A stretch of DNA of 64,000 nt from the NCBI GenBank assembly GCA_022539475.1, contig VCMS01000026.1, forward strand, positions 46,556 to 110,555, given 5' to 3'. The notes beneath the pieces were generated by a model. It did no database searches. It was not told the origin of the DNA and worked only from the letters and a program-made list of their open reading frames with translations. The DNA comes from Gracilaria domingensis. Taxonomy: Eukaryota > Rhodophyta > Florideophyceae > Gracilariales > Gracilariaceae. The translations under genes were made by a program, and so were the position numbers. Below, one piece after another: positions 1 through 64,000 of this stretch (positions are counted from its first letter, which is position 1; each line of letters starts with the position of its first letter).

Positions 1-622
1 ACTTCCTAACTGCTGACTTTTCTGACGTGTGGATTTCTGCGTTCCATGTAACGGTTATATCTTAGATGGCTTATGATATTATCATATTATTCATACTATA
101 CTCCTTTCGTTTTTGGATTCCTTGTACACCTTTTCGCTGTATATCATGTATAAACACGCATACTCACAACGTATAGCTACAGTTTCATTTCCACCGCATC
201 ATGCCCTTGGCGCCTTGTGCAGTTCCGCCTTCTCAACTCCGCCATTCCGTTTCTAGTATCAGACTGACTGCCGACTCCAGCAGCCAAAGGGTACGAGAAA
301 AAAAAAAAGCGCATGTTCCGAAACGCCGCTATAAGGGTGACGTTGTCGATATGTCACCGTTACAGACCACATAATGGCCGTCAAGCTTGATACATATCCT
401 ACAAAAACTTTAGAGTGTGACCTTATTCTAGTTGGCGTATCCTCAACGAGTGAGCAATGTACACAGATATGAATGTCACAACGACGAGTCAAACATCTCC
501 GCCCCACTAAACACTACAACATATTATGCGTTGCATCTTTCGCAACCATCCACCGATCAGCACAGCGATGGCTTCAGTTCATCTGAGCGTAGCTCTCTCT
601 AGAAGACTGTGGCTCAACATCT
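1..622. other. Intergenic, no gene seen
   Basis: AT-rich sequence with only short open frames that lack recognisable domains or a good start context. I see no RNA gene, repeat or mobile element. It lies downstream (3' side) of the minus-strand GTPase gene and may hold its terminator, but no clear signal could be assigned. Confidence 0.5.
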
Positions 623-2530
623 TCACCTACGAGAACTAAACCTGCGGAGCCCTCGAGGAATACGTACCGGTGCAGATATAGCCTTCTCCATCAATTCATC
701 GATTACCTCCTGCCGAAGGTCGCGAGCTTCTCCGTCCACAACCGCCTGGAGAAGATCTATTAATTCCACCTTCACATAGCTCGTTGGATGGAATATAGTA
801 ACAGAGTAACGATGTACGTTGAGCGTCAGAATGCGATGAAATCCGAGATCTTGTACAACCACAGCCAGTCCTTTGTTGTATATACGATCTCCAAGTTCCG
901 CCATCAAATTCGGGTTGTATCGACTGGAGTTCTTCTCTTGCAAGAATTCACCCCAAACTTCGGAAGCCATTTTACCCAGACATTGCACCTGTATGGCAGT
1001 CTTTTGTATCCTGTTGACAATTCCAATCGTCCCATAGGCCAACAGTCTTCTTGCCATGGAAGTTTTCTTCATCACCATTCCATCAAACCACCCATCACTG
1101 GACATTGTCAGTTTTGTGTACTTAGAACTGGCATATACTCCGGCCAGGTGTTCGTACGTTTGCCATCCGTTATTAACGAGCTCTTCTACCTGCACCTCCA
1201 GACCTTTTCGTGCGTCGGATATAGCCTCTTTCAGTTCATTCCTCTTTTCTACTAGCGATTGTATAAGCTGTAAGGGCATTCCTTTGCATCGATCCACAAT
1301 TCCCTCCAAGACCTTGTGCGAAGCAGAATCACCACTTTCTCGCAGATCTCTTAGGCTCACACAGTATACATTTCTTTCTTGTAAGCGACTATCAAACTGA
1401 ATCCATCTCGATCGATTGTCTTCCTTCAGCTCTTCAAGCTCCTCTTCGTCGGCGGACTCGCTCTCTGTCAATATCAAAATCAACATGGATGCCATCGATT
1501 CACCAAACAATTCCCTGTAGCTATCAAGAGTGTTGTGCACATTACCTTTAATTCCCTCACCAATGGAAACTGTCATGACAAGAGTGCTTGCTTGTTGCAT
1601 TATCTGGATGTGATCTTCAATTGCAGCTTGGTACCAGACGTCTAAATTGTCTCCATCGTTGAGACCAGGCGTGTCAAATACGTCTATACGCCACAGCTCT
1701 CCACTTTTCTGTTCGACTCGTTCCCCGCGCTCTATGTTCATTGTTCCTGTCAAGCCTTTCGAAACCAGAAACGAGTTTGACTTTAGTAGCGCGTTGCCAA
1801 CAGTAGACTTCCCACTTCTTGTGTCTCCAATTATATATACACGACGAAGTCGATCGTATTCTGATTCCTCCTCGTACGCGTGCTCTCGGGGCTTGAGAAG
1901 AACAAACGTCTTCACTCCGCTAGGTTGGATGGCGCAAGTCATTCTGTTTTCGAACTCTGTATTTCGAGACAGACCACACACCATGGTAGCAATAGAATAA
2001 ACCAAGGCCGAGCACGAACTCTCCAACGACGAGTCATGTTTTCCACGTATCCTAACATTCACAAAAGTACTCTTTTCCGTTTTCACATGCTGTAGTGCGA
2101 GATAGAAGAGGTCAATCCTTCCAACCAGATCTTCAATTCTCTCTGCCGAAATCCCAGCGATGCCGACTGTACCTGCTTTTCTCGAACGAGGGTACTTAAC
2201 CACTATAGCAAAGGCGATATTCCCGGCTTGGGACTTCAACAAAAAAAGAAGCTTAATGAGAAGTTCAAGTTGCTCGTTCGGAATATTGAGGTCGCCCAGA
2301 CGAGAGCGAACTTCAATTACTGCTGCCACAGTGATCTGGTTCCTTAGATGGGAGCATTGGCGACTTATTTCTTCTCTGACCTCGTCAAGATTATCCTGAG
2401 TCTGTTTAACAAGTTCTTCTAGTTGTTGTAGATGCTTCTCTTGTTGAGTGGCCTTGATACCAAGAGCTTGAGCAATAGCGATACAGCCTGCAATGAATTC
2501 GATTCCGCTTACCAACTCGACGAACGGCAT
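623..2530 (-). CDS. AIG1/GIMAP-type GTPase, 635 aa
   Basis: Predicted GTP-binding protein with an AIG1-type G domain in the middle of the chain. Seen: a P-loop GDTRSGKST near residue 233 (G1, GxxxxGKS/T), a likely switch-I Thr in KGLTGT, the G3 motif DTPGLND near residue 283, and an LTESESADEEE stretch where AIG1 proteins carry their divergent G4 region. The first ~110 residues are helical: a hydrophobic start (VSGIEFIAGCIAIAQALGI) is followed by a heptad-like Gln/Glu/Lys coiled coil. About 200 residues after the G domain are helical and unassigned. Family knowledge: AIG1/GIMAP and Toc-like GTPases oligomerise on membranes and act in immunity, autophagy or protein import. Which applies here cannot be told. 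A canonical G4 N/TKxD was not found, as is common in divergent members. The start is the first ATG of a long open frame. The gene stands alone. Confidence 0.8.
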   Translation of the reverse strand: MPFVELVSGIEFIAGCIAIAQALGIKATQQEKHLQQLEELVKQTQDNLDEVREEISRQCSHLRNQITVAAVIEVRSRLGDLNIPNEQLELLIKLLFLLKSQAGNIAFAIVVKYPRSRKAGTVGIAGISAERIEDLVGRIDLFYLALQHVKTEKSTFVNVRIRGKHDSSLESSCSALVYSIATMVCGLSRNTEFENRMTCAIQPSGVKTFVLLKPREHAYEEESEYDRLRRVYIIGDTRSGKSTVGNALLKSNSFLVSKGLTGTMNIERGERVEQKSGELWRIDVFDTPGLNDGDNLDVWYQAAIEDHIQIMQQASTLVMTVSIGEGIKGNVHNTLDSYRELFGESMASMLILILTESESADEEELEELKEDNRSRWIQFDSRLQERNVYCVSLRDLRESGDSASHKVLEGIVDRCKGMPLQLIQSLVEKRNELKEAISDARKGLEVQVEELVNNGWQTYEHLAGVYASSKYTKLTMSSDGWFDGMVMKKTSMARRLLAYGTIGIVNRIQKTAIQVQCLGKMASEVWGEFLQEKNSSRYNPNLMAELGDRIYNKGLAVVVQDLGFHRILTLNVHRYSVTIFHPTSYVKVELIDLLQAVVDGEARDLRQEVIDELMEKAISAPVRIPRGLRRFSSRR

Positions 2531-4096
2531 CGTATTGGTAAAGGAACGACATGCACCTTACGTGTTGTGTCTCGTTGAGAGAAAGCAGCAAACGCAGAAA
2601 TGTGGAAACCGTTGCTTTAGAAAGCAGCGATGGTTAATATGAGCGACAGAGCCGCTCGGTGTTGTCTATCGTAACGGTTTATGATGCCAACGATTTCTCG
2701 GCCCATTGTTTCCCAGAACCATGTTGTGTTTACGGGACGCCGCAGATTGTTGCACCCCTTTCGTGCACAGCAGTCAGTAGATTCTGGCTTCGTTAAACCA
2801 CACTGTGCGTTAGCGAAACAGGCGTTGCGCGCTATAAGGAATGATCCTTGTCACTATTCGTATGTTTGACTTCCGAAAAAAAATGAGTACCCAAGGGTAA
2901 TGATAACCCGGGCCGAAGATATTTGACCAAACTTACCCACGCAAAGGACTGCTTGGTCGTACTATCTAATTATCAGGTTTTCCACAAGGCCAACACTGGG
3001 TTTGGAAGAAAGACAGGTGCCTATGGATTGCGCAACAGCATACTTGGTAAGTTTGCAGACGTTATACGGTGACGAATCCAAATACGTCACAGTTTGTCAT
3101 CCCGGTTCGTTACCTTCTGAGTAGCCATCGCAACTGTCTTGACTTCGAAATGGACCGCCTGAGCCATCATCTGACAAGACGATAATGAAAAAGCGTTTGG
3201 GCATCTCCATCCACTGCGCCCTGTTGAAGACCAAGAAAGCTCTCACCTCCAAAATTGCTGACAAGAAGAACCTATGTTCAGTCATATACCGTCGCGAGTG
3301 GAGATGCTAGTATGTAGATGAATGAATGTAGGTAAGATCAGTACCGGATTGGTGCAGCCATTGATTGGCCGTTGGCATGGCTCTTTGACACTCCAGCACA
3401 TACTTTATATAGACATGTCAGCCTAGGGTGCTATTGGGATGACGAAGGTAAGAACCTCCCCCACTATCTACGAGGCCTTGCCCCAGGTTCCTTTCTACCA
3501 TTGATGATCTTTCGGTTGTTGTACCGACGATACCGATGGTTGATGCTGTTCGAGAACCCGACAGCCAACCCTAGTAATGACTGAGAACTTTAAAATTTGA
3601 ATTTCATTATAGTTACCTAGAGAGTCTCGAACAAACCAACACCTCGCTTGGCAATCTCTAGTAGAGACTGCCAACCGAGGTGTTGGTTTGTTCGAGAAGG
3701 CGAGGCAAGCGGTGGCACCAAAATCGCTTGGCGAGATCTCTATGCAATACTGTACTTGTCTAACTTAGGGCTTCTTCGCGAATTCGGACGACAACCCCCT
3801 GTTTCTACGTTGAACGAATGAATTTCTTGAAGTGCAACTTTCGCAAAGGAAAGGTTTCTTTCTTTAACAAGCCAACCATCCGTGTGGACACCGGCTATTC
3901 AATGCTTGAAGACTTTCCTTTCTTTCTTTCTTTCAAACATCGGCGGGAACGTTTCTCAAAAACATTGCTTGTCAAAGAGTAGCTTCAGTCGACATGATTT
4001 GCGTCCTTATTATTAACCAAGACTCGACAACGCGCACTCAGCGCATCTTGCATTGTGCAAGACGTTGGAAGATGGTGTGCTGCTATTTGAATTACG
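2531..4096. other. Intergenic ~1.6 kb, no gene seen
   Basis: No open frame with recognisable protein features on either strand. It contains the near-perfect 73-bp inverted repeat listed separately and a short TTTC/CTTT-rich tract near 3910-3935. The 2531-2650 part is the likely promoter side of the AIG1-type GTPase gene. Confidence 0.5.
3625..3697. repeat. 73-bp inverted repeat (hairpin), 36-bp arms
   Basis: Left arm 3625-3660 is the reverse complement of right arm 3662-3697 with two mismatches around a single central base (3661). Arm sequence starts TCTCGAACAAACCAACACCT. The RNA form would be a long, almost uninterrupted hairpin with practically no loop, so as DNA it is a perfect-palindrome-type structure. 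It lies outside any gene. A second, unrelated palindrome of the same length is at 5966-6038. Confidence 0.85.
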
Positions 4097-5525
4097 TACA
4101 GAACGGGACGGAACAAATGAAGACTGGTTTCTCTTCTCATAGTACGCTTGCCACTTCTTTCCACCATTGACGGCTTTAGCGAATCTTCCTCCAGCACGAC
4201 GCCGGTCCTCAGAAAATAAAGGAGACATTCATTTGGCACTAATCAATGCCTCGTTGCACACGGGTGCTTGGAATTGAGACACAGTTAGAACACATACCTT
4301 ACATACCTTATCCGTGATGAAAGTATCATCTGCTGCGCGAAAAACGGCCGTGTGAAAGAATCTCTGGCAGGTCACTCATGTCACATGTCGTTTGCTCTAT
4401 AACTGCCTCCAGCCGGATCTTGTTCTGCTGAAAGTCATTCTCGGATATCATTCTATCACGCGTAAATAAATTAGAACATGTGAACGACGTGAGTGAACGA
4501 CGTGAGTACTCTCTCGCTCCTTATTCTACCAGTGTCTGCCTTCCACGAACTACAACTCACACTGTCACAACCGGATATCAGCATTCGTCGAGAGTCAGCT
4601 TCGAATTGACATTTGGAGAGAGGAACTGGCCAAAGCAGTATAAAAGGAGCCGGAGCGCCCCCTCGTCCTTCTCTCCTCTCATCATCATCATCATCATCAT
4701 CATCAGCTCATCCGTTCATCCTTCTTCATGTACGTTCAACCCTCCATCTTATTCACGATGTACTTTCTGTCTTCAACTAACCAACCTCCTTCCTCTCTTT
4801 ACGTTCGCTTCTTTTTCCAGCACAGTTTTCTTACGTGCGGGGCATTGGGGAGTTCACCTTCCACGCGGGCACGGGGGTCCTCTTCTCTGGGGAGTGGGTC
4901 AGGACATTTGGGGGGGAAGCTCTTAACTGAGCCGAGCGAGGAGAGGGGACCTTTGATTACTTGGGTTTCGTTTGTTACAAATTTGTAGAGGCGTTAGTGT
5001 GCCGGGATCCTGAAACCATTCCTCGATGAGGAACTATTTCAGGGGGTGCACGGGATGCCTCCTTTTCCAGGATTGGGGTTTGGACATTGGGGCTGGAAGC
5101 TAAGAGAAGCGGGTCGGGAGGGGGAGGGGGCATCCCAGGACGGGTGAGTACGCGCTCCTGTTTATACAGGTTTAAAGGCCGCACCTAACTGGCTTCAAAT
5201 TCCTCTTTTCGAGGGCCCTCCCCCTTCCGCTCCGGTGTAGACTAGAGTAGTGAGACGTAGCATTGTAGGTTTGTTAGCTTGGGGCACACATACTGGTACG
5301 TCGAACATTCTAGCGTTGTGCGCGAGCGATTTAACTTACCTTTTCTTTCCATTGTTGGATGACAATCGCAGTGTAGACAACTAGGGCTTTTGAATAAACA
5401 TTTGTTTCCTATTCTCTTTCTTTTTCTTCGTGCATCGTTCTATACTATTCAGGCAGCTAGTCAAAGTCTGGAGAGGAGAAGAGATCGAGTTCTACGAGTA
5501 CTTGGCCTTGGCTGTATCTTATCCG
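4097..5525 (+). repeat. RepA dispersed repeat, copy 1
   Basis: One of four copies of a ~1.1-1.4 kb repeat in this window (others 9456-10792, 18345-19386 on the minus strand, 46148-47265). Copy 1 is almost identical to copy 2 from about 4470 to 5390 and more diverged upstream. It looks like a Pol II transcription unit: TATAAAAG at 4639-4646, then a (CAT)n tract, a GGTGAGTACG resembling a 5' splice site near 5142, and AATAAA at 5393-5398. Small open frames inside (for example 86 codons from 4728) are not preserved in frame in the other copies, so coding is unlikely. It could be a non-autonomous element, a solo LTR (promoter plus poly(A) signal fits) or a non-coding RNA gene family. Target-site duplications were not found. 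Confidence 0.75.
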
Positions 5526-5716
5526 CTTGTGACAGCAGACTTTTCTCTCGGTGGTGACCCACAGTCTGCAGCAGAAAAGGAATTCGATACCAACGATTTA
5601 CCAGTAAGGGATGAACAAACGTTAGATATATAACAGTATCAACTACTTCTTTATCTCTTATTCGTTCTTGCAAGTGGGTTTGAAGGCGAGAAGAGTTAGG
5701 AGACAGGGAGAGAGCG

Positions 5717-5740
5717 AAAGAGAGAGAGAGAGAGAGAGAC
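5717..5740. repeat. (AG)n microsatellite
   Basis: About 11 uninterrupted AG units, with a purine-rich approach (GGGAGAGAGCGAAAG) on its left. Similar (CT/GA)n tracts occur near 18282 and 47301, at the edge of RepA copies. Confidence 0.9.
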
Positions 5741-5965
5741 TTACGTGCGCCGAACAGAGCGGTGGCGCGAGTTGCAGTCGTAGCTAGCGCCAGTTTGTCC
5801 GATAACAACCAGGACCGCCCGGCGGAAGAGGGCGATGTTGGGCCGGCACGACGGCGGTTGCGCGGCTTCAAAGTGAAGAAGTTAATGCTGAAACGCTTTC
5901 GGATCATGGCCGTGAACACAGACGTCAATGACGGTGCAACCTCATGCTCCGATAGCGTTTCTGAA

Positions 5966-6038
5966 ACGTTGTGAAGGAGTTATCCTTACGATGCTGAAAC
6001 GCCGTTTCAGCATCATAAGGATAACTCCTTCACAACGT
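5966..6038. repeat. 73-bp palindrome, 36-bp arms, one mismatch
   Basis: Arms 5966-6001 and 6003-6038 are reverse complements around one central base (6002). The only mismatch is C at 5989 against A at 6015. Arms read ACGTTGTGAAGGAGTTATCC inward. A short related string (ATGCTGAAACGC) occurs ~80 bp upstream at 5887. Same total length and arm length as the unrelated palindrome at 3625-3697. Confidence 0.9.
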
Positions 6039-6322
6039 CAAATCAAGGCGCAGCTTGGGGACTTGCAACCCGTGAAGCGCTTCCTGAGTGTAAGTTCTGT
6101 TGTAGATAAAGAGCAAAAACCGGTGGAACGACGGCACAAACATGTCATGCTATTCCTCATAAGGCTTCATTCATCGGTGTGCTGGATACTATCTAATTTG
6201 GGAGTGCGATAAACTAGCCTCTACTACTTGTAGAGACCAAAAAGAAATACCAAGGGTACGTCACAGTTAAAAGATTCCGCGGTTCTCTACAAAACACAAG
6301 TCTAAAAAGTAAATGCAAGCGT

Positions 6323-8143
6323 CTACATGTTCCAAGTCCGGACGCAGGAGTCACCTCCAGAGGTGACGATGCAGTTCTCTGACACAAACGCAATGCCAGT
6401 CACGCCGCTGCGATGAGCAGTCTTCAGCCTCAGAGGCTCATCCTCAGAGTTGACCGGCCACACCGCCACAGATCCATCCATGCCCCCCGAGGCTACCATG
6501 CTTCCATCAAGAGAGAAGGCAATGGCATCCACTCTAGCAGTGTGAACTAAACCTCCGCCAGTGACCGTCTCTCTGGTGGTGGCATTGTACAGCTTCACTC
6601 TTCTTGACTTTTCACCGACTGCCAAACATTCACCATCTGGAGAAAATGCGATCCTGTTGGGGGCAGATGGCATTCTCATGCGGTTTCCAGCCTCTGTGAA
6701 TTTAGAACCATTGACGGTAAAGAACCTCAACTCACCTGAGCCGCCAGAGACTTCAAAACCAACCGCGATCAATCCGTCATTGTTGACAGCCACAGCTGTA
6801 CCAGTTTCGCCATTACCAAATTTCATCTCAGCTTCAATAGCAGTTGCCTCGCTGTTGATGGTCACCAAGCGTGTCTCGTTCACCATCACGGCCGAATAGG
6901 CAGGGGTCTGACTCATAGGAACAGTAATGTCAACACCGCCACCCTTGACCACAACAGGCTTAGCGAACTTGAGAGTGCTTCGGGGCGTAACGAAGACCTT
7001 TCCATCCAAGCCGACGTTGGCGACAATATCTTCGTTAGCGGCGATAGCGCACACGGATGAGACAGGTCCCTTGCCAGTGAAATGAAGATCAGCACTCCCC
7101 ACATCCATTTCCCACGCCACCATGAGGCCAGAGTAGTCTGCTGTGTACACATTGTTCCCCACAGCAGCCAGACCGATGATTTGCTTGCAATGGCCGCGGA
7201 AGACTTTGGTCACAGAGTCTTGACCAGCTTCCACCACATTGATTTGAGGTCTTAAACTGACGGATACTGTCTCTCCTCCCTTCTTCGAGTGAGCGCACCC
7301 AACCTGCATGTCCATGACCTCTTTGCCGTACGTAATAGTACGAAGGCACTTTCCATCCGGAATGGACCAAAACTTGTTAGTCTTATCGTTTGAACTAGTC
7401 ATGAGATTGCTGTCATCAAACCAGACAATGCCAGTAACACTTGCAACATGTTCCGCAGTGGTGCAAACCACTTGTTTCGATTCAACATCAACGATGCTGC
7501 AGGTTCGGTCAGAGCTGGCGATAGCCAAAAATTTGGCACTCGGCGAGAATCGAACGTCATTAATGAAACCGTTGTGGTGCTTGAAAAATGTAGGAATGTC
7601 AATCTCGCGCACGGGGGGACCTTTGAAGAGACCGACGGTCATGTCCTCACTGCCGGTCACAACATATCCCTTGATGGCGTCGCAAGAGATGCCGTTCTTG
7701 GTGTGGCCACCGCACACACCAGCAGACCCTCCAGACGGAATCTTGACCACCTTTCCGAAGGCACCGCGACTCTCTCCCGCCAGCATCAAATACTTGCCAT
7801 CTGGAGTGAAGGAAAGATCGCGCACAGCGCCATTATACACCTGCATCTCATTCTTCTGAACGCCAGTGTCAACATTCCAGATGCGTACAAAACCGTGTTC
7901 GTCGGCGGAAGCGACTTGCTTGCCGTCCGGGGTGAAACGAGCGCAGGTGACAGGGGCGGAATGCAGCGAGAAGACGCGCGCGTTCAGAGGATCCTGAATG
8001 CTGCGAACAACTGCAACGCGCCCGGAGGCATAGGCGATGAGTGAGGTCTGGGCGGTGGGATCGGCGCTGATGTGGGAAGCTTCGCCTCGCACGGTGTTGG
8101 GCACACCTGGGTACAGCTGCTTGAGGGTGAGTGTGTTGGCCAT
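6323..8143 (-). CDS. AIP1: Actin-interacting protein 1 (AIP1/WDR1), WD40 protein
   Basis: A 606-residue all-WD40 protein, the usual length of AIP1/WDR1, which folds as two seven-bladed propellers. Known role of the family: it works with ADF/cofilin to sever and disassemble actin filaments in the cytoplasm. Seen: repeated WD-type units such as FTPDGKQVASADEHGFVRIW, FSPSAKFLAIASSDRTCSIVD and FSLDGSMVASGGMDGSVAVW, and an AIP1-type beginning (LYPGVPNTVRGEAS, corresponding to the phrase 'P.t.RG....l..dp' of the family). A C-terminal WD unit ends at ...GGDSCVRTWNM. The ATG at 8141-8143 starts the family-like N-terminus, with no in-frame extension needed. Single exon. It is flanked upstream by a GC-rich interval with two long G runs. 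Confidence 0.93.
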   Translation of the reverse strand: MANTLTLKQLYPGVPNTVRGEASHISADPTAQTSLIAYASGRVAVVRSIQDPLNARVFSLHSAPVTCARFTPDGKQVASADEHGFVRIWNVDTGVQKNEMQVYNGAVRDLSFTPDGKYLMLAGESRGAFGKVVKIPSGGSAGVCGGHTKNGISCDAIKGYVVTGSEDMTVGLFKGPPVREIDIPTFFKHHNGFINDVRFSPSAKFLAIASSDRTCSIVDVESKQVVCTTAEHVASVTGIVWFDDSNLMTSSNDKTNKFWSIPDGKCLRTITYGKEVMDMQVGCAHSKKGGETVSVSLRPQINVVEAGQDSVTKVFRGHCKQIIGLAAVGNNVYTADYSGLMVAWEMDVGSADLHFTGKGPVSSVCAIAANEDIVANVGLDGKVFVTPRSTLKFAKPVVVKGGGVDITVPMSQTPAYSAVMVNETRLVTINSEATAIEAEMKFGNGETGTAVAVNNDGLIAVGFEVSGGSGELRFFTVNGSKFTEAGNRMRMPSAPNRIAFSPDGECLAVGEKSRRVKLYNATTRETVTGGGLVHTARVDAIAFSLDGSMVASGGMDGSVAVWPVNSEDEPLRLKTAHRSGVTGIAFVSENCIVTSGGDSCVRTWNM

Positions 8144-9455
8144 GTGGAAACGACGAAGCGGTCAGAGTCAGACGCAGTGAAGGGCGGGACGTTAGAGCGC
8201 GGAGTTAGCGTAGGGGGGGGGGGGGGGAGGCGAGAGAGTGACGTTAAAGCAGGGCTGGCGGGGGGGGGGGGGGGGAGCGAACGTATGGCTGAGTGCTGCC
8301 AAGCGCGTCAAAGAAGCCAAAGAAGCGATGCAACGAGCGGGAAGCGCCGTTGACGGGCGCGAGCAGCGATTTTGATCGGCGCTGACACCGATTCAACTTC
8401 AAATTTTGAGGCGTCGCGCCACGTGTGCCGTTTTGCTGGCGCGCCGGCGCATTGCTGGAACGTTGTGATTGGCGGCATGCAAACGGTCGACGTGCTGCAC
8501 GCCAGTCACGAGCCGCTTACCGTTCGGACTTGCGTCACATCGCACGAGCGCTGCTGGCCATTTCTGTCGGCGCCGCGCTCCTCCTTTGACAACGAACCGC
8601 GGTCGGAGCGGTGTGGCGCGGCAGGCCGGCGGCCTCCCACTGATGGAGTCCAACGCCGACGATGACGACAGTCCCGCGAGCGTCTGGTGCACGGCTCTAC
8701 GGCGCTCGCTGATGTGACGGCTTTTTAGGGGACAAAGCCGCCGACGGCCGTGTAGACGACAGCAACGTTCGACGTCGGCAAGGAAAGCAGCGCAGCTACA
8801 AGTTGGCCAAGCGCCTCTCGCATGCTGGAAGGCGGACGGCGAACGGCGAACGGCCAACTTCATATCTACGATAATAATAAGCGGTACGCGTATCTCAGGA
8901 CCCTAAACGAGGCGCGCACATAGTCTTGCGATGATGCGATGACGTTGCTGCGTGCCCATGCTCGTAAGCGTCTCGCACAAACATCCGGCCGTGCCCGACT
9001 GCTGCCGATTGGCAGCGGATCTCGTGGTTGCGAAGCGCTATTTTTGAGCGTGTTCATAATAATCTGACGCCAGCCATTTCAACGCGCTTTCTTTGTACAT
9101 GGCCTGGTAGTTTGATCACTCGTGACTGACGTTCGTGGGTGCAAGCCTGCTAACATAATGTTAGCCTAACATTGCCCTAGACAAGCATTAGCCTCCCAGA
9201 GAATAAGAGCACATTGCTAGCCTCCCTGATGTCGTTATCTACCAGATCAGAGATTACAACAACTGATCCCCAAACATAGTTCAAAGAATACAGTGTGCGC
9301 CTATTAAACATGTAAACTGTAGCAATGCTCACCGAGCAGAATCATGCTAACGCCACGGCATGGCTGTATTTTTCTTTGTACAACAATTGCACTACTAAAA
9401 GAGTCCGTAGACCCACAACGCACAACATTCCTAATTGTGTTCACCGTGATCACGT
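8144..9455. other. Intergenic ~1.3 kb, GC-rich with two poly-G runs
   Basis: Upstream side of AIP1. Two uninterrupted G runs, 15 nt at 8213-8227 and 16 nt at 8260-8275, stand 70-130 bp from the AIP1 start codon and could form G-quadruplexes on the plus strand. Short open frames on both strands at 8370-8870 are Arg/Ala-rich and domainless, as expected of GC-rich non-coding DNA. From 9060 to 9455 the composition falls to average and I see nothing. Confidence 0.5.
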
Positions 9456-10792
9456 ATAGAACGGAACTGATCAAATGAACACTAGTTTCTCTTCTTATAG
9501 TACGCTTGCTGCTTCCTTTCCAACATCGACGGCTTTTAACAATCTCCCTCCAGCACGACGCATGTCTTCAGAGGACAAAAGAAGATATTCATTTGGCAGC
9601 AACCAATGTCCCGTTGCACACGAGTGTTCGGAATTACGACGTACTGAGAACACCTAACTTGTCGGTGATCAAAGTATCATCTGCTGCGCGAAAAACGGCC
9701 GTGTGAAAGAACCTCTGGCAGGTCACTCATGTCACATGTCATTTGTTCTATAACTGCTACCAGCCGGATCTTGTTCTGCTGAAAGTCATTCCCGGATATC
9801 ATTCTATCACGCTCAAATAAATTAGAACATGTGAACGACGTGAGTGAATGACGTGAGTACTCTCTCGCTCCTTATTCTACCAGTGTCTGCCTTCCACGAA
9901 CTACAACTCACACTGTCACAACCGGATATCAGCATTCGTCGAGAGTCAGCTTCGAATTGACATTTGGAGAGAGGAACTGGCCAAAGCAGTATAAAAGGAG
10001 CCGGAGCGCCCCCTCGTCCTTCTCTCCTCTCATCATCATCATCATCATCATCATCATCAGCTCATCCGTTCATCCTTCTTCATGTACGTTCAACCCTCCA
10101 TCTTATTCACGATGTACTTTCTGTCTTCAACTAACCAACCTCCTTCCTCTCTTTACGTTCGCTTCTTTTTCCAGCACAGTTTTCTTACGTGCGGGGCATT
10201 GGGGAGTTCACCTTCCACGCGGGCACGGGGGTCCTCTTCTCTGGGGAGTGGGTCAGGACATTTGGGGGGGAAGCTCTTAACTGAGCCGAGCGAGGAGAGG
10301 GGACCTTTGATTACTTGGGTTTCGTTTGTTACAAATTTGTAGAGGCGTTAGTGTGCCGGGATCCTGAAACCATTCCTCGATGAGGAACTATTTCAGGGGG
10401 TGCACGGGATGCCTCCTTTTCCAGGATTGGGGTTTGGACATTGGGGCTGGAAGCTAAGAGAAGCGGGTCGGGAGGGGGAGGGGGCATCCCAGGACGGGTG
10501 AGTACGCGCTCCTGTTTATACAGGTTTAAAGGCCGCACCTAACTGGCTTCAAATTCCTCTTTTCGAGGGCCCTCCCCCTTCCGCTCCGGTGTAGACTAGA
10601 GTAGTGAGACGTAGCATTGTAGGTTTGTTAGCTTGGGACACACATACTGGTACGTCGAACATTCTAGCGTTGTGCGCGAGCGATTTAACTTACCTTTTCT
10701 TTCCATTGTTGGATGATAATCGCAGTGTAGACAACTAGGGCTTCTGAATAAACATTTGTTTCCTATTCTCTTTCGTCTTCTTCGTGCGTCGA
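9456..10792 (+). repeat. RepA dispersed repeat, copy 2
   Basis: Second RepA copy, same strand as copy 1 and about 5.4 kb from it. Nearly identical over the core, including TATAAAAG at 9990-9997, the (CAT)n tract (one unit longer than copy 1), the TGAGTACGCGCTCC stretch and AATAAA at 10747-10752. Homology with copies 1, 3 and 4 stops at about 10792, after CGTCTTCTTCGTGCGTCG. The other copies continue for a further ~100 bp, so this copy is shorter at its 3' end. Confidence 0.75.
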
Positions 10793-11454
10793 GCAGCAAA
10801 TGAACCTATCTCACCACAGCAGGAATACCACGGACATGAATTGCGGACAAGGTACTTGCAACTATTCGAGGGTTGCACGCACACACCGGTCCATCCAAAC
10901 AACCACAGGATGTGTGTTTGAAACTATGGATTAAGACATGATGGGGAACGTGAAGAGGGCCCCATGTCTAAGATACTCTGACACAGACAAAACGAAACAG
11001 GTCGCGCTTCTGGAAGACAGCGGCGGAAGATTCAAGGCGATGCGTGATTATGATACGCTCACATGGCAGCGGGATGAAGGCTTTTGAATTTTTCCTGGAA
11101 CGCGCCGAGGGCGGCGTTGCAGCAGGTGTCGTCATCAAACATGAGTCATCGCCATGGCTGCCATACGCGCGGCCGGCGTCTGTCCTTCTGTGGCTAAATT
11201 TAAATGCAACCCGCACGAGCAACGCGGCTGAAGAGGTGCGACAGCGAGCGCCGTCCACCCAACCTTGTCGTTCTTCAAAACGCAAAGACGCTGGAAACGC
11301 GGCTATCGTCGCAACTGCTAGTAACTCCACCTTATCCTACGCTTCCAGTCTAGCGCGTCAAAAGCTTGGTTGACTCAACAAGGCGCTCAAGCCCAGCATC
11401 TGATCGTCGAAAGCAGTGCGGAAGTATCGTATTCTACATTTTTGTCGAAGCAGC
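10793..11454. other. Intergenic ~0.66 kb, promoter side of Ies2 gene
   Basis: No gene recognised. Open frames on both strands at 10968-11373 overlap each other and have no domain. The final ~100 bp precede the ATG of the Ies2 gene. No clear TATA box was found. Confidence 0.45.
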
Positions 11455-12687
11455 ATGGCGCCGATGGAATCTTTTAGTAGTGACGAAGTGAATAAGCTTC
11501 CAGCCGTACCGCGGATTCGCCGCAGCAGCGGCGCGAAACCTCCAGTTCCTCGTGGTAGTCGGGCAGGCAGTAAAAGCGGTAAAAGCGGTAAACCTGAACC
11601 ATCCTTTGCGGAGAAGAAACCTATCACGCAACCGTCGCGTCAACGAATTAGAAAGAAAAGTCCTCGAAAAGAAGAACTCGTAACGAGTGAAGACGACGGG
11701 AATGCGTCTTCGCATATTATGGTTCGGCGTACGTCTCGTCGCACCCAGAAGAGTCGAAAGGTAATTGAGGAATATGACGACTACGACGAAGAGGGCGAGG
11801 ACGCTGGGAATGAGAGTAAGGACGAATCATCTGAGAAAGATGAGCCGGAATCGAATGTAGAAATGATGGGAGAAGAAGAGGATGAGGATCTAATGGAGGA
11901 GGGTGATGATGACCAGTCCAATAGCGTTTCTGTTTCTACCTCCCGCTTGAAACGAAGGAAGGCGATTAAGGACAGCAGTAGTGAGAGCAAGGATGGAATT
12001 GGCAACGATGGTGAGATCGACAGCAGTGGTGTCAATGAAGACAGTAACTATTATACAAACGAGAGCGGAGGTGAAGGTGGCGAGATAATCAGGGGACAGA
12101 AAGATATTCTTGCACAGCTGGAAGCAGATATGAATATTGATTCAGAAGACTTCAAGAGTGAGTCGTCAGAGGAATTCAAACCAGCAAAGTCGAGGAGACT
12201 GACGAGCAGGCAGAGGGCTATGAAAGGCGAGGATGTCAAGCTCGAGTTTGCTAAGCTCCATTCTCCAAAACCGAAGAAGAAGGAGGTGCAAGAAGATTGG
12301 GATCACGATGAGGAGATGGAGCTGAAACGACAGCAGAAGGCAAGACTTCGTCAGATGGTGTCAGAAAAGAGGAATAGGGAGAAGAGAGCAGCGATGGTGG
12401 ACAAGGTTCTTAGAGGGGTGACTTCCAAACGAAAAAAGTTTACTCTGGCTACAGAGGCTAGGGCTGCACAGGTTGAAGTGCGCTTGGCACAGAACGAGAT
12501 GCGAGATGGATGTATGCGATACGTGAGCAACAAAAACGGCTCAACTCTTTCGATACCGAAGGATACGGTTGTACCACCGTACCTATGCAAGAGCCTTAAG
12601 GCTTCGTATCCGCCGATATGCACACGAGATCCTAAGACAGGGAAGAGAGTGTTTCCTAACGTGTCAACCTTATCTGCGACTGAATGA
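11455..12687 (+). CDS. IES2: INO80 chromatin-remodelling complex subunit Ies2/INO80B (PAPA-1 domain)
   Basis: 410-residue nuclear protein. The N-terminal ~230 residues are low complexity: basic Ser/Arg/Lys segments alternate with long Glu/Asp runs, typical of disordered chromatin proteins. The conserved part starts near residue 245: RRLTSRQRAMKGEDVKLEF, then a basic helix with ELKRQQKARLRQMVSEKRNR, matching the PAPA-1-like region of Ies2/INO80B. A C-terminal stretch CMRYVSNKNGSTLSIP followed by YPPICTRDPKTGKRVFPN matches the Ies2 tail, where animals have a zf-HIT-like finger. Family knowledge: Ies2 stimulates the INO80 ATPase in nucleosome remodelling. The start is the ATG at 11455; the frame is open a little further upstream without ATG. 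The next gene is convergent, its stop only 10 bp away. Confidence 0.82.
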   Translation: MAPMESFSSDEVNKLPAVPRIRRSSGAKPPVPRGSRAGSKSGKSGKPEPSFAEKKPITQPSRQRIRKKSPRKEELVTSEDDGNASSHIMVRRTSRRTQKSRKVIEEYDDYDEEGEDAGNESKDESSEKDEPESNVEMMGEEEDEDLMEEGDDDQSNSVSVSTSRLKRRKAIKDSSSESKDGIGNDGEIDSSGVNEDSNYYTNESGGEGGEIIRGQKDILAQLEADMNIDSEDFKSESSEEFKPAKSRRLTSRQRAMKGEDVKLEFAKLHSPKPKKKEVQEDWDHDEEMELKRQQKARLRQMVSEKRNREKRAAMVDKVLRGVTSKRKKFTLATEARAAQVEVRLAQNEMRDGCMRYVSNKNGSTLSIPKDTVVPPYLCKSLKASYPPICTRDPKTGKRVFPNVSTLSATE

Positions 12688-12697
12688 TTGTTTGCGA

Positions 12698-13225
12698 TCA
12701 GTTGATAGCGCGGGCACAAGTTTCCAGTTTCTGGACGCATCGTGTAAATGAGTTATCAATGTTGTTTTTAAAGTTGTGTGTTCTATTCTCCTGGCCATTT
12801 AGCTGTCGGTTGACGTCGTCGAGCATGGCTTGCCTTTGTGCAACAATCTGTTGCAGTTTATCAATTTCTTTTTGTTTCTGTGCGATGAGCTGTTCTGTGA
12901 GTTTGAGTTGAGGAACCGAGTTGCTAGGCAAATGTATATCGTCGTTCATAGTGGCTGTCATGGCGGGCGCTAGGGTAGCGAATCGATCGATGATTTGCCA
13001 TTTTCGCGGCAGCTCATTTTCCTGCGACCACTGAGTCACCTGCTCAAGAGCCTTCGAGGCTACCAACTGTGAGAAACCGCATAGTATTGTTTCACAGGCC
13101 TCGTCTGTGAGACTGAGACCTTCGCAGGCTTGGCTCAGTTTGTTGCGCGCCTCCTCAGTCTGGAAAGTGTCGCGAATGCAGCAGGCGATAGCGGTCTCAA
13201 GCGCTTCTCTTCGTTCGTGAGCCAT
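12698..13225 (-). CDS. Small coiled-coil protein of unknown function, 175 aa
   Basis: Not recognised. From the ATG at 13223-13225 (MAHERREALETAIACC...) the chain is helical, with a C-terminal coiled coil (LTEQLIAQKQKEIDKLQQIV and QAMLDDVNRQL). The size and an N-terminal helical bundle followed by a coiled coil would fit a small subunit of a nuclear complex, such as a kinetochore MIND-type protein. That is only shape similarity. The frame stays open upstream to 13828, but that extension is of different composition, lacks predicted structure and covers the region a promoter would occupy, so I chose the internal ATG. It is convergent with the Ies2 gene (10 bp between stops). Confidence 0.6.
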   Translation of the reverse strand: MAHERREALETAIACCIRDTFQTEEARNKLSQACEGLSLTDEACETILCGFSQLVASKALEQVTQWSQENELPRKWQIIDRFATLAPAMTATMNDDIHLPSNSVPQLKLTEQLIAQKQKEIDKLQQIVAQRQAMLDDVNRQLNGQENRTHNFKNNIDNSFTRCVQKLETCARAIN

Positions 13226-14065
13226 GATTCGTCTGGGAGAATGCAGTCGCTGGGAGGGGAAGTGAGCAATGCAGGGAGATGACGGTGGGCGGCTGGTGTT
13301 CACGGCAAACTCAATAACGGGCTGTGCTGCGCCTCCAAGGTCTCGGCCTCCGTCGGTTTCCTTCCGCAGCGGTGCGCAGTTTTCGCGGGACGTCGCGACC
13401 AACTTGAATTCAAATATTTCAATGCGGCGCGTTCGAAATGTCAGCAAAAGTGCCTGCCACGTCGACAGCGACCAACTGCGCAAAGCGGCGCCGCAATCTG
13501 CGTCCGTAGTCTTGCTGCTCGGCAGGTCCAGGTCGGCTGTTCGCAGTTCTGCTTCTCCTATGCTCAGGGCGTGACGTGAACAGCAGCCATTGGCGTCGGC
13601 ATCGCCCTCGGACAAGACGGCGCTTGCGGTGATCTCGACATGGTACCGAAATCGATTCATCGAGATCCCCCAGTAAAATGTTTGAAAATGCCACTCAATG
13701 TCTGCCACCGGTTTTGTGCCACAGATTTTGCACAGCTTTTTGCTCAGCAGATTCCTTCGACATTCTTGTACCGACGGTACCAGTGACTGGTACAAGGGTA
13801 ACCAGTCACGTCGGGCCTGCCAGCGCATACTTTGGTTAGGCCATCATTTTGTGAGGGCAGTCAATTCAGAATTGTCGCTTCGCGTCATTCGCAAGCCTGC
13901 ATCTTCAGACCACAGAATCGGCTGCAATCTCCACTCTATACAAAGTCCATCAATGCTCGTGAAAAAGGTTTCAATACTCTGCGTTTTGAGTATGGCTGAA
14001 TGACGTCCGTGAGACACGCGTGGCTTGTGACGCCCTTGTATATATAATCCTAACATCTTGCTGGC
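13226..14065. other. Divergent intergenic region (~0.84 kb)
   Basis: Lies between the minus-strand coiled-coil gene and the plus-strand helicase gene, so it should contain both promoters. Frames overlapping here on both strands have no recognisable domain. A TATATATAA-like run at 14039-14047 lies ~20 bp before the helicase ATG, too close for a standard TATA box if that ATG is used; it would suit a start at a later ATG. Confidence 0.45.
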
Positions 14066-17000
14066 ATGGAGGTTGGTTTCTGTTCCACTAATTTGCTATC
14101 ACCATCGCTTTTATGGAGATCTGGTCTTGCGTGGAAGTCCGTCGCCAGAACAACAGCCACCAGGCTTCCAAACCCAACTTCAATTTTGCGAACAACAGCC
14201 TCTTGGCACAAATCGCGGCATGGCACAAACACAACGTTTATGCACGCCTCTCCCTCAAGCGTTTTCTTTGGAGTGCGCATGCCCAGACACCCAACTGATC
14301 ACCCAAACTCTTGGTGTTTGAAACGCCATATACACATGGCGCCTAATTCTCAGCTTGTTCTGACTGATGCGAACGCCAAGAAAAGAGACCCCGAGTCATC
14401 AATTGTGCAACTTCGCACACTGTTTGATGCCATAATCGAAACAAGAAATGGCGGAGACTCAAGCAATGTCGCAAAACTGGTTCAGAACTTGTTTCCATTC
14501 AAACTGGACCGGTTCCAGTTGGATGCTCTTAGAGCACTATGTGGCGGGAGAAGCGTTGTTTTATCAGCCCCGACAGGTGCTGGGAAGACGATAATTGGAG
14601 AGATAGCCATTTATCTCGCTCTCTGCAGAAGAATGAGGGTGTTCTATACTACTCCATTGAAGGCTCTCTCCAATCAGAAGTTTTATGACTTCAAGAAGCA
14701 ATTTGGAGAGGACCGGATTGGATTGCTAACAGGCGATGTCACGATCAACAGGAATGCCGACATTGTGGTCATGACAACTGAAGTATACAGAAACATGCTG
14801 TATGCCGAATCAAATGAGGAATATGATACCTCTCCTACGACAGATTCTCTTTTTGCCGTCGTTTTCGATGAGTTTCACTATTTGAACGACCGAGACCGTG
14901 GGACAGTGTGGGAGGAAAGCGTTATTCACAGCCCGGAGCACGTTCTACTCGTGGCGCTGAGCGCTACGATGTCAAATACCCTTGATCTGAAAGACTGGTT
15001 CTCTAGCGTCCAAGGCCCGACATCCTTAGTGACCTCTCATGTTCGACCTGTGCCTTTGAAGTTTGGTTACTGTGATTCAGAGGGACTAACTCCTTTGTTT
15101 GAAGAAAACAAGCGACGTCAAGATTTCAAAAAGAAGAAAGGATTTGGAAAGAAAGAGAACGGTCGCAGAAGTGGTTCAGAGAAGGATGTCAAGATGCATC
15201 CTAAGTTGCTGCGCCGTTTAAAAGAAGACAGCCAAGACTCAAGATGGCGTCGTGGGTCAAAGTTTAGTGGCGAAGACGAGCTGGAAAACACTCGCACGAA
15301 GTATCGAGAGGTGGTTGAGAGGAATAGAGGGCGACGCCGACCAAGATTCACGGAGATTCCCTCTTTTCCGTATGTCGTGCGGATGCTCAAGAGGAGAGAT
15401 ATGCTGCCCTGTATTGTATTCATCTTCAGTAGAGCAGGATGCGATAGAGCTGCAAATGCAGCATCTTCAAGCTGGGAAAGTTTGGTCTCAGAAGAAGAGC
15501 AAGAAGCTATACAAGAACGACTTGATTCTTTTACGACACAGCATCCAGGTCTTGTAATTGAAGATCGTCTAAGCTTGGCATTGAAAGGAATCGCAAGTCA
15601 CCATGCAGGATTGTTACCTCTATGGAAAGTTGTAATAGAAGAACTCTTCCAGGATGGCCTCATAAAGGTAGTGTTTGCCACTGAAACGTTGGCGGCTGGA
15701 ATCAATATGCCGGCAAGAACAACCGTTATCTCGGCTTTGTCGAAAAGAACAGGCGAAAATGGGTTCACGGACTTGACGACTAGCGAGGTTCTTCAAATGG
15801 CAGGGCGGGCAGGCCGTCGGGGAATGGACACCGTTGGTCACTCGGTGATTCTGCGAAGCAGGAATGAAGGGGCGCTGGAGGCTTTCAAGGTTTTGACAGC
15901 GGGCGTGGGAGCCTTGGAGTCAAAGTTTGCTCCCAATTACGGCATGGTACTGAATCTCCTATCATCCAGACCCTTGACGGAGGCCAAGAAACTCGTTGAC
16001 AGATCGTTCGGCAATTTTGTAAGGGAGACTGAGTCAGTGCAGGAGTCGAAGAATGAAGGTCCGTCTGCTCAGGAATCGATTCAAACCATTAAGCGTGAGA
16101 AGCAGGCACTTGAGTATGTGCTGGCGGAAGCAGAGTTTCTGGTTAGCACTGTTGACGAAATGGCTCTTCGGTCGTACGTTAAGCTTCTGGAGCGTGAAAA
16201 GGCTGAAAAACGTGCGCTAGCATACCTGGTGCAGCAAAGTGTTGCTATGGATACATCGATGATAGAAGATACGCTCTCGTTCGCACCAACAGGTACCAAA
16301 CTACTGTTGAAAGATCGAGGAGCAACTCCGTCATCGGGTGCAAGCAGGCGGCATAAGAGACAGGAATATTCTACTGCTCTGAAAGCTGCTGGAGAGGGGG
16401 ATATGGGAGAGCAATTGAAGTCGTTCTACTTTTCTTTAGCAGAATCCGAATTTGAAGACGATAAAACAGAAGTAGAGTCGAAGGAGCAGGAAATGATTGA
16501 GGCTATATTTCTGGACCTGTATGATGACAGCGAAGGAGGATTGTCGATGTTTTTCGCAGTAGATGCTCACGGTGACCTGCGCATCTTCAGCCACACTGCT
16601 GTTGCTAAACTGCTCTATGAAGAAGAGCCAGTGGAAGTGGAAAAGTTTGCCGGCGAATGGTATGATACACCTTTACCAGGTCGGTCTCAGTGGAAATCAG
16701 TCGCCCATGATCAGTATAGTGCCCCTTTGCCAACCCGACTGGAAGGCCTTGTGTCCGTTGCAAGACAATGGCGCCAGGAAAGAACTGCGAAAGGCAGTAG
16801 CAGCTCCGAACGAGAAAGCTTATCCGGAATTGCTGACATGAACCGACCAGAGATCTTGGCGCAGAAGGACCGTGTCCGCAATGCCAGGGCCATGATTTTG
16901 CAACACGAACTTCACTCCAATGACAATATTAGGGCCATTATTTCTGCTAAGCGTGCCGTTCCGAAGATCAAAGGAACCCTCGATAAGACACTAGATCCAT

Positions 17001-17719
17001 ACGGCGCGAAACGAAGAAAAGGAAAAAGGTCATCTCGATACTCTCCTGAAAGGTTAGCTGAGGACGACGGAAAGGTAGACCGTGATGTAGAACGTAATTT
17101 CAATACAAACTGGGATGACTTTGTCAGTCTGGCTGCTGTTCTTCAGCATTATGGCTTCTTGGACGAGAGCTACAATGTCACGAGCCTTGGGAGCTTAGGG
17201 GCAAAGGTTCGATCAGAGAACGAACTATGGACCAGCCTAATTCTGATGGAGCCATCACTTGATGACATATCTCCAATGCATCTTGGTGCAGTCTTAGGAG
17301 CAAGTTTGATTGAGAATAGTCGTTCCGACGTTCACATTGGTCACGAAATTTCCGAAGAAGTTCGAGAGTGTCTTAAGAAGATAGAGACTGAGCGCCTGCG
17401 GCTTATGGCTGTTCAAAATGAATTTGACGTAGAGACATCTGTGTATCTTGATGCAGAACTAATGGGCTTGGTGGAGATGTGGTCCTCAGGGGTCGCCTGG
17501 GTTGAGCTGCTGCGCAACACAACGTTGCAGGAAGGCGATGCATGCCGAATTTTGAGAAGGGTGCTTGACCTCCTCAGACAGGTTCAGCATCTTCCGATCG
17601 TTAGCGGAGAGCTGAAGCGTAATGCCAAGCGAAGCATTGCCCTCCTCGACCGCTTCCCAGTGACAGACGACAGAACATATGTCGTCAAGAGCCATGAGAA
17701 AGAAGTGCGAGATGTGTGA
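14066..17719 (+). CDS. Ski2/Mtr4-like DExH RNA helicase, probably plastid-targeted (ISE2-like)
   Basis: Large DExH-box RNA helicase of up to 1217 residues. Seen in order: Q-type DRFQLDAL (~150), Walker A SAPTGAGKT (~167), motif Ia TTPLKALSNQK, DEFH box (~268), SAT motif LSATMS (~298), a long basic insertion, VFIFSRAGC, motif V FATETLAAGINMP, motif VI QMAGRAGRRGMD (~578), then a C-terminal half resembling the rRNA-processing arch/DSHCT region of Ski2-Mtr4 proteins. The first ~90 residues are rich in Ser, Thr, Arg and Pro and poor in acids, as in a plastid transit peptide. This favours the ISE2 type (plastid RNA processing and translation) over nuclear Mtr4. The exact start is uncertain: ATGs at 14066, 14237 and 14336 are all in frame. 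Single exon. Confidence 0.85.
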   Translation: MEVGFCSTNLLSPSLLWRSGLAWKSVARTTATRLPNPTSILRTTASWHKSRHGTNTTFMHASPSSVFFGVRMPRHPTDHPNSWCLKRHIHMAPNSQLVLTDANAKKRDPESSIVQLRTLFDAIIETRNGGDSSNVAKLVQNLFPFKLDRFQLDALRALCGGRSVVLSAPTGAGKTIIGEIAIYLALCRRMRVFYTTPLKALSNQKFYDFKKQFGEDRIGLLTGDVTINRNADIVVMTTEVYRNMLYAESNEEYDTSPTTDSLFAVVFDEFHYLNDRDRGTVWEESVIHSPEHVLLVALSATMSNTLDLKDWFSSVQGPTSLVTSHVRPVPLKFGYCDSEGLTPLFEENKRRQDFKKKKGFGKKENGRRSGSEKDVKMHPKLLRRLKEDSQDSRWRRGSKFSGEDELENTRTKYREVVERNRGRRRPRFTEIPSFPYVVRMLKRRDMLPCIVFIFSRAGCDRAANAASSSWESLVSEEEQEAIQERLDSFTTQHPGLVIEDRLSLALKGIASHHAGLLPLWKVVIEELFQDGLIKVVFATETLAAGINMPARTTVISALSKRTGENGFTDLTTSEVLQMAGRAGRRGMDTVGHSVILRSRNEGALEAFKVLTAGVGALESKFAPNYGMVLNLLSSRPLTEAKKLVDRSFGNFVRETESVQESKNEGPSAQESIQTIKREKQALEYVLAEAEFLVSTVDEMALRSYVKLLEREKAEKRALAYLVQQSVAMDTSMIEDTLSFAPTGTKLLLKDRGATPSSGASRRHKRQEYSTALKAAGEGDMGEQLKSFYFSLAESEFEDDKTEVESKEQEMIEAIFLDLYDDSEGGLSMFFAVDAHGDLRIFSHTAVAKLLYEEEPVEVEKFAGEWYDTPLPGRSQWKSVAHDQYSAPLPTRLEGLVSVARQWRQERTAKGSSSSERESLSGIADMNRPEILAQKDRVRNARAMILQHELHSNDNIRAIISAKRAVPKIKGTLDKTLDPYGAKRRKGKRSSRYSPERLAEDDGKVDRDVERNFNTNWDDFVSLAAVLQHYGFLDESYNVTSLGSLGAKVRSENELWTSLILMEPSLDDISPMHLGAVLGASLIENSRSDVHIGHEISEEVRECLKKIETERLRLMAVQNEFDVETSVYLDAELMGLVEMWSSGVAWVELLRNTTLQEGDACRILRRVLDLLRQVQHLPIVSGELKRNAKRSIALLDRFPVTDDRTYVVKSHEKEVRDV

Positions 17720-18107
17720 TAAATGGACAGTGCTGTCTTCATCGAACAGGTTAACATCGTGGAAAAGGTGAACTCTTTGAGTACGGGTACTGATGCTTAT
17801 GATCTAGCTGGATAGATTGCACATCTTGAGGCAATAGAAGAGTGTCCCAGAGTGAAGACGCTGGCCCGGTAGAAAGGGTTCAAGCTCCAAAGGAGTAGAC
17901 CTTTTCTGTTTTGGTTTACGTAAAGAAACCGTTTGGATTGAGTGATCAGTATCGCCAACCCCCCTCGCGCTCTAAACAGCAAGAAATGGAATTCTACACT
18001 TGCAGTCATAGATATTCAGATGGTACTTTACAAGTTTGAACGTCTTGATTGCAGCTTCAAACCCAAGAAGCGGTTCACAATACTCGATGCCTCGCAATAG
18101 AGCAACG
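17720..18107. other. Intergenic, 3' flank of helicase gene
   Basis: No gene recognised. From about 18028 the sequence already resembles the 3' flank of the 155-aa secreted-protein gene at 19700-19900, so the remnant of a second copy begins here. The inverted duplication proper starts about 18108. Confidence 0.45.
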
Positions 18108-18224
18108 TTTCTTGCCTATTCCGCGCGCATCAATCCATTTTGAGAACATAGTGGCGTAAACAGGTCGCACATAATGAATACTCAAAGCAAGTTGGCAGAT
18201 GAGAACTGATTGCAACGAGCATAT

Positions 18225-18275
18225 TCAACGTCCATGATAAGTCTCCCAGTTCTGATTTTCAAACACGTAGGGGAT
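18225..18275 (-). pseudogene. 3' fragment of a second 155-aa-type secreted-protein gene
   Basis: Read on the minus strand, 16 codons plus stop (PYVFENQNWETYHGR) line up with the end of the intact gene (IPFMFENYTWEMAPER). The downstream ~200 bp (18028-18225) also matches the 3' flank of that gene. Upstream the homology stops abruptly in a (GA)n tract and a RepA copy. So a paralogue has lost everything but its last codons. The same fragment is present in the other arm, so the loss is older than the duplication. Confidence 0.75.
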
Positions 18276-18344
18276 ATCTCTCTCTCTCTCTCTCTGTTTA
18301 TGGGTATTGAAGCCTAATTCCGTAGTATATAGCCAACGCCAAGC

Positions 18345-19386
18345 ACTCGTAGAACTCGATCTCTTCTCCTCTCCAGACTTTGATTAGCTACCTGAACAGT
18401 ATAGAACGATGCAAGAAGAAAAAGAAAGAGAATAGGAAACAAATGTTTATTCAAAAGCCCTAGTTGTCTACACTGCGATTATCATCCAACAATGGAAAGA
18501 AAAGGTAAGTTAGATCGCTCGCGCACACGCTGGAATGTTCGACGTACCAGTATTTGTGCCCCAAGCTAACAAACGTGCAATGCTACGTCTCACTACTCTA
18601 GTCTACACCGGAGCGGAAGGGGGAGGGCCCTCGAAAAGAGGAATTTGAAGCCAGTTAGGTGCGGCCTTTAAACCTGTATAAACAGGAGCGCGTACTCACC
18701 CGTCCTGGGATGCCCCCTCCCCCTCCCGACCCGCTTCTCTTAGCTTCCAGCCCCAATGTCCAAACCCCAATCCTGGAAAAGGAGGCATCCCGTGCACCCC
18801 CTGAAATAGTTCCTCATTGAGGAATGGTTTCAGGATCCCGGCACACTAACGCCTCTACAAATTTGTAACAAATGAAACCCAAGTAATCAAAGGTCCCCTC
18901 TCCTCGCTCGGCCCAGTTAAGAGCTTCCCCCCCAAATGTCCTGACCCACTCCCCAGAGAAGAGGACCCCCGTGCCCGCGTGGAAGGTGAACTCCCCAATG
19001 CCCCGCACGTAAGAGAACTGCGCAGAAAGAAGAAGCGAACATAAAGAAAGGAAGGAGGTTGGTTAGTTGAAGACAGAAGTACATCGCGAATAAGCTGGAG
19101 GGTTGAACGTACATGAAGAAGGATTAACGGGTGAACTTATGATGATGATGATGAGAGGAGAGAAGGACGAAGGGGCGCTCCCGGCTCCTTTTATACTGCT
19201 TTGGCCAGTTCCTCTCTCCAAATGTCAATTCGAAGCTGACTCTCGACGAATGCTGATATCCGGTTGTGACAGTGTGAGTTGTAGTTCGTGGAAGGCAGAC
19301 ACTGGTAGAATAAGGAGCGAGAGAGTACTCACTATGGCAACACTCACGTCGTTCACTCACGTCGTTCACATGTTCTAATTTACTTC
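18345..19386 (-). repeat. RepA dispersed repeat, copy 3
   Basis: Minus-strand RepA copy inside the left arm, partner of copy 4. TATA box (CTTTTATA on the plus strand) at 19188-19195. The (CAT)n tract is shorter than in copies 1 and 2. A small deletion relative to copies 1-2 changes the frame of the internal small ORF, which argues against coding. Unlike copy 4 it lacks the 79-bp insertion. Its 5' end joins the SINE-like insertion. Confidence 0.75.
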
Positions 19387-19394
19387 AGCGTGAT

Positions 19395-19584
19395 CTTTCT
19401 TTCTCTCTTTATTGGAGACACGTTACGCTTATTTTCTCGTATCGTGTGGGGTTTGCTTAACACCCCCGACATCCCCTAACGCCTTCCTAAAAAGGTAGCC
19501 ACCGACTACAGAACTATAACCGTGTTGCGAACACTGAGCTACTACGTAATTATTCTATGCGGGCGTTAGATCTCTAAGGTGTTC
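19395..19584 (-). mobile_element. 190-bp SINE-like insertion flanked by 8-bp target duplications (left arm)
   Basis: Flanked by AGCGTGAT at 19387-19394 and again at 19585-19592. RepA copies 1 and 2 carry the uninterrupted site (TCTATCACGCTCAAATAAAT at ~9800 in copy 2), giving a filled/empty-site comparison. Read on the minus strand, the insert has an A-box-like TAGCTCAGTG ~45 bp from its start and ends in an A-rich AATAAAGAGAGAAAGAAAG tail, as tRNA-derived SINEs do. A clear B box was not found, so the class is tentative. Confidence 0.65.
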
Positions 19585-19899
19585 AGCGTGATAGAATGAT
19601 ATCCGGGAATATCTTTCAGCAGAACAAGATCCGGCTGGTAGCAGTTATAGAACAAACGACATGTGACGTGAGTGAGGAATACGATATTCAGAGGGCACCT
19701 TACTATATTGAACGTCTTGATTGCAGTATCACATATCAAACTCAAGAACCGGTTCACAATACTCGATGCCTGACAAAGTGCAACGTTTCTTGCCTATTCC
19801 GTGCGCATCTGTCCAGTTTGAGAACATAGTGGCGTAAAGAGGTCACACATAATGAATGCTCAAAAGTTGGCGGATGAGAACTGATTGCAGCGAGCATAT

Positions 19900-20367
19900 T
19901 CAACGTTCTGGAGCCATCTCCCAGGTGTAATTCTCAAACATGAAAGGGATGCAATCGCGGGCCAGGTTCTCACACTTTTCATTATCCTTCCCCATCCACC
20001 AAAGCCAGAAACAATATGCTTCAGGAGTACTATCGCAGATGTCATCAGCAATATCATCGTATTCTCCGCACACCTCTATGATTTCGTCGATCTCATTTAC
20101 GTCAGCAACCAGTGCGCACATACATTTGATGACCGGTACACAGAGATCCTCTAGACGTCGTACTGGCCAGTTCATACATTCTGAAGAGTTCGCGGGCGTA
20201 ACAGGGATCCTCACTCGTGCGGGAGCTGTTGCATCATGATCATCTGGGGCAGATGTCTTTGCAGAGTATTGTATTCTGAGCTTAGGACTTGGAATTCTCG
20301 CAAACGTAATAGTTATCGAATAAGTTACAAACGCGGCGAGCAGGAGAAAGGTGCTCATACGGTTCAT
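19900..20367 (-). CDS. Secreted Cys-rich acidic protein, 155 aa (left-arm copy)
   Basis: Not recognised. From the ATG at 20365-20367: a signal peptide (MNRMSTFLLLAAFVTYSITI, then TFARI), a short Pro/Ala-rich segment, then about 95 residues with nine cysteines and many acids (motifs SSECMNWPV, CVPVIKCMCALVADV, CGEYDDIADDICDS, YCFWLWWMG, CENLARDC). That pattern suggests a disulfide-stabilised extracellular protein. The frame is open for 70 codons upstream, but those lie in the promoter and leader: a TATA-like CTATTTAAGG (minus strand, 20493-20502) sits ~130 bp before the chosen ATG. It is divergent from the 630-aa secreted protein (918 bp between start codons). The right-arm copy at 45167-45634 encodes the same protein. 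Confidence 0.78.
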   Translation of the reverse strand: MNRMSTFLLLAAFVTYSITITFARIPSPKLRIQYSAKTSAPDDHDATAPARVRIPVTPANSSECMNWPVRRLEDLCVPVIKCMCALVADVNEIDEIIEVCGEYDDIADDICDSTPEAYCFWLWWMGKDNEKCENLARDCIPFMFENYTWEMAPER

Positions 20368-20492
20368 CCTGATGAAGAAGTCAAAAAAGGTTAGAGCGAT
20401 AGTAACGACTTGAAGAGCTTCCAAGATTGAAGATGAGAGGGCTGTGCAGTGGGGATGGATCGAAAGCTGAAGCGCTTGAACCACACCAGGCT

Positions 20493-20502
20493 CCTTAAAT
20501 AG
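20493..20502 (-). promoter_or_regulatory. TATA-like box of the 155-aa gene (left arm)
   Basis: CTATTTAAGG on the minus strand, about 130 bp before the ATG at 20367. The same spacing occurs in the right arm (45032-45041), and TATA boxes of the secreted family lie at comparable distances. Position and sequence only; no transcript evidence. Confidence 0.6.
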
Positions 20503-21112
20503 ACGATCGACCGCAGGACTCAGGAGAGGTGTGCAATAATCTCCTAAGCGGGAAAGACACTCACTTTTAGCGCACAATTATCCTATCATGTTGGATCGTC
20601 AACTTTCCTGGATACAAAATGATTAACCTCTCAGGAATGGGTGCAGTACGACAGAATAAACCTATTCAACTTGCACTCCGAAGCCGAAAATCGTATTACA
20701 TCGCCCGGATAAGAGGTTTCCAATCTCACTACCGTAGAGAACCAATTTCCCACAGGCTTGAAGGCGTGCAATCCAACTGCACGGGCGGCAGCAAAGTGAC
20801 GACATCTTACTGAAGCATACCCAAATTATTAACGTTCCCTCAAGAGCGAACTCCATCACCATTCTGTTCGCTTCGCTATTTCACAGTCAACATTATCATC
20901 CCTATTTCATTGCACACATGACACCCGGCTTTTGTGCTGTATCCAGTGAAACACGTCCACCACATTGCAACACACAGAGAGGACACTACAATCCCATCAT
21001 TTCACATCACTTCAGCACCATTACCATTCAAATAAGAACATGAAACTCGGACCTAGAATGTAATGCTCAATGCTTTGAAGAGAGATTATCACCATCACCG
21101 CTCCCCAGCCAC

Positions 21113-21120
21113 TATAAAAG
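21113..21120 (+). promoter_or_regulatory. TATA box of the 630-aa secreted-family gene
   Basis: CACTATAAAAGGCCCCCG: a TATAAAAG core 166 bp before the ATG, followed by a C-run. The other family members have ACTATAAAAG at 28809-28818, 34039-34048 and (minus strand) 44414-44423. Confidence 0.75.
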
Positions 21121-21285
21121 GCCCCCGTCGATCCCACCTCCAACTTCTTCCCCATCCACATCAGCAACCAGTTCGCTACCCGTTCTCAAACATTCCCTCG
21201 CTTTTATACCATCTAGTACTCAGTATCTAGTCGCAAACTCTCCATATTTTCTCCAACTAACAGACTACTCCGGTTATTCTTCACA

Positions 21286-22310
21286 ATGATCTCCAACACC
21301 CGTATCCGTACCGTCCGTGTTTTCTTCATTGCTGCTGCCGCACTCCTCACAACCGTAAGTGCCCGTGCATTCTGGCCAAACCCGCAAGCTCTCATTCCCG
21401 GTAAACCCACCGCTTCTGCACCATCGCTACAAGCATCAGTCCGCACTGGAAAGTCCTCCGATTCCATCATCAAATTTGCCATGGTCGGCGGTAAGGTGAA
21501 GATCTATGTCAACGGCGAGAAGAAAAAGGTTAAGTCAAACACCAAGCAACTTGAGCTCCCGCTCAAAACCAATGACGTCGTCGCATTCGAATGCACCAAA
21601 ACCGGCTCTCCCACCAAAAAGGCAGGCTTGATGGCCTCTATCAGCCACGAAGGAAAGACCTATCGCACTGGTGTCGACCGCTTCAGCACCCGTGGTGGCT
21701 TCGCGAGCTGGCCGACGTGGGAGAAAAAGCACTGGGACCACTTCAAGGTATATCTCGACAAGAAGACCGGTGTCACTCACAACTTTTGTCACTGGAATGA
21801 CGCCGACAAGATCGACAACGACTGGACGAGTATTGACTCAAAGGCCTCTTTCATTTGGGCACTCACCGGCAAGAATAACAAGGAGGCGGCTCGCACTGTG
21901 TTCATTCGATTTGTCGTTGGCGGTGAAGGTTGTTCCGCGCAACCAGTACAGATTGGTGCCGGCAAGAACGGCGACAATGGGGATGATGATGAGGACGATA
22001 CTGACGACGACAAGGATGAAACGAAGAAGGGCAAGGGCAAGGGCAAGGGCAAGGGCAAGGGCGATGGCGACGATGACGACGACGACGACGATGACGACGA
22101 CGACGACGAAAACAAGAAGGGCAAGGGTAAGGGCAAGGGCAAGGGCGATGACGACGATGACGACGATGACGACGATGACAACGACGATGACGACGAAAAG
22201 AAGAAGGGCAAGGGCAAGGGCAAGGACGATGACGACGATGACGACGACGACGACGAAAAGAAGAAGGGCAAGGGCAAGGGCAAGGGCAAGGGCAAGGGCG
22301 ATGATGACGA

Positions 22311-22346
<36 letters not shown>

Positions 22347-22574
22347 ACAGAAGAAGGGCAAGGGTAAGGGCAAGGGCAAGGGCAAGGGAAAGGGCGATGA
22401 CGGCGATGAAGACGACGACGACGACGACGAACAGAAGAAGGGCAAGGGTAAGGGCAAGGGCAAGGGCAAGGGCAAGGGCGATGACGGCGATGAAGACGAC
22501 GACGACGACGACGAACAGAAGAAGGGCAAGGGTAAGGGCAAGGGCAAGGGCAAGGGCAAGGGCAAGGGCGATGA

Positions 22575-22610
<36 letters not shown>

Positions 22611-23178
22611 CAATGACGAAAAGAAGAAGGGCAAGGGTAAGGGCAAGGGCAAGGGCAAGGGCGATGACGACGATGACGACGACGACGACGACGACGAAAA
22701 GAAGGGCAAGGGCAAGGGCGATGACGACGATGACGACGGCGACGACGGCGACGACGACGACGAAAAGAAGAAGGGCAAGGGCAAGGGCGATGACGACGAT
22801 GACGACGATAAGGACGAAAAGAAGAAGCGCTCTGGTCGAGTGCCGCACCCGAAGGACAAGGACGACACCACAAGTGATGACGGCGCCGGCAAGCACAGCA
22901 CTTTAGCTGGGCAAAGCGATTCGAGCAAACCAGACGACTTTTGCGCGTGCCAGCTCACCGAGCGCCAAGGTGGCGAGTGCTACGACATGGAGGAGCCCGG
23001 CGCCAGCTCCGGAAGGTGCAAACCGCGCGCGTGCGAGCCCAAGTTCGAATGCGTGGCATCGAGCAGCACAATGTGCGTCAAGCGTCGCGGAGGAAGCAAG
23101 GTGGTGATGGTGACTCCCAACAACTGCATGACGGAAACGGCGGACGATGTGGAGATGTTGCTTCCTTACGAAGGGTGA
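21286..23178 (+). CDS. Secreted block-charged protein, PYEG family member 1 (630 aa)
   Basis: Not recognised; defines the family with three other genes here. Signal peptide (VFFIAAAALLTTVSARA), then mature ARAFWPNP. The N-terminal domain (~residues 60-225) looks beta-rich: KVKIYVNGEKKKV, NDVVAFECTKTG, KAGLMASISHEGKTYRTG, a Trp-rich WPTWEKKHWDHF, FCHWNDADK, DSKASFIWAL and VFIRFVVGGEGC. Residues ~235-515 are ten alternating blocks of (KG)n and (D)n, a polyampholyte coded by AAGGGC and GAC/GAT repeats. The C-terminal domain has eight cysteines (DDFCACQL, GGECYD, GRCKPRACEP, FECVA, MCVKRRGG, NNC) and ends in LLPYEG. Inference: an extracellular matrix, adhesive or ion-binding protein. It shares a promoter region with the divergent 155-aa gene. 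Its twin at 42620-44248 has seven blocks. Confidence 0.85.
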
Positions 23179-23437
23179 TAAGCCATGAGATGTGGGCACG
23201 TAGTGATCCTGGAATGCAGAACATGGATGCGCCAAAGATCAACTGCGGGTTTAGAAGCAAACGGTAGAAAAGATAATGGTGCTTGAGTGCGGAAAGTACG
23301 TGTACTATGGATTGAGAACAAGTAGCAAACAGTAAATGTCATCGAAAACAGACGTGTGCGCAGAAGAGCCACGACGATCGCAGGCTGCAAATTGTGCGCC
23401 ATTGATAATGAGTGCGGAGACGAAAGTCATGAGCAAA

Positions 23438-23542
23438 ATGTGCGTCAAGCGTCGCGGAGGAAGCAAGGTGGTGATGGTAGCACCCAACAACTGCACGACG
23501 GAGACGGCGGACGACGCGGAGATGCTGCCCCCGTACGAGGGG
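23438..23542 (+). pseudogene. 3' fragment of a PYEG-family gene at the duplication boundary
   Basis: 35 codons, MCVKRRGGSKVVMVAPNNC... to LPPYEG, match the very end of the 630-aa protein but with GC-richer codons and some replacements (V to A, M to T). There is no stop after PYEG; the frame runs on to 23584. Nothing upstream belongs to a family gene: immediately before it is the end of the inverted-duplication arm. So this is a truncated third paralogue fused to the breakpoint. Confidence 0.8.
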
Positions 23543-24885
23543 TGCGCAACGGCTGGGGTGGCCGCAGCGCGCGCTCACGGGTAGGGGATGATAACGCGCA
23601 GAACCGCCAGCAGCGCCGCTGATCCATGTTGGGCAGAGGTTCTCACGACGGCTCCGCGCTTGCAAGGCTGCAAGCGCGCGAGGAGCGCCGCGGCGGACCA
23701 CCCAGTACAGCGTCATCCCACACGACCCAGGGACGCGGCGCTGGCGAGCAGCGCTGGTGAGCAGCCGGCGCCGGCCGCGCGCCAGCCGCCACGGCGCGCG
23801 CGCGCGCGCAGGCGCCACCGCGCGCGCGCGCGCCCAAAAAAGGCGGCACGCGCGCGCCACGCGGCGGCGCGCGCTCGACGGCGCGCGCCGCCGCAGCTGG
23901 CGGCGGCGCGCGCGCGCCGCCGCCGCGTGCGTAGATGCGCGCTACGTTTGACGCGTATCATACCGCGCGCGCGCGCGCGCCAGCGTTTTATACGCCGCCT
24001 GGCGGCCGCGCCGCGCGCGCGCTCGCTGCAAGGCGCCCGCCCGCCCGCCGCGTCGCCCTCGCCCTCGCCCCTCGCCCCTCGCCCCTCGCCCCTCGCCCCT
24101 CGCCCCTCGCCCTGCTCCTCCCCCACCACCACCCCCCACCGCCGCCGTCCAAGCCGCTTGCCGCCGCCGGGAGCGCGCGCCATGGATTACGCGCAGTACG
24201 TGAGCCGCCGGCCGCCGTCGCCGCCCAGCGCGCGCGCGCGCGCGCGCGCACGCGCGCCGGGCGCGTCGGCGTCGCTGTCGTCCGCGGCGTCCACCGTGTC
24301 GTCCGAGCCGGCGCCGGCGCCGCCGCCGGCGCCACTCAGCGCGGCGTCGCGCCCGCCGTTCCACACGGCCGAGGCGGTGTCGAGCCAGCTGCACCGCCGC
24401 GCGCTGCGCGACGAGTACGCGGCGCTGGCCGCGACGGTGCTGGCAAACGTGCAGCTGCAGCGGCGGCGCGAGCGGCACGAGCTCATCCGGCTGCGGCTGG
24501 AGGCGATGCTGGCGGCGTGCGACGACGCGCCGCACCGGCGCGTGCTGGCGCTGGCGCTGCGCAAGGTGCGCGCGCGGCTGGACGCGCTGGCGACGCAGGC
24601 GCGCGCGCTGGAGCACGCGCGCGGCCGCATGCGCGTCATCGAGGCGCGCCACTTCCACGGCGCGGGCGCGCGCGCGCGCGCCGTCGCGCCGCGCCTGCGC
24701 GCGCTGCAGCTGCGGCGCGAGCACGTCGCCACGCTGGTGGAGCACATCCGCTGCACGCTGCACGACCAGGAGCGCATCCTGCAGCTGCTGGCCGCGCTGG
24801 CGGCCACGCTCGCGCGCCTGTACGCGCTCGTGTCGCACGTGAACCGCGCGGCCGGCGAGCCGCGCGAGCGCGCGGCCGCGTACGT

Positions 24886-24917
<32 letters not shown>

Positions 24918-27330
24918 GCGCGCCGCGCGGGAGCTCGTTCACGCACGAGGAGCGCGCGCGCCGCTCGTCGGCCGCCGCGCGCCGCGCGCGCGTGGCGCCG
25001 TTTGCAGCCGCGTCGTCGGCGGAGCAGCCCAAGTCCGCCGGCAGCGCGTGGCTTGGAGCCGACCGCGCGCGCGCGCGCGCCGACCGCAGCAACACGCGCT
25101 GCGACCGCCACGCCGGCCGCGCGCGCACGCTGCGCACGCAGCGCTCGCTGCCGCAGCGCGGCGCGCAAAACCGCCGGCTGCCGTTCGTGGTCAAGCGCGC
25201 GCTGTCGTACAACGCGTCGTCGGCGCACAGCGCGTGCGCCGCTCCGTCGCAGCCGCTGTGCGTGAATCGGAGCAACAGCGCTCACGAGCGAACCGCCACG
25301 CAGAGCGAGCCGCGGCTGTCGTTGAGCGACACGCTCAAGACAAACACAACGCCGTCGGCTGCGGCGAAAAGCTCGCGCTCATTTGGTGGTGGTGGTGGTG
25401 GCGGCGCGACGCACAGCTTTGCAGACGCGGATGCGCAGTCTGGCAGCAGCCCGGTGAGTCCGCACATGCGGCCGTTTGAGCACTGCTCGCTGGAGGATAG
25501 CATTGAGCACGCGCACGGCGGCGACGGCGATGAGGCGCAGCTGGAGCAGGCGGTGCTTCTGGACATCGACTCTCTCTGCACCGAGGCGTCGTCGGTGCTG
25601 TCTTCGTCGCGCGGCACGCAGCCCGAAATGGTTGAGAAGCGCTCGTCGTCGTCGCTGTTTGGCGGCGAAGGCAAGCGCGGCCTCGGCTTCAACCGGCTTG
25701 GCTTTCCCCGCGTTCGCACGTGGTCGCAGATCCGCAAGCTGTGGGGCGAGGTGAACGAGCTGTACGCGGTGGTGCTGACGCACGGGCCGCACCTGCTGGA
25801 GGAGAAGATCGTGAGCACGTCTTCGGTGCAGCACGGCGTGCTGGGCGAGTGGATCTCGCCGCGAAAGGGGCGCACGTCGGGCATGAAGGGCACGGTGCAC
25901 AAGACGATTGTGGCGGAGGCGGTGAGGAAAGTGGACGATGTGGTGTCGTGGCAGCAGAAGCTGATTGTGGCGATCAGGAGAGACAGCCTGGAGCAGCACA
26001 AGACGCTGCTGGAGGCGGACATGGTGATTTCAGAGGCTTACTTGCAATCGCTGCGGTCGCAGCCCATGTCGACATGAGCGCTTGTGCGGCTTGCTTGTGC
26101 GCCACACGCCATCTACGCCGGCTGTGGCGCGGAGAGCGCGCCGCCTTTGACGGGCGTTTCGCTAGTAGTTTTGTACAGGGCGTAGCCGCGGCTGACGTAG
26201 TGCGGTATGAGTACAGCGTAGGGTGTGCGTGCCGCGTTCGGTCACCCCCGAGCCTGCGTGATGATTCGCGCCGCCGCCGCCGCGCGCCGCCGCGCGCGAG
26301 CGGCTGGCCGTGACGCGCCCGCGCGAGCGCCACGCTCGCTCGCGCCGCCGCCGCCGCCGCCGCCGCCGCGTCGCGAGACGGCCGCGTCCAGCTTGCGCGC
26401 GCGCGCGCGCGCCGCCGTCTCGCGAGCGCGCGCGCCGCGCCGCCGCGCCGCCGCGCCGCCGCGCGCTAGCCTTCCTGCCGCCCCCGCCCGCGCACGGCGC
26501 GCCGGTGGAACGCGCGTCCACCGTATCGAGAGCTTCGCCCCCCCCCCCCGCCCAGCCCAAAAAAACGTAGCACCCGCGCGCGCGCGCGCCCTTCCCGCGC
26601 CGCCGCCGCCACCGCCGCCCGCGCGCCGCCCCCACGCCGCCGCGCCACCGCCCGCCCGCGCCATGCTGCCGCACGAGCGCTACGCGCAGCTGTGCGCCGC
26701 GCACGGCCACGCGCCGGACGCCGCGCTGCACGCCGAGCTGCGCGCGCGCGCCGCCACGCTGCACCTGCGCTCCGACGCGCAGCTCACGCTGCTGGCGCCG
26801 CTGTTCGAGCAGAGCGCCGCCGCGGCGCTGGCGCACGTCACGCAGCTGGTCGTGCGCGCCGCCGCCGTCTCCAGCCGCGCGCTGGCCGCGCTGCTGTCGG
26901 TGGTGCGCTCGCACCGCGCGCTCACCGCGCTCAGCCTGGCCGGCGTGCGGCTGGACGCCGCCGCCTTCGTCGCCATCTTCTCCGCGCTGGCCGCCGCGCC
27001 GCGCGGCCGCGTCAGCCGCCTCAACCTGGCGCGCACGGGGCTGGATGCGCGCGCCGCCGCCGCCGTGGCGCCGTTTCTGAGCGGCCAGCTTGCGGCGCTG
27101 CTGCACTTGGACCTGTCCAACAACCGCGCCAATCAACGTGGCGTGCGCATTGTGCGCAAGTATGTGGCGCTGCGCGACGCCGGCCTGCCGCCGCTGCACG
27201 TCGATCTCAGCGGCAATCTCGTCGTCGTCGAGACGCTCAACGCCCTCACGCACGGCGTGGGCGCCGTGCTTTCGCTGCCGGCCGCCGCGCTCATGCTGCG
27301 ACGCGCCGTGTTGCAGCACGCGCCCGTTCC
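23500..27330. other. Very GC-rich block with alternating CG tracts
   Basis: Composition changes sharply near 23500 and returns to average near 27330. Inside are many (GC)n runs (for example 23798-23830, 24225-24255, 26396-26412, 26573-26590) that could adopt Z-DNA. Long open frames appear in all six frames because stop codons are rare. I support only two genes here (24182-26077 and 26663-27857). The intervals 23543-24181 and 26078-26662 hold no gene I can support; both contain (CGC)n or (GCG)n arrays and CCCCTCG repeats (24065-24115). Confidence 0.8.
24182..26077 (+). CDS. Ala/Arg/Pro-rich protein with helical core and conserved-looking C-terminus, 631 aa
   Basis: Not recognised. The start is the ATG at 24182 (MDYAQYVSRRPPSPPS), preceded by a CG-rich leader. 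Layout: a disordered Pro/Ala/Arg N-terminus (~1-60); a helical stretch (~60-225) rich in Arg/Ala/Leu with heptad-like spacing (HRRALRDEYAALAATVLANV, RARLDALATQARALEHARGR); poly-Pro (10 residues) then a basic disordered middle; a Ser/Asp-rich segment; and a more normal C-terminal ~130 residues (TWSQIRKLWGEVNELYAVVL, GEWISPRKGRTSGMKGTVHK, WQQKLIVAIRRDSLEQHKTL). Of the six open frames this one has the most protein-like composition, and it retains structure into the less biased 3' end. A cytoskeletal or nuclear role would be guesswork. Confidence 0.6.
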
Positions 27331-27857
27331 GATACTCGCCAGCGTCGCCGTCTTCTTGTTCTCGCTCTTCACGCTGTTGACGTCGAGTTGCGTGTATCAC
27401 TGCTGTTTTCGACGCCCTGCCGCGTCTAGATGCATGCGTCGAGCCGATCATTGCTCCATTTTCTTGCTCATCGCGGGCACGTACACCCCGTTTGTGCTGA
27501 TATACGCTGCATCCTCTGTTTATGCGCGGTCCGATAACCCTGTTTAGCGTGTGGAGTTGCGCAATTATCGGCATTTATCGCAGTGTTCGCGCCTTGGGAA
27601 CCAATCGTAGCCGCGCGCTGTTTGCGTTGCTCACGGGCTGGTTGGGATCGTTTTCCGCCCGCACGCTTGTGGAGAGGATGCAAACAGGCGCTTTGCAACT
27701 TGTCGTTTTGGGAGGAGTTGTTTACTCTGTCGGCATCGTATTTTACCTTCTGGGTAAAAAGCGCCCCATGATGCATGTCATCTGGCATCTCGCCGTTTTG
27801 CTGGGCGGTGGTTTGCACTATGCCGCTATATGGCAGTATGTTCTGGCATCGGTTTGA
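26663..27857 (+). CDS. LRR - hemolysin III/PAQR-type membrane protein fusion, frameshifted
   Basis: From ATG 26663: about 185 residues of leucine-rich repeats of the RNase-inhibitor kind (LTALSLAGVRLDAAAF, VSRLNLARTGLDARAAAA, LLHLDLSNNRANQRG, LHVDLSGN), then directly the HlyIII/PAQR fold: VETLNALTHGVGAVLSL, the S..YH motif (TSSCVYHCC), RADHCSIFLLIAGTYTPF, and after the frame change FSVWSCAII, GGVVYSVGIVFY and the H..WH motif (MMHVIWHLAVLLGG). These are the metal-site residues of the family. The first frame ends at 27547 (TAG); the rest is read from about 27522 in the +1 frame to 27857, and the join falls where no residues are missing. Either a one-base sequence error or a real mutation. Family members are seven-helix membrane proteins. 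The N-terminal half is in the GC-rich block, the membrane half is not. Confidence 0.75.
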
Positions 27858-28810
27858 ATCCCAACACAATTCTCAGCGCACCGTCCAAGTTACTTGTATC
27901 AGCACAATAGGAGCAGTCCAAAGCGCCCGCCCGGTTATGCTCTCCATCATGGACTGCCACAATCACCCACATTTGTACAACTAGCTTTTCCCGTTCCTCA
28001 AGTTGTTTTCATATGCTGCGCTTCTCATTCATGCTTACGATCGCTTCAAATTCTTCCCAACAAGCTCCTCACATGATGGAAAGAATGCAATTTTGCCCCG
28101 GCTTTGTACGCCTTGTATTCAAACTTGGCTACACGTTTGGCATATCTGATCCACAACTACTACGTCAGGAAAAACGTATGTCCAAGCTTCCAGATAGTTA
28201 CACAACTGTTCCACGCCATCAGTATCAGGTAATTCGTTTTGAATGCTATGGGGCACTTCATCCCAGTTCGTGTTTTATTCCGGCGTTCTCTCTCAAATTT
28301 TCAACCACGCACACCGCAGCTTGGGCGTCGTCATCTCCTCTCTTGCCTGCCCCAAGGCGCCGATTGCTTCAACATCTTAACTGCATTTAGCGGTTCATGG
28401 TTTACATGCCCACAGAAGCACATTTCCAAATAGCACAGAAAGGAGAAGGCTAATCCTTTTTTCTCGTTTCCATCCCGATTGAGGTGTCCACGCAATCGAA
28501 TGCGCATGCAATTCGTGAGAATCACAGGGTTGTTCATGAAAACCTTGGTGTGCAACGTCCGTATTCTTTCTTTCGGAACCAAATCATTTACCCAGGGTAT
28601 GATATGGCAATCTAGATCATTCTTTTGGGGGGTTATGTAATCCTAAGGTTTCCTTCCCAGACATATTGTGAAGTACTGTGTGGGCATTTTTTCTTTCTTC
28701 AACAACGTTTGCCCAGAACAATGTAGTGGGACAACAAACATCATGAGCAAAGAGAGTTCACTAAATCATCTGCTCATTGTTCAGCGGGGTGAGGGACGTG
28801 GGCGCGGTAC
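27858..28810. other. Intergenic ~0.95 kb, no gene seen
   Basis: Average composition, with short open frames on both strands (28013-28390, 28331-28582) that carry no recognisable domain. The right end is the upstream region of the 321-aa PYEG-family gene. Confidence 0.5.
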
Positions 28811-28818
28811 TATAAAAG
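28811..28818 (+). promoter_or_regulatory. TATA box of the 321-aa PYEG-family gene
   Basis: GGTACTATAAAAGAAAC, TATAAAAG core 136 bp before the ATG at 28954. It has the same ACTATAAAAG decamer as the other three family promoters, but without the C-run just downstream. Confidence 0.75.
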
Positions 28819-28953
28819 AAACTTCGTCGGACTGCATCCTCATCAACCAATCCTTCCTGGCCAGCTTTCTCACCGTTCCAACCTACGATCCCGACTACTC
28901 TCTCTTCGCCAACGTTCGCGTAATAACTGACTAACTGCGGCGAAATATTAGAA

Positions 28954-29919
28954 ATGAAGACGTCTTTTGCTACCCTTCTGTGTCTGATTGCCGCCTTGTT
29001 AACTGCCGTTCGCGGTCGATCTTTTTGGGGGGCACTGTACAACAACACCTTCGGCAATCCACCCTCTCTTCTTCCTTCCCTGAAACCCACTGCAAGGTTT
29101 CTTCATGGAAACCATGCGATCATCAAATTCTCTGCATACAGTGGAAAGGCTGTTCTGTTCGTAAACGGAATAAGGAAGAGAAAGGCTGGAGTTACTCCGA
29201 GCTACATCAGACTGTTCCTGATTCAACATGATGTTGTGGCATTCAAGTTAAAGAGGTTTGGAGAACTGGCAGGGCTGATGGCAACTATCAAGTGGGGCAA
29301 GGAAACATATCGCACTGGAGTTGATCGTTTCACTGTCAGTGAAGATTATCACGCATGGGAGGCATGGGAGAAACAGGCGTGGAATGCACTTGTCACTTAC
29401 AAGGATGGGAAAACAGGCGTTGTGCATACATTCTGCCACTGGGATTTGGCGAGCAAGACAGGCACTACCACAAACAAGTTTGACAGCAAGGCTTCTTTCG
29501 TTTCAAGACTCATCGCAAATCATCAGAAACCAACTGGTGCTGTCTTCGTTCGATTCGTGATCGGGGGAGAGAATTGCAAGCTAACAAAAGATGATCAGGA
29601 AGAGGGCGGTGATGACAACTCCAAGGTAGACGATTCAGAGAGGGTAAGTGGGAGCAATGACGATGGGGATTCTAGTGGCTTTTGTGCTTGCAAACTTACT
29701 GACGGGAGAGGTGGCGAGTGCTACGACATGGAACAACCTAATGCGGTCTCTGGACGATGCACAAAGCGCCCATGTCAGCCATCTTTCGAATGCGTTGCTT
29801 CAAGTGAGCAGGTTTGTGTCAGGCGTGTAGGTGGAACCAGGGTGATCATGGAAACTCCCAACTATTGCAAGACAATCACGGCAGATGACATGGAGACCCT
29901 GGTGCCATACGAGGGCTGA
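28954..29919 (+). CDS. Secreted protein, PYEG family member 2 (321 aa)
   Basis: Short member of the family. Signal peptide (MKTSFATLLCLIAALLTAVR), then a mature start like RSFWGALYNNTFGNP. The N-terminal domain keeps all landmarks: KAVLFVNGIRKRK, LAGLMATIKWGKETYRTGVD, WEAWEKQAWNALVTYKDG, TFCHWDLASKTG, DSKASFVSRL, VFVRFVIGGENC. The linker is only ~40 residues, acidic (EEGGDDNSKVDDSERVSGSN), with no KG blocks. The C-terminal eight-Cys domain is intact (GFCACKL, GGECYDME, GRCTKRPCQP, FECVA, VCVRRVGG, NYC) and ends LVPYEG. Comparison with the long members shows that the charged block is an add-on between two conserved domains. Single exon, own TATA box. Extracellular location is inferred from the signal peptide; function unknown. 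Confidence 0.85.
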   Translation: MKTSFATLLCLIAALLTAVRGRSFWGALYNNTFGNPPSLLPSLKPTARFLHGNHAIIKFSAYSGKAVLFVNGIRKRKAGVTPSYIRLFLIQHDVVAFKLKRFGELAGLMATIKWGKETYRTGVDRFTVSEDYHAWEAWEKQAWNALVTYKDGKTGVVHTFCHWDLASKTGTTTNKFDSKASFVSRLIANHQKPTGAVFVRFVIGGENCKLTKDDQEEGGDDNSKVDDSERVSGSNDDGDSSGFCACKLTDGRGGECYDMEQPNAVSGRCTKRPCQPSFECVASSEQVCVRRVGGTRVIMETPNYCKTITADDMETLVPYEG

Positions 29920-30721
29920 GAGGTGAGGTTCCGAACTCCATTACATATTAGTGGCGAAGATGTAGAGGCAGACCTTTGCAAAAGAGCAGAGTGCATTGCT
30001 CGAACGAGTCTTATTCTGTAGTTAAAAGAAAGCAAACAGTAAACATCCGCAAGAGATCAACGCAATGTGCACATGGCCTACAACGTTCCAATCACATCAG
30101 TGTGTCTGTGGGCGATTTCCTTCTAGTTCTGTTGCTCATCAAATACTGGTTGTGATTAGTACTTCCTCTCGTTCAGACCCGCATTCCCTAATATTAACTC
30201 GAGTGCATCTAGGCTTGATGTAGCTGCTAGATCTTCAAAGTTTCTTGTGCGCATGTTTTTATTCAATTGCAGCCCTTGTTCTGTCTCGCACTCGACAAAC
30301 TACTTCATGTTTTACACATGGCGGGTAGTTGCAGGAAGCATGATACTTTCGAGGCTTGCAGTCAAGCTCAACTTCAACTTCTACGCCTTCATGTAAAAAT
30401 CTCTTGGAGAAAAGTCCTTAAGGTGCTTATCCCGCAGACGAGTTCCATCATAAGCTAAACACATACGATATGCAAGATTTCAAGTTGTAAACGCGTGAAA
30501 GTCGGACAAAGAAATAGACCCAGAATACCAGAGAAATTCATTCCACTTTTGGGTTCAGGGTTCAAATGGGAGCAAAAACGTCTTCCACAGATCTCTCTTC
30601 CTTCATCCTTCGCACAAAAGCTTCGAACAAAATGCTCGTACAATAAACGATTTACGCATAACTCACTCACCCCCGCCGCATAACCGCACTAGTATCAATC
30701 ACAACCACCACATGCGGATAC
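29920..30721. other. Intergenic ~0.8 kb, no gene seen
   Basis: 3' flanks of two convergent genes. Short open frames lack domains. No repeat or RNA gene recognised. Confidence 0.5.
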
Positions 30722-31519
30722 TCAATGTTTCATTTCGAAGAAGTTGCTCAGCACTGCTTTCCACTCTGCCCAGTTCTTCATTCTAGGCCTATCTTTTACC
30801 TCCAAGTTGTATGGTTGTTCGAAGACAATATGCTCCCAGTCTGGGCTGTCGCATTTTCCTTTCACGGCCGGTTTGTCGTCTATCAGCACTGTGCCCCTGA
30901 CAATCGTTTTATCGCGAGTAATCACAATCCTCGACAAGAAATCCTCTCCCAACCATTTTCTGACCCAGCCATATTTTTCTGCGACACATGTCTCATACTG
31001 CAATGGATGCGGCGCTGTGCACAACATAACATGTAGGCCAGCATCAGACATTTCGCGAATGGCTCCGATAGCACCAGGTTGCGGTTCTAAGGCAGCGAAG
31101 AATCCCGGTGTAGACATAATACCAATTGCAACTGGCATGAGGTCTTGATCGAAATTCTGCTCCAGTTCGAAGTGTTTTCTGTGCTTGATTATGTCTGGGG
31201 AGTCATCTGGTCTCAGAGCTGCCCATCGCTTTGCAAATTCCTTGTCCCAATTCACTAGAGTGTTATCCATGTCAACGAGAACCACATTCCTCATTTCCGT
31301 CATCTTGCTTCGTTTCAGCGACACTGGTCGACGTCTACGTAGTTTGTCTTGACAAAGCAATGAGGTGTGAAACAAGGGAAGTCCTTCGCAGCGTTGAGCA
31401 CGAAGAGGATGAACGGCTACAAATGCCTTCATCATCTTCGTTCCTGTAACAAGACCATGGTGATAAAGGGTTGTCATACGTCGTTGGATTCCTTCTCTTC
31501 GCATACATTTTATGTCCAC
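30722..31519 (-). CDS. 5'(3')-deoxyribonucleotidase (NT5C type, HAD superfamily)
   Basis: 265 residues. The HAD motif I is VLVDMDNTLVNWDKEF (~residues 79-94): the nucleophile Asp and acid Asp of DxDxT. Then come FFAALEPQPGAIGAIREM, motif II with LCTAPHP (Thr), the family-typical KYGWVRKWLGEDF, TRDKTIVRGTVLIDDKP (motif III Lys and the IDDKP loop) and HIVFEQPYN. These match animal and bacterial NT5C/NT5M enzymes, which dephosphorylate dNMPs (especially dUMP and dTMP) and limit dNTP pools. The first ~75 residues precede the catalytic domain, are Arg-rich and low in acids, and could be a mitochondrial or plastid targeting peptide. ATGs at 31519, 31477 and 31435 are all in frame, and the enzyme alone would start at MTEMRNVV. 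Confidence 0.87.
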   Translation of the reverse strand: MDIKCMRREGIQRRMTTLYHHGLVTGTKMMKAFVAVHPLRAQRCEGLPLFHTSLLCQDKLRRRRPVSLKRSKMTEMRNVVLVDMDNTLVNWDKEFAKRWAALRPDDSPDIIKHRKHFELEQNFDQDLMPVAIGIMSTPGFFAALEPQPGAIGAIREMSDAGLHVMLCTAPHPLQYETCVAEKYGWVRKWLGEDFLSRIVITRDKTIVRGTVLIDDKPAVKGKCDSPDWEHIVFEQPYNLEVKDRPRMKNWAEWKAVLSNFFEMKH

Positions 31520-34040
31520 ACAGCGCGACCACGTGGGATTCCGCTCAGTGGACTGTGTACGGTAATTCTTTGGAGAACCTCACACAGACATTCCTTCGTT
31601 CGGTGCCTGGATTCATCGCTATGAAGACTATTTGACAATGCGAAAGTTGGGCACACTATGTGCCACATCTACTGGGCTCGCGTTTGCGCGAAAACATACA
31701 TGCATGGGAGAGCCTTCTTCAAGGCTTGGTGAGTAGTAGTGATATCCTTTTGATTGTTCCGAAGCCGACGAAGAGCAGATGGGGCATGCATCAACCTGTA
31801 CATTTTGTACACGTACTGTCGCTGACACACGCGCTACGTGTGACATTGCATTGCTGTGAGATCAAACATGCCTGCGTTGCAATTTGGACGCATATGTCAG
31901 GTTACCTTCACCTAGACTCAGCTCAGTACTGTTGGTACAGTAACGTCGTGCCGTTGCTGTGACTTCTTTGTGTGCGTTGTTTTTGTCCATTGGCCTTAGA
32001 GGAGGACGTTCGCGACGCACACTCACCTCTTATTCAGGAGGCACACCCTGCTTAGTCACAGTCCCCAGCCGCACAGCCTTTTTCCTTTAAACACTTGAGC
32101 ATTCAAAAGTTCTCTCGATCCTTCCCTAGTCCGCCGTAATCCACGGGCATAATTTGGAAAGTCACCCTAAGATGGATATTTTTGCCTTTGTAATGCGTTT
32201 AGGATGGTATACAACTTTGCATTCTGCGGGATCGGAGGATCTCATATCGCGGAGAGTGTTCTACACGATATGAGATCCCCCAACCCTCCGCATTTAGGCT
32301 TTGTATTGGACGCTCAACTTCGTCCTGTGGTGCTGTCAGCTGCAGATAACAGTAACGAGGAGTAAGGATAGATATCATTTCCGCGGAGCGAGCCTGGGGT
32401 CACCTGCACTGAAGCGCCGATAGATCAACCGTTAACCACTTTCGTGTGCTTTTTGGGTGAGCCTGGGATTCAGGATTCGAGTCTCAGCTCCGTCTTGCTC
32501 CCCTCCCGTTGATCAAATGTAGAGTTCTTTCAATTCTATGCCTGTTTTATAAGAAATATCTTAATATCTTGCATGCATGCTTGGAACTGAAGTGAATGAC
32601 AATGTTAGTGATTTCTTGCTTATGTCTTCGTTTCTTATCTTTGCCATCGGTTCTCATTTCCCAAGCGACGTGATGGTGTTTCTCTCTCTCTTCTTTATTC
32701 TGGAAAGTTGTCTTTTCATATTAAGCCACTTTAGAGTTTCAAATGAAATTTTCTCTCTTTGAAAGAGACAAGAATCTCGATGGGTCATGGTTCGTCAAGC
32801 GCGATACAGAAAACTTTTCAATTGGCTGAGCAACGACTAGTGGTCACCATGAGGTGATACATAATTCTCAAGGCCTGATAATTCTTGGGAGGTATATTGA
32901 AGGTTCCTCTGAAATAGATTTAGTTTTTCTAGAATGCGGTAGTAAATCTTACAGTGATTTAGATAAATCTTTATCTCCTGTTCCGGGCTCTGACATGGGC
33001 GTCGTAGGCTAGCCGATCATTTCTGTATTTCTGGGAGCCTCCGGCTCATTTGTAGCGCAGGCGAGATCCTAATTCCGAGAACAATTCACTAGCAGAGAGA
33101 ACCATTTTCGATTGAACAATGTGCCCTTCGGTTTCCTCTACACGATGTGTACAGGGCATGTCCAACACGTTTGTATGGGCTCTCAGATTGTTCTGGGTAT
33201 GGTCTTGATCAAGCACATTCGAGTTTCCCTTTATGGACCTGATTAATTGTTGTGTAGGAACACAGTGCAAGTAACGAACAGCACGTGTTGGGCCCACTCG
33301 TGACCTTGACAACGAAAAAAACTCAATCATGTATCCAAGATGAAACAAAAGTACTGCCTAATATACAACGCAGTAAGGATGACATTCTTACAGCTGTTGA
33401 TGTCTCAAACTGCATATGACGAGGGCTTGAGAGAAAGATGTTCAGACCGATTTACAGATGGAGGGGGAGAGAGTTCGAGAACAACATTGTTCAGGCTAAA
33501 TTTCTTTCCACCGAGAGCGCTGCTAGCACACCGATGAATATTAGCAAACTTTTGTGTTCTCTTATTTGCACACTCTCAAAAGTTTTCGAGCAGAGAGAAG
33601 AGATATTATTTTGAACTTAACAGCACAGGCGAGATTTTGTGGAGCGCATTAGCTCCTCACACTGTTCTCTCAAGGTTCCAGAGTAAAAATGTTGGTTGTA
33701 ACACGCTCCAGCAGAAGAGGTTGGGATTCTGATAATTAAAGTGTTTACCACTGTCCACAGAAATTCGTGGCCTTTCTAAGGAGAGAAAATTTCGCTTGGA
33801 GCTTTACTGTTGCTTAGCACCGGTAACAGCAGTATCCTTCCAAAATAATGAAGACCTACAAACAATAGAATCCTCACGGCTCGGAGTCGCACCGGATTCT
33901 ATTGCCTGTCCGTGTGCATCGTGAGAACGAAACCAAATGATTTTTCATGATTGCTTCTTCTAGGAAAGGGCAGACGCTCTCTAGCTATACCCACTAAAGT
34001 ATTAAGGGGTTAAAGACATGGAGAGGGGTTTTCAAACTAC
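31520..34040. other. Intergenic ~2.5 kb, AT-richer, no gene seen
   Basis: Longest stretch without a supported gene outside the repeats. Open frames are short and domainless. A 13-bp perfect stem hairpin at 32238-32279 is listed separately. A T-arm-like string near 32470 was examined and rejected as a tRNA. The right end is the promoter side of the 348-aa secreted gene. Confidence 0.5.
32238..32279. repeat. Inverted repeat, 13-bp perfect stem and 16-nt loop
   Basis: GGATCTCATATCG (32238-32250) is the reverse complement of CGATATGAGATCC (32267-32279). Imperfect pairing continues outward for about ten bases (GCGGGATCGGA against CCAACCCTCCGC). It could be a foldback remnant, an RNA hairpin or a terminator-like structure. 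No gene is adjacent. Confidence 0.75.
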
Positions 34041-34048
34041 TATAAAAG
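34041..34048 (+). promoter_or_regulatory. TATA box of the 348-aa PYEG-family gene
   Basis: CTACTATAAAAGATGCCCCC, TATAAAAG core 148 bp before the ATG at 34196. As in the 630-aa gene, a C-run follows the TATA box after a few bases. Confidence 0.75.
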
Positions 34049-34195
34049 ATGCCCCCACGTTCGTTCAACCATCGACGTCCAACTAAACTCAATAGTAGGC
34101 CTCTTCCCGCAGTTCTCCGAAAGCAATTCTCACCCTCAGTCCACACCTTATCATCTTATCTGTCGTTCCTAGTCAACTAACAACTTGCTTGGACA

Positions 34196-35242
34196 ATGAA
34201 AGTCAGTATCTGTCAATTTACCTTTATCTTTGCCACCATTTACACCGCGGTGCAAGCTCGCGCTCTTTGGGGGGCTCCATACGTCAATACTCTTGGAAAT
34301 GGATTCGGTTCTATGTTTTCACTTCGCCCGTCTACGAGGGTTCCCGGCAGCAAGATGTCAACCATCAAGTTCTCCGCGTACGACGGCATAGCCACTCTAT
34401 ACGTGAACGAAAAGGAATACGGGAAAGCAACGTCCACTACACCTGTAGTTATCGAGTTGCCACTCGAAAGGGAAGACTTGGTGGCCTTCAAAGCAGAGAA
34501 GGCTGGCTCAATGCCTGGTCTGATGGCAACTATTTCATGGGGGCAAAGGAAATACGTAAGTGGTAGAGATCGCTTCACAGCTCGAGGAGACTATTCCAAG
34601 TGGGATGCCGGAGAACAACTAGGTTGGAATTCCGTGGTAACATATATGCACAAATCAAAGGGAAACACTCGCACGTTCTGTCATTGGGACCGTGCAGACA
34701 AAACAGGAATTGAAACTGGCAAGTTCGACAGTTCGGCTTCGTACATTTGGAGATTATCGTCGACGGATGGAAAGGAGGATGTTCCTGTCGACACTACATA
34801 CTTCCGTTTGGTAATCGGGGGAGAAAATTGTGGCGTGGACCCACAGAACAGCAACGATAAGACCTCCAAGAAGAAAAGCGACGATGAAGATGATGATGAC
34901 AGCCAACCCTCTCATCGTGTACCGCAACGAAAGCAAGGAGGCCAGCAGCCAGGCTCGACCTCTGGTATCGAAGGACTAAGTGACAGCGTTTCCTCTGAAG
35001 GATTCTGCGCATGTAGATACACAGAATCTAAGGGTGGAGATTGTTACGATATGGATGATCCAACTGCAGACTCCGGAAAATGTAAGCCTCGCCCATGTGA
35101 GCCGAAGTTTGAATGTGCTGCTACTGGTGAAAAGATCTGTGTGAAACGTCGAGGAGGAATGAAAGTGGTCATGACGTCATCAGGTAGCTGTATTAACGTC
35201 TTTGCAGACGACACCGAGAGTCTAATACCATATGAAGGCTAA
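34196..35242 (+). CDS. Secreted protein, PYEG family member 3 (348 aa)
   Basis: Signal peptide (MKVSICQFTFIFATIYTAVQ), mature start ARALWGAPYVNTLGN. The N-terminal domain has TLYVNEKEYGKA, DLVAFKAEKAG, MPGLMATISWGQRKYVSGRD, WDAGEQLGWNSVVTY, TFCHWDRADKTG, DSSASYIWRL and FRLVIGGENC. The linker (~70 residues) has one basic/acidic switch (SKKKSDDEDDDD) then a Pro/Gln/Gly/Ser-rich part: a minimal version of the charged block of the long members. The C-terminal eight-Cys domain is complete (GFCACRY, GGDCYDMD, GKCKPRPCEP, FECAA, ICVKRRGG, GSC), ending LIPYEG. Nearest relatives in the window are the 321-aa and 630-aa proteins. Function unknown; secretion inferred. Confidence 0.85.
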   Translation: MKVSICQFTFIFATIYTAVQARALWGAPYVNTLGNGFGSMFSLRPSTRVPGSKMSTIKFSAYDGIATLYVNEKEYGKATSTTPVVIELPLEREDLVAFKAEKAGSMPGLMATISWGQRKYVSGRDRFTARGDYSKWDAGEQLGWNSVVTYMHKSKGNTRTFCHWDRADKTGIETGKFDSSASYIWRLSSTDGKEDVPVDTTYFRLVIGGENCGVDPQNSNDKTSKKKSDDEDDDDSQPSHRVPQRKQGGQQPGSTSGIEGLSDSVSSEGFCACRYTESKGGDCYDMDDPTADSGKCKPRPCEPKFECAATGEKICVKRRGGMKVVMTSSGSCINVFADDTESLIPYEG

Positions 35243-36453
35243 TGGATGTGAGTCATGTTGAATAACATAGACGCAAGGCAATGTCGTAGGTATAACGGGC
35301 CCATCAAGAGCAATCTGTAACCTCTCGTCAAAACTGAAACGCACACCACGCTTCACGTTTGTTTGGGGAGAGTAATGTTGGAGAGGTTTCCAAATTTCAC
35401 AAACAAATATCCATCATGGTAGTTAAAGATATATAGGAAAACGTTCCACTGTTGCAACATACTCCCGTATAGAACAAAAGAACAGAGTTTAGCCTCCCTT
35501 GTCGGCAGAAAAAAGCCTCCGAACCTAAACGGATTTATAATAGGGGCCATTGTTGGTCTTGACTTCGAGTGCATTCTGCAGCCATGATACAGGTTTGCAC
35601 CAAACTAAGAGCTCTTTATGTTAATCTGTTCATAACTTTTGCTTTTGATACAAAAGAACATGAAATCGAACCTCAAGAGGCCCAAATGCTTTGCCTAAAC
35701 TGAAATCTGTCGAGCTTAAGAACATCGCGGTTTACCCATATGAAGGGCTTAGTTCTTCCCTTCGTTCCACTTAAATGTATCAAGAACCCTCATTGCTCCT
35801 GTGAAACATATTTCAAACGAATCCACTTCATCTCCTGATTGACCCTGAGCATAGTCGACCAGAACCCATGTTCGATAGCTTGCATTGAGACATAAATTGC
35901 ACGACCGTTGGCACAGGGTCCTGCCCGCCGTCGTTTACCTGTGAGCGCCGCGCAAGTCGAGCGCCTTTATCTCATTGTGCGGAGCATAAAGGGTAGAGTA
36001 ACCCGCTTGGCAAATGATAGAATGCGCGAAGGATTGTAGCAGTCGGCCTTCATGTGGTATGTGTGACTTCGGAGCGCAATTGAGCAGCTGGAACGAAATG
36101 CATGGGCTTACATGCGGGTCTCCCAAGCAAACCAGAAACTTGGCGGAGATAAACGACATGAGTCGCGACGGCGTCGATTTGAAGCTTGCTTTGCGCCGTT
36201 CCGTTCGATGCATCTGGCAGATTCGACGAAGGCTACGTGCTGAGCACGTGTCCTAAATTAAGCTTTAATTTAATGTCTGCCAATAAATAGAGTGGCATCG
36301 TCGTCGGGTCTGGCGCAACCTTGAGCCGCGGAGTTGGAATCTACTCGTCAACTTTTTCGTTATACAAGGCCTAGCACTCGTCCCTAGGAAGTGATTTGGA
36401 CACGGCTTTCACCCCATTAAAAGCTTATAGAGGCGTCTTGATTCCATCTTCAA
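35243..36453. other. Intergenic ~1.2 kb, no gene seen
   Basis: Short domainless frames on both strands (for example 35935-36256). The last ~150 bp are the presumed promoter of RRP9; no TATA box like those of the secreted family was found. Confidence 0.5.
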
Positions 36454-37845
36454 ATGGTGGGCAAGCTTGCGACGAGAAAGCGGGCAAGGTCTGCAACCGA
36501 GCAAAAGAGTCAGGGCCCTTCTGCGAAGCGGAAGCAGCCAGAGAAAGACGAAGAAATCTTGTCCGATGAGGTTGACAGCGATCCTGAAGTCGATAAAAGC
36601 TCAGTGGAGTCATCCAGTGAATCGGAGCATGAGAATGAAACGGTTGAGGAAAAAAGGCTTCGCTTAGCTCGTGCTTACCTTCGTCATGTTGGAGTGTCCG
36701 AAGATGCCGCTGCTTCGGATGGTGATGATTCAAACGGGGAAGAATTGGGGGCGAGCAACCAAATGCTTCGTGAACACGCTTTGCGAGACCAGGCTAAGTC
36801 TTTCGCGCATATCGCTGACCGCTTCTCTGCATCGATTAGCAGCATTAAGATCAATAAGTGCAAAGGTCATGTTCTATCGCCAACGTGCGTTGCGTTGTGC
36901 TCTCTCGACGACGCGACAGCCGTGTCTGGCGGTAAAGATGCCAGGTTGATTGTATGGGATGTCGAGACGGGGAAACGTCGCCATGTGTTCAAACCAACTA
37001 TTGACGAAGCAAAAAAGAAGAATCCTGTTGCCGCGAAAGGCCATGTTGGTAACATCCTGGCAGTGGCAATCACCGATGATGGAAATACTGCAGTTTCCGG
37101 GGGCAGAGACGGTCTTATCCGTGTTTGGGATGTTCGTGCTGGGAATTTAATACAGACTTTGCGAGGCCATAGAGACGCTGTGACTGGGCTCACTTTTAGG
37201 TCAGGTTCGCGGCAGCTGTTCTCAGCATCAGCTGACCGGACAGTTAAGATATGGGATATCAACGAAATGGCTTACGTGGAGACCCTGTTCGGTCATGGAG
37301 GTGATGTTAACGCTATTAGTTCTATGTCAATGGAGCGCGCATTATCTTGTGGAAGGGACGGCACGCTCCGGTTGTACAAAGTAGTCGAGGGATCGCAACT
37401 TGTATTTCGCAATGCGAACACCATTTCATTGGATACCGTTGCCATGATTAGCGAGCATCGTTTCGTATCAGGAGGAGACGACGGGACTGTTTGCTTATGG
37501 CAAATGAATAAGAAGAAGCCGTTATCAATCATCGAACACGCTCACGGCTCCGGTCTTGGCTGCGAGAACTGGATTTCCGCCGTATCTGCCTTTCGAAACG
37601 CAGACCTAGCCGTATCTGGAGCGGGTGATGGCTTCCTTCGTTTCTGGAAATGTGAAGATGTTCCGAAATTACAACCTGTGGGTAGTTTGGAAGTTGGTCC
37701 CGGGTTTGTTAATGGAATTGCAATCGGACATCAAAATCGAATCTTGGCGACTGCGGTTGGTACAGAGCATAGATTAGGGCGATGGGCATCGATCAAAAAG
37801 TCTAAGAACATGGTTCAGTTCCTTTCTTTACCAAATTACGACTAA
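36454..37845 (+). CDS. RRP9: U3 snoRNP-associated WD40 protein RRP9/U3-55K
   Basis: 463 residues. A basic then acidic disordered N-terminus (~1-60; KRARSATEQKSQ, DEVDSDPEVD) is followed by the RRP9 hallmark ETVEEKRLRLARAYLRHV, then seven WD repeats (AVSGGKDARLIVWDVETG, AVSGGRDGLIRVWDVRAG, FSASADRTVKIWDINEM, FVSGGDDGTVCLWQMN, AVSGAGDGFLRFWKC). The C-terminus has TAVGTEHRLGRWASIKKSKN, matching the RRP9 phrase 'EHRLGRW'. Family role: binds the box B/C of U3 snoRNA in the SSU processome in the nucleolus, for 18S rRNA maturation. Start is the first ATG of the frame. Convergent with SMC6 (87 bp between stops). Single exon. Confidence 0.92.
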   Translation: MVGKLATRKRARSATEQKSQGPSAKRKQPEKDEEILSDEVDSDPEVDKSSVESSSESEHENETVEEKRLRLARAYLRHVGVSEDAAASDGDDSNGEELGASNQMLREHALRDQAKSFAHIADRFSASISSIKINKCKGHVLSPTCVALCSLDDATAVSGGKDARLIVWDVETGKRRHVFKPTIDEAKKKNPVAAKGHVGNILAVAITDDGNTAVSGGRDGLIRVWDVRAGNLIQTLRGHRDAVTGLTFRSGSRQLFSASADRTVKIWDINEMAYVETLFGHGGDVNAISSMSMERALSCGRDGTLRLYKVVEGSQLVFRNANTISLDTVAMISEHRFVSGGDDGTVCLWQMNKKKPLSIIEHAHGSGLGCENWISAVSAFRNADLAVSGAGDGFLRFWKCEDVPKLQPVGSLEVGPGFVNGIAIGHQNRILATAVGTEHRLGRWASIKKSKNMVQFLSLPNYD

Positions 37846-37932
37846 AGAGATTGCAATACTTCGTGCCGCGATATATCTCACGAATTGACGTCATACGCTG
37901 CAAGTTTCAGCAACGGAGAGGACCAGAAACAT

Positions 37933-40900
37933 CTATGCGTTTCCAGTGAACTCATCAATTGTACTTTGCCTTCTTCCAGAGCTGTCCGTCGCAGGTCTCG
38001 GAGGTTCCAATACTTGAATGCGAATAGAAGGTGAGCTCTCCAGATGTGGCAGCTTTTGAGGAGTGATGATGATTATCTGTCTGTCTGACAAGTACTGTGT
38101 GCAAAAGTCCGTCATCTTCCTGAACGCCACTCGTCTGGTTGCGTCGTCTTGGAACACATCAATTTCATCAAACACACGCACTGGCATTTGGCATACTTCT
38201 GCGAGAGCAAGAATAAAAGCCAGGGTTGTATAGCTTCGTTCACCACCGCTCATGGAACTGAGTTGTTCTATTGTGTGTCGTTCTCCGTCCTTCATATCAT
38301 GATGTTGCAGCTGAGTTGTAATGCGAAGCTCGGTCTCACCACTGCTGTTGGTGCGAAACCGCAGATTACCTGTATGACCTTTGGCACCCAAGAACTGACG
38401 AAAGTGATTACGAACCAACGTTTTTAAGACCCTGTTCAGCTTGAATAGCTTTTCTCTTCGTCTCTTAATCCCGACTAAGAGGCAGTTTTCATAGTGGGCA
38501 ATCCTCGCTCGTTTCTCCTGGTTATCTTTGTACTGCTTTACAGCCTGCAGATACTCTGTTTCAATTTCATGCGCACTTTTTCCACCCCGTCGCTTCTGTT
38601 CAGTTCGAAGTCGTTCTTGTAACGTTCTCACTCTACGTTGGGCCTTCTCGGAAGACTCCTTGGACCAATCAACGTTTTTTGGACTAGAACCTAGAGATCT
38701 TGCAGCCTCGGTGTATTCCACAACTTTGTTTTGTTGAACGTTCACCTCTCTGCGTGCCATCTTCAGCCTCTCTGAAGCCTTCTCTGAATCTGTCTTCAGA
38801 GTTCGATGTCTAGACTTCACCCTCGCCACCTCCTTGTTTATACTTTCTAGTGATTCAGTTAAATGAGCAGCCTCGTTGCGAAACTCTTCGCTCTCCGCAC
38901 TCACTTTTCGATGCTCTTCTTGCAGTGATGCTTTTGATTGTTCGAAGTGGCTGGCTTCCTGTTGGACCTTGCCCCGACGGTGATCAAGATTCTTCATTGT
39001 CGACTCAAGATCAGCAATTTCCCGCTCAAACGGCTCAGGATTGAACGCGTTTTCTGCGTGGTTTAGCTGATCTTCAATTGTGTTCTTTCGTCTCTGCATG
39101 TTTGTCAGCTTCGCCCTGCTGCTAGAAAGGTCCTTCACAGTTGCTTCCAATTTATTCAGTAGGCCGCGGAGTTCATCAGATCGATGCGCCAACATGTCTT
39201 CACTTCTCCTCACATCTTCATTAGCTTGACTCGCATCTCTTGCCAATGCCGCCAAGTAAGGTCCCATGTCTTTCGTTAGATACCGCGCACAAACACCATG
39301 GGGGGCATGTCGAAATGTGTTCGACCCGTTTCGTATGTATGCTCTATCTGCGCGCTTGTTCCATACCGTGTGCACATTACGAACTCTCTTCCAAGCCAAG
39401 TTCCTCACGTCATCCTCGGTACTGAGCACCACTTTCTCAATTTGCGCCATGTCTAACAATGCATTGAACACAGCATCATGTTCGATGTCCATGGTTTCGA
39501 GTATTGTCCGATAACGACTGTCTTGTAAAGCAGGAACATCGTTATCTCCAACACGATACCTTTTCCGAGTCAAGTCAGAAATCAGAACGTTGGGCCTAAA
39601 CCTTCCTGGAAAAGTTGACTTAAGCAGCGCTGCGTCTTGCACATCATGAACGATATAGGTCATTAACAGATTCCTTCCCATAGCAACTTCAATTGCTCTA
39701 TCCCATGATTGATCTCGCAACTTCACATACTGCGCTAGAGGACCGATTGGCGGATGCCTGAAACGGGACCTACGCTGATTTATCCCTCTGGTTACCTGAA
39801 CCACGTCATCTCCAAATCGCGCTACACCAGTCCTATTCTTTGCCATGGCTGTTTCATGTATGTGTTGCCGCCTCTTGTCCTCGAATTCCGTCCTGCACCT
39901 TGAGAATTCTTGCTTTGCCTTCTGAACAGCTTCCTCTTTGTAATACTTTTCCTCCAAGAAAGCTGCTTCTTCACTAGCCATAGTCTGAATTCTTTCCTGC
40001 AGTTCCTTCTCCTCGAGTCCTAGCTTCCGAAACTCTTCCAGTAGCCGTGATTTCTGTTCTTGACCTGCAAAATGCTCTTTTCGAGCCTGTTCCATTCTCA
40101 AATTAGCATCTTTGACTCGTTTCTCGACGTCATCTGCTTCAGAATCAACGTCGACCAACCTCCTTCTAAAGTTCTTCAGTTCCGCGTCCGCCTTTAGTAC
40201 GTTCCTCCGTATTTCTTGACAAGTCTTATTGAACATCTGTACTTTGCTGGACGCTTCATCGACCTTCTGGTGACGACTGTCTCTCTCAGAAACCAAGGAA
40301 TCGAGCTTCTTTCCAATCTTGGCAAGCTCGCTAGAGAGCTGCTCCGCTCTCGGCGCAATTTCATCGTGGGTCTTGCGTTCGTACTCAAGGCGTTTCTCGT
40401 CGGCTTCGTGGACAATCACCCAAGCGCTGAGAATTTCAGCATCTCGTATGGTCTTATCAATATTCTTCATGGCTTGGGAATTTCGGTAGTTAGCTTCCAG
40501 TTTTGCCAACTTCCTATCCGTTTCAGGCAGTGCGTCTTCCGTTCGTTTCAATATAGTTCGGATTTCCTCAGTCACACCTATTGTCAATTTCAACTCAGTC
40601 TCTAGCGGAGCTAGAAGAGTGGCTTCCTGATAAAACTGATAGTGCTTTGTCGGCTTTTGACCTGCCAGGAATGTCTTACTTTTCGTCTGCGTCAGGATAG
40701 AGACCGGGTTCTTTACCATGAAGCCGAAGTGATCAACTATATTCTGAACTTCTTGATATGGTTTCACACCCTCGCCAAGAGGAACGGGTTTCGAGAGACG
40801 TCCCCTAACCGACCAGGAATTGGCACCATTTCTGCGCAATCTCCTCTCAATCGTAATAATGTCGCCGTACTCTTCATGCTTGTAGCTCATATCCAGATCT

Positions 40901-41613
40901 TTGTCGTCGCCTTTGCGATTCCAGATGTTTATGAGAACAAGAGCATCGTTCTTCGTGTGCTGAATGAGGTCTTGGATCTTGGTGCCACGCTCGGTATCAC
41001 GTGCACTTCCTGCTAAACCAACTTGCAAGGCTGCAACGATGGCGCTCTTGCCCGACCCATTCTCTCCGTTTATGATGTTCACATTGGGCCCAAACGAGAT
41101 CTTGAAACGGGAATGGCACATGAAACGATACATCTCTATAGAATTCAGAATACCACAAGTTGCGAAACCAGAGCTCTTTCGCAGAGCAGGTACTTCGGAG
41201 GACGGATCGGCTGATTCTGATACATCCTCCATATCTTCCTCGTCCTCCTGTTCTTCGTCATCCACCTCTACCTCTTCCATTTCTTCCTGCGAGTGCATTT
41301 CTTCGGGCTGCATGTCATCCTCTTTGTCATCCTCTGCTTCCAAGAGCATCTCCTTCTCTTCAATTTCTTCACGTTTGGATTGGCCATTGGCTTCCGCAGC
41401 CTGGCTCCTGCTCCGTGTACGATGCCTAAAGGTTGCATTTGGCGCTGGCGTTATTTCATCTTCATCATACGAAACTCGTCGGCTTCGATACGCCTGTGAC
41501 TGAGGTGTGGTGTACACGGTTTCCGGCCCTTCAAACTTCTGCTCTGTCTCGGCATACTGCCGTTGGCGCTTAACCTGTCGTCGACTTTGGCGTTCCGCGG
41601 CGCGCTTCGGCAT
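37933..41613 (-). CDS. SMC6: SMC6, structural maintenance of chromosomes protein 6
   Basis: 1226 residues, somewhat longer than usual (about 1100) because of an acidic, disordered N-terminus of ~145 residues. Then come the head: MYRFMCHSRFKISFGPNVN and Walker A GENGSGKSAI (~180), then Q-loop region VSILTQTKSKTFLAG; a long coiled coil; the hinge (~615-770, PPIGPLAQYVKLRD to TFRHAPHG); a second coiled coil; the ABC signature SSMSGGERSYTTLAF (~1117); and Walker B VRVFDEIDVFQDD (~1144). The phrases FMCH and FDEIDVFQD identify SMC6 rather than SMC5. Known role: with SMC5 and Nse proteins, DNA repair and resolution of recombination intermediates in the nucleus. Single exon, start at the ATG at 41611-41613. 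Confidence 0.95.
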   Translation of the reverse strand: MPKRAAERQSRRQVKRQRQYAETEQKFEGPETVYTTPQSQAYRSRRVSYDEDEITPAPNATFRHRTRSRSQAAEANGQSKREEIEEKEMLLEAEDDKEDDMQPEEMHSQEEMEEVEVDDEEQEDEEDMEDVSESADPSSEVPALRKSSGFATCGILNSIEMYRFMCHSRFKISFGPNVNIINGENGSGKSAIVAALQVGLAGSARDTERGTKIQDLIQHTKNDALVLINIWNRKGDDKDLDMSYKHEEYGDIITIERRLRRNGANSWSVRGRLSKPVPLGEGVKPYQEVQNIVDHFGFMVKNPVSILTQTKSKTFLAGQKPTKHYQFYQEATLLAPLETELKLTIGVTEEIRTILKRTEDALPETDRKLAKLEANYRNSQAMKNIDKTIRDAEILSAWVIVHEADEKRLEYERKTHDEIAPRAEQLSSELAKIGKKLDSLVSERDSRHQKVDEASSKVQMFNKTCQEIRRNVLKADAELKNFRRRLVDVDSEADDVEKRVKDANLRMEQARKEHFAGQEQKSRLLEEFRKLGLEEKELQERIQTMASEEAAFLEEKYYKEEAVQKAKQEFSRCRTEFEDKRRQHIHETAMAKNRTGVARFGDDVVQVTRGINQRRSRFRHPPIGPLAQYVKLRDQSWDRAIEVAMGRNLLMTYIVHDVQDAALLKSTFPGRFRPNVLISDLTRKRYRVGDNDVPALQDSRYRTILETMDIEHDAVFNALLDMAQIEKVVLSTEDDVRNLAWKRVRNVHTVWNKRADRAYIRNGSNTFRHAPHGVCARYLTKDMGPYLAALARDASQANEDVRRSEDMLAHRSDELRGLLNKLEATVKDLSSSRAKLTNMQRRKNTIEDQLNHAENAFNPEPFEREIADLESTMKNLDHRRGKVQQEASHFEQSKASLQEEHRKVSAESEEFRNEAAHLTESLESINKEVARVKSRHRTLKTDSEKASERLKMARREVNVQQNKVVEYTEAARSLGSSPKNVDWSKESSEKAQRRVRTLQERLRTEQKRRGGKSAHEIETEYLQAVKQYKDNQEKRARIAHYENCLLVGIKRRREKLFKLNRVLKTLVRNHFRQFLGAKGHTGNLRFRTNSSGETELRITTQLQHHDMKDGERHTIEQLSSMSGGERSYTTLAFILALAEVCQMPVRVFDEIDVFQDDATRRVAFRKMTDFCTQYLSDRQIIIITPQKLPHLESSPSIRIQVLEPPRPATDSSGRRQSTIDEFTGNA

Positions 41614-42345
41614 AATGGACTGAAACGTGCAGGAGGAAAGGTACGGCTAACAGTGTACGCACTGAGGGCAAGCAGATCACAGCAGCCAGGTCTGCGCAGG
41701 CACTTGCTAGATATCGCACGCCCAATACGTTTTCGTTGTCGTGAACTTGCAGGCGGAGTGGAACGGTGACAAAATGTGGGTCAGAGCTGCATCTCAGTTG
41801 CGCGGGGGGGGTTGGTGAGATGGGAAGGTTTATCGGACATTCCAGGCGACAAACGTGGTGAGTTGGCGTGGCGCGGTTTTGCGATTTGCGCGGAAATTGG
41901 CGCCAAACTTGGGAATGCCTTCCTTCGGGTATCTAACGATATCTAGAGCTACAGTAGCAGTGTCTACGCGGCACGTGTCGCAAGCGCTGCAGGCGCCGCA
42001 TAGCTGTCATCCGATCAAGGTGATGAAACGAAGGCAACAGTCCCGCGGAAGGGGTGCGCGTTTCGTGGCGGAACGCGAACAGTTCCGTGTCAACAGTCAC
42101 CCGCAAGCGTGAAAACACTGCACAGACGAACTCGTACGCGAGAAGAATCTTTCCGCTGGCCACAGAGTTCACGCTTCGCCAACCGCAAGAAGAGGAATGG
42201 AGCCGCATACTCGTGTTGTTCGACACCTGCGAGACACTCAATCGTGGCCACTGTGCGAGCTGGTGTCCTGAATCAAGACGAAAGTCGCGACGCTGGCTGA
42301 AGCTCGTTCCTCATGGATCTATAGCATCCACAGTTTAAATTCTCT
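41614..42345. other. Intergenic ~0.73 kb, SMC6 promoter side
   Basis: No gene seen. Short overlapping frames on both strands lack domains. The right end is the outer boundary of the right arm of the inverted duplication. Confidence 0.5.
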
Positions 42346-42619
42346 ACTCATGACTTTCGTCTCTGCACTCATTATCAATGGCGCACAGTTTGCAGCATTA
42401 GTCTCTCTCATACCCGCCTACGATCGTCATGGCTCTCTGGGCACATCTATTTTCAATGACATTTACTGTTTGCTACTTGTTCTGAATCCATAGTACACGC
42501 ACTTTCCGTACTCAACGACCATTATCTTTTCTATCGTTTGCTTCTAAACCCGCAGTTGATCTTTGGCGCATCCATATTCTGCATTCCAGGATCACTACAT
42601 CCCCAAATCTCATGGTTTA

Positions 42620-43175
42620 TCAGCCTTCGTAAGGAAGCAACATCTCCACATCGTCCGCCGTTTCCGTCATGCAGTTGTTGGGTGTTACCATCACCACCTT
42701 GCTTCCTCCGCGACGCTTGACGCACATTTTGCTGCTCGATGCCACGCATTCGAACTTGGGCTCGCACGCGCGCGGTTTGCACCTTCCGGAGCTGGCGCCG
42801 GACTCCTCCATGTCGTAGCACTCGCCACCTTGGCGCTCGGTGAGCTGGCACGCGCAAAAGTCGTCTGGTTTGCTCGAATCGCTTTGTCCAGCTAAAGTGC
42901 TGTGCATGTCGGTGCCGTTATCACTTGTGGTGTCGTCCTTGTCCTTCGGGTGCGGCACTCGACCAGAGGGCTTCTTCTCGTCGTCATCTCCATCGTCGTC
43001 GTCGCCATCATCATCTTTGTCATTGCCCTTGTTCTTTTCGTCCTTATCGTGGACATCGTCGTCATCGCCCTTGCCCTTGCCCTTGCCCTTCTTCTTTTCG
43101 TCGTCGTCGTCGCCGTCGTCATCGTCGTCATCGCCCTTACCCTTGCCCTTGCCCTTGCCCTTGCCCTTCTTCTTT

Positions 43176-43213
<38 letters not shown>

Positions 43214-44248
43214 ATCGTCGTCATCGTCCTTACCCTTGCCCTTGCCCTTGCCCTTGCCCTTGCCCTTGCCCTTCTTCTTTTCGTCGTCATCGTCGTCGTC
43301 GTCGCCGTCGTCGTCATCGTCGTCATCGCCCTTACCCTTGCCCTTGCCCTTGCCCTTGCCCTTCTTCTTTTCGTCGTCATCGTCGTCGTCATCGTCGTCA
43401 TCGTCGTCATCGCCCTTGCCCTTGCCCTTACCCTTGCCCTTCTTGTTTTCGTCGTCGTCGTCGTCATCGTCGCCATCGCCCTTGCCCTTGCCCTTGCCCT
43501 TGCCCTTCTTCGTTTCATCCTTGTCGTCTTCAGTATCGTCCTCATCATCATCCCCATTGTCGCCGTTCTTGCCGGCACCAATCTGTACTGGTTGCGCGGA
43601 ACAACCTTCACCGCCAACGACAAATCGAATGAACACAGTGCGAGCCGCCTCCTTGTTATTCTTGCCGGTGAGTGCCCAAATGAAAGAGGCCTTTGAGTCA
43701 ATACTCGTCCAGTCGTTGTCGATCTTGTCGGCGTCATTCCAGTGACAAAAGTTGTGAGTGACACCGGTCTTCTTGTCGAGATATACCTTGAAGTGGTCCC
43801 AGTGCTTTTTCTCCCACGTCGGCCAGCTCGCGAAGCCACCACGGGTGCTGAAGCGGTCGACACCAGTGCGATAGGTCTTTCCTTCGTGGCTGATAGAGGC
43901 CATCAAGCCTGCCTTTTTGGTGGGAGAGCCGGTTTTGGTGCATTCGAATGCGACGACGTCATTGGTTTTGAGCGGGAGCTCAAGTTGCTTGGTGTTTGAC
44001 TTAACCTTTTTCTTCTCGCCGTTGACATAGATCTTGACCTTACCGCCGACCATGGCAAACTTGATGATGGAATCGGAGGACTTTCCAGTGCGGACTGATG
44101 CTTGTAGCGATGGTGCAGAAGCGGTGGGTTTACCGGGAATGAGAGTTTGCGGGTTTGGCCAGAATGCACGGGCACTTACGGTTGTGATAAGTGCGGCAAC
44201 AGCAATGAAGAAAACACGGACGGTACGGATACGGGCGTTGGAGATCAT
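42620..44248 (-). CDS. Secreted block-charged protein, PYEG family member 4 (542 aa)
   Basis: Right-arm twin of the 630-aa gene. The signal peptide and N-terminal domain differ at only a few positions (for example ARAFWPNPQTLIP against ARAFWPNPQALIP). The main difference is the charged region: seven (KG)n/(D)n blocks instead of ten, the last one degenerate (KNKGNDKDDDGDDDDG). The eight-Cys domain is the same apart from rare changes (MEESGASS for MEEPGASS) and ends LLPYEG. Uninterrupted frame, own TATA box at 44414-44421 (minus strand). Both copies therefore look functional. Expansion or contraction of the hexanucleotide and trinucleotide repeats explains the length difference. Function unknown; secreted by inference. 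Confidence 0.85.
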
Positions 44249-44413
44249 TGTGAAGAATGACCGGAGTAGTCTGTTAGTTGGAGAAAAAATGGAGAGTTTG
44301 CGACTAGATACTGAGTACTAGATGGTATAAAAGCGAGGGAATGTTTGAGAACGGGTAGCGAACTGGTTGCTGATGCGGATGGGGAAGAAGTTGGAGGTGG
44401 GATCGACGGGGGC

Positions 44414-44421
44414 CTTTTATA
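44414..44421 (-). promoter_or_regulatory. TATA box of the 542-aa secreted-family gene
   Basis: CTTTTATA on the plus strand (TATAAAAG on the minus strand) 165 bp before the ATG at 44248, in the same context as the left-arm copy (CCAGCCACTATAAAAGGCCC). Confidence 0.75.
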
Positions 44422-45031
44422 GTGGCTGGGGAGCGGTGATGGTGATAATCTCTCTTCAAAGCATTGAGCATTACATTCTGGGTCCGAGTTTCATGTTCTT
44501 ATTTGAATGGTAATGGTGCTCAAGTGATGTGAAATGATGGGATTGTAGTGTCCTCTCTGCGTGTTGCAATGTGGTGGACGTGTTTCACTGGATACAGCAC
44601 AAAAGCCGGGTGTCATGTGTGCAATGAAATAGGGATGATAATGTTGACTGTGAAATAGCGAAGCGAACAGAATGGTGATGGAGTTCGCTCTTGAGGGAAC
44701 GTTAATAATTTGGGTATGCTTCAGTAAGATGTCGTCACTTTGCTGCCGCCCGTGCAGTTGGATTGCACGCCTTCAAGCCTGTGGGAAATTGGTTCTCTAC
44801 GGTAGTGAGATTGGAAACCTCTTATCCGGGCGATGTAATACGATTTTCGGCTTCGGAGTGCAAGTTGAATAGGTTTATTCTGTCGTACTGCACCCATTCC
44901 TGAGAGGTTAATCATTTTGTATCCAGGAAAGTTGACGATCCAACATGATAGGATAATTGTGCGCTAAAAGTGAGTGTCTTTCCCGCTTAGGAGATTATTG
45001 CACACCTCTCCTGAGTCCTGCGGTCGATCGT

Positions 45032-45041
45032 CTATTTAAGG
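45032..45041 (+). promoter_or_regulatory. TATA-like box of the 155-aa gene (right arm)
   Basis: CTATTTAAGG about 130 bp before the ATG at 45167, identical to the left-arm copy. Confidence 0.6.
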
Positions 45042-45166
45042 AGCCTGGTGTGGTTCAAGCGCTTCAGCTTTCGATCCATCCCCACTGCACAGCCCTCTCA
45101 TCTTCAATCTTGGAAGCTCTTCAAGTCGTTACTATCGCTCTAACCTTTTTTGACTTCTTCATCAGG

Positions 45167-45634
45167 ATGAACCGTATGAGCACCTTTCTCCTGCTCGCCG
45201 CGTTTGTAACTTATTCGATAACTATTACGTTTGCGAGAATTCCAAGTCCTAAGCTCAGAATACAATACTCTGCAAAGACATCTGCCCCAGATGATCATGA
45301 TGCAACAGCTCCCGCACGAGTGAGGATCCCTGTTACGCCCGCGAACTCTTCAGAATGTATGAACTGGCCAGTACGACGTCTAGAGGATCTCTGTGTACCG
45401 GTCATCAAATGTATGTGCGCACTGGTTGCTGACGTAAATGAGATCGACGAAATCATAGAGGTGTGCGGAGAATACGATGATATTGCTGATGACATCTGCG
45501 ATAGTACTCCTGAAGCATATTGTTTCTGGCTTTGGTGGATGGGGAAGGATAATGAAAAGTGTGAGAACCTGGCCCGCGATTGCATTCCTTTCATGTTTGA
45601 GAATTACACCTGGGAGATGGCTCCAGAACGTTGA
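45167..45634 (+). CDS. Secreted Cys-rich acidic protein, 155 aa (right-arm copy)
   Basis: Encodes exactly the same protein as 19900-20367, including the signal peptide and nine cysteines; a synonymous change (ATT for ATC) is visible near the 3' end. The start was chosen at the ATG after the leader, 130 bp downstream of the TATA-like box; 70 open codons further upstream are regarded as leader and promoter. Divergent from the 542-aa secreted gene, so the two genes form a bidirectional pair that was duplicated as a unit. Complete identity at protein level, while the neighbouring repeat region differs, suggests recent duplication or continuing gene conversion. No known family recognised. Confidence 0.78.
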   Translation: MNRMSTFLLLAAFVTYSITITFARIPSPKLRIQYSAKTSAPDDHDATAPARVRIPVTPANSSECMNWPVRRLEDLCVPVIKCMCALVADVNEIDEIIEVCGEYDDIADDICDSTPEAYCFWLWWMGKDNEKCENLARDCIPFMFENYTWEMAPER

Positions 45635-45949
45635 ATATGCTCGCTGCAATCAGTTCTCATCTGCCAACTTTTGAGCATTCATTATGTGTGACCTCTTTAC
45701 GCCACTATGTTCTCAAACTGGACAGATGCGCACGGAATAGGCAAGAAACGTTGCACTTTGTCAGGCATCGAGTATTGTGAACCGGTTCTTGAGTTTGATA
45801 TGTGATACTGCAATCAAGACGTTCAATATAGTAAGGTGCCCTCTGAATATCGTATTCCTCACTCACGTCACATGTCGTTTGTTCTATAACTGCTACCAGC
45901 CGGATCTTGTTCTGCTGAAAGATATTCCCGGATATCATTCTATCACGCT

Positions 45950-46139
45950 GAACACCTTAGAGATCTAACGTCCGCATAGAATAATTACGTAGTAGCTCAG
46001 TGTGCGCAACACGGTTATAGTTCTGTAGTCGGTGGCTACCTTTTTAGGAAGGCGTTAGGGGATGTCGGGGGTGTTAAGCAAACCCCACACGATACGAGAA
46101 AATAAGCGTAACGTGTCTCCAATAAAGAGAGAAAGAAAG
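45950..46139 (+). mobile_element. 190-bp SINE-like insertion flanked by 8-bp target duplications (right arm)
   Basis: ATCACGCT at 45942-45949 and at 46140-46147 flank the insert. It is the mirror copy of the left-arm insertion, so it was present before the arms were duplicated. A-box-like TAGCTCAGTG near 45993; A-rich tail with AATAAAGAGAGAAAG at its end. Confidence 0.65.
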
Positions 46140-46147
46140 ATCACGCT

Positions 46148-47265
46148 AAAGTAAATTAGAACATGTGAACGACGTGAGTACTCTCTCGCTTCTTCTTCTA
46201 CCAGTGTCTGCCTTTCACGAACTACAACTCACACTGTCACAACTGGATATCAGCATTCGTCGAGAGTCAGCTTCGAATTGACATTGGAGAGAGGTGCCGG
46301 CCAAAGCAGTATAAAAGGAGCCGGGAGCGCCCCCTCGTCCTTCTCTCCTCTCATCATCATCATCACAGGTTCATCCTTTCATCCTTCTTCATGTACGTTC
46401 AACCCTCCAGCTTATTCGCGATGTACTTCTGTCTTCAACTAACCAACCTCCTTCCCCTCTTTATGTTCGCTTCTTCTTTCTGCGCAGTTCTCTTACGTGC
46501 GGGGCATTGGGGAGTTCACCTTCCACGGGGGCACGGGGGTCCTCTTCTCTGGGGAGTGGGTCAGGACATTTGGGGGGGAAGCTCTTAACTGAGCCGAGCG
46601 AGGAGAGGGGACCTTTCTCTCTCTCTGTTTATGGGTGTAACAGCCTAATTCCGGCGTGCTACAGAACGTTTCTGTTGAAAGAAACGTTCTCTCACAGGGG
46701 ACCTTTGATTACTTGGGTTTCGTTTGTTTCAAATTTGTAGAGGCGTTAGTGTGCCGGGATCCTGAAACCATTCCTCGATGAGGAACTATTTCAGGGGGTG
46801 CACGGGATGCCTCCTTTTCCAGGATTGGGGTTTGGACATTGGGGTTGGAAGCTAAGAGAAGCGGGTCGGGAGGGGGAGGGGGCATCCCAGGACGGGTGAG
46901 TACGCGCTCCTGTTTATACAGGTTTAAAGGCCGCACCTAACTGGCTTCAAATTCCTCTTTTCGAGGGCCCTCCCCCTACCGCTCCGGTGTAGACTAGAGT
47001 AGTGAGACGTAGCACTGTAGGTTTGTTAGCTTGGGGCACAAATACTGGTACGTCGAACATTCCAGCGTTGTGCGCGAGCGATCTAACTTACCTTTTCTTT
47101 CCATTGTTGGATGATAATCGCAGTGTAGTCAACTAGGGCTTTTGAATAAACTTTTGTTTCCTATTCTCTTTCGTTTTCTTCTTGCATCGTTCTATACTGT
47201 TCAGGTAGCTAATCAAAGTCTGGAGAGGAGAAAAGATCGAGTTCTACGAGTACTTGGCGTTGGCT
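46148..47265 (+). repeat. RepA dispersed repeat, copy 4
   Basis: RepA copy in the right arm, with TATAAAAG at 46310-46317. It carries an insertion (46617-46706 including one target duplication) absent from copies 1, 2 and 3. At its end the shared GTTCTACGAGTACTTGGC segment continues into a (GA)n tract and the 155-aa-type gene fragment. Confidence 0.75.
46617..46695. mobile_element. 79-bp insertion with 11-bp target duplication inside RepA copy 4
   Basis: AGGGGACCTTT occurs at 46606-46616 and 46696-46706 around the insert; the other three RepA copies have a single AGGGGACCTTT (copy 3 as its complement). The insert contains a hairpin (AGAACGTTTCT ... AGAAACGTTCT) and starts with CTCTCTCTCTGTTTATGGGT, a string also found near 18282 and, inverted, near 47300. 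No terminal inverted repeats are visible, so its class is unknown. Confidence 0.7.
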
Positions 47266-47322
47266 ATATACTACGGAATTAGGCTAGAATACCTAGAAAC
47301 AGAGAGAGAGAGAGAGAGAGAG

Positions 47323-47373
47323 ATCCCCTACGTGTTTGAAAATCACAACTGGGAGACTTATCATGGACGTTGA
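47323..47373 (+). pseudogene. 3' fragment of a second 155-aa-type gene (right arm)
   Basis: Codes PYVFENHNWETYHGR and a stop, matching the end of the 155-aa protein, followed by homologous 3' flank up to about 47490. Mirror copy of the fragment at 18225-18275 with one residue difference (Q to H). Upstream is a (GA)n tract and RepA. Confidence 0.75.
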
Positions 47374-47490
47374 ATATGCTCGTTGCAATCAGCTCTCATC
47401 TGCTAACTTGCCTTGAGCATTCACGATATGCGACTCGTTTACGCCACTATGTTTTCAAAATGGATTGATGCGCACGGAATAGACAAGAAA

Positions 47491-48391
47491 CAGGCAGATG
47501 ACTATAAAGGAGAGAGAGGCACGAAACGTTGATCATGGCACCCTCAATTAACGACAATATAGAGTTTCTGTTTTAGATTTCGAAGTCATGCAGTTTTTCC
47601 TCTCCACTTCTTTCTTGTTGTTTGCAAACATCTTATATTAAACGGTAAATGCATTTTGACGGCCCTTACTTTCGTCAGTTGTACGTCGTAGACTAGTCCT
47701 CAACGATGTTAATGTAGTGAACAACACGTTAAAGGAAGTTCACTTCATTGAGAGCTATTTCTAATTCTGCCCCACGATTAACCTCCCCTCTAGCATCCTC
47801 ATGATCATCATGCTAATAGACCACCATCATGCTGTTCTATTTGTAAGATTCATCTGGACAGATGTCAGTTGTTCAAACAGTTCCCATCGTGAATGTCAAT
47901 AAAGTATGGTTTTAGAAGGAGAAAATTGGCAAACGAAGTCACTCTAGATATGTCCTAGGGAATACCTTTGTTGACTATACAAGTTGTACAATATAAACCA
48001 GTTGTTAGCCACAGCAAAAACCTGGGTACCCTTGGGATGAGCTCAATATGATTTCGTATTGCAAAGATGAGTGGGTGCAATTGCTTACGTGAATTATCTC
48101 CGGACTTCTTGTTCATTGCATCTTGTCAAACCTTCGAGGCCACCGCATCTAGCAGGGCATCCAGAAACTGGAGCAAAGTGCATCTTACCTCTCTACTTAA
48201 CGAACATGTGCATCACTCCCAACGCGCAGAGAGGAAGAAGCATCAAACGCTTCCCCCGTCTACTTCTCACTTCTTCCACGATTAGTCTATGCTATCAAGT
48301 GTTCGTATCAATTCTGAGATACATTTGGCGAAATGAGCAACAAAGACATGGATCGGCAGGGTCGCACTGCTGTACTCTTCCCGTCTTCAAC
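47491..48391. other. Intergenic ~0.9 kb, no gene seen
   Basis: AT-richer sequence between the right arm and the amidohydrolase pseudogene. The amidohydrolase frame is open back to about 48071, but those residues show no family similarity and probably are leader sequence. Confidence 0.5.
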
Positions 48392-50167
48392 ATGATCATG
48401 TCCGCGCTGGAAAAGAAACATTTCGACAATCCCTTGGAGCATTCTCTTTTGCTTATGGATGGCCTCATGGAGTCTTCAGACACAGATTTCTCAGCATCGG
48501 GATCAAAGATATTCCACAACGGCATCATCCGTCCCATGACTTCCGGTGACGCTACCCTCACCACGCAAGCTATAGCCATCGACGGCCCCACCATTGTAGC
48601 TACCGGCTCCTTCGACGACTGCCGCAAAGCTGCTTCTAATGCGTGAATCATAGACTTTCAAGGCCGCACGCTTCTCCCTGGCTTCGTCGACGGTCACGTT
48701 CACCTCCTAACCACGGCTCTCACTCAAATGTTTATCCAGCTTTGGCGCGTTGAGGACGAACGTCTAATCGATGTGTACACCCTCGAAACTTGCTATCAGC
48801 GCATGTGTGCCGTTCTGGCAGGCCGTCGTCGTCGTGGCCGCGCCGGCGCAAATAACTGGCTCGTCGGCGTAGGTCTCGACCCACCGGTTTTCACCGACAC
48901 CAAGCCGGGGGAGTAGAACGACCCCACGGCGGCTGATCTTGACAAAAACATCTCGTCTGAAGTGCCAGTGGTCATCTTAAACGCGTCATTCCATTTTGCT
49001 TACGCAAATACAAAGGCAGTGGAGGTGACAGGCATGTCTAAAGAGAACGGTGTTTTTGTTGAGGACGAGGTTTTCGAGCTGGCCGCGCCGATCTTCACCG
49101 ATTTATATCAAGAACGGCCCATGCGCTTCGTCCTCATGTTCTTGCAGAACTTGCGCAACGTTTTGCGGGAGGCAGTTAGTAAGGGCATCACGTTGATGTG
49201 GGATGCCATGTTAGGCTCGACGTATTCTCGTGTGGAGCTCGATTTTTTCAACGGGCTTGCAGAAGAAGGTATCATGCCTGTAAGGTTCGGAGGTGCATTG
49301 AAGGTGCTACGTGAGGAACACTTGCGTTTGTGGAAAGATGCGGGCGTGACACCAGGTACATTCAAGAGCGGCAAATTCAGAGTGCCGAATGTTAAGATCA
49401 CAGCCGATGCGTCGATGCAAGGGTTAACGGCTTTTATGTACGAGAAGTATGTATACCCCAATCCTTATATCAACACAGAATTTCCGTGCGGTATCTGGAA
49501 CTATGAGGACATAGACTTCCCGTCGCTGCTCAAGGCGATAGACAAGGACGGGTGGGCGCTGATGATTCACAGCAACGGTGACCATAGTATGGACAGAGTA
49601 CTGGACGCCATTGCTGCGGTGAATGCCGAAAACCCTGCGGCGAAGCAGAAGCGCAACCGCACGGAGCACACCACCTGTCTCACCGACATTCAGATTAAGC
49701 GCTTTGTGAACGCTGGGTTGTCACCAAGCTTCCTAATTGGGCACGTCGGCTACTGGGGTCATGCGTTCCAGACGAAAATCTTACCCAAGCGCTCACACCT
49801 GGTCGTCCGCACACGAAGCTGCATTGACGCGGGGCTGCGCGTGACGTTGCACTCAGATATGGGTGTGTCTCCTCTAGGCGCGCTGCGCATGGTTGAGCAG
49901 TCGGTCACTCGCATCATGGAGGCGGACGCTGACAAAGGCGTGCTTTCTCGTGAAGAGTGGCTGACCATGGCGCAGGCGCTGCGTGCCGTTACGTACGATG
50001 CGGCGTGGCAGTGTCACATGGAAGACGTATGTGAGGAACTGGTGGTGGGCAAGAGGGCTGATTTCGTCATTCTCAACAAGGACCCAATGGGCTTCGATGA
50101 GGCTGAAGCACTTGTGAAGGTCTGCGAGACTTGGATGGACGGCAAGCTGATGTATGAACGGAAGTAA
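48392..50167 (+). pseudogene. Amidohydrolase (YtcJ-like, amidohydro_3) with two in-frame stops
   Basis: 591 codons in one frame, interrupted only by TGA at 48644-48646 and TAG at 48914-48916. Family features lie on both sides of the stops: IFHNGIIRPM, AIAIDGPTIVATGS, then after the first stop GRTLLPGFVDGHVHL (the HxH metal-binding pair), VVILNASFHFAYANTKA, MIHSNGDHSMDRVLDAI, RTEHTTCLTD, LHSDMGVSPLGALRMVEQ and C-terminal KRADFVILNKDPMGF. These match metal-dependent hydrolases of the YtcJ group. The last 400 codons (from 48962) remain open, but lack the HxH part. No frameshift anywhere, so inactivation is by point mutation only. Both stops are one C-to-T step from a sense codon (CGA, CAG). Readthrough is possible but would need evidence. 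Confidence 0.82.
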
Positions 50168-50541
50168 GAAGGGGTTATCCTTCTAGCCTTCTATCCTATA
50201 CAAACGTTACTTATTACCCGAAGGATGACCCCTACTGGCACCCGCAAACTGATGGCAAATTCTTTCTACACTGCCATGTAGCGAAAATGAAGCCTGCGAC
50301 CCCTGCTACCCGTGTGACCGACAGCGTGACTGACACATGCGTAAGCAGCCTAAGTACCCCCTTGTAAGCACTGGCAGAGGCTGCAAACAAGGCTACCAAA
50401 CACATAGTAGTATCTCGACGAACAAAGAATGAACTTGTACATGCACTGAAAGCACTTCTTCTCATGCGTGAGGAGGTGGGTCATAAGATGGTCACCGTCG
50501 GCGGATACTCTGGCGGCTGCGCGCAAAATACGGCGATCCAT
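50168..50541. other. Gap between two pseudogenes
   Basis: No recognisable coding sequence. It may contain eroded 5' sequence of the MutS2 gene, but I could not align any of it to the family. Confidence 0.4.
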
Positions 50542-51580
50542 AGATCCTGAAGAGCATCCTTAAACGCTCTGTAGTTCATGATGTGAGTGCGTCGGGTGGC
50601 ACTACATACTTGAAGCCCGCAGCAGTGCGGAACTTAAACGACCGACTTTGTATGTCGGCTATAAAGGAAAGCGCAAAAATTAGCAACGAGTTGAGGGAGT
50701 TTAGCAACTTTTGTGTCCTCTTCCGCTACGATATGTTGAAGTTAAGCAAAATTCTTCGTCAGCTGGCTGTCGCTGCGGCCAATCCGAGAGCGTCTCACGA
50801 GCTGGACGCCGTGGACGTGACGTTTGATGATTCCAACCCCCTAAAATTTCTGGGCGTGCGGCATCCACTGCTGTAGTGGCGAGCCATTACACAAGCGCAC
50901 TCCACACGGCCGCAAACGTCCTCCGAGCAAACAGCAGGAAGTAAAGAGCTGCTGTGGAAGCGCGATGTGCTTCCGACGAGCTATGAGCGCTCGGATGGTG
51001 TTCGATGCGTCTGTGTTACTAGCCCCAATACGGGTGGAAAAAAGCTCGCGGCAAATACTCTTGGTGCGTCTGTGCTAATGGTAAAGGCTGGTATGTTTGT
51101 ACTCAGCGTGCTGCAGAAAAGTGGCCATGAAGGTTCTATTTGCGCCCGGATTCCCCACTTTGATAACGTGCTTGCAGATATTGGTGATGACCAATCGCTT
51201 GTGCAATCGTATTCAACGTTCTCGGGGCACGTTGAGAGAATCAAACGTATCCAGGCCGTGAGTACGCTAGAGTAGTTGGCTTCATTGGACGAGATTGGCT
51301 CTGGAACAGTACGTATGATTTTCTTTGTGTTTGCCACAATTTGATACGAATCTATTAACTTTCTGAGTTCTGTGCGACTGTTGCATACACAGGATCCGGC
51401 TGAGGGAGCTGCGTTGAAAATGTCCATTCTCAGACATCTGGCCGTCGGCCAATGAACAGCTCTAACTTTTGCTACCACACATCATGGCGAGCATAGAACT
51501 CTAGAGTATGCGAAGGACAATTCCGCACTCTTCTTCGAGAACGCGGGCGCGGAGTTTGACGATGTGAACATGGTGCCGAC
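50542..51580 (+). pseudogene. MutS2 (plastid-type MutS homologue) remnant, truncated by a retrotransposon
   Basis: Clear MutS2 sequence: VVHDVSASGGTTYLKPAAV, GVRHPLL, the ATP-binding stretch VTSPNTGGKKLAANTLG, VLADIGDDQSLVQSYSTFSG, SLDEIGSGT, then across an 84-bp intron DPAEGAAL, ATTHHGE, NSALFFENAGAEFDDVNM. Three in-frame stops (TAG 50874, TAG 51273, TGA 51453), no frameshift. The Walker A Gly-Pro-Asn-x-Gly-Gly-Lys-Thr is altered to SPNTGGKK, losing the Mg-binding Thr. The 5' third of the gene is absent or unrecognisable. The 3' end stops at VPT where the LTR begins. Family members are plastid or bacterial proteins implicated in suppressing recombination. Dead gene. Confidence 0.85.
51309..51392 (+). 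other. Spliceosomal intron (84 bp) in the MutS2 remnant
   Basis: 5' GTACGT and 3' CACAG borders. Removal joins GGA ACA to GAT CCG and restores the conserved DEIGSGT-DPAEGAAL phrase in frame. A T-rich tract and CTATTAACTTTCTGA (branch-like) precede the 3' site. It is the only intron I can support in the window. Confidence 0.8.
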
Positions 51581-52343
51581 TGTAGAGCCACGCTTTATGC
51601 GGTATTTGCTCGCTTTTGGTGTGAAATCACTGCCCCTGCAGTGCAGTGGAGGTCAAGGACTCTGGTGAGGTTGGCACAGCATTGCTGGATGGCTACACAC
51701 GTGTATGGACGGTTGGCACCCAACTTTGGGATATTCTAGATATTTATTATTTATTTTAGTTAGCCCGGTTGCACACTTGACAGTGGCACTCTACACTACT
51801 TAGTAGGTTGAGCTGCACCCATTGTCGGGGAAGTAAACGGACTAACCGAGTGTTCGGCTCTGATGTTTCACCCTTGGTGACCGATATCCTCCTCCCGGAG
51901 AGTCGGCACCTTGTGCAGGGCTCATCATCCGCCTCGCGGCATCATTAACACCACTACCGCTTTCGCGTGTTTACTTTGTGTGTGTTTTCTTTATTTCTGT
52001 CCCTGTTATACAGGTAGCACTACTTGGTGTACCGGTGCATACCGTTCGTGGCTCGATACACTCGCGTGGGCTATTACCGCTCTCGCGTGTCATCGCCACA
52101 CTCGTGGGTACCGCGTGCTACGCACGTGACGCTACTGCCGACTTGTGTCGTGTGTTCTCTACCGCTGGACGCTTCTTCTTCGCCGCTTCGCTCCCTCCAT
52201 TACTTGGGAAGGGTCGACCCCGGTCTTACACCCGGCATTGCCGTGTCGTACCTGTGGGAGCGCTCTACTGCTGTGCTCGCCTCTTGAGAGAGGGTCTGAA
52301 CCGCCTTTGCGTGTCTTTCCCCATCGCTGGGTTTTGCACAACA
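51581..52343 (+). repeat. 5' LTR (~763 bp)
   Basis: TGTAGAGCCACG ... TTTTGCACAACA, with TG and CA ends. Nearly identical to 62722-63270, after which the other copy carries many single-base indels. Contains a TATTTATTATTTATTTTAG stretch near 51740 that could serve as promoter or poly(A) region. The 3' limit is set by TG/CA ends and the adjoining TGG of a putative primer-binding site. Confidence 0.75.
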
Positions 52344-52345
52344 AT

Positions 52346-52366
52346 TGGTCTCCCGACTTAGAAGTC
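52346..52366 (+). other. Candidate primer-binding site
   Basis: TGGTCTCCCGACTTAGAAGT begins two bases after the LTR end, the expected place and the expected TGG. The sequence includes a small palindrome (GACTTAGAAGTC), and its complement resembles an anticodon arm with a UCU anticodon more than a T-arm. The primer tRNA is therefore unassigned. Confidence 0.4.
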
Positions 52367-52782
52367 GCGTTGATCCAGCAAGTTGGTTTTCTGATCAATT
52401 TCCGGTTTGCCGGTTCGTATCTGGTCGTGGAGATACACTACACAGTTTGTACTGGAAGGCTTTGCCGACAGACGTCGTGTTGGTACTGCTTTCCTCATCT
52501 TGGGTTGTTGTTTGGACACGGTTTACTACCGGTGGCACTACCTATTTCCGTAGTGTGTGATTCCCGTCGGTACGGTTGTTGTCACCCCGTTTGGGTTGTC
52601 TACTGTTCCCAGCAATCTGGTCGAGTCAGCCCTAATTCCGTATACGGCTGTTCCCGTTGGTACGGTTGGTTCGTCCGATTTGTCGGTTATCGTCACTCGT
52701 GTGAGTACGCTACACTCATTCGAGGTTAATTTGTTGTTTGCTTTCCTGTTCCCAGTTTTCTGGTTGTTTCTCGTCGTGGACG

Positions 52783-54867
52783 ATGGTGTCGGGCAAGCGC
52801 TCGAGCCCGACGAAGTCTCGCTCTGTTGGCTCTGGCTTGCCCCCGCGTCTGCGGTCTGTTCCTGAACCCCTACAGGGTGATGGAACGAAACCCGGAAACC
52901 GGAAACAGCCTGACAAGTCGTCTGACGCCCCAGTGGCTGGGCCCTCATCTGCTCCTTTGGAGGGTCTTATACCCGTTGTCGCGGCGAAGGATGCGCTCGT
53001 AAACGAGTTGGAGACTCAAGTTCGTGTGCTTGAGGCTCAGACTGCTGTCATGAGGAGTTCTCATGAAGCACTCGTTTCCGAGGTCGACACACTTCGTTTG
53101 AAGGTTGACGCAGCCCTCAACGGAGGTGTATCAGATGATCTACGTATTTTACGGAAGGATGTTAATGCCCTCTTGGAGGTTCTTCAAGGATATCCCAGTT
53201 TCACCGAGGAGGTTAACACGAAGTTCATTCGGATCCTTGGCCGTCTTGAGACGTTAGAGGCCACCATCCGTGAGGATGACGGCCCTGCTGCCGCCTCTGC
53301 GGGAGTGTCTCGTGGTACACGTGACCGGAAGTCCGGGAAGAGTCGCTCTAAGAAGAGGAATGTCGACGAGTATGACTCGGATTCGTCACAGTCTTCTGGT
53401 ATTTCAAACCGCTCGGCGGGTTCCTTATCATCGAGCTCGTCAAGTGACGGTGAACGTCGCGCTCGTTCTACGCGTTCGCGGAGTTCTACGTCCACCTATG
53501 GTGTTGTTGGTACCCGGAAACGGGGGCGAAAGCACTCAGGTTTGAGGGAACTGGAGCCGACGAATCCCTTGTTCAAAAGGTTGTTATCTTACCGGTATTA
53601 CCGTTTGGAAGATTCAAGTCTGAACCGGACGCCCCGTGGCACGGGTAAGGTGAAGGACTGCATCAAACGCATGTCCTTAACCTTTCGCAACCAGTTGTTC
53701 ACTGGGGAGGATCCCATTCTGGTGCTTGACTTTCTTTCACGCTTTGTAGCGGAAGCTGACATCCTCGGCATGAGTGAGGGGCAAGCTTATGTTGCCTTAC
53801 CGTATTTTCTACGGGGACTCGCTGAAGATCAGTATAACTCTGTAAGAGGTTCATCTCGCGCCTCTGAAGGAGGGGTCACCTGCTGGCCCGAAGCAGTGCA
53901 GTATTTGTTGCGCTCGTATGCGACAAATACCTCTATCGAGGAAGCAATCACCGCGTTGCGGGAGACGAAACAACGCCCGAAGGAGTCGGAAACCGAGTAC
54001 TCGGTACGCCTGAATAAGGCATTCCACCGTTGTGGCAATGTTTACTCCTCAAACGAGCGCTGTACGCTGTTTATCAACGGATTGAATCCGGCTATTCGCA
54101 CTCTGGTTGCCCAGCGACGGGAAGACCGGAAGAAGACTACCTATCTGGAGCTAGTGCAGTACGCGAAGGCGGAGGGAGACGCCTTGCGCGCACGCACCGG
54201 ATACCGGGTTTCAACCAAGGCGTTGCACCTCGAAGGAGGGTCGTCATCGGCTTCACTGCTACCGCAGGACTTTTCTGGCCACGATGTGGATAACTTACAT
54301 CTCGCACAGGTGAACCTGGATTCTATTCCGACTACGGAGTTGCCTTCTACTTCAGAAGCCTCGTCGAAGACGGAAGATGCGCTGCTTTACGCAGACCGTC
54401 CACGCGTTCGCGGTCCTCAAGTACCCTATTCAGGGAGTCGTTACCAGCGACCTGGTTGGGTAGACCCGCGAACGGTGAAGTTCCAAGACCCACGGAGTTC
54501 CGGAAGACCACCCCTGATCTGTTTCACGTGTTACAACCACGGTCATGCAGCTCCGAACTGCAACCTCTCGATGAGGGAAATGCCCACGGTTGTGGCGAAT
54601 TTTGAAGCGCTGACCCCCGCCGAACAGGCGTCAGTGCCGGTAACCGCATACCTGCGTGCGAAGGCTGAGTACCCCCGTAGGGTGTCTGCTGCAGAATTGG
54701 CTGCGTTACTGCACTCTGGTTCGACCCAGGTCAATGTTTCACCGGCTCAAGCCGTGGCGGCAACCGCTGTTGCGGGTAGTTCTGTCGCTGTTCCACAGGA
54801 ATCTGTGAAGATGCCTGCTGCACAGGACGCCGTTCCCGTTAGAACGGATGGAACTCAGTTAAACTGA
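52783..54867 (+). CDS. gag: Gag polyprotein of the gypsy element (694 aa)
   Basis: Start ATG 52783 (MVSGKRSSPTKSRSVG). A basic, disordered N-terminus is followed by a coiled coil (~60-130; ALVNELETQVRVLEAQ), a Ser/Arg-rich stretch (~180-260), the capsid-like retrotransposon gag domain (VLDFLSRFVAEADILGM, YFLRGLAEDQYN, TEYSVRLNKAFHRCG), and a CCHC zinc knuckle CFTCYNHGHAAPNC (~579-592), which binds RNA. A Ala/Val/Pro-rich tail ends at TGA 54865-54867. Longer than usual gypsy gag because of the tails. Intact frame. The pol frame opens 25 bases before this stop in the -1 frame. Confidence 0.88.
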   Translation: MVSGKRSSPTKSRSVGSGLPPRLRSVPEPLQGDGTKPGNRKQPDKSSDAPVAGPSSAPLEGLIPVVAAKDALVNELETQVRVLEAQTAVMRSSHEALVSEVDTLRLKVDAALNGGVSDDLRILRKDVNALLEVLQGYPSFTEEVNTKFIRILGRLETLEATIREDDGPAAASAGVSRGTRDRKSGKSRSKKRNVDEYDSDSSQSSGISNRSAGSLSSSSSSDGERRARSTRSRSSTSTYGVVGTRKRGRKHSGLRELEPTNPLFKRLLSYRYYRLEDSSLNRTPRGTGKVKDCIKRMSLTFRNQLFTGEDPILVLDFLSRFVAEADILGMSEGQAYVALPYFLRGLAEDQYNSVRGSSRASEGGVTCWPEAVQYLLRSYATNTSIEEAITALRETKQRPKESETEYSVRLNKAFHRCGNVYSSNERCTLFINGLNPAIRTLVAQRREDRKKTTYLELVQYAKAEGDALRARTGYRVSTKALHLEGGSSSASLLPQDFSGHDVDNLHLAQVNLDSIPTTELPSTSEASSKTEDALLYADRPRVRGPQVPYSGSRYQRPGWVDPRTVKFQDPRSSGRPPLICFTCYNHGHAAPNCNLSMREMPTVVANFEALTPAEQASVPVTAYLRAKAEYPRRVSAAELAALLHSGSTQVNVSPAQAVAATAVAGSSVAVPQESVKMPAAQDAVPVRTDGTQLN

Positions 54868-57800
54868 GTACGGGAGTCTCCAATGGAGAGGCGCCCGAGT
54901 CGAGGTCTACGGCGCCCGAGGCGTCACCGCCTCGCTCCCAGGTCAAAATCCTTTCGAGGAAACAGACCGTCTTAGACGTGGACTCTACCACCATCGGTGT
55001 GTTACGTCGCCCGTGGATACGGTTCAGGAACAACCGGATCCCGGATCGAGTCATGGTAATGGCCAAGCGAAACTACAAGATATTTGCTGACCTTGGCCTA
55101 TCCACCCAGTATTTGGTGCGTCATCTCTCTGTCTTGGATACAGGTGCTGGCCCCAACTTCATTGTTGAGTCGTTACTACCGCCGGAAGTCCGTTGTCGAA
55201 TCCGCTCTGGACCCGTCATGGACGTGGCAGATGCTAACAATAACCCGTTACAAACGGCTGGAATGGTTTCACTGATTGTCAGGATTGGTAACTGCATCGA
55301 GCAGGTAGAATTCATCGTCTGCAAGACGCTCGCTGCCCCTGTCATTCTAGGGTGTGACTTCTGCGACAGATATGTCGAAGCCATACGACCGCGTGCGCGT
55401 GAAGTGGAAATGGAAGATGGTTCGGTTGTACCGATTGTTCGTCGCTCATTACGCCGAGCGTCAGCTAAGCTGGTACCACTACCCGCTCCTCTACAGGATT
55501 CCTCACCTCCGAAGGAGTCGCCGAAGCTCCGCGTAGCGCGTGCAATTTCTATTCCGCCAGAATCCCAGGTTTGGGTTGATGTTACTGCCGCACCGCGTGG
55601 TTTGCGGGTTGTTCAACCATTGAACTCGTTATACGAGAAGTATCAGGTCGCGTTGGCGAACGGAGTTGTTCAAATCAACAGCGAACACCCCTTTCGGGTT
55701 ATGTTGGCCAACTTTGGCAAGAAGCCCCAGTATCTGGTGAAGAACCAAGTAATTGGTACTGTCTTACCGCACCCTACGGCGCTTATCCCTACAAAGGTGA
55801 CTGCCGCCGAGATGCTCGGGCTTGCTGAAGAACGCACTGGTTTGCTTCACCCTAAGGAGGGGGAGGGCGAATCGTCGCGCTCGTCTGCGTCGGACCCGTC
55901 CCAGACGGTTGAACACACGAATGACTCGGAAGCTAGGACCGTTCCTACGAGTTATGACAAGATTGACCCTATCAAGGAGTTAGAAGAATTGAATCTCGGT
56001 CATGTACCGGTTTCACACCGTGAGAAGTTGCGCAACATGTTGCGAGAGTTTACACCAATGTGGGATGGTTCCCTCGGAGAGGTTTCAACTACGGAACACC
56101 GGATTGACCTCCTGCCGGAGACCAAGCCGATTGCTCAGCACCCTTACAGGGCAGGCCCGAAAGCACGGGAAGAGGAAGAGTTTCAGATCAACAAAATGCT
56201 CCGCGCTGGCGTGATAGAACCGGCTCAGTCGCCGTGGGCATCTCCAGTTGTACTGGCTCCGAAACCCGACGGGTCCTGGCGCTTTTGTATCGACTATCGT
56301 CGCTTGAACGATGTCACCGTCAAAGACGTGTACCCCATACCTCGTATGGACGAGTATATCGACTCGCTTGGCGATGCTACTGTTTTCTCCACTTTGGATG
56401 CAAACTGGGGTTACTGGCAAGTACCAGTTAGACCGGAAGACCGTGACAAGACCGCGTTTACCTGTCATTCAGGACTATACCGCTTTAAGCGTATGCCGTT
56501 CGGGTTAACGAACGCCCCCGCTACGTTTCAGCGTGCTCTGGACATTTTGTTAGCTCGCTTCAAATGGCGGAGTTGCTTGGTATACCTCGATGACATCATC
56601 GTGTTTTCCAACAGTTTGGACGATCACCTCGAACATGTTCGGGAGATAATGACCGCTTTGCGGGATGCTGGAATTACTCTCAAATTGAGGAAGTGTGAGT
56701 TTTTCACTCACTCAGTGAAGTATCTGGGCCATGTCATACGTCCAGGACGGTTACTGATCGAGGAAGCTCGCGTGAAGTCCCTCAAAGAGGCGAAGCACCC
56801 CACTACACAGACAGAGCTACGCTCCTTTCTAGGGCTATGCAACGTTTATAGACGGTTCATTTCTCGCTTCGCGAAGATCGCGGGACCGCTCAACGAACTC
56901 CTGAAGAAGGGACAACCGCCCAAATTGGGACCACTTACCCCCACGCAAGTGGAGGCCTTCAACTCTCTTAAAGAGGCTGTTACCACGGCACCCGTGTTAG
57001 CGTTACCAAAGAACGGGTTGCCGTACACCGTGGATACGGATTCGAGCGATTACCAAATTGGCTGCGCTCTCTTTCAGACTACACCCGAAGGGGAACGCAA
57101 ACCAATTGGCTATTGGTCTCGTACACTCAACGTGCACGAGCGCAATTACTCGGTATCCGAGAAGGAGTGTCTCGCCATGGTATGGGCTTTGCAGACTCTA
57201 CGACCATATCTTATGGGTGTGCACTTTACCGTCAATACGGATCATTCCGCCTTGCGTTGGTTAATGTCAGTCACGGAGCCTTCCGGACGCTTAATGCGTT
57301 GGCGTCTTCGGCTTGCCGAGTTTGACTACGAGGTCACCTATAAGAAGGGTTGTTTGAACGCGCAAGCGGATGCTCTTTCACGTCTAGGAACTGAAGGTGA
57401 AGCTTTACCCGTCGATGACGAGGATGAAGATATCCCCTGTTTCCTCATGGAGGAGGGTGATGAAGACTACGACATCGTGTCGGACGACATCTGTGATGAT
57501 TTGCTCGTCGCAGACGGTGAAGACCCGGAATCCGGTACATTCGTCCCCATTACTCCAGAAGAGCTGGTGCGGGAACAGCAATCTGACCCGTTCTGTACGA
57601 GGATACGCTCCCAAATTAATGGTGGTGCTAACATCCCGTTCGGGGTCAACACACAAGGTTACCTCGTCAGAGTGGTTCGTTCTGCCCCACAGATTGTGGT
57701 TCCTCACTCCTTACAAACAAGGGTATTGCATCTCTCCCATCACTCGCGGATGGCTTCCCATCCGGGTGCTAAGCGGTTATACACGACACTGCGTCGGGAT

Positions 57801-60396
57801 TTCTACTGGCCCGCGTTAGCGTTGGACTGCTACACCACCGTGAAGGCGTGTACACATTGTGCTCGCGAGCGAGTTAAACAGCGTCGCCATGCGAAGAAAC
57901 TAACACTTTTCCCCGCAAGGGCGCCGTTGGAGTTTATTGCCATCGATATACTCGGCGAGTTCTTGCGTACTTCCCGAGGAAATCGGTTCTTACTCGTTAT
58001 TACGGATAGATTCAGTAAGCTAGTCCGGACAGTTCCGTTGAAGTCGATTACAGCACGCAGTGTTGCGGAGGCATTCGTTCGCCATTGGGTTATGGTCTAC
58101 GGTCCCCCGGTCAATCTCCTCTCAGATAATGGTCCGCAGTTTACTGCACGTTTCTTCCAGGATGTCTGTCGGATACTCGACGTGAAGAATCTCTTCACGA
58201 CGACGTATCATCCCCAATGCAATGGGCAAGTCGAACGGTTTAACCGGACAATGCTCTCCGCATTGCGGGCTTATACAGTTGAACACCCGAAAACTTGGGA
58301 TCTCTACACGGATACCGTGACGTATGCGTATAATACGCAAGTTCACAGAGTAACTGGTTTATCGCCCTTTGAGCTCGTGCTCTCACGGACACCACCGCCA
58401 GTTGCGGTTGAACCATCAGCAAAGCTGGATACGTCACCGTCAATACGGGATCACTACTTGCAATGGAAGCAGTGGTTATCCGCAATGGTACCTGTCGCCA
58501 GGTCGTCAATGGCGAAAGCACAACACGCTTACAAGCGGAACTTTGATGCCCGGGTACGGAGACCACTACCGCCACTGAAAGTGGGAAACCTCGCCTTTGT
58601 CAGGAAGGAGTACTACAACCCTGAAAAGGAGCGGCGCCACAAGCTTTCACCCATCGCTGATGGTCCGTACCGCGTTGTCAGCGTGAACAAGGACACAGCC
58701 GTACTGGAAGTTGGTGACGCTCATGAGCGTTTCTCCCGCGATCGCGTGGTAAGAGGTCCAACCGTTCACACGGAAGTACTTTCGGACACACAGCAGGAAG
58801 CTGGACAGACAGAGAACCGAGGAACCTCGTCGCAGAACACTACACCCACTGTGGGGCTCCGTCACCCAACACGGGGTCTTGCAGATGTACCGATTATATC
58901 GTCGCAAGCCGAGGTATCGGAACATACACCGCTGGTGAAATCGCGTTTCACAGCGTCTGTTACACCGTCAACTGACGTGATGACTGCTCCCTGTAACGCT
59001 CCACCTAAGGAGGGGGAGGGGAATTCACGCGTTGTCGCGGAGAGTGAGTCACCGGTGTCGCTACCGTCGCAGCACCGTGATTTACGGGAAAGTAATGAAG
59101 CAGAGGCAGAGTCGCCTCAGGACACCGTCGAAGACGTAGTTGCTACGGACACCACTGTCAGTGGGAAGGATCACCCGCTGTCGCGTGTTGAAGTCGCGAA
59201 GGACGCGCCGCAGTCGGCCGCTGTCGCGCAGAACTCTGCGGAGGATACACAACCTTCCACGAAGGATCGCGACCTTCGGGAAGGACACCGCACGCAACGA
59301 ACGGACTCAAGGTTGTCCCAGGATACTGGTATTGCTCACCCATCTGGGGAATTGTCACAGGAACACGCGCCCATCGTCGCACGGACGCAGGACGCGGAGC
59401 ATGCTCTCGTTCGCGAAGTTTCCACGGCAAGGCCGGAAGTTGATCAAGAACACCCGACTTCTCGCAGAGCAAGGCTACAGCGAAGCTGGATACTGTATCA
59501 CGGAGTATTTCGGACGCGCAGTCGCCGCATTCCGCCGCTGACGACCGCCGCAAACCGCCTTCGCAGGCGCGCTGTAGGGAAGTCACGGCAGATCCCGGTA
59601 CCTTAGACACTGCAGAGCAGGAAGAAGAGGAGACGCTCGCTGAAGCGAAGATCACACACCCCGGTTCGGGTAATGGTAGTGCACCGTTGCACCCAGCCGT
59701 GGGGAAGTCGCAAGTCGCACGTCATGACGTTTCGCTAAGTCATGACGGCGCACCGCTCTTTGGAGATACGGATTACAGCCCTGATTTAGGGAAAACGCAC
59801 ACTGCAGCTGCAGGAGCGCTTGCGCACCACAAATCTTGGGGCGCGCAGCGCGCCCCACACAATGGGCCAGTCACAGCTCGTGGCAGTGCCACCACCGCGA
59901 ACCGTCGCGTGTCTTCACGTGAACCGGCACGTGCCGTGGTGAACAATCCGCCTCCGCGTCCGCCTTCACCGTTAAGACGGGAACTATCGCGTGAACTAGC
60001 CGTTCGCGGACCCGCCGAAGCGGCGAAGCTGCTTGAAGAAGCCCGGAAACGGGAAACGAACACTCAGCAGAGGGCAAATCCACCGCCGAAGGCGTCAGGA
60101 GAAACTCACAGCACCGCTGGTCACGAAGTTACGGCACCGCCGCAGCGCGCTGACGACCCTTCGCAGGAAGAGCTCGAGCGGGGCGTATACTCGAAAGAGT
60201 TCGTCGTAGACCACATCGTGGGACACAGTTGGAACCGAAGGGGTCTGTTCAGTACCAGGTACGCTGGTATGGCTATCCGCCGTCGCGGGATTCGGACGAA
60301 CCCGTGGAGCACTTACCCCGATCGAAGATCGTGCAGTACCATCGTCGAACTAACACGGCGTTGCCGGCTAACCTACATCAAGCGATGGTCGGATAA
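54843..60396 (+). CDS. pol: Pol polyprotein: protease, RT, RNase H, integrase, chromodomain (two frameshifts)
   Basis: The frame opens at 54843, with no ATG before 55053, so it is probably made by frameshifting. Seen: protease LSVLDTGAGPNFI; RT with PKPDGSWRFCIDYRRLN, FSTLDANWGYWQV and YLDD (56583-56594); RNase H TVDTDSSDYQIGCA and NTDHSALRW; integrase zinc finger H..H/C..C (HHSRMASHPG, CTHCARE); D-D-E residues in AIDILG, SDNGPQF and GQVERFNRT; and GPYRVVSV (GPY/F). Then ~490 residues of Ser/Thr/Pro/Glu-rich linker and a chromodomain (YSKEFVVDHIVGHSW, then YQVRWYGYPP). The frame changes at about 59455 (CCC run) and 60240 (GGGG run); each would be healed by one base, and the first frame alone ends at 59606. 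The chromodomain frame stops at TAA 60394-60396. Confidence 0.85.
54858..54864 (+). promoter_or_regulatory. Candidate -1 ribosomal frameshift site G TTA AAC
   Basis: Heptamer GTTAAAC, in gag codons CAG TTA AAC TGA, lies immediately before the gag stop and within the 25-nt gag/pol overlap (54843-54867). Slipping back one base continues into pol as GTT AAA CTG AGT. GTTAAAC is an established slippery sequence in arteriviruses. Downstream are a short stem (TCTCC-AAT-GGAGA, 54876-54888) and paired GGCGCC strings (54890 and 54911) that could form a stimulatory structure. Confidence 0.6.
55854..55867 (+). other. Internal purine tract resembling the 3' PPT (1)
   Basis: AAGGAGGGGGAGGG inside pol, coding PKEGEGES between protease and RT. 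It shares AGGAGGGGGA with the 3' polypurine tract at 62710. It could act as a central PPT or simply reflect a repeated peptide motif. Confidence 0.5.
59007..59023 (+). other. Internal purine tract resembling the 3' PPT (2)
   Basis: AAGGAGGGGGAGGGGAA in the pol linker, coding PKEGEGNS. The same core as the tract at 55854 and the 3' PPT, about 3.15 kb from the first. Confidence 0.5.
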
Positions 60397-62709
60397 CACA
60401 CGTCGTTGGAGACGGAGGCGTATCGCGTACCGCGCACGAACGGTTCTACGAACGACAACACTCAATCGAGGAACACTGCGACAACCTCCAGAGGAGTACT
60501 GTACCGCTACTCGCGTGGTGAGGAGACACTCTAGGAAGAAGAGAGTTGAGTTCAAGATCAGTTATGCCCTCAGGTGAGGAGAAGTTTAGTTGCACTCTGA
60601 AGAGGATGAAGTACACTCGGAAGAAGAATGAAGACTCTATGGAGAGGAATTGTCATTCAGATGCGAAGTTATGAAGAAGGAGTTTCACATGTGACTCTCA
60701 CCCATGTGGGGTCACTTGGTTGCTCGCATTTTGCGGTTGGAATCCGACTCATGTCGTGTCTAATCGCTATTCAATCGTTTTCGATGTTGTTTACCTGTTA
60801 GGTTTTTTGTCCAGCTTGCGGGTTCGCTACTACCATAGTGGACCGCAATCACGGTTTTTCCCTAGCAGAAGGGTGTACAATTTCCGTGTACATCATGTGT
60901 ATCTACCGGTTTGATCACCTTTTGCCATTTTCGAGGAGCACCGCTCGTTCGTTTTGGCTTTCACGTTGAACAGGGTTCGTTCTCGTCAGTGACGGTCTTT
61001 GCACGTTTCACGGTTCTCACTGCACGCCACATGCGGCCGAGGTTCGAAACCGTCACGCATATTGCGGAAGAACCCCGATCTTCATCGGTTATCATCACCT
61101 TTGTAAGGGTTCGTCACTCTCGTGGTCGAGGATAGTTTCTGGTTAACCGATATCTCTGGAGCTTCGTTTGCGCCCGCACTGCGGCCTATCATTCCATCTC
61201 ACCGTTTGCACGGGTTTTCGAAAGCTTACCGAGACGTTCTCGTGAGTTCTGCACGGTACGGGACCGGAAGATAACATCTTGTTGAAGGATCATTGTTGTT
61301 TTGCGACCATTTTTATGGTGTCATTTGTTGTCTCAGCCTTGCTGGTGTGTTTGATTTTGGGTTTCACGAACCCTCTGTGAGGTCTAGTGACTGCCCTCGG
61401 TAGAGGTTGAACCTTGATTAAGGTCTAGTACGCCGTCATCCGGTTGAAAGTTTTCACGGATTACCGGTTTAATTGCTGCTGTCAACGACTTCGACCACGT
61501 CTACTACTGTTCACTCCGTTGTGGAGGCCGTCTTTACGCTTCTGCGGTCTCTGGTACAGCCGCACAAGGCGTTGGTATCGATTACCAGTCGTTTCTGGTC
61601 TTTTTCGCGGTTCTCCGATGTCGGGTGTATCACCTCTACAGTACCTTGCGAGGGTCATCTGCAAAAGACCCGTAACTCGGTGAATACTGGCTCGTTTCTT
61701 CAACGGTTTTGTACCAGTAGTCACTGGATGTATACAAACACTTTGGCGGAAACCGAACGCAATTGTCTTGAAGAACTTTGGAGCTACGGCACCGTTTCGG
61801 TTCAACAATCTATTTTTAGACCGCATTTTTGTCAACTGAAATGGTCGGGCTTTCCCACTTAGTGGTGTTCAATCCCAACAGTTTTGTTGTCAAATGAAAG
61901 CTCTGATTCTCAGGAGTTCTCCGATGTATCGGGTTTGTTCAGAGCGTAGCTGGTTCAAAAGTTATGGCGACTACAATTTTTCGGGTATGTCAAATTCCCA
62001 AGTTCTTTGTGTGAAGTTTCCGAAACGTCGTCGGCAGCGTTGATTCGACAATGTCGTAACTTCTGAACCCATCTAGAGACTACGTGCCGCTTGATTGCGT
62101 GATGTGAGCGACCGTATAACGGGACGGTGGACCTCGAGAGGAAGGAATTGGGCAGGAAAAGGTCGCTACTGTACTGGGTGACCTTGGATCGCGCTTGTCG
62201 ATTCCACAGTGTGGCAACCGCCCCTGAAAGGGAAAATAGGCGCCTCAGAGAGGTATAGCACCGGAACCCCGGGACAGTGAACGAAGTTCAGGAGGACCGC
62301 TCCCGTTCGGGTGTGTCGAGCGTTGCTGCAGCACTGCTTGGCAGGAAGTCGGCTCGCCGTACTGCGGGCAAGGGCACCGTCAAGGACGTTGGTTGCGCAC
62401 CCACTAGAGAAGCCCAACGCATATCGCGCGGGCTCCAGGACCGTTATTGGGCGTGAATGAAACGCAGTGAACCCCAATCTGGGCGTGCTGCAACCATTTT
62501 CACGACGATGTCGGGAACGTTATGGCACGTCGATAGACGGTGATCGCAACTTCATAGGAGGTACAGGACGACGCATATAGACCCAGAAACGGGTAAGATG
62601 GCGCAAATTCATCACGATCGCTCGCAGATACCGCTCTTGCAGGTGGATGCACAACGTTGTTGGTTTGTCCGGTGCTTCAACCGTCATGAAGACGTAGTGT
62701 TCGCACCTC
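60397..62709 (+). other. Non-coding 3' internal region of the retrotransposon (~2.3 kb)
   Basis: No env-like or other conserved frame: open frames are under 130 codons and lack transmembrane or domain features. The frame from 59687 continues to 60577 only because the chromodomain is frame-shifted. Such long untranslated 3' segments occur in some large gypsy elements. Nothing else recognised. Confidence 0.6.
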
Positions 62710-62719
62710 AGGAGGGGGA
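62710..62719 (+). other. 3' polypurine tract
   Basis: AGGAGGGGGA, two bases before the TG of the second LTR: the expected plus-strand primer position. Confidence 0.75.
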
Positions 62720-62721
62720 TA

Positions 62722-63491
62722 TGTAGAGCCACGCTTTATGCGGTATTTGCTCGCTTTTGGTGTGAAATCACTGCCCCTGCAGTGCAGTGGAGGTCGGGGA
62801 CTCTGGTGAGGTTGGCACAGCATTGCTGGATGGCTACACACGTGTATGGACGGTTGGCACCCAACTTTGGGATATTCTAGATATTTATTATTTATTTTAG
62901 TTAGCCCGGTTGCACACTTGACAGTGGCACTCTACACTACTTAGTAGGTTGAGCTGCACCCATTGTCGGGGAAGTAAACGGACTAACCGAGTGTTCGGCT
63001 CTGATGTTTCACCCTTGGTGACCGATATCCTCCTCCCGGAGAGTCGGCACCTTGTGCAGGGCTCATCATCCGCCTCGCGGCATCATTAACACCACTACCG
63101 CTTTCGCGTGTTTACTTTGTGTGTGTTTTCTTTATTTCTGTCCCTGTTATACAGGTAGCACTACTTGGTGTACCGGTGCATACCGTTCGTGGCTCGACAC
63201 ACTCGCGTGGGCTATTACCGCTCTCGCGTGTCATCGCCACACTCGTGGGTACCGCGTGCTACGCACGTGACGCTACTGCGACTTGTGTCGTGTGTTCTCT
63301 ACCGCTGGACGCTTCTTCTTCCGCCGCTTCGCTCCTCCATTACTTGGGAAGGTCGACCCCGGTCTTACACCCGGCATTGCCTGTCGTACTGTGGGAGCGC
63401 TCTACTGCTGATCGCTCGCCTCTTGAAGGAGGGTCGGGGCTCTGAACCGCCTCTTGCGATGTCTTTCCCCATTGCTGGGTTTTGCACAACA
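62722..63491 (+). repeat. Second LTR of the gypsy element
   Basis: Starts TGTAGAGCCACG right after the purine tract, ends ACAACA. The first ~550 bp differ from the 5' LTR by only a few substitutions (for example GGTCGGGGACT against GGTCAAGGACT); from about 63270 single-base insertions and deletions become frequent. Confidence 0.8.
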
Positions 63492-64000
63492 ATGGTCTCC
63501 CGACTTTAGAAGTCTCGTGATCCAGCAAGTGGTTTCTGATCAATTTCGGTTTGCCCGTCGTATCTGGTCGTGGAGATACACTACACAGTTTCTTATACTG
63601 GAAGGCTTGCCGACGACGTCGTGTTGGTCTTGCTTTTTCATTGGGGTTGTTGTTTGGACACCTCCGGTTTACTACAGTGGCACTACCTAATTTCCGTAGT
63701 GTGTCTGTGATTCCCGTCGTACGTTGTTGTCACCCCGTTGGTGTTGTCTTACCGTTCCCAGCCAATCTGGTCGAATCAGCCCTAATTCAACGTATACGAC
63801 TGTATCCCGTTGGTACGGGTCGCGTTCGTCCGATTTTGTCGCGGTATCGTCACTTCGCGTTGAGGACGCTACACTCATTCGAGCGTGAATTGTTGTTTGC
63901 TTTCTGTCCCAGTTTTTGGTTTGTATCTCGTCGTGACGATGGTGTCGGGCAAGCGCTCGAGCCCTACAAGTCTCGCTCCTTGGCTCTGGCTTGCCCCCAC
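63492..64000 (+). other. Start of a second internal region directly after the second LTR
   Basis: Continues with the putative primer-binding site (TGGTCTCCCGACTTTAGAAG), the leader and the first codons of gag (ATGGTGTCGGGCAAGCGCTC near 63938), all matching 52346-52850 but with a single-base indel roughly every 10-20 bases. This indicates a tandem element sharing one LTR, or a mis-joined or low-quality contig end. It runs off the window. Confidence 0.75.

Follow-up and report, generated by a model that had tools for sequence, protein, structure and literature searches.

A family of secreted-looking proteins in Gracilaria domingensis with a putatively lectin-related N-terminal domain and an eight-cysteine C-terminal domain

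Little is known, as far as we are aware, about which proteins reside in agar-forming walls or which ones let Gracilaria perceive agar fragments. A 64,000-nucleotide stretch of the Gracilaria domingensis genome (hereafter the window) carries four genes whose products look secreted, share both ends and finish in PYEG. What are these proteins related to, and what might they do? The four genes are laid out as follows.

21286..23178, + strand: member 1, 630 aa, intact ORF with a signal-peptide-like start and a PYEG end
~21454-21933, + strand: N-domain of member 1
21934-22941, + strand: charge-block linker of member 1, 336 aa
22942-23175, + strand: eight-cysteine C-domain of member 1
28954..29919, + strand: member 2, 321 aa, intact ORF
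~29110-29577, 29578-29682 and 29683-29916, + strand: N-domain, linker (35 aa) and C-domain of member 2
34196..35242, + strand: member 3, 348 aa, intact ORF
~34355-34831, 34832-35005 and 35006-35239, + strand: N-domain, linker (58 aa) and C-domain of member 3
42620..44248, - strand: member 4, 542 aa, intact ORF, inverted copy of member 1
~44080-43601, 43600-42857 and 42856-42623, - strand: N-domain, linker (248 aa) and C-domain of member 4

All four genes proposed by the first-pass annotation correspond exactly to intact ORFs. Every window member has FCHW, eight cysteines in its C-terminal part and PYEG at its end. The remaining motifs it had listed as shared are more variable: VIGGENC is found in two members and reads VVGGEGC in the other two, GLMASI likewise alternates with GLMATI (two members each), and TYRTG.DRF holds in three members, the one at 34196 having KYVSGRDRF. 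ORF comparison and hydropathy bear out the secreted appearance, the two conserved ends and the charged centre. A hydrophobic stretch opens all nine proteins measured and no membrane-like hydropathy follows it in any of them, which suggests that the window proteins are secreted. The shared architecture is far beyond chance.

Two of the four genes lie in a large inverted duplication, and the linkers of both contain tandem repeats.

18107..23356, + strand: left arm of the inverted duplication, carrying member 1, 97.2% identical to the right arm
42442..47491, - strand: right arm, carrying member 4, 97.2% identical to the left arm
22033..22763, + strand: minisatellite of ~84 bp units in the linker of member 1, encoding (KG)n blocks that alternate with (D)n blocks
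43046..43546, - strand: counterpart minisatellite in the linker of member 4, several overlapping array calls
23399..23542, + strand: extra C-domain fragment just downstream of member 1 (G000:C26:69954-70097)

The identity of the arms extends across 4951 aligned bases. Since members 1 and 4 are the arms of one duplication, the window holds three independent sequences rather than four, with pairwise identities of 43-46%. Members 1 and 4 probably derive from a recent segmental duplication, and their 88-residue difference in length would come only from linker units added or dropped in frame. Across the window, linkers range from 35 to 336 residues. The long elastic linker initially described for the family is found in only two of the complete genes, and in the broken copy C76:70041; in the other six of the eight the linker is 35-72 residues long.

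These eight complete genes, with N-domain, linker and C-domain, were found in the Gracilaria domingensis genome together with a ninth gene that has the N-domain only and with broken copies (C76:70041 and C181:59156). The complete genes outside the window's contig are C76:106984, C22:47499, C14:242849 and C48:231146. Within this genome the C-domain occurs only beside its N-domain partner or as broken fragments. Beyond the alga's own genome, the sole eukaryotic one covered, scans of genomes of bacteria and archaea and of viral contigs, phages and plasmids returned no relatives; distant ones could have been missed because the scans used patterns or single proteins. Among the best literature matches, judged by title and start of abstract, no open-access paper dealt with the PYEG-ended family. 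In a tree that takes in member 4 and C76:70041, C62 and C48 pair with support of 90/96, while the "starred" threshold is reached by none of the six inner branches. Member 4, which is nearly identical to member 1, and the broken copies C76:70041 and C181:59156 are not in alignments A2 and A6, nor is C62 in A2; alignment A3 likewise lacks member 4 and the broken copies, and it contains none of the C-domain fragments.

The codon changes point to purifying selection. Among members 1, 4 and C76:70041, the three closest copies, dN/dS is 0.10-0.42, all other comparisons being near synonymous saturation. Members 1 and 4, a pair with few changes, give 0.40 for the N-domain and 0.18 for the C-domain; member 1 and the broken copy C76:70041 give 0.36 and 0.10. 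The window genes are also preceded by TATA boxes at similar distances.

21113..21118, + strand: TATA box of member 1, 173 bp upstream of the ATG
28811..28816, + strand: TATA box of member 2, 143 bp upstream of the ATG
34041..34046, + strand: TATA box of member 3, 155 bp upstream of the ATG
44416..44421, - strand: TATA box of member 4, 173 bp upstream of the ATG

An exact TATAAA occurs within 400 bp upstream of eight of ten family genes, seven times at 143-176 bp from the ATG; the ten include three close copies (members 1, 4 and C76:70041) and leave out the C181 copy. None of the eight other window ORFs, with starts taken mechanically from the ORFs, has one within 400 bp. At 130-180 bp a TATAAA would turn up by chance with a probability of 0.0096 per position. 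Conserved ORFs, eight complete genes, low dN/dS and TATA boxes together identify the window members, as far as sequence can tell, as real genes.

The first-pass annotation knew no family of this kind and named a profile match of either domain to a characterised family as what would overturn that. This still describes the C-domain, which matches nothing significantly in the Pfam, NCBIfam, PHROGs and PDB-sequence libraries, and has to be revised for the N-domain, where a profile that includes distant paralogues matches the Pleurotus ostreatus lectin (POL) at moderate strength. Profile A6 (eight N-domain sequences, including the paralogues C48, C14 and C62 from the same genome) finds POL among PDB sequences at whole-sequence E-values of 3.2e-4 to 3.8e-4, as the sole matches at E<=10, the two repeats of the lectin aligning in one register. 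This E-value sums the two repeats, the better of which has an independent E of 0.25, and the alignment spans about 70 of 156 profile positions. Leaving out C62 gives an E of 0.021, and C62 alone gives 0.017; neither the profile of window members alone nor member 2 alone matches POL among PDB sequences. Profile-profile comparison with POL yields a probability of 93.7% for the pooled sequences and 83.7% for the window members alone, against 0.2% for the C-domain profile as a control. A reversed-sequence control retrieves no PDB match and reaches a profile-profile probability of 0.07%. POL used as a query against the algal genome finds nothing, an empty result that shows little. Scans of the N-domain against Pfam, NCBIfam and PHROGs gave nothing significant. 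Within Pfam, PF08531 (Bac_rhamnosid_N) matches none of the four window members, the seven N-domains or C62; of two POL fragments, one scores 27.7 bits and the other 23.7 against a cut-off of 25. MecD/MecA and PHROG matches (E 0.009-0.32), each in a single member, were disregarded, and PDB matches to neuropilin-1 (through FCHW, E 0.4 and 0.23) and glutathione peroxidase 3 (E 0.28) were put down to chance. Taken together, the comparisons support a probable, distant relationship between the N-domain and sugar-binding domains of the POL/CBM67 type.

On the beta jelly-roll fold expected of a POL/CBM67-type domain, structure prediction gives POL and a rhamnosidase alongside other folds. The two AlphaFold models draw on window sequences only, and both are of poor quality, with a mean pLDDT of 47.6 for the first and 45.1 for the second, which is no better. 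In one Foldseek search with these low-confidence N-domain models the alpha-L-rhamnosidase structures 3w5m and 3w5n rank first and third (probability 0.99 and 0.98), with the mycobacterial MmpL5-S5-AcpM complex between them; POL follows at ranks 9 and 10 (0.94 and 0.97), and C2 domains are also listed. The output of this search does not indicate whether the CBM67 domain is the part of the rhamnosidase that is matched. The other search is headed by a C2 domain, followed by CBM60, with POL at ranks 4, 16, 28 and 36 (0.57, 0.82, 0.30 and 0.66). No match in either search reaches E<=0.001, and Foldseek is only partly independent of the profile match because its score also uses amino acids.

Passages of PMC11512411 group POL with the CBM67 domains of alpha-L-rhamnosidases and describe sugar binding by this type of fold as calcium-dependent. 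When compared with POL structures (PDB 6t0q, 6t1d, 6kbj, 6kbq, 6kc2, 6li7 and 6lik), the N-domain shares a strand-rich first half with A-T-[IV]-...-Y-V-N-G, followed in most members by G-[LVIF]-[MIL]-A-[ST]-I. The differences are as clear: POL consists of two tandem copies with an Asp-Asp calcium site, whereas the PYEG-ended proteins have one copy, lack the Asp pair, and add a conserved FC-W...C second half, which lies outside the alignment, and a cysteine-rich C-domain. The calcium pair is absent from all eight aligned N-domains. At its place the window members have V-G-G, Y-S-G and, in member 3, Y-D-G with one Asp; C62 has DN, C48 has ND, C22 has one Glu in an inserted position, and the remaining aligned members have no Asp. 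Because both calcium-binding aspartates are missing, the window members are diverged relatives at best, and sugar binding could therefore be lost. The rhamnosidase 3w5m, although the top Foldseek match of a low-confidence model, differs in that the PYEG-ended proteins have neither a PF08531 match nor a catalytic domain. The same gross plan is seen, by description only, in Shictin, a Lentinula edodes lectin of 289 aa for which passages of PMC11512411 give a 26 aa signal peptide, a 159 aa N-terminal CBM67-like domain, short linkers and a 94 aa C-terminal domain; on the basis of modelling, Shictin is reported there to depend on calcium, with D43/D44. A red-algal lectin survey that includes G. domingensis used 26 Pfam lectin models, according to passages of PMC11766507, and a survey so designed would be expected to miss the PYEG-ended family because the latter has no significant Pfam match.

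The C-domain has its cysteines at offsets 0, 2, 12, 25, 30, 36, 44 and 61 in all four window members, a spacing of CxC-x9-C-x12-C-x4-C-x5-C-x7-C-x16-C. Seven of seven members lack a significant Pfam match and no Pfam family is common to two; the best single-member match (Fam20C, E 0.013, one of the seven) was disregarded. NCBIfam and PHROGs return nothing at E<=1, PDB sequences nothing at E<=5. A cysteine module in C62 was rejected as a PYEG C-domain on comparison, and a search with that module found only itself. Eight cysteines in a small domain of a secreted protein recall the plant-type lipid-transfer domain (nsLTP), whose motif has CC and CXC in the middle. None of the eight complete genes has an adjacent CC pair, the low-confidence model predicts strands rather than helices, and the lack of a Pfam match in all seven members also counts against an nsLTP, which we consider highly improbable.

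The POL match itself could be due to convergence or chance, the N-domain being an unrelated beta-sandwich. The low-confidence models, the absence of a match for the window-only profile and for member 2, the single-repeat E of 0.25 and the E of ~0.02 before pooling would all agree with this. We nonetheless judge it unlikely: the pooled profile reaches 3e-4 with no rival at E<=10 and both repeats in register, the reversed control is empty, and Foldseek on window-sequence models also returns POL and a CBM67-bearing enzyme, as partly independent evidence. The reading we favour, to which we give an even chance, is that the proteins are secreted to the wall or mucilage and are lectin-like, with a disulphide-rich tail and, in two of them, a long linker made of charge blocks.

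The first-pass annotation suggested matrix-assembly proteins with two folded heads. As structural proteins of this kind, they would cross-link other proteins through two protein-binding heads, neither of which binds sugar. The missing canonical calcium ligands of the window members and the invariant ends around a variable centre fit such a scaffold. The nearest recognisable relatives are sugar-binding domains, and since six of the eight complete genes have short linkers (35-72 aa), elasticity does not characterise the family as a whole, so that we regard a pure scaffold as improbable. A role in a glycan matrix is more plausible because the head is lectin-like, matrix assembly itself being something we infer. 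Somewhat less doubtful than the scaffold, though clearly behind the favoured reading, are secreted defence or recognition lectins. Their targets would be glycans from bacteria, oomycetes or agar fragments, and they would be induced by attack rather than build the wall. The lectin-like head, the TATA promoters of eight of ten family genes, and the duplicates, broken copies and fragments typical of fast birth and death would suit them. Passages of PMC8307928 further report that Gracilaria conferta responds to agar oligosaccharides and that Pyropia lectin genes go up upon infection. A soluble defence lectin would not be expected to carry a long polyampholyte linker, however, and dN/dS is well below 1 in unsaturated pairs, the domain-wide ratios giving no sign of positive selection.

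If these are indeed wall- or mucilage-located lectin-like proteins, they would be exported to a galactan-rich wall or mucilage; the red-algal matrix is described as galactan-based in passages of PMC8307928. The N-domain may bind a wall or microbial glycan through a site that has dispensed with the canonical calcium ligands, while the disulphide-bonded C-domain would anchor or oligomerise the protein. A bolder version, which we think has only a slight chance of being right, is a new class of red-algal wall protein: a CBM67-like head that has given up its calcium site for a new ligand (agar or its fragments), a linker of fast-evolving length, in some members with charge blocks, and a disulphide-rich domain of new fold, which together would cross-link galactan or serve as the missing sensor that detects agar oligosaccharides outside the cell. 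The PYEG-ended family offers concrete candidates for proteins of the agar wall or of agar-fragment perception. If the relationship is true, the POL/CBM67-like domain, met here in fungi and a bacterial enzyme, reaches a secreted red-algal family. The linker would set the distance between N-domain and C-domain, and in members 1 and 4 its (KG)n blocks and the (D)n blocks between them may bind sulphated galactan and divalent cations. These two members form a natural recent pair whose lengths differ only in the linker (336 versus 248 residues).

The first-pass annotation had described four genes of a secreted family (the PYEG family) in the window; an ORF reading finds its coordinates exact and the stated ends present:

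21286-23178 (+), member 1, linker of 336 residues
28954-29919 (+), member 2, linker of 35 residues
34196-35242 (+), member 3, linker of 58 residues
42620-44248 (-), member 4, linker of 248 residues

Each starts with a hydrophobic stretch (best 10-residue hydropathy 1.97-3.22, and up to 3.83 among the nine family proteins measured), the leaders being called from hydropathy and not by a signal-peptide program, and the scan of family proteins found no membrane-like hydropathy past it. The C-domain is 78 residues long, and the spacing of its eight cysteines does not vary. These data support a family of conserved genes with N-terminal hydrophobic leaders. An inverted duplication, its arms 97.2% identical across 4951 aligned bases, carries member 1 on one arm and member 4 on the other, and the window therefore holds three independent sequences.

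A protein search of the species' own genome (a 77.9-Mb assembly of 680 contigs) gave at least 22 matches, which together with further searches yield at least eight complete genes sharing this plan: members 1-4, C76:106984, C22:47499, C14:242849 and C48:231146. A ninth gene, on contig C62, carries a different cysteine module, and its N-type domain is C-terminal, behind a linker rich in Pro, Ser and Thr. The copy at C76:70041 has its two ends in different frames, another on C181 is interrupted by a stop, and separate C-domain fragments number at least eight; all these counts are lower bounds. Queried against the genome, the C48 C-domain gave at least nine matches, comprising only the eight complete genes and the C76:70041 copy. 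Phycobilisome linker domains, the mark of a red alga, matched at 14 places in this assembly: contig C680, perhaps the plastid genome, has four of these matches, and other contigs have ten.

The N-domain had no significant match among library models, and member 2 alone retrieved no lectin from PDB sequences. A profile of seven N-domains placed the Pleurotus ostreatus lectin (POL) best among PDB sequences (E 0.021), and the C62 domain alone retrieved this lectin at E 0.017. The eight-sequence profile that combines them, including the distant paralogues from C48, C14 and C62, found POL at E 3.2e-4 to 3.8e-4, a value summed over two POL repeats, the better of which alone has an independent E of 0.25; both repeats aligned in one register, nothing else appeared at E<=10, and the reversed-profile control against PDB was empty. 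A profile of window members only did not find POL in PDB, so the link depends on the distant paralogues. In direct profile-profile comparison with POL, single comparisons with the target chosen beforehand, the eight-sequence profile scored 93.7% and the window members 83.7%, against 0.07% for the reversed profile and 0.2% for the C-domain. Both POL fragments match the Pfam alpha-L-rhamnosidase N-terminal domain, one of the two above the cut-off. PMC11512411 groups POL, the Lentinula edodes lectin Shictin and CBM67, the sugar-binding domain of alpha-L-rhamnosidases, as calcium-dependent beta-jelly-roll sugar binders. Taken together, the profiles support a relationship between the N-domain and a sugar-binding domain.

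In that paper, structure-based modelling assigns calcium binding to two adjacent aspartates, found in POL within AADD and ASDD (two MAFFT alignments). At this pair, MAFFT places DN in C62, ND in C48, V-G-G in member 1 (and in member 4, which is identical here), Y-S-G in member 2, F-G in C14 and L-G in C76, while member 3 (Y-D-G) and C22 (Y-E-S) have a turn one residue longer. The pair is not kept, which makes the N-domain a diverged relative that, by this feature, does not qualify as a canonical POL/CBM67 lectin; it may bind glycans another way. Its second half (FCHW and the closing GGE.C) also falls outside the POL alignment.

Two AlphaFold models of the N-domain, built from window sequences alone, had low confidence, and for neither did Foldseek return a match at E 0.001. 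The first ranked a C2 domain first, CBM60 second and POL fourth. With the second, a CBM67-bearing alpha-L-rhamnosidase ranked first and third, a match not localised to a particular domain of the enzyme, and POL ninth and tenth, the mycobacterial MmpL5-S5-AcpM complex and C2 domains intervening.

The C-domain gave only non-significant Pfam matches, each in a single member, and none in NCBIfam, PHROGs or PDB sequences. In members 1 and 4 minisatellites encode the linkers, which alternate (KG)n with (D)n and are net strongly acidic (149 D/E versus 81 K/R in member 1); they differ by 88 residues, with the reading frame kept in both. In the other six complete genes linkers span 35-72 residues, that of C48 being rich in Pro/Ser/Thr (24 of 45).

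Between members 1 and 4, dN/dS is 0.40 in the N-domain (3.0 synonymous, 4.0 non-synonymous changes) and 0.18 in the C-domain (3.0 and 2.0), values resting on few changes; member 1 against C76:70041 gives 0.36 and 0.10, and synonymous sites are at or near saturation in more distant pairs. These ratios suggest that the genes are under purifying selection. An upstream scan found an exact TATAAA before the ATG in eight of ten family genes (-173, -173, -143, -155, -147, -144 and -176, with C62 at -80), TATATA at -177 in C14 and no TATA element in C22. None of eight other window ORFs has TATAAA within 400 bp of its mechanical start, and the motif is commoner in the whole window than in shuffles (25 versus 13.84 expected). 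This placement supports transcription from what would be ordinary core promoters. By eye, a CATCA-like motif follows several TATA boxes by about 20-35 bp (for example at 28811-28850) and may be an initiator.

We propose that the protein would reside in the galactan wall or mucilage, its N-domain binding wall or microbial glycan, its C-domain anchoring or oligomerising it, and its charged linker in ionic contact with sulphated galactan and cations. The main rival is a defence or recognition role, which rapid gain and loss of gene copies would suit; Gracilaria conferta responds to agar oligosaccharides (PMC8307928). The kind of N-domain is already known; the red-algal family, its plan, which includes an orphan cysteine domain, and the calcium-ligand loss appear new, no paper on them standing among the top results of searches in the open-access literature.

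A dispersed repeat on C241, C18, C26:21620-24817, C23 and C49 (copies 93-98% identical over alignments of roughly 1.0-3.2 kb, which stop where the compared loci stop) includes 312-355 bp of a PYEG gene 3' end, 86-88% identical to window 22823-23177, with stops in four of five copies; this piece is a captured gene end. At C181:62976-66083, by eye, a C-domain fragment adjoins a copied 3' end of the window helicase gene (14066-17719), which points to a rearranged duplicate common to the window and C181.

A second secreted-looking Cys-rich protein, without a Pfam match, is encoded at 19900-20577 (-) and 44957-45634 (+), divergent from members 1 and 4 within the inverted duplication that carries both, and has relatives at C76:88025, on C9 and on C5. 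A GC-rich island occupies 23600-27600 (62% GC in the 22-24 kb bin, 75% at 24-26 kb and 69% at 26-28 kb; 44-57% in all others). Its ORFs encode 829 aa without a Pfam match and 440 aa with a haemolysin-III-like domain (PF03006, 5e-18), preceded, by eye, by leucine-rich-looking repeats. Elsewhere lie an AIG1-type GTPase ORF at 623-2530 (-) (PF04548, 1.3e-14) and, at 52738-59606 (+), two long ORFs that look by eye like the gag-like and pol parts of a Ty3/gypsy-type retroelement.
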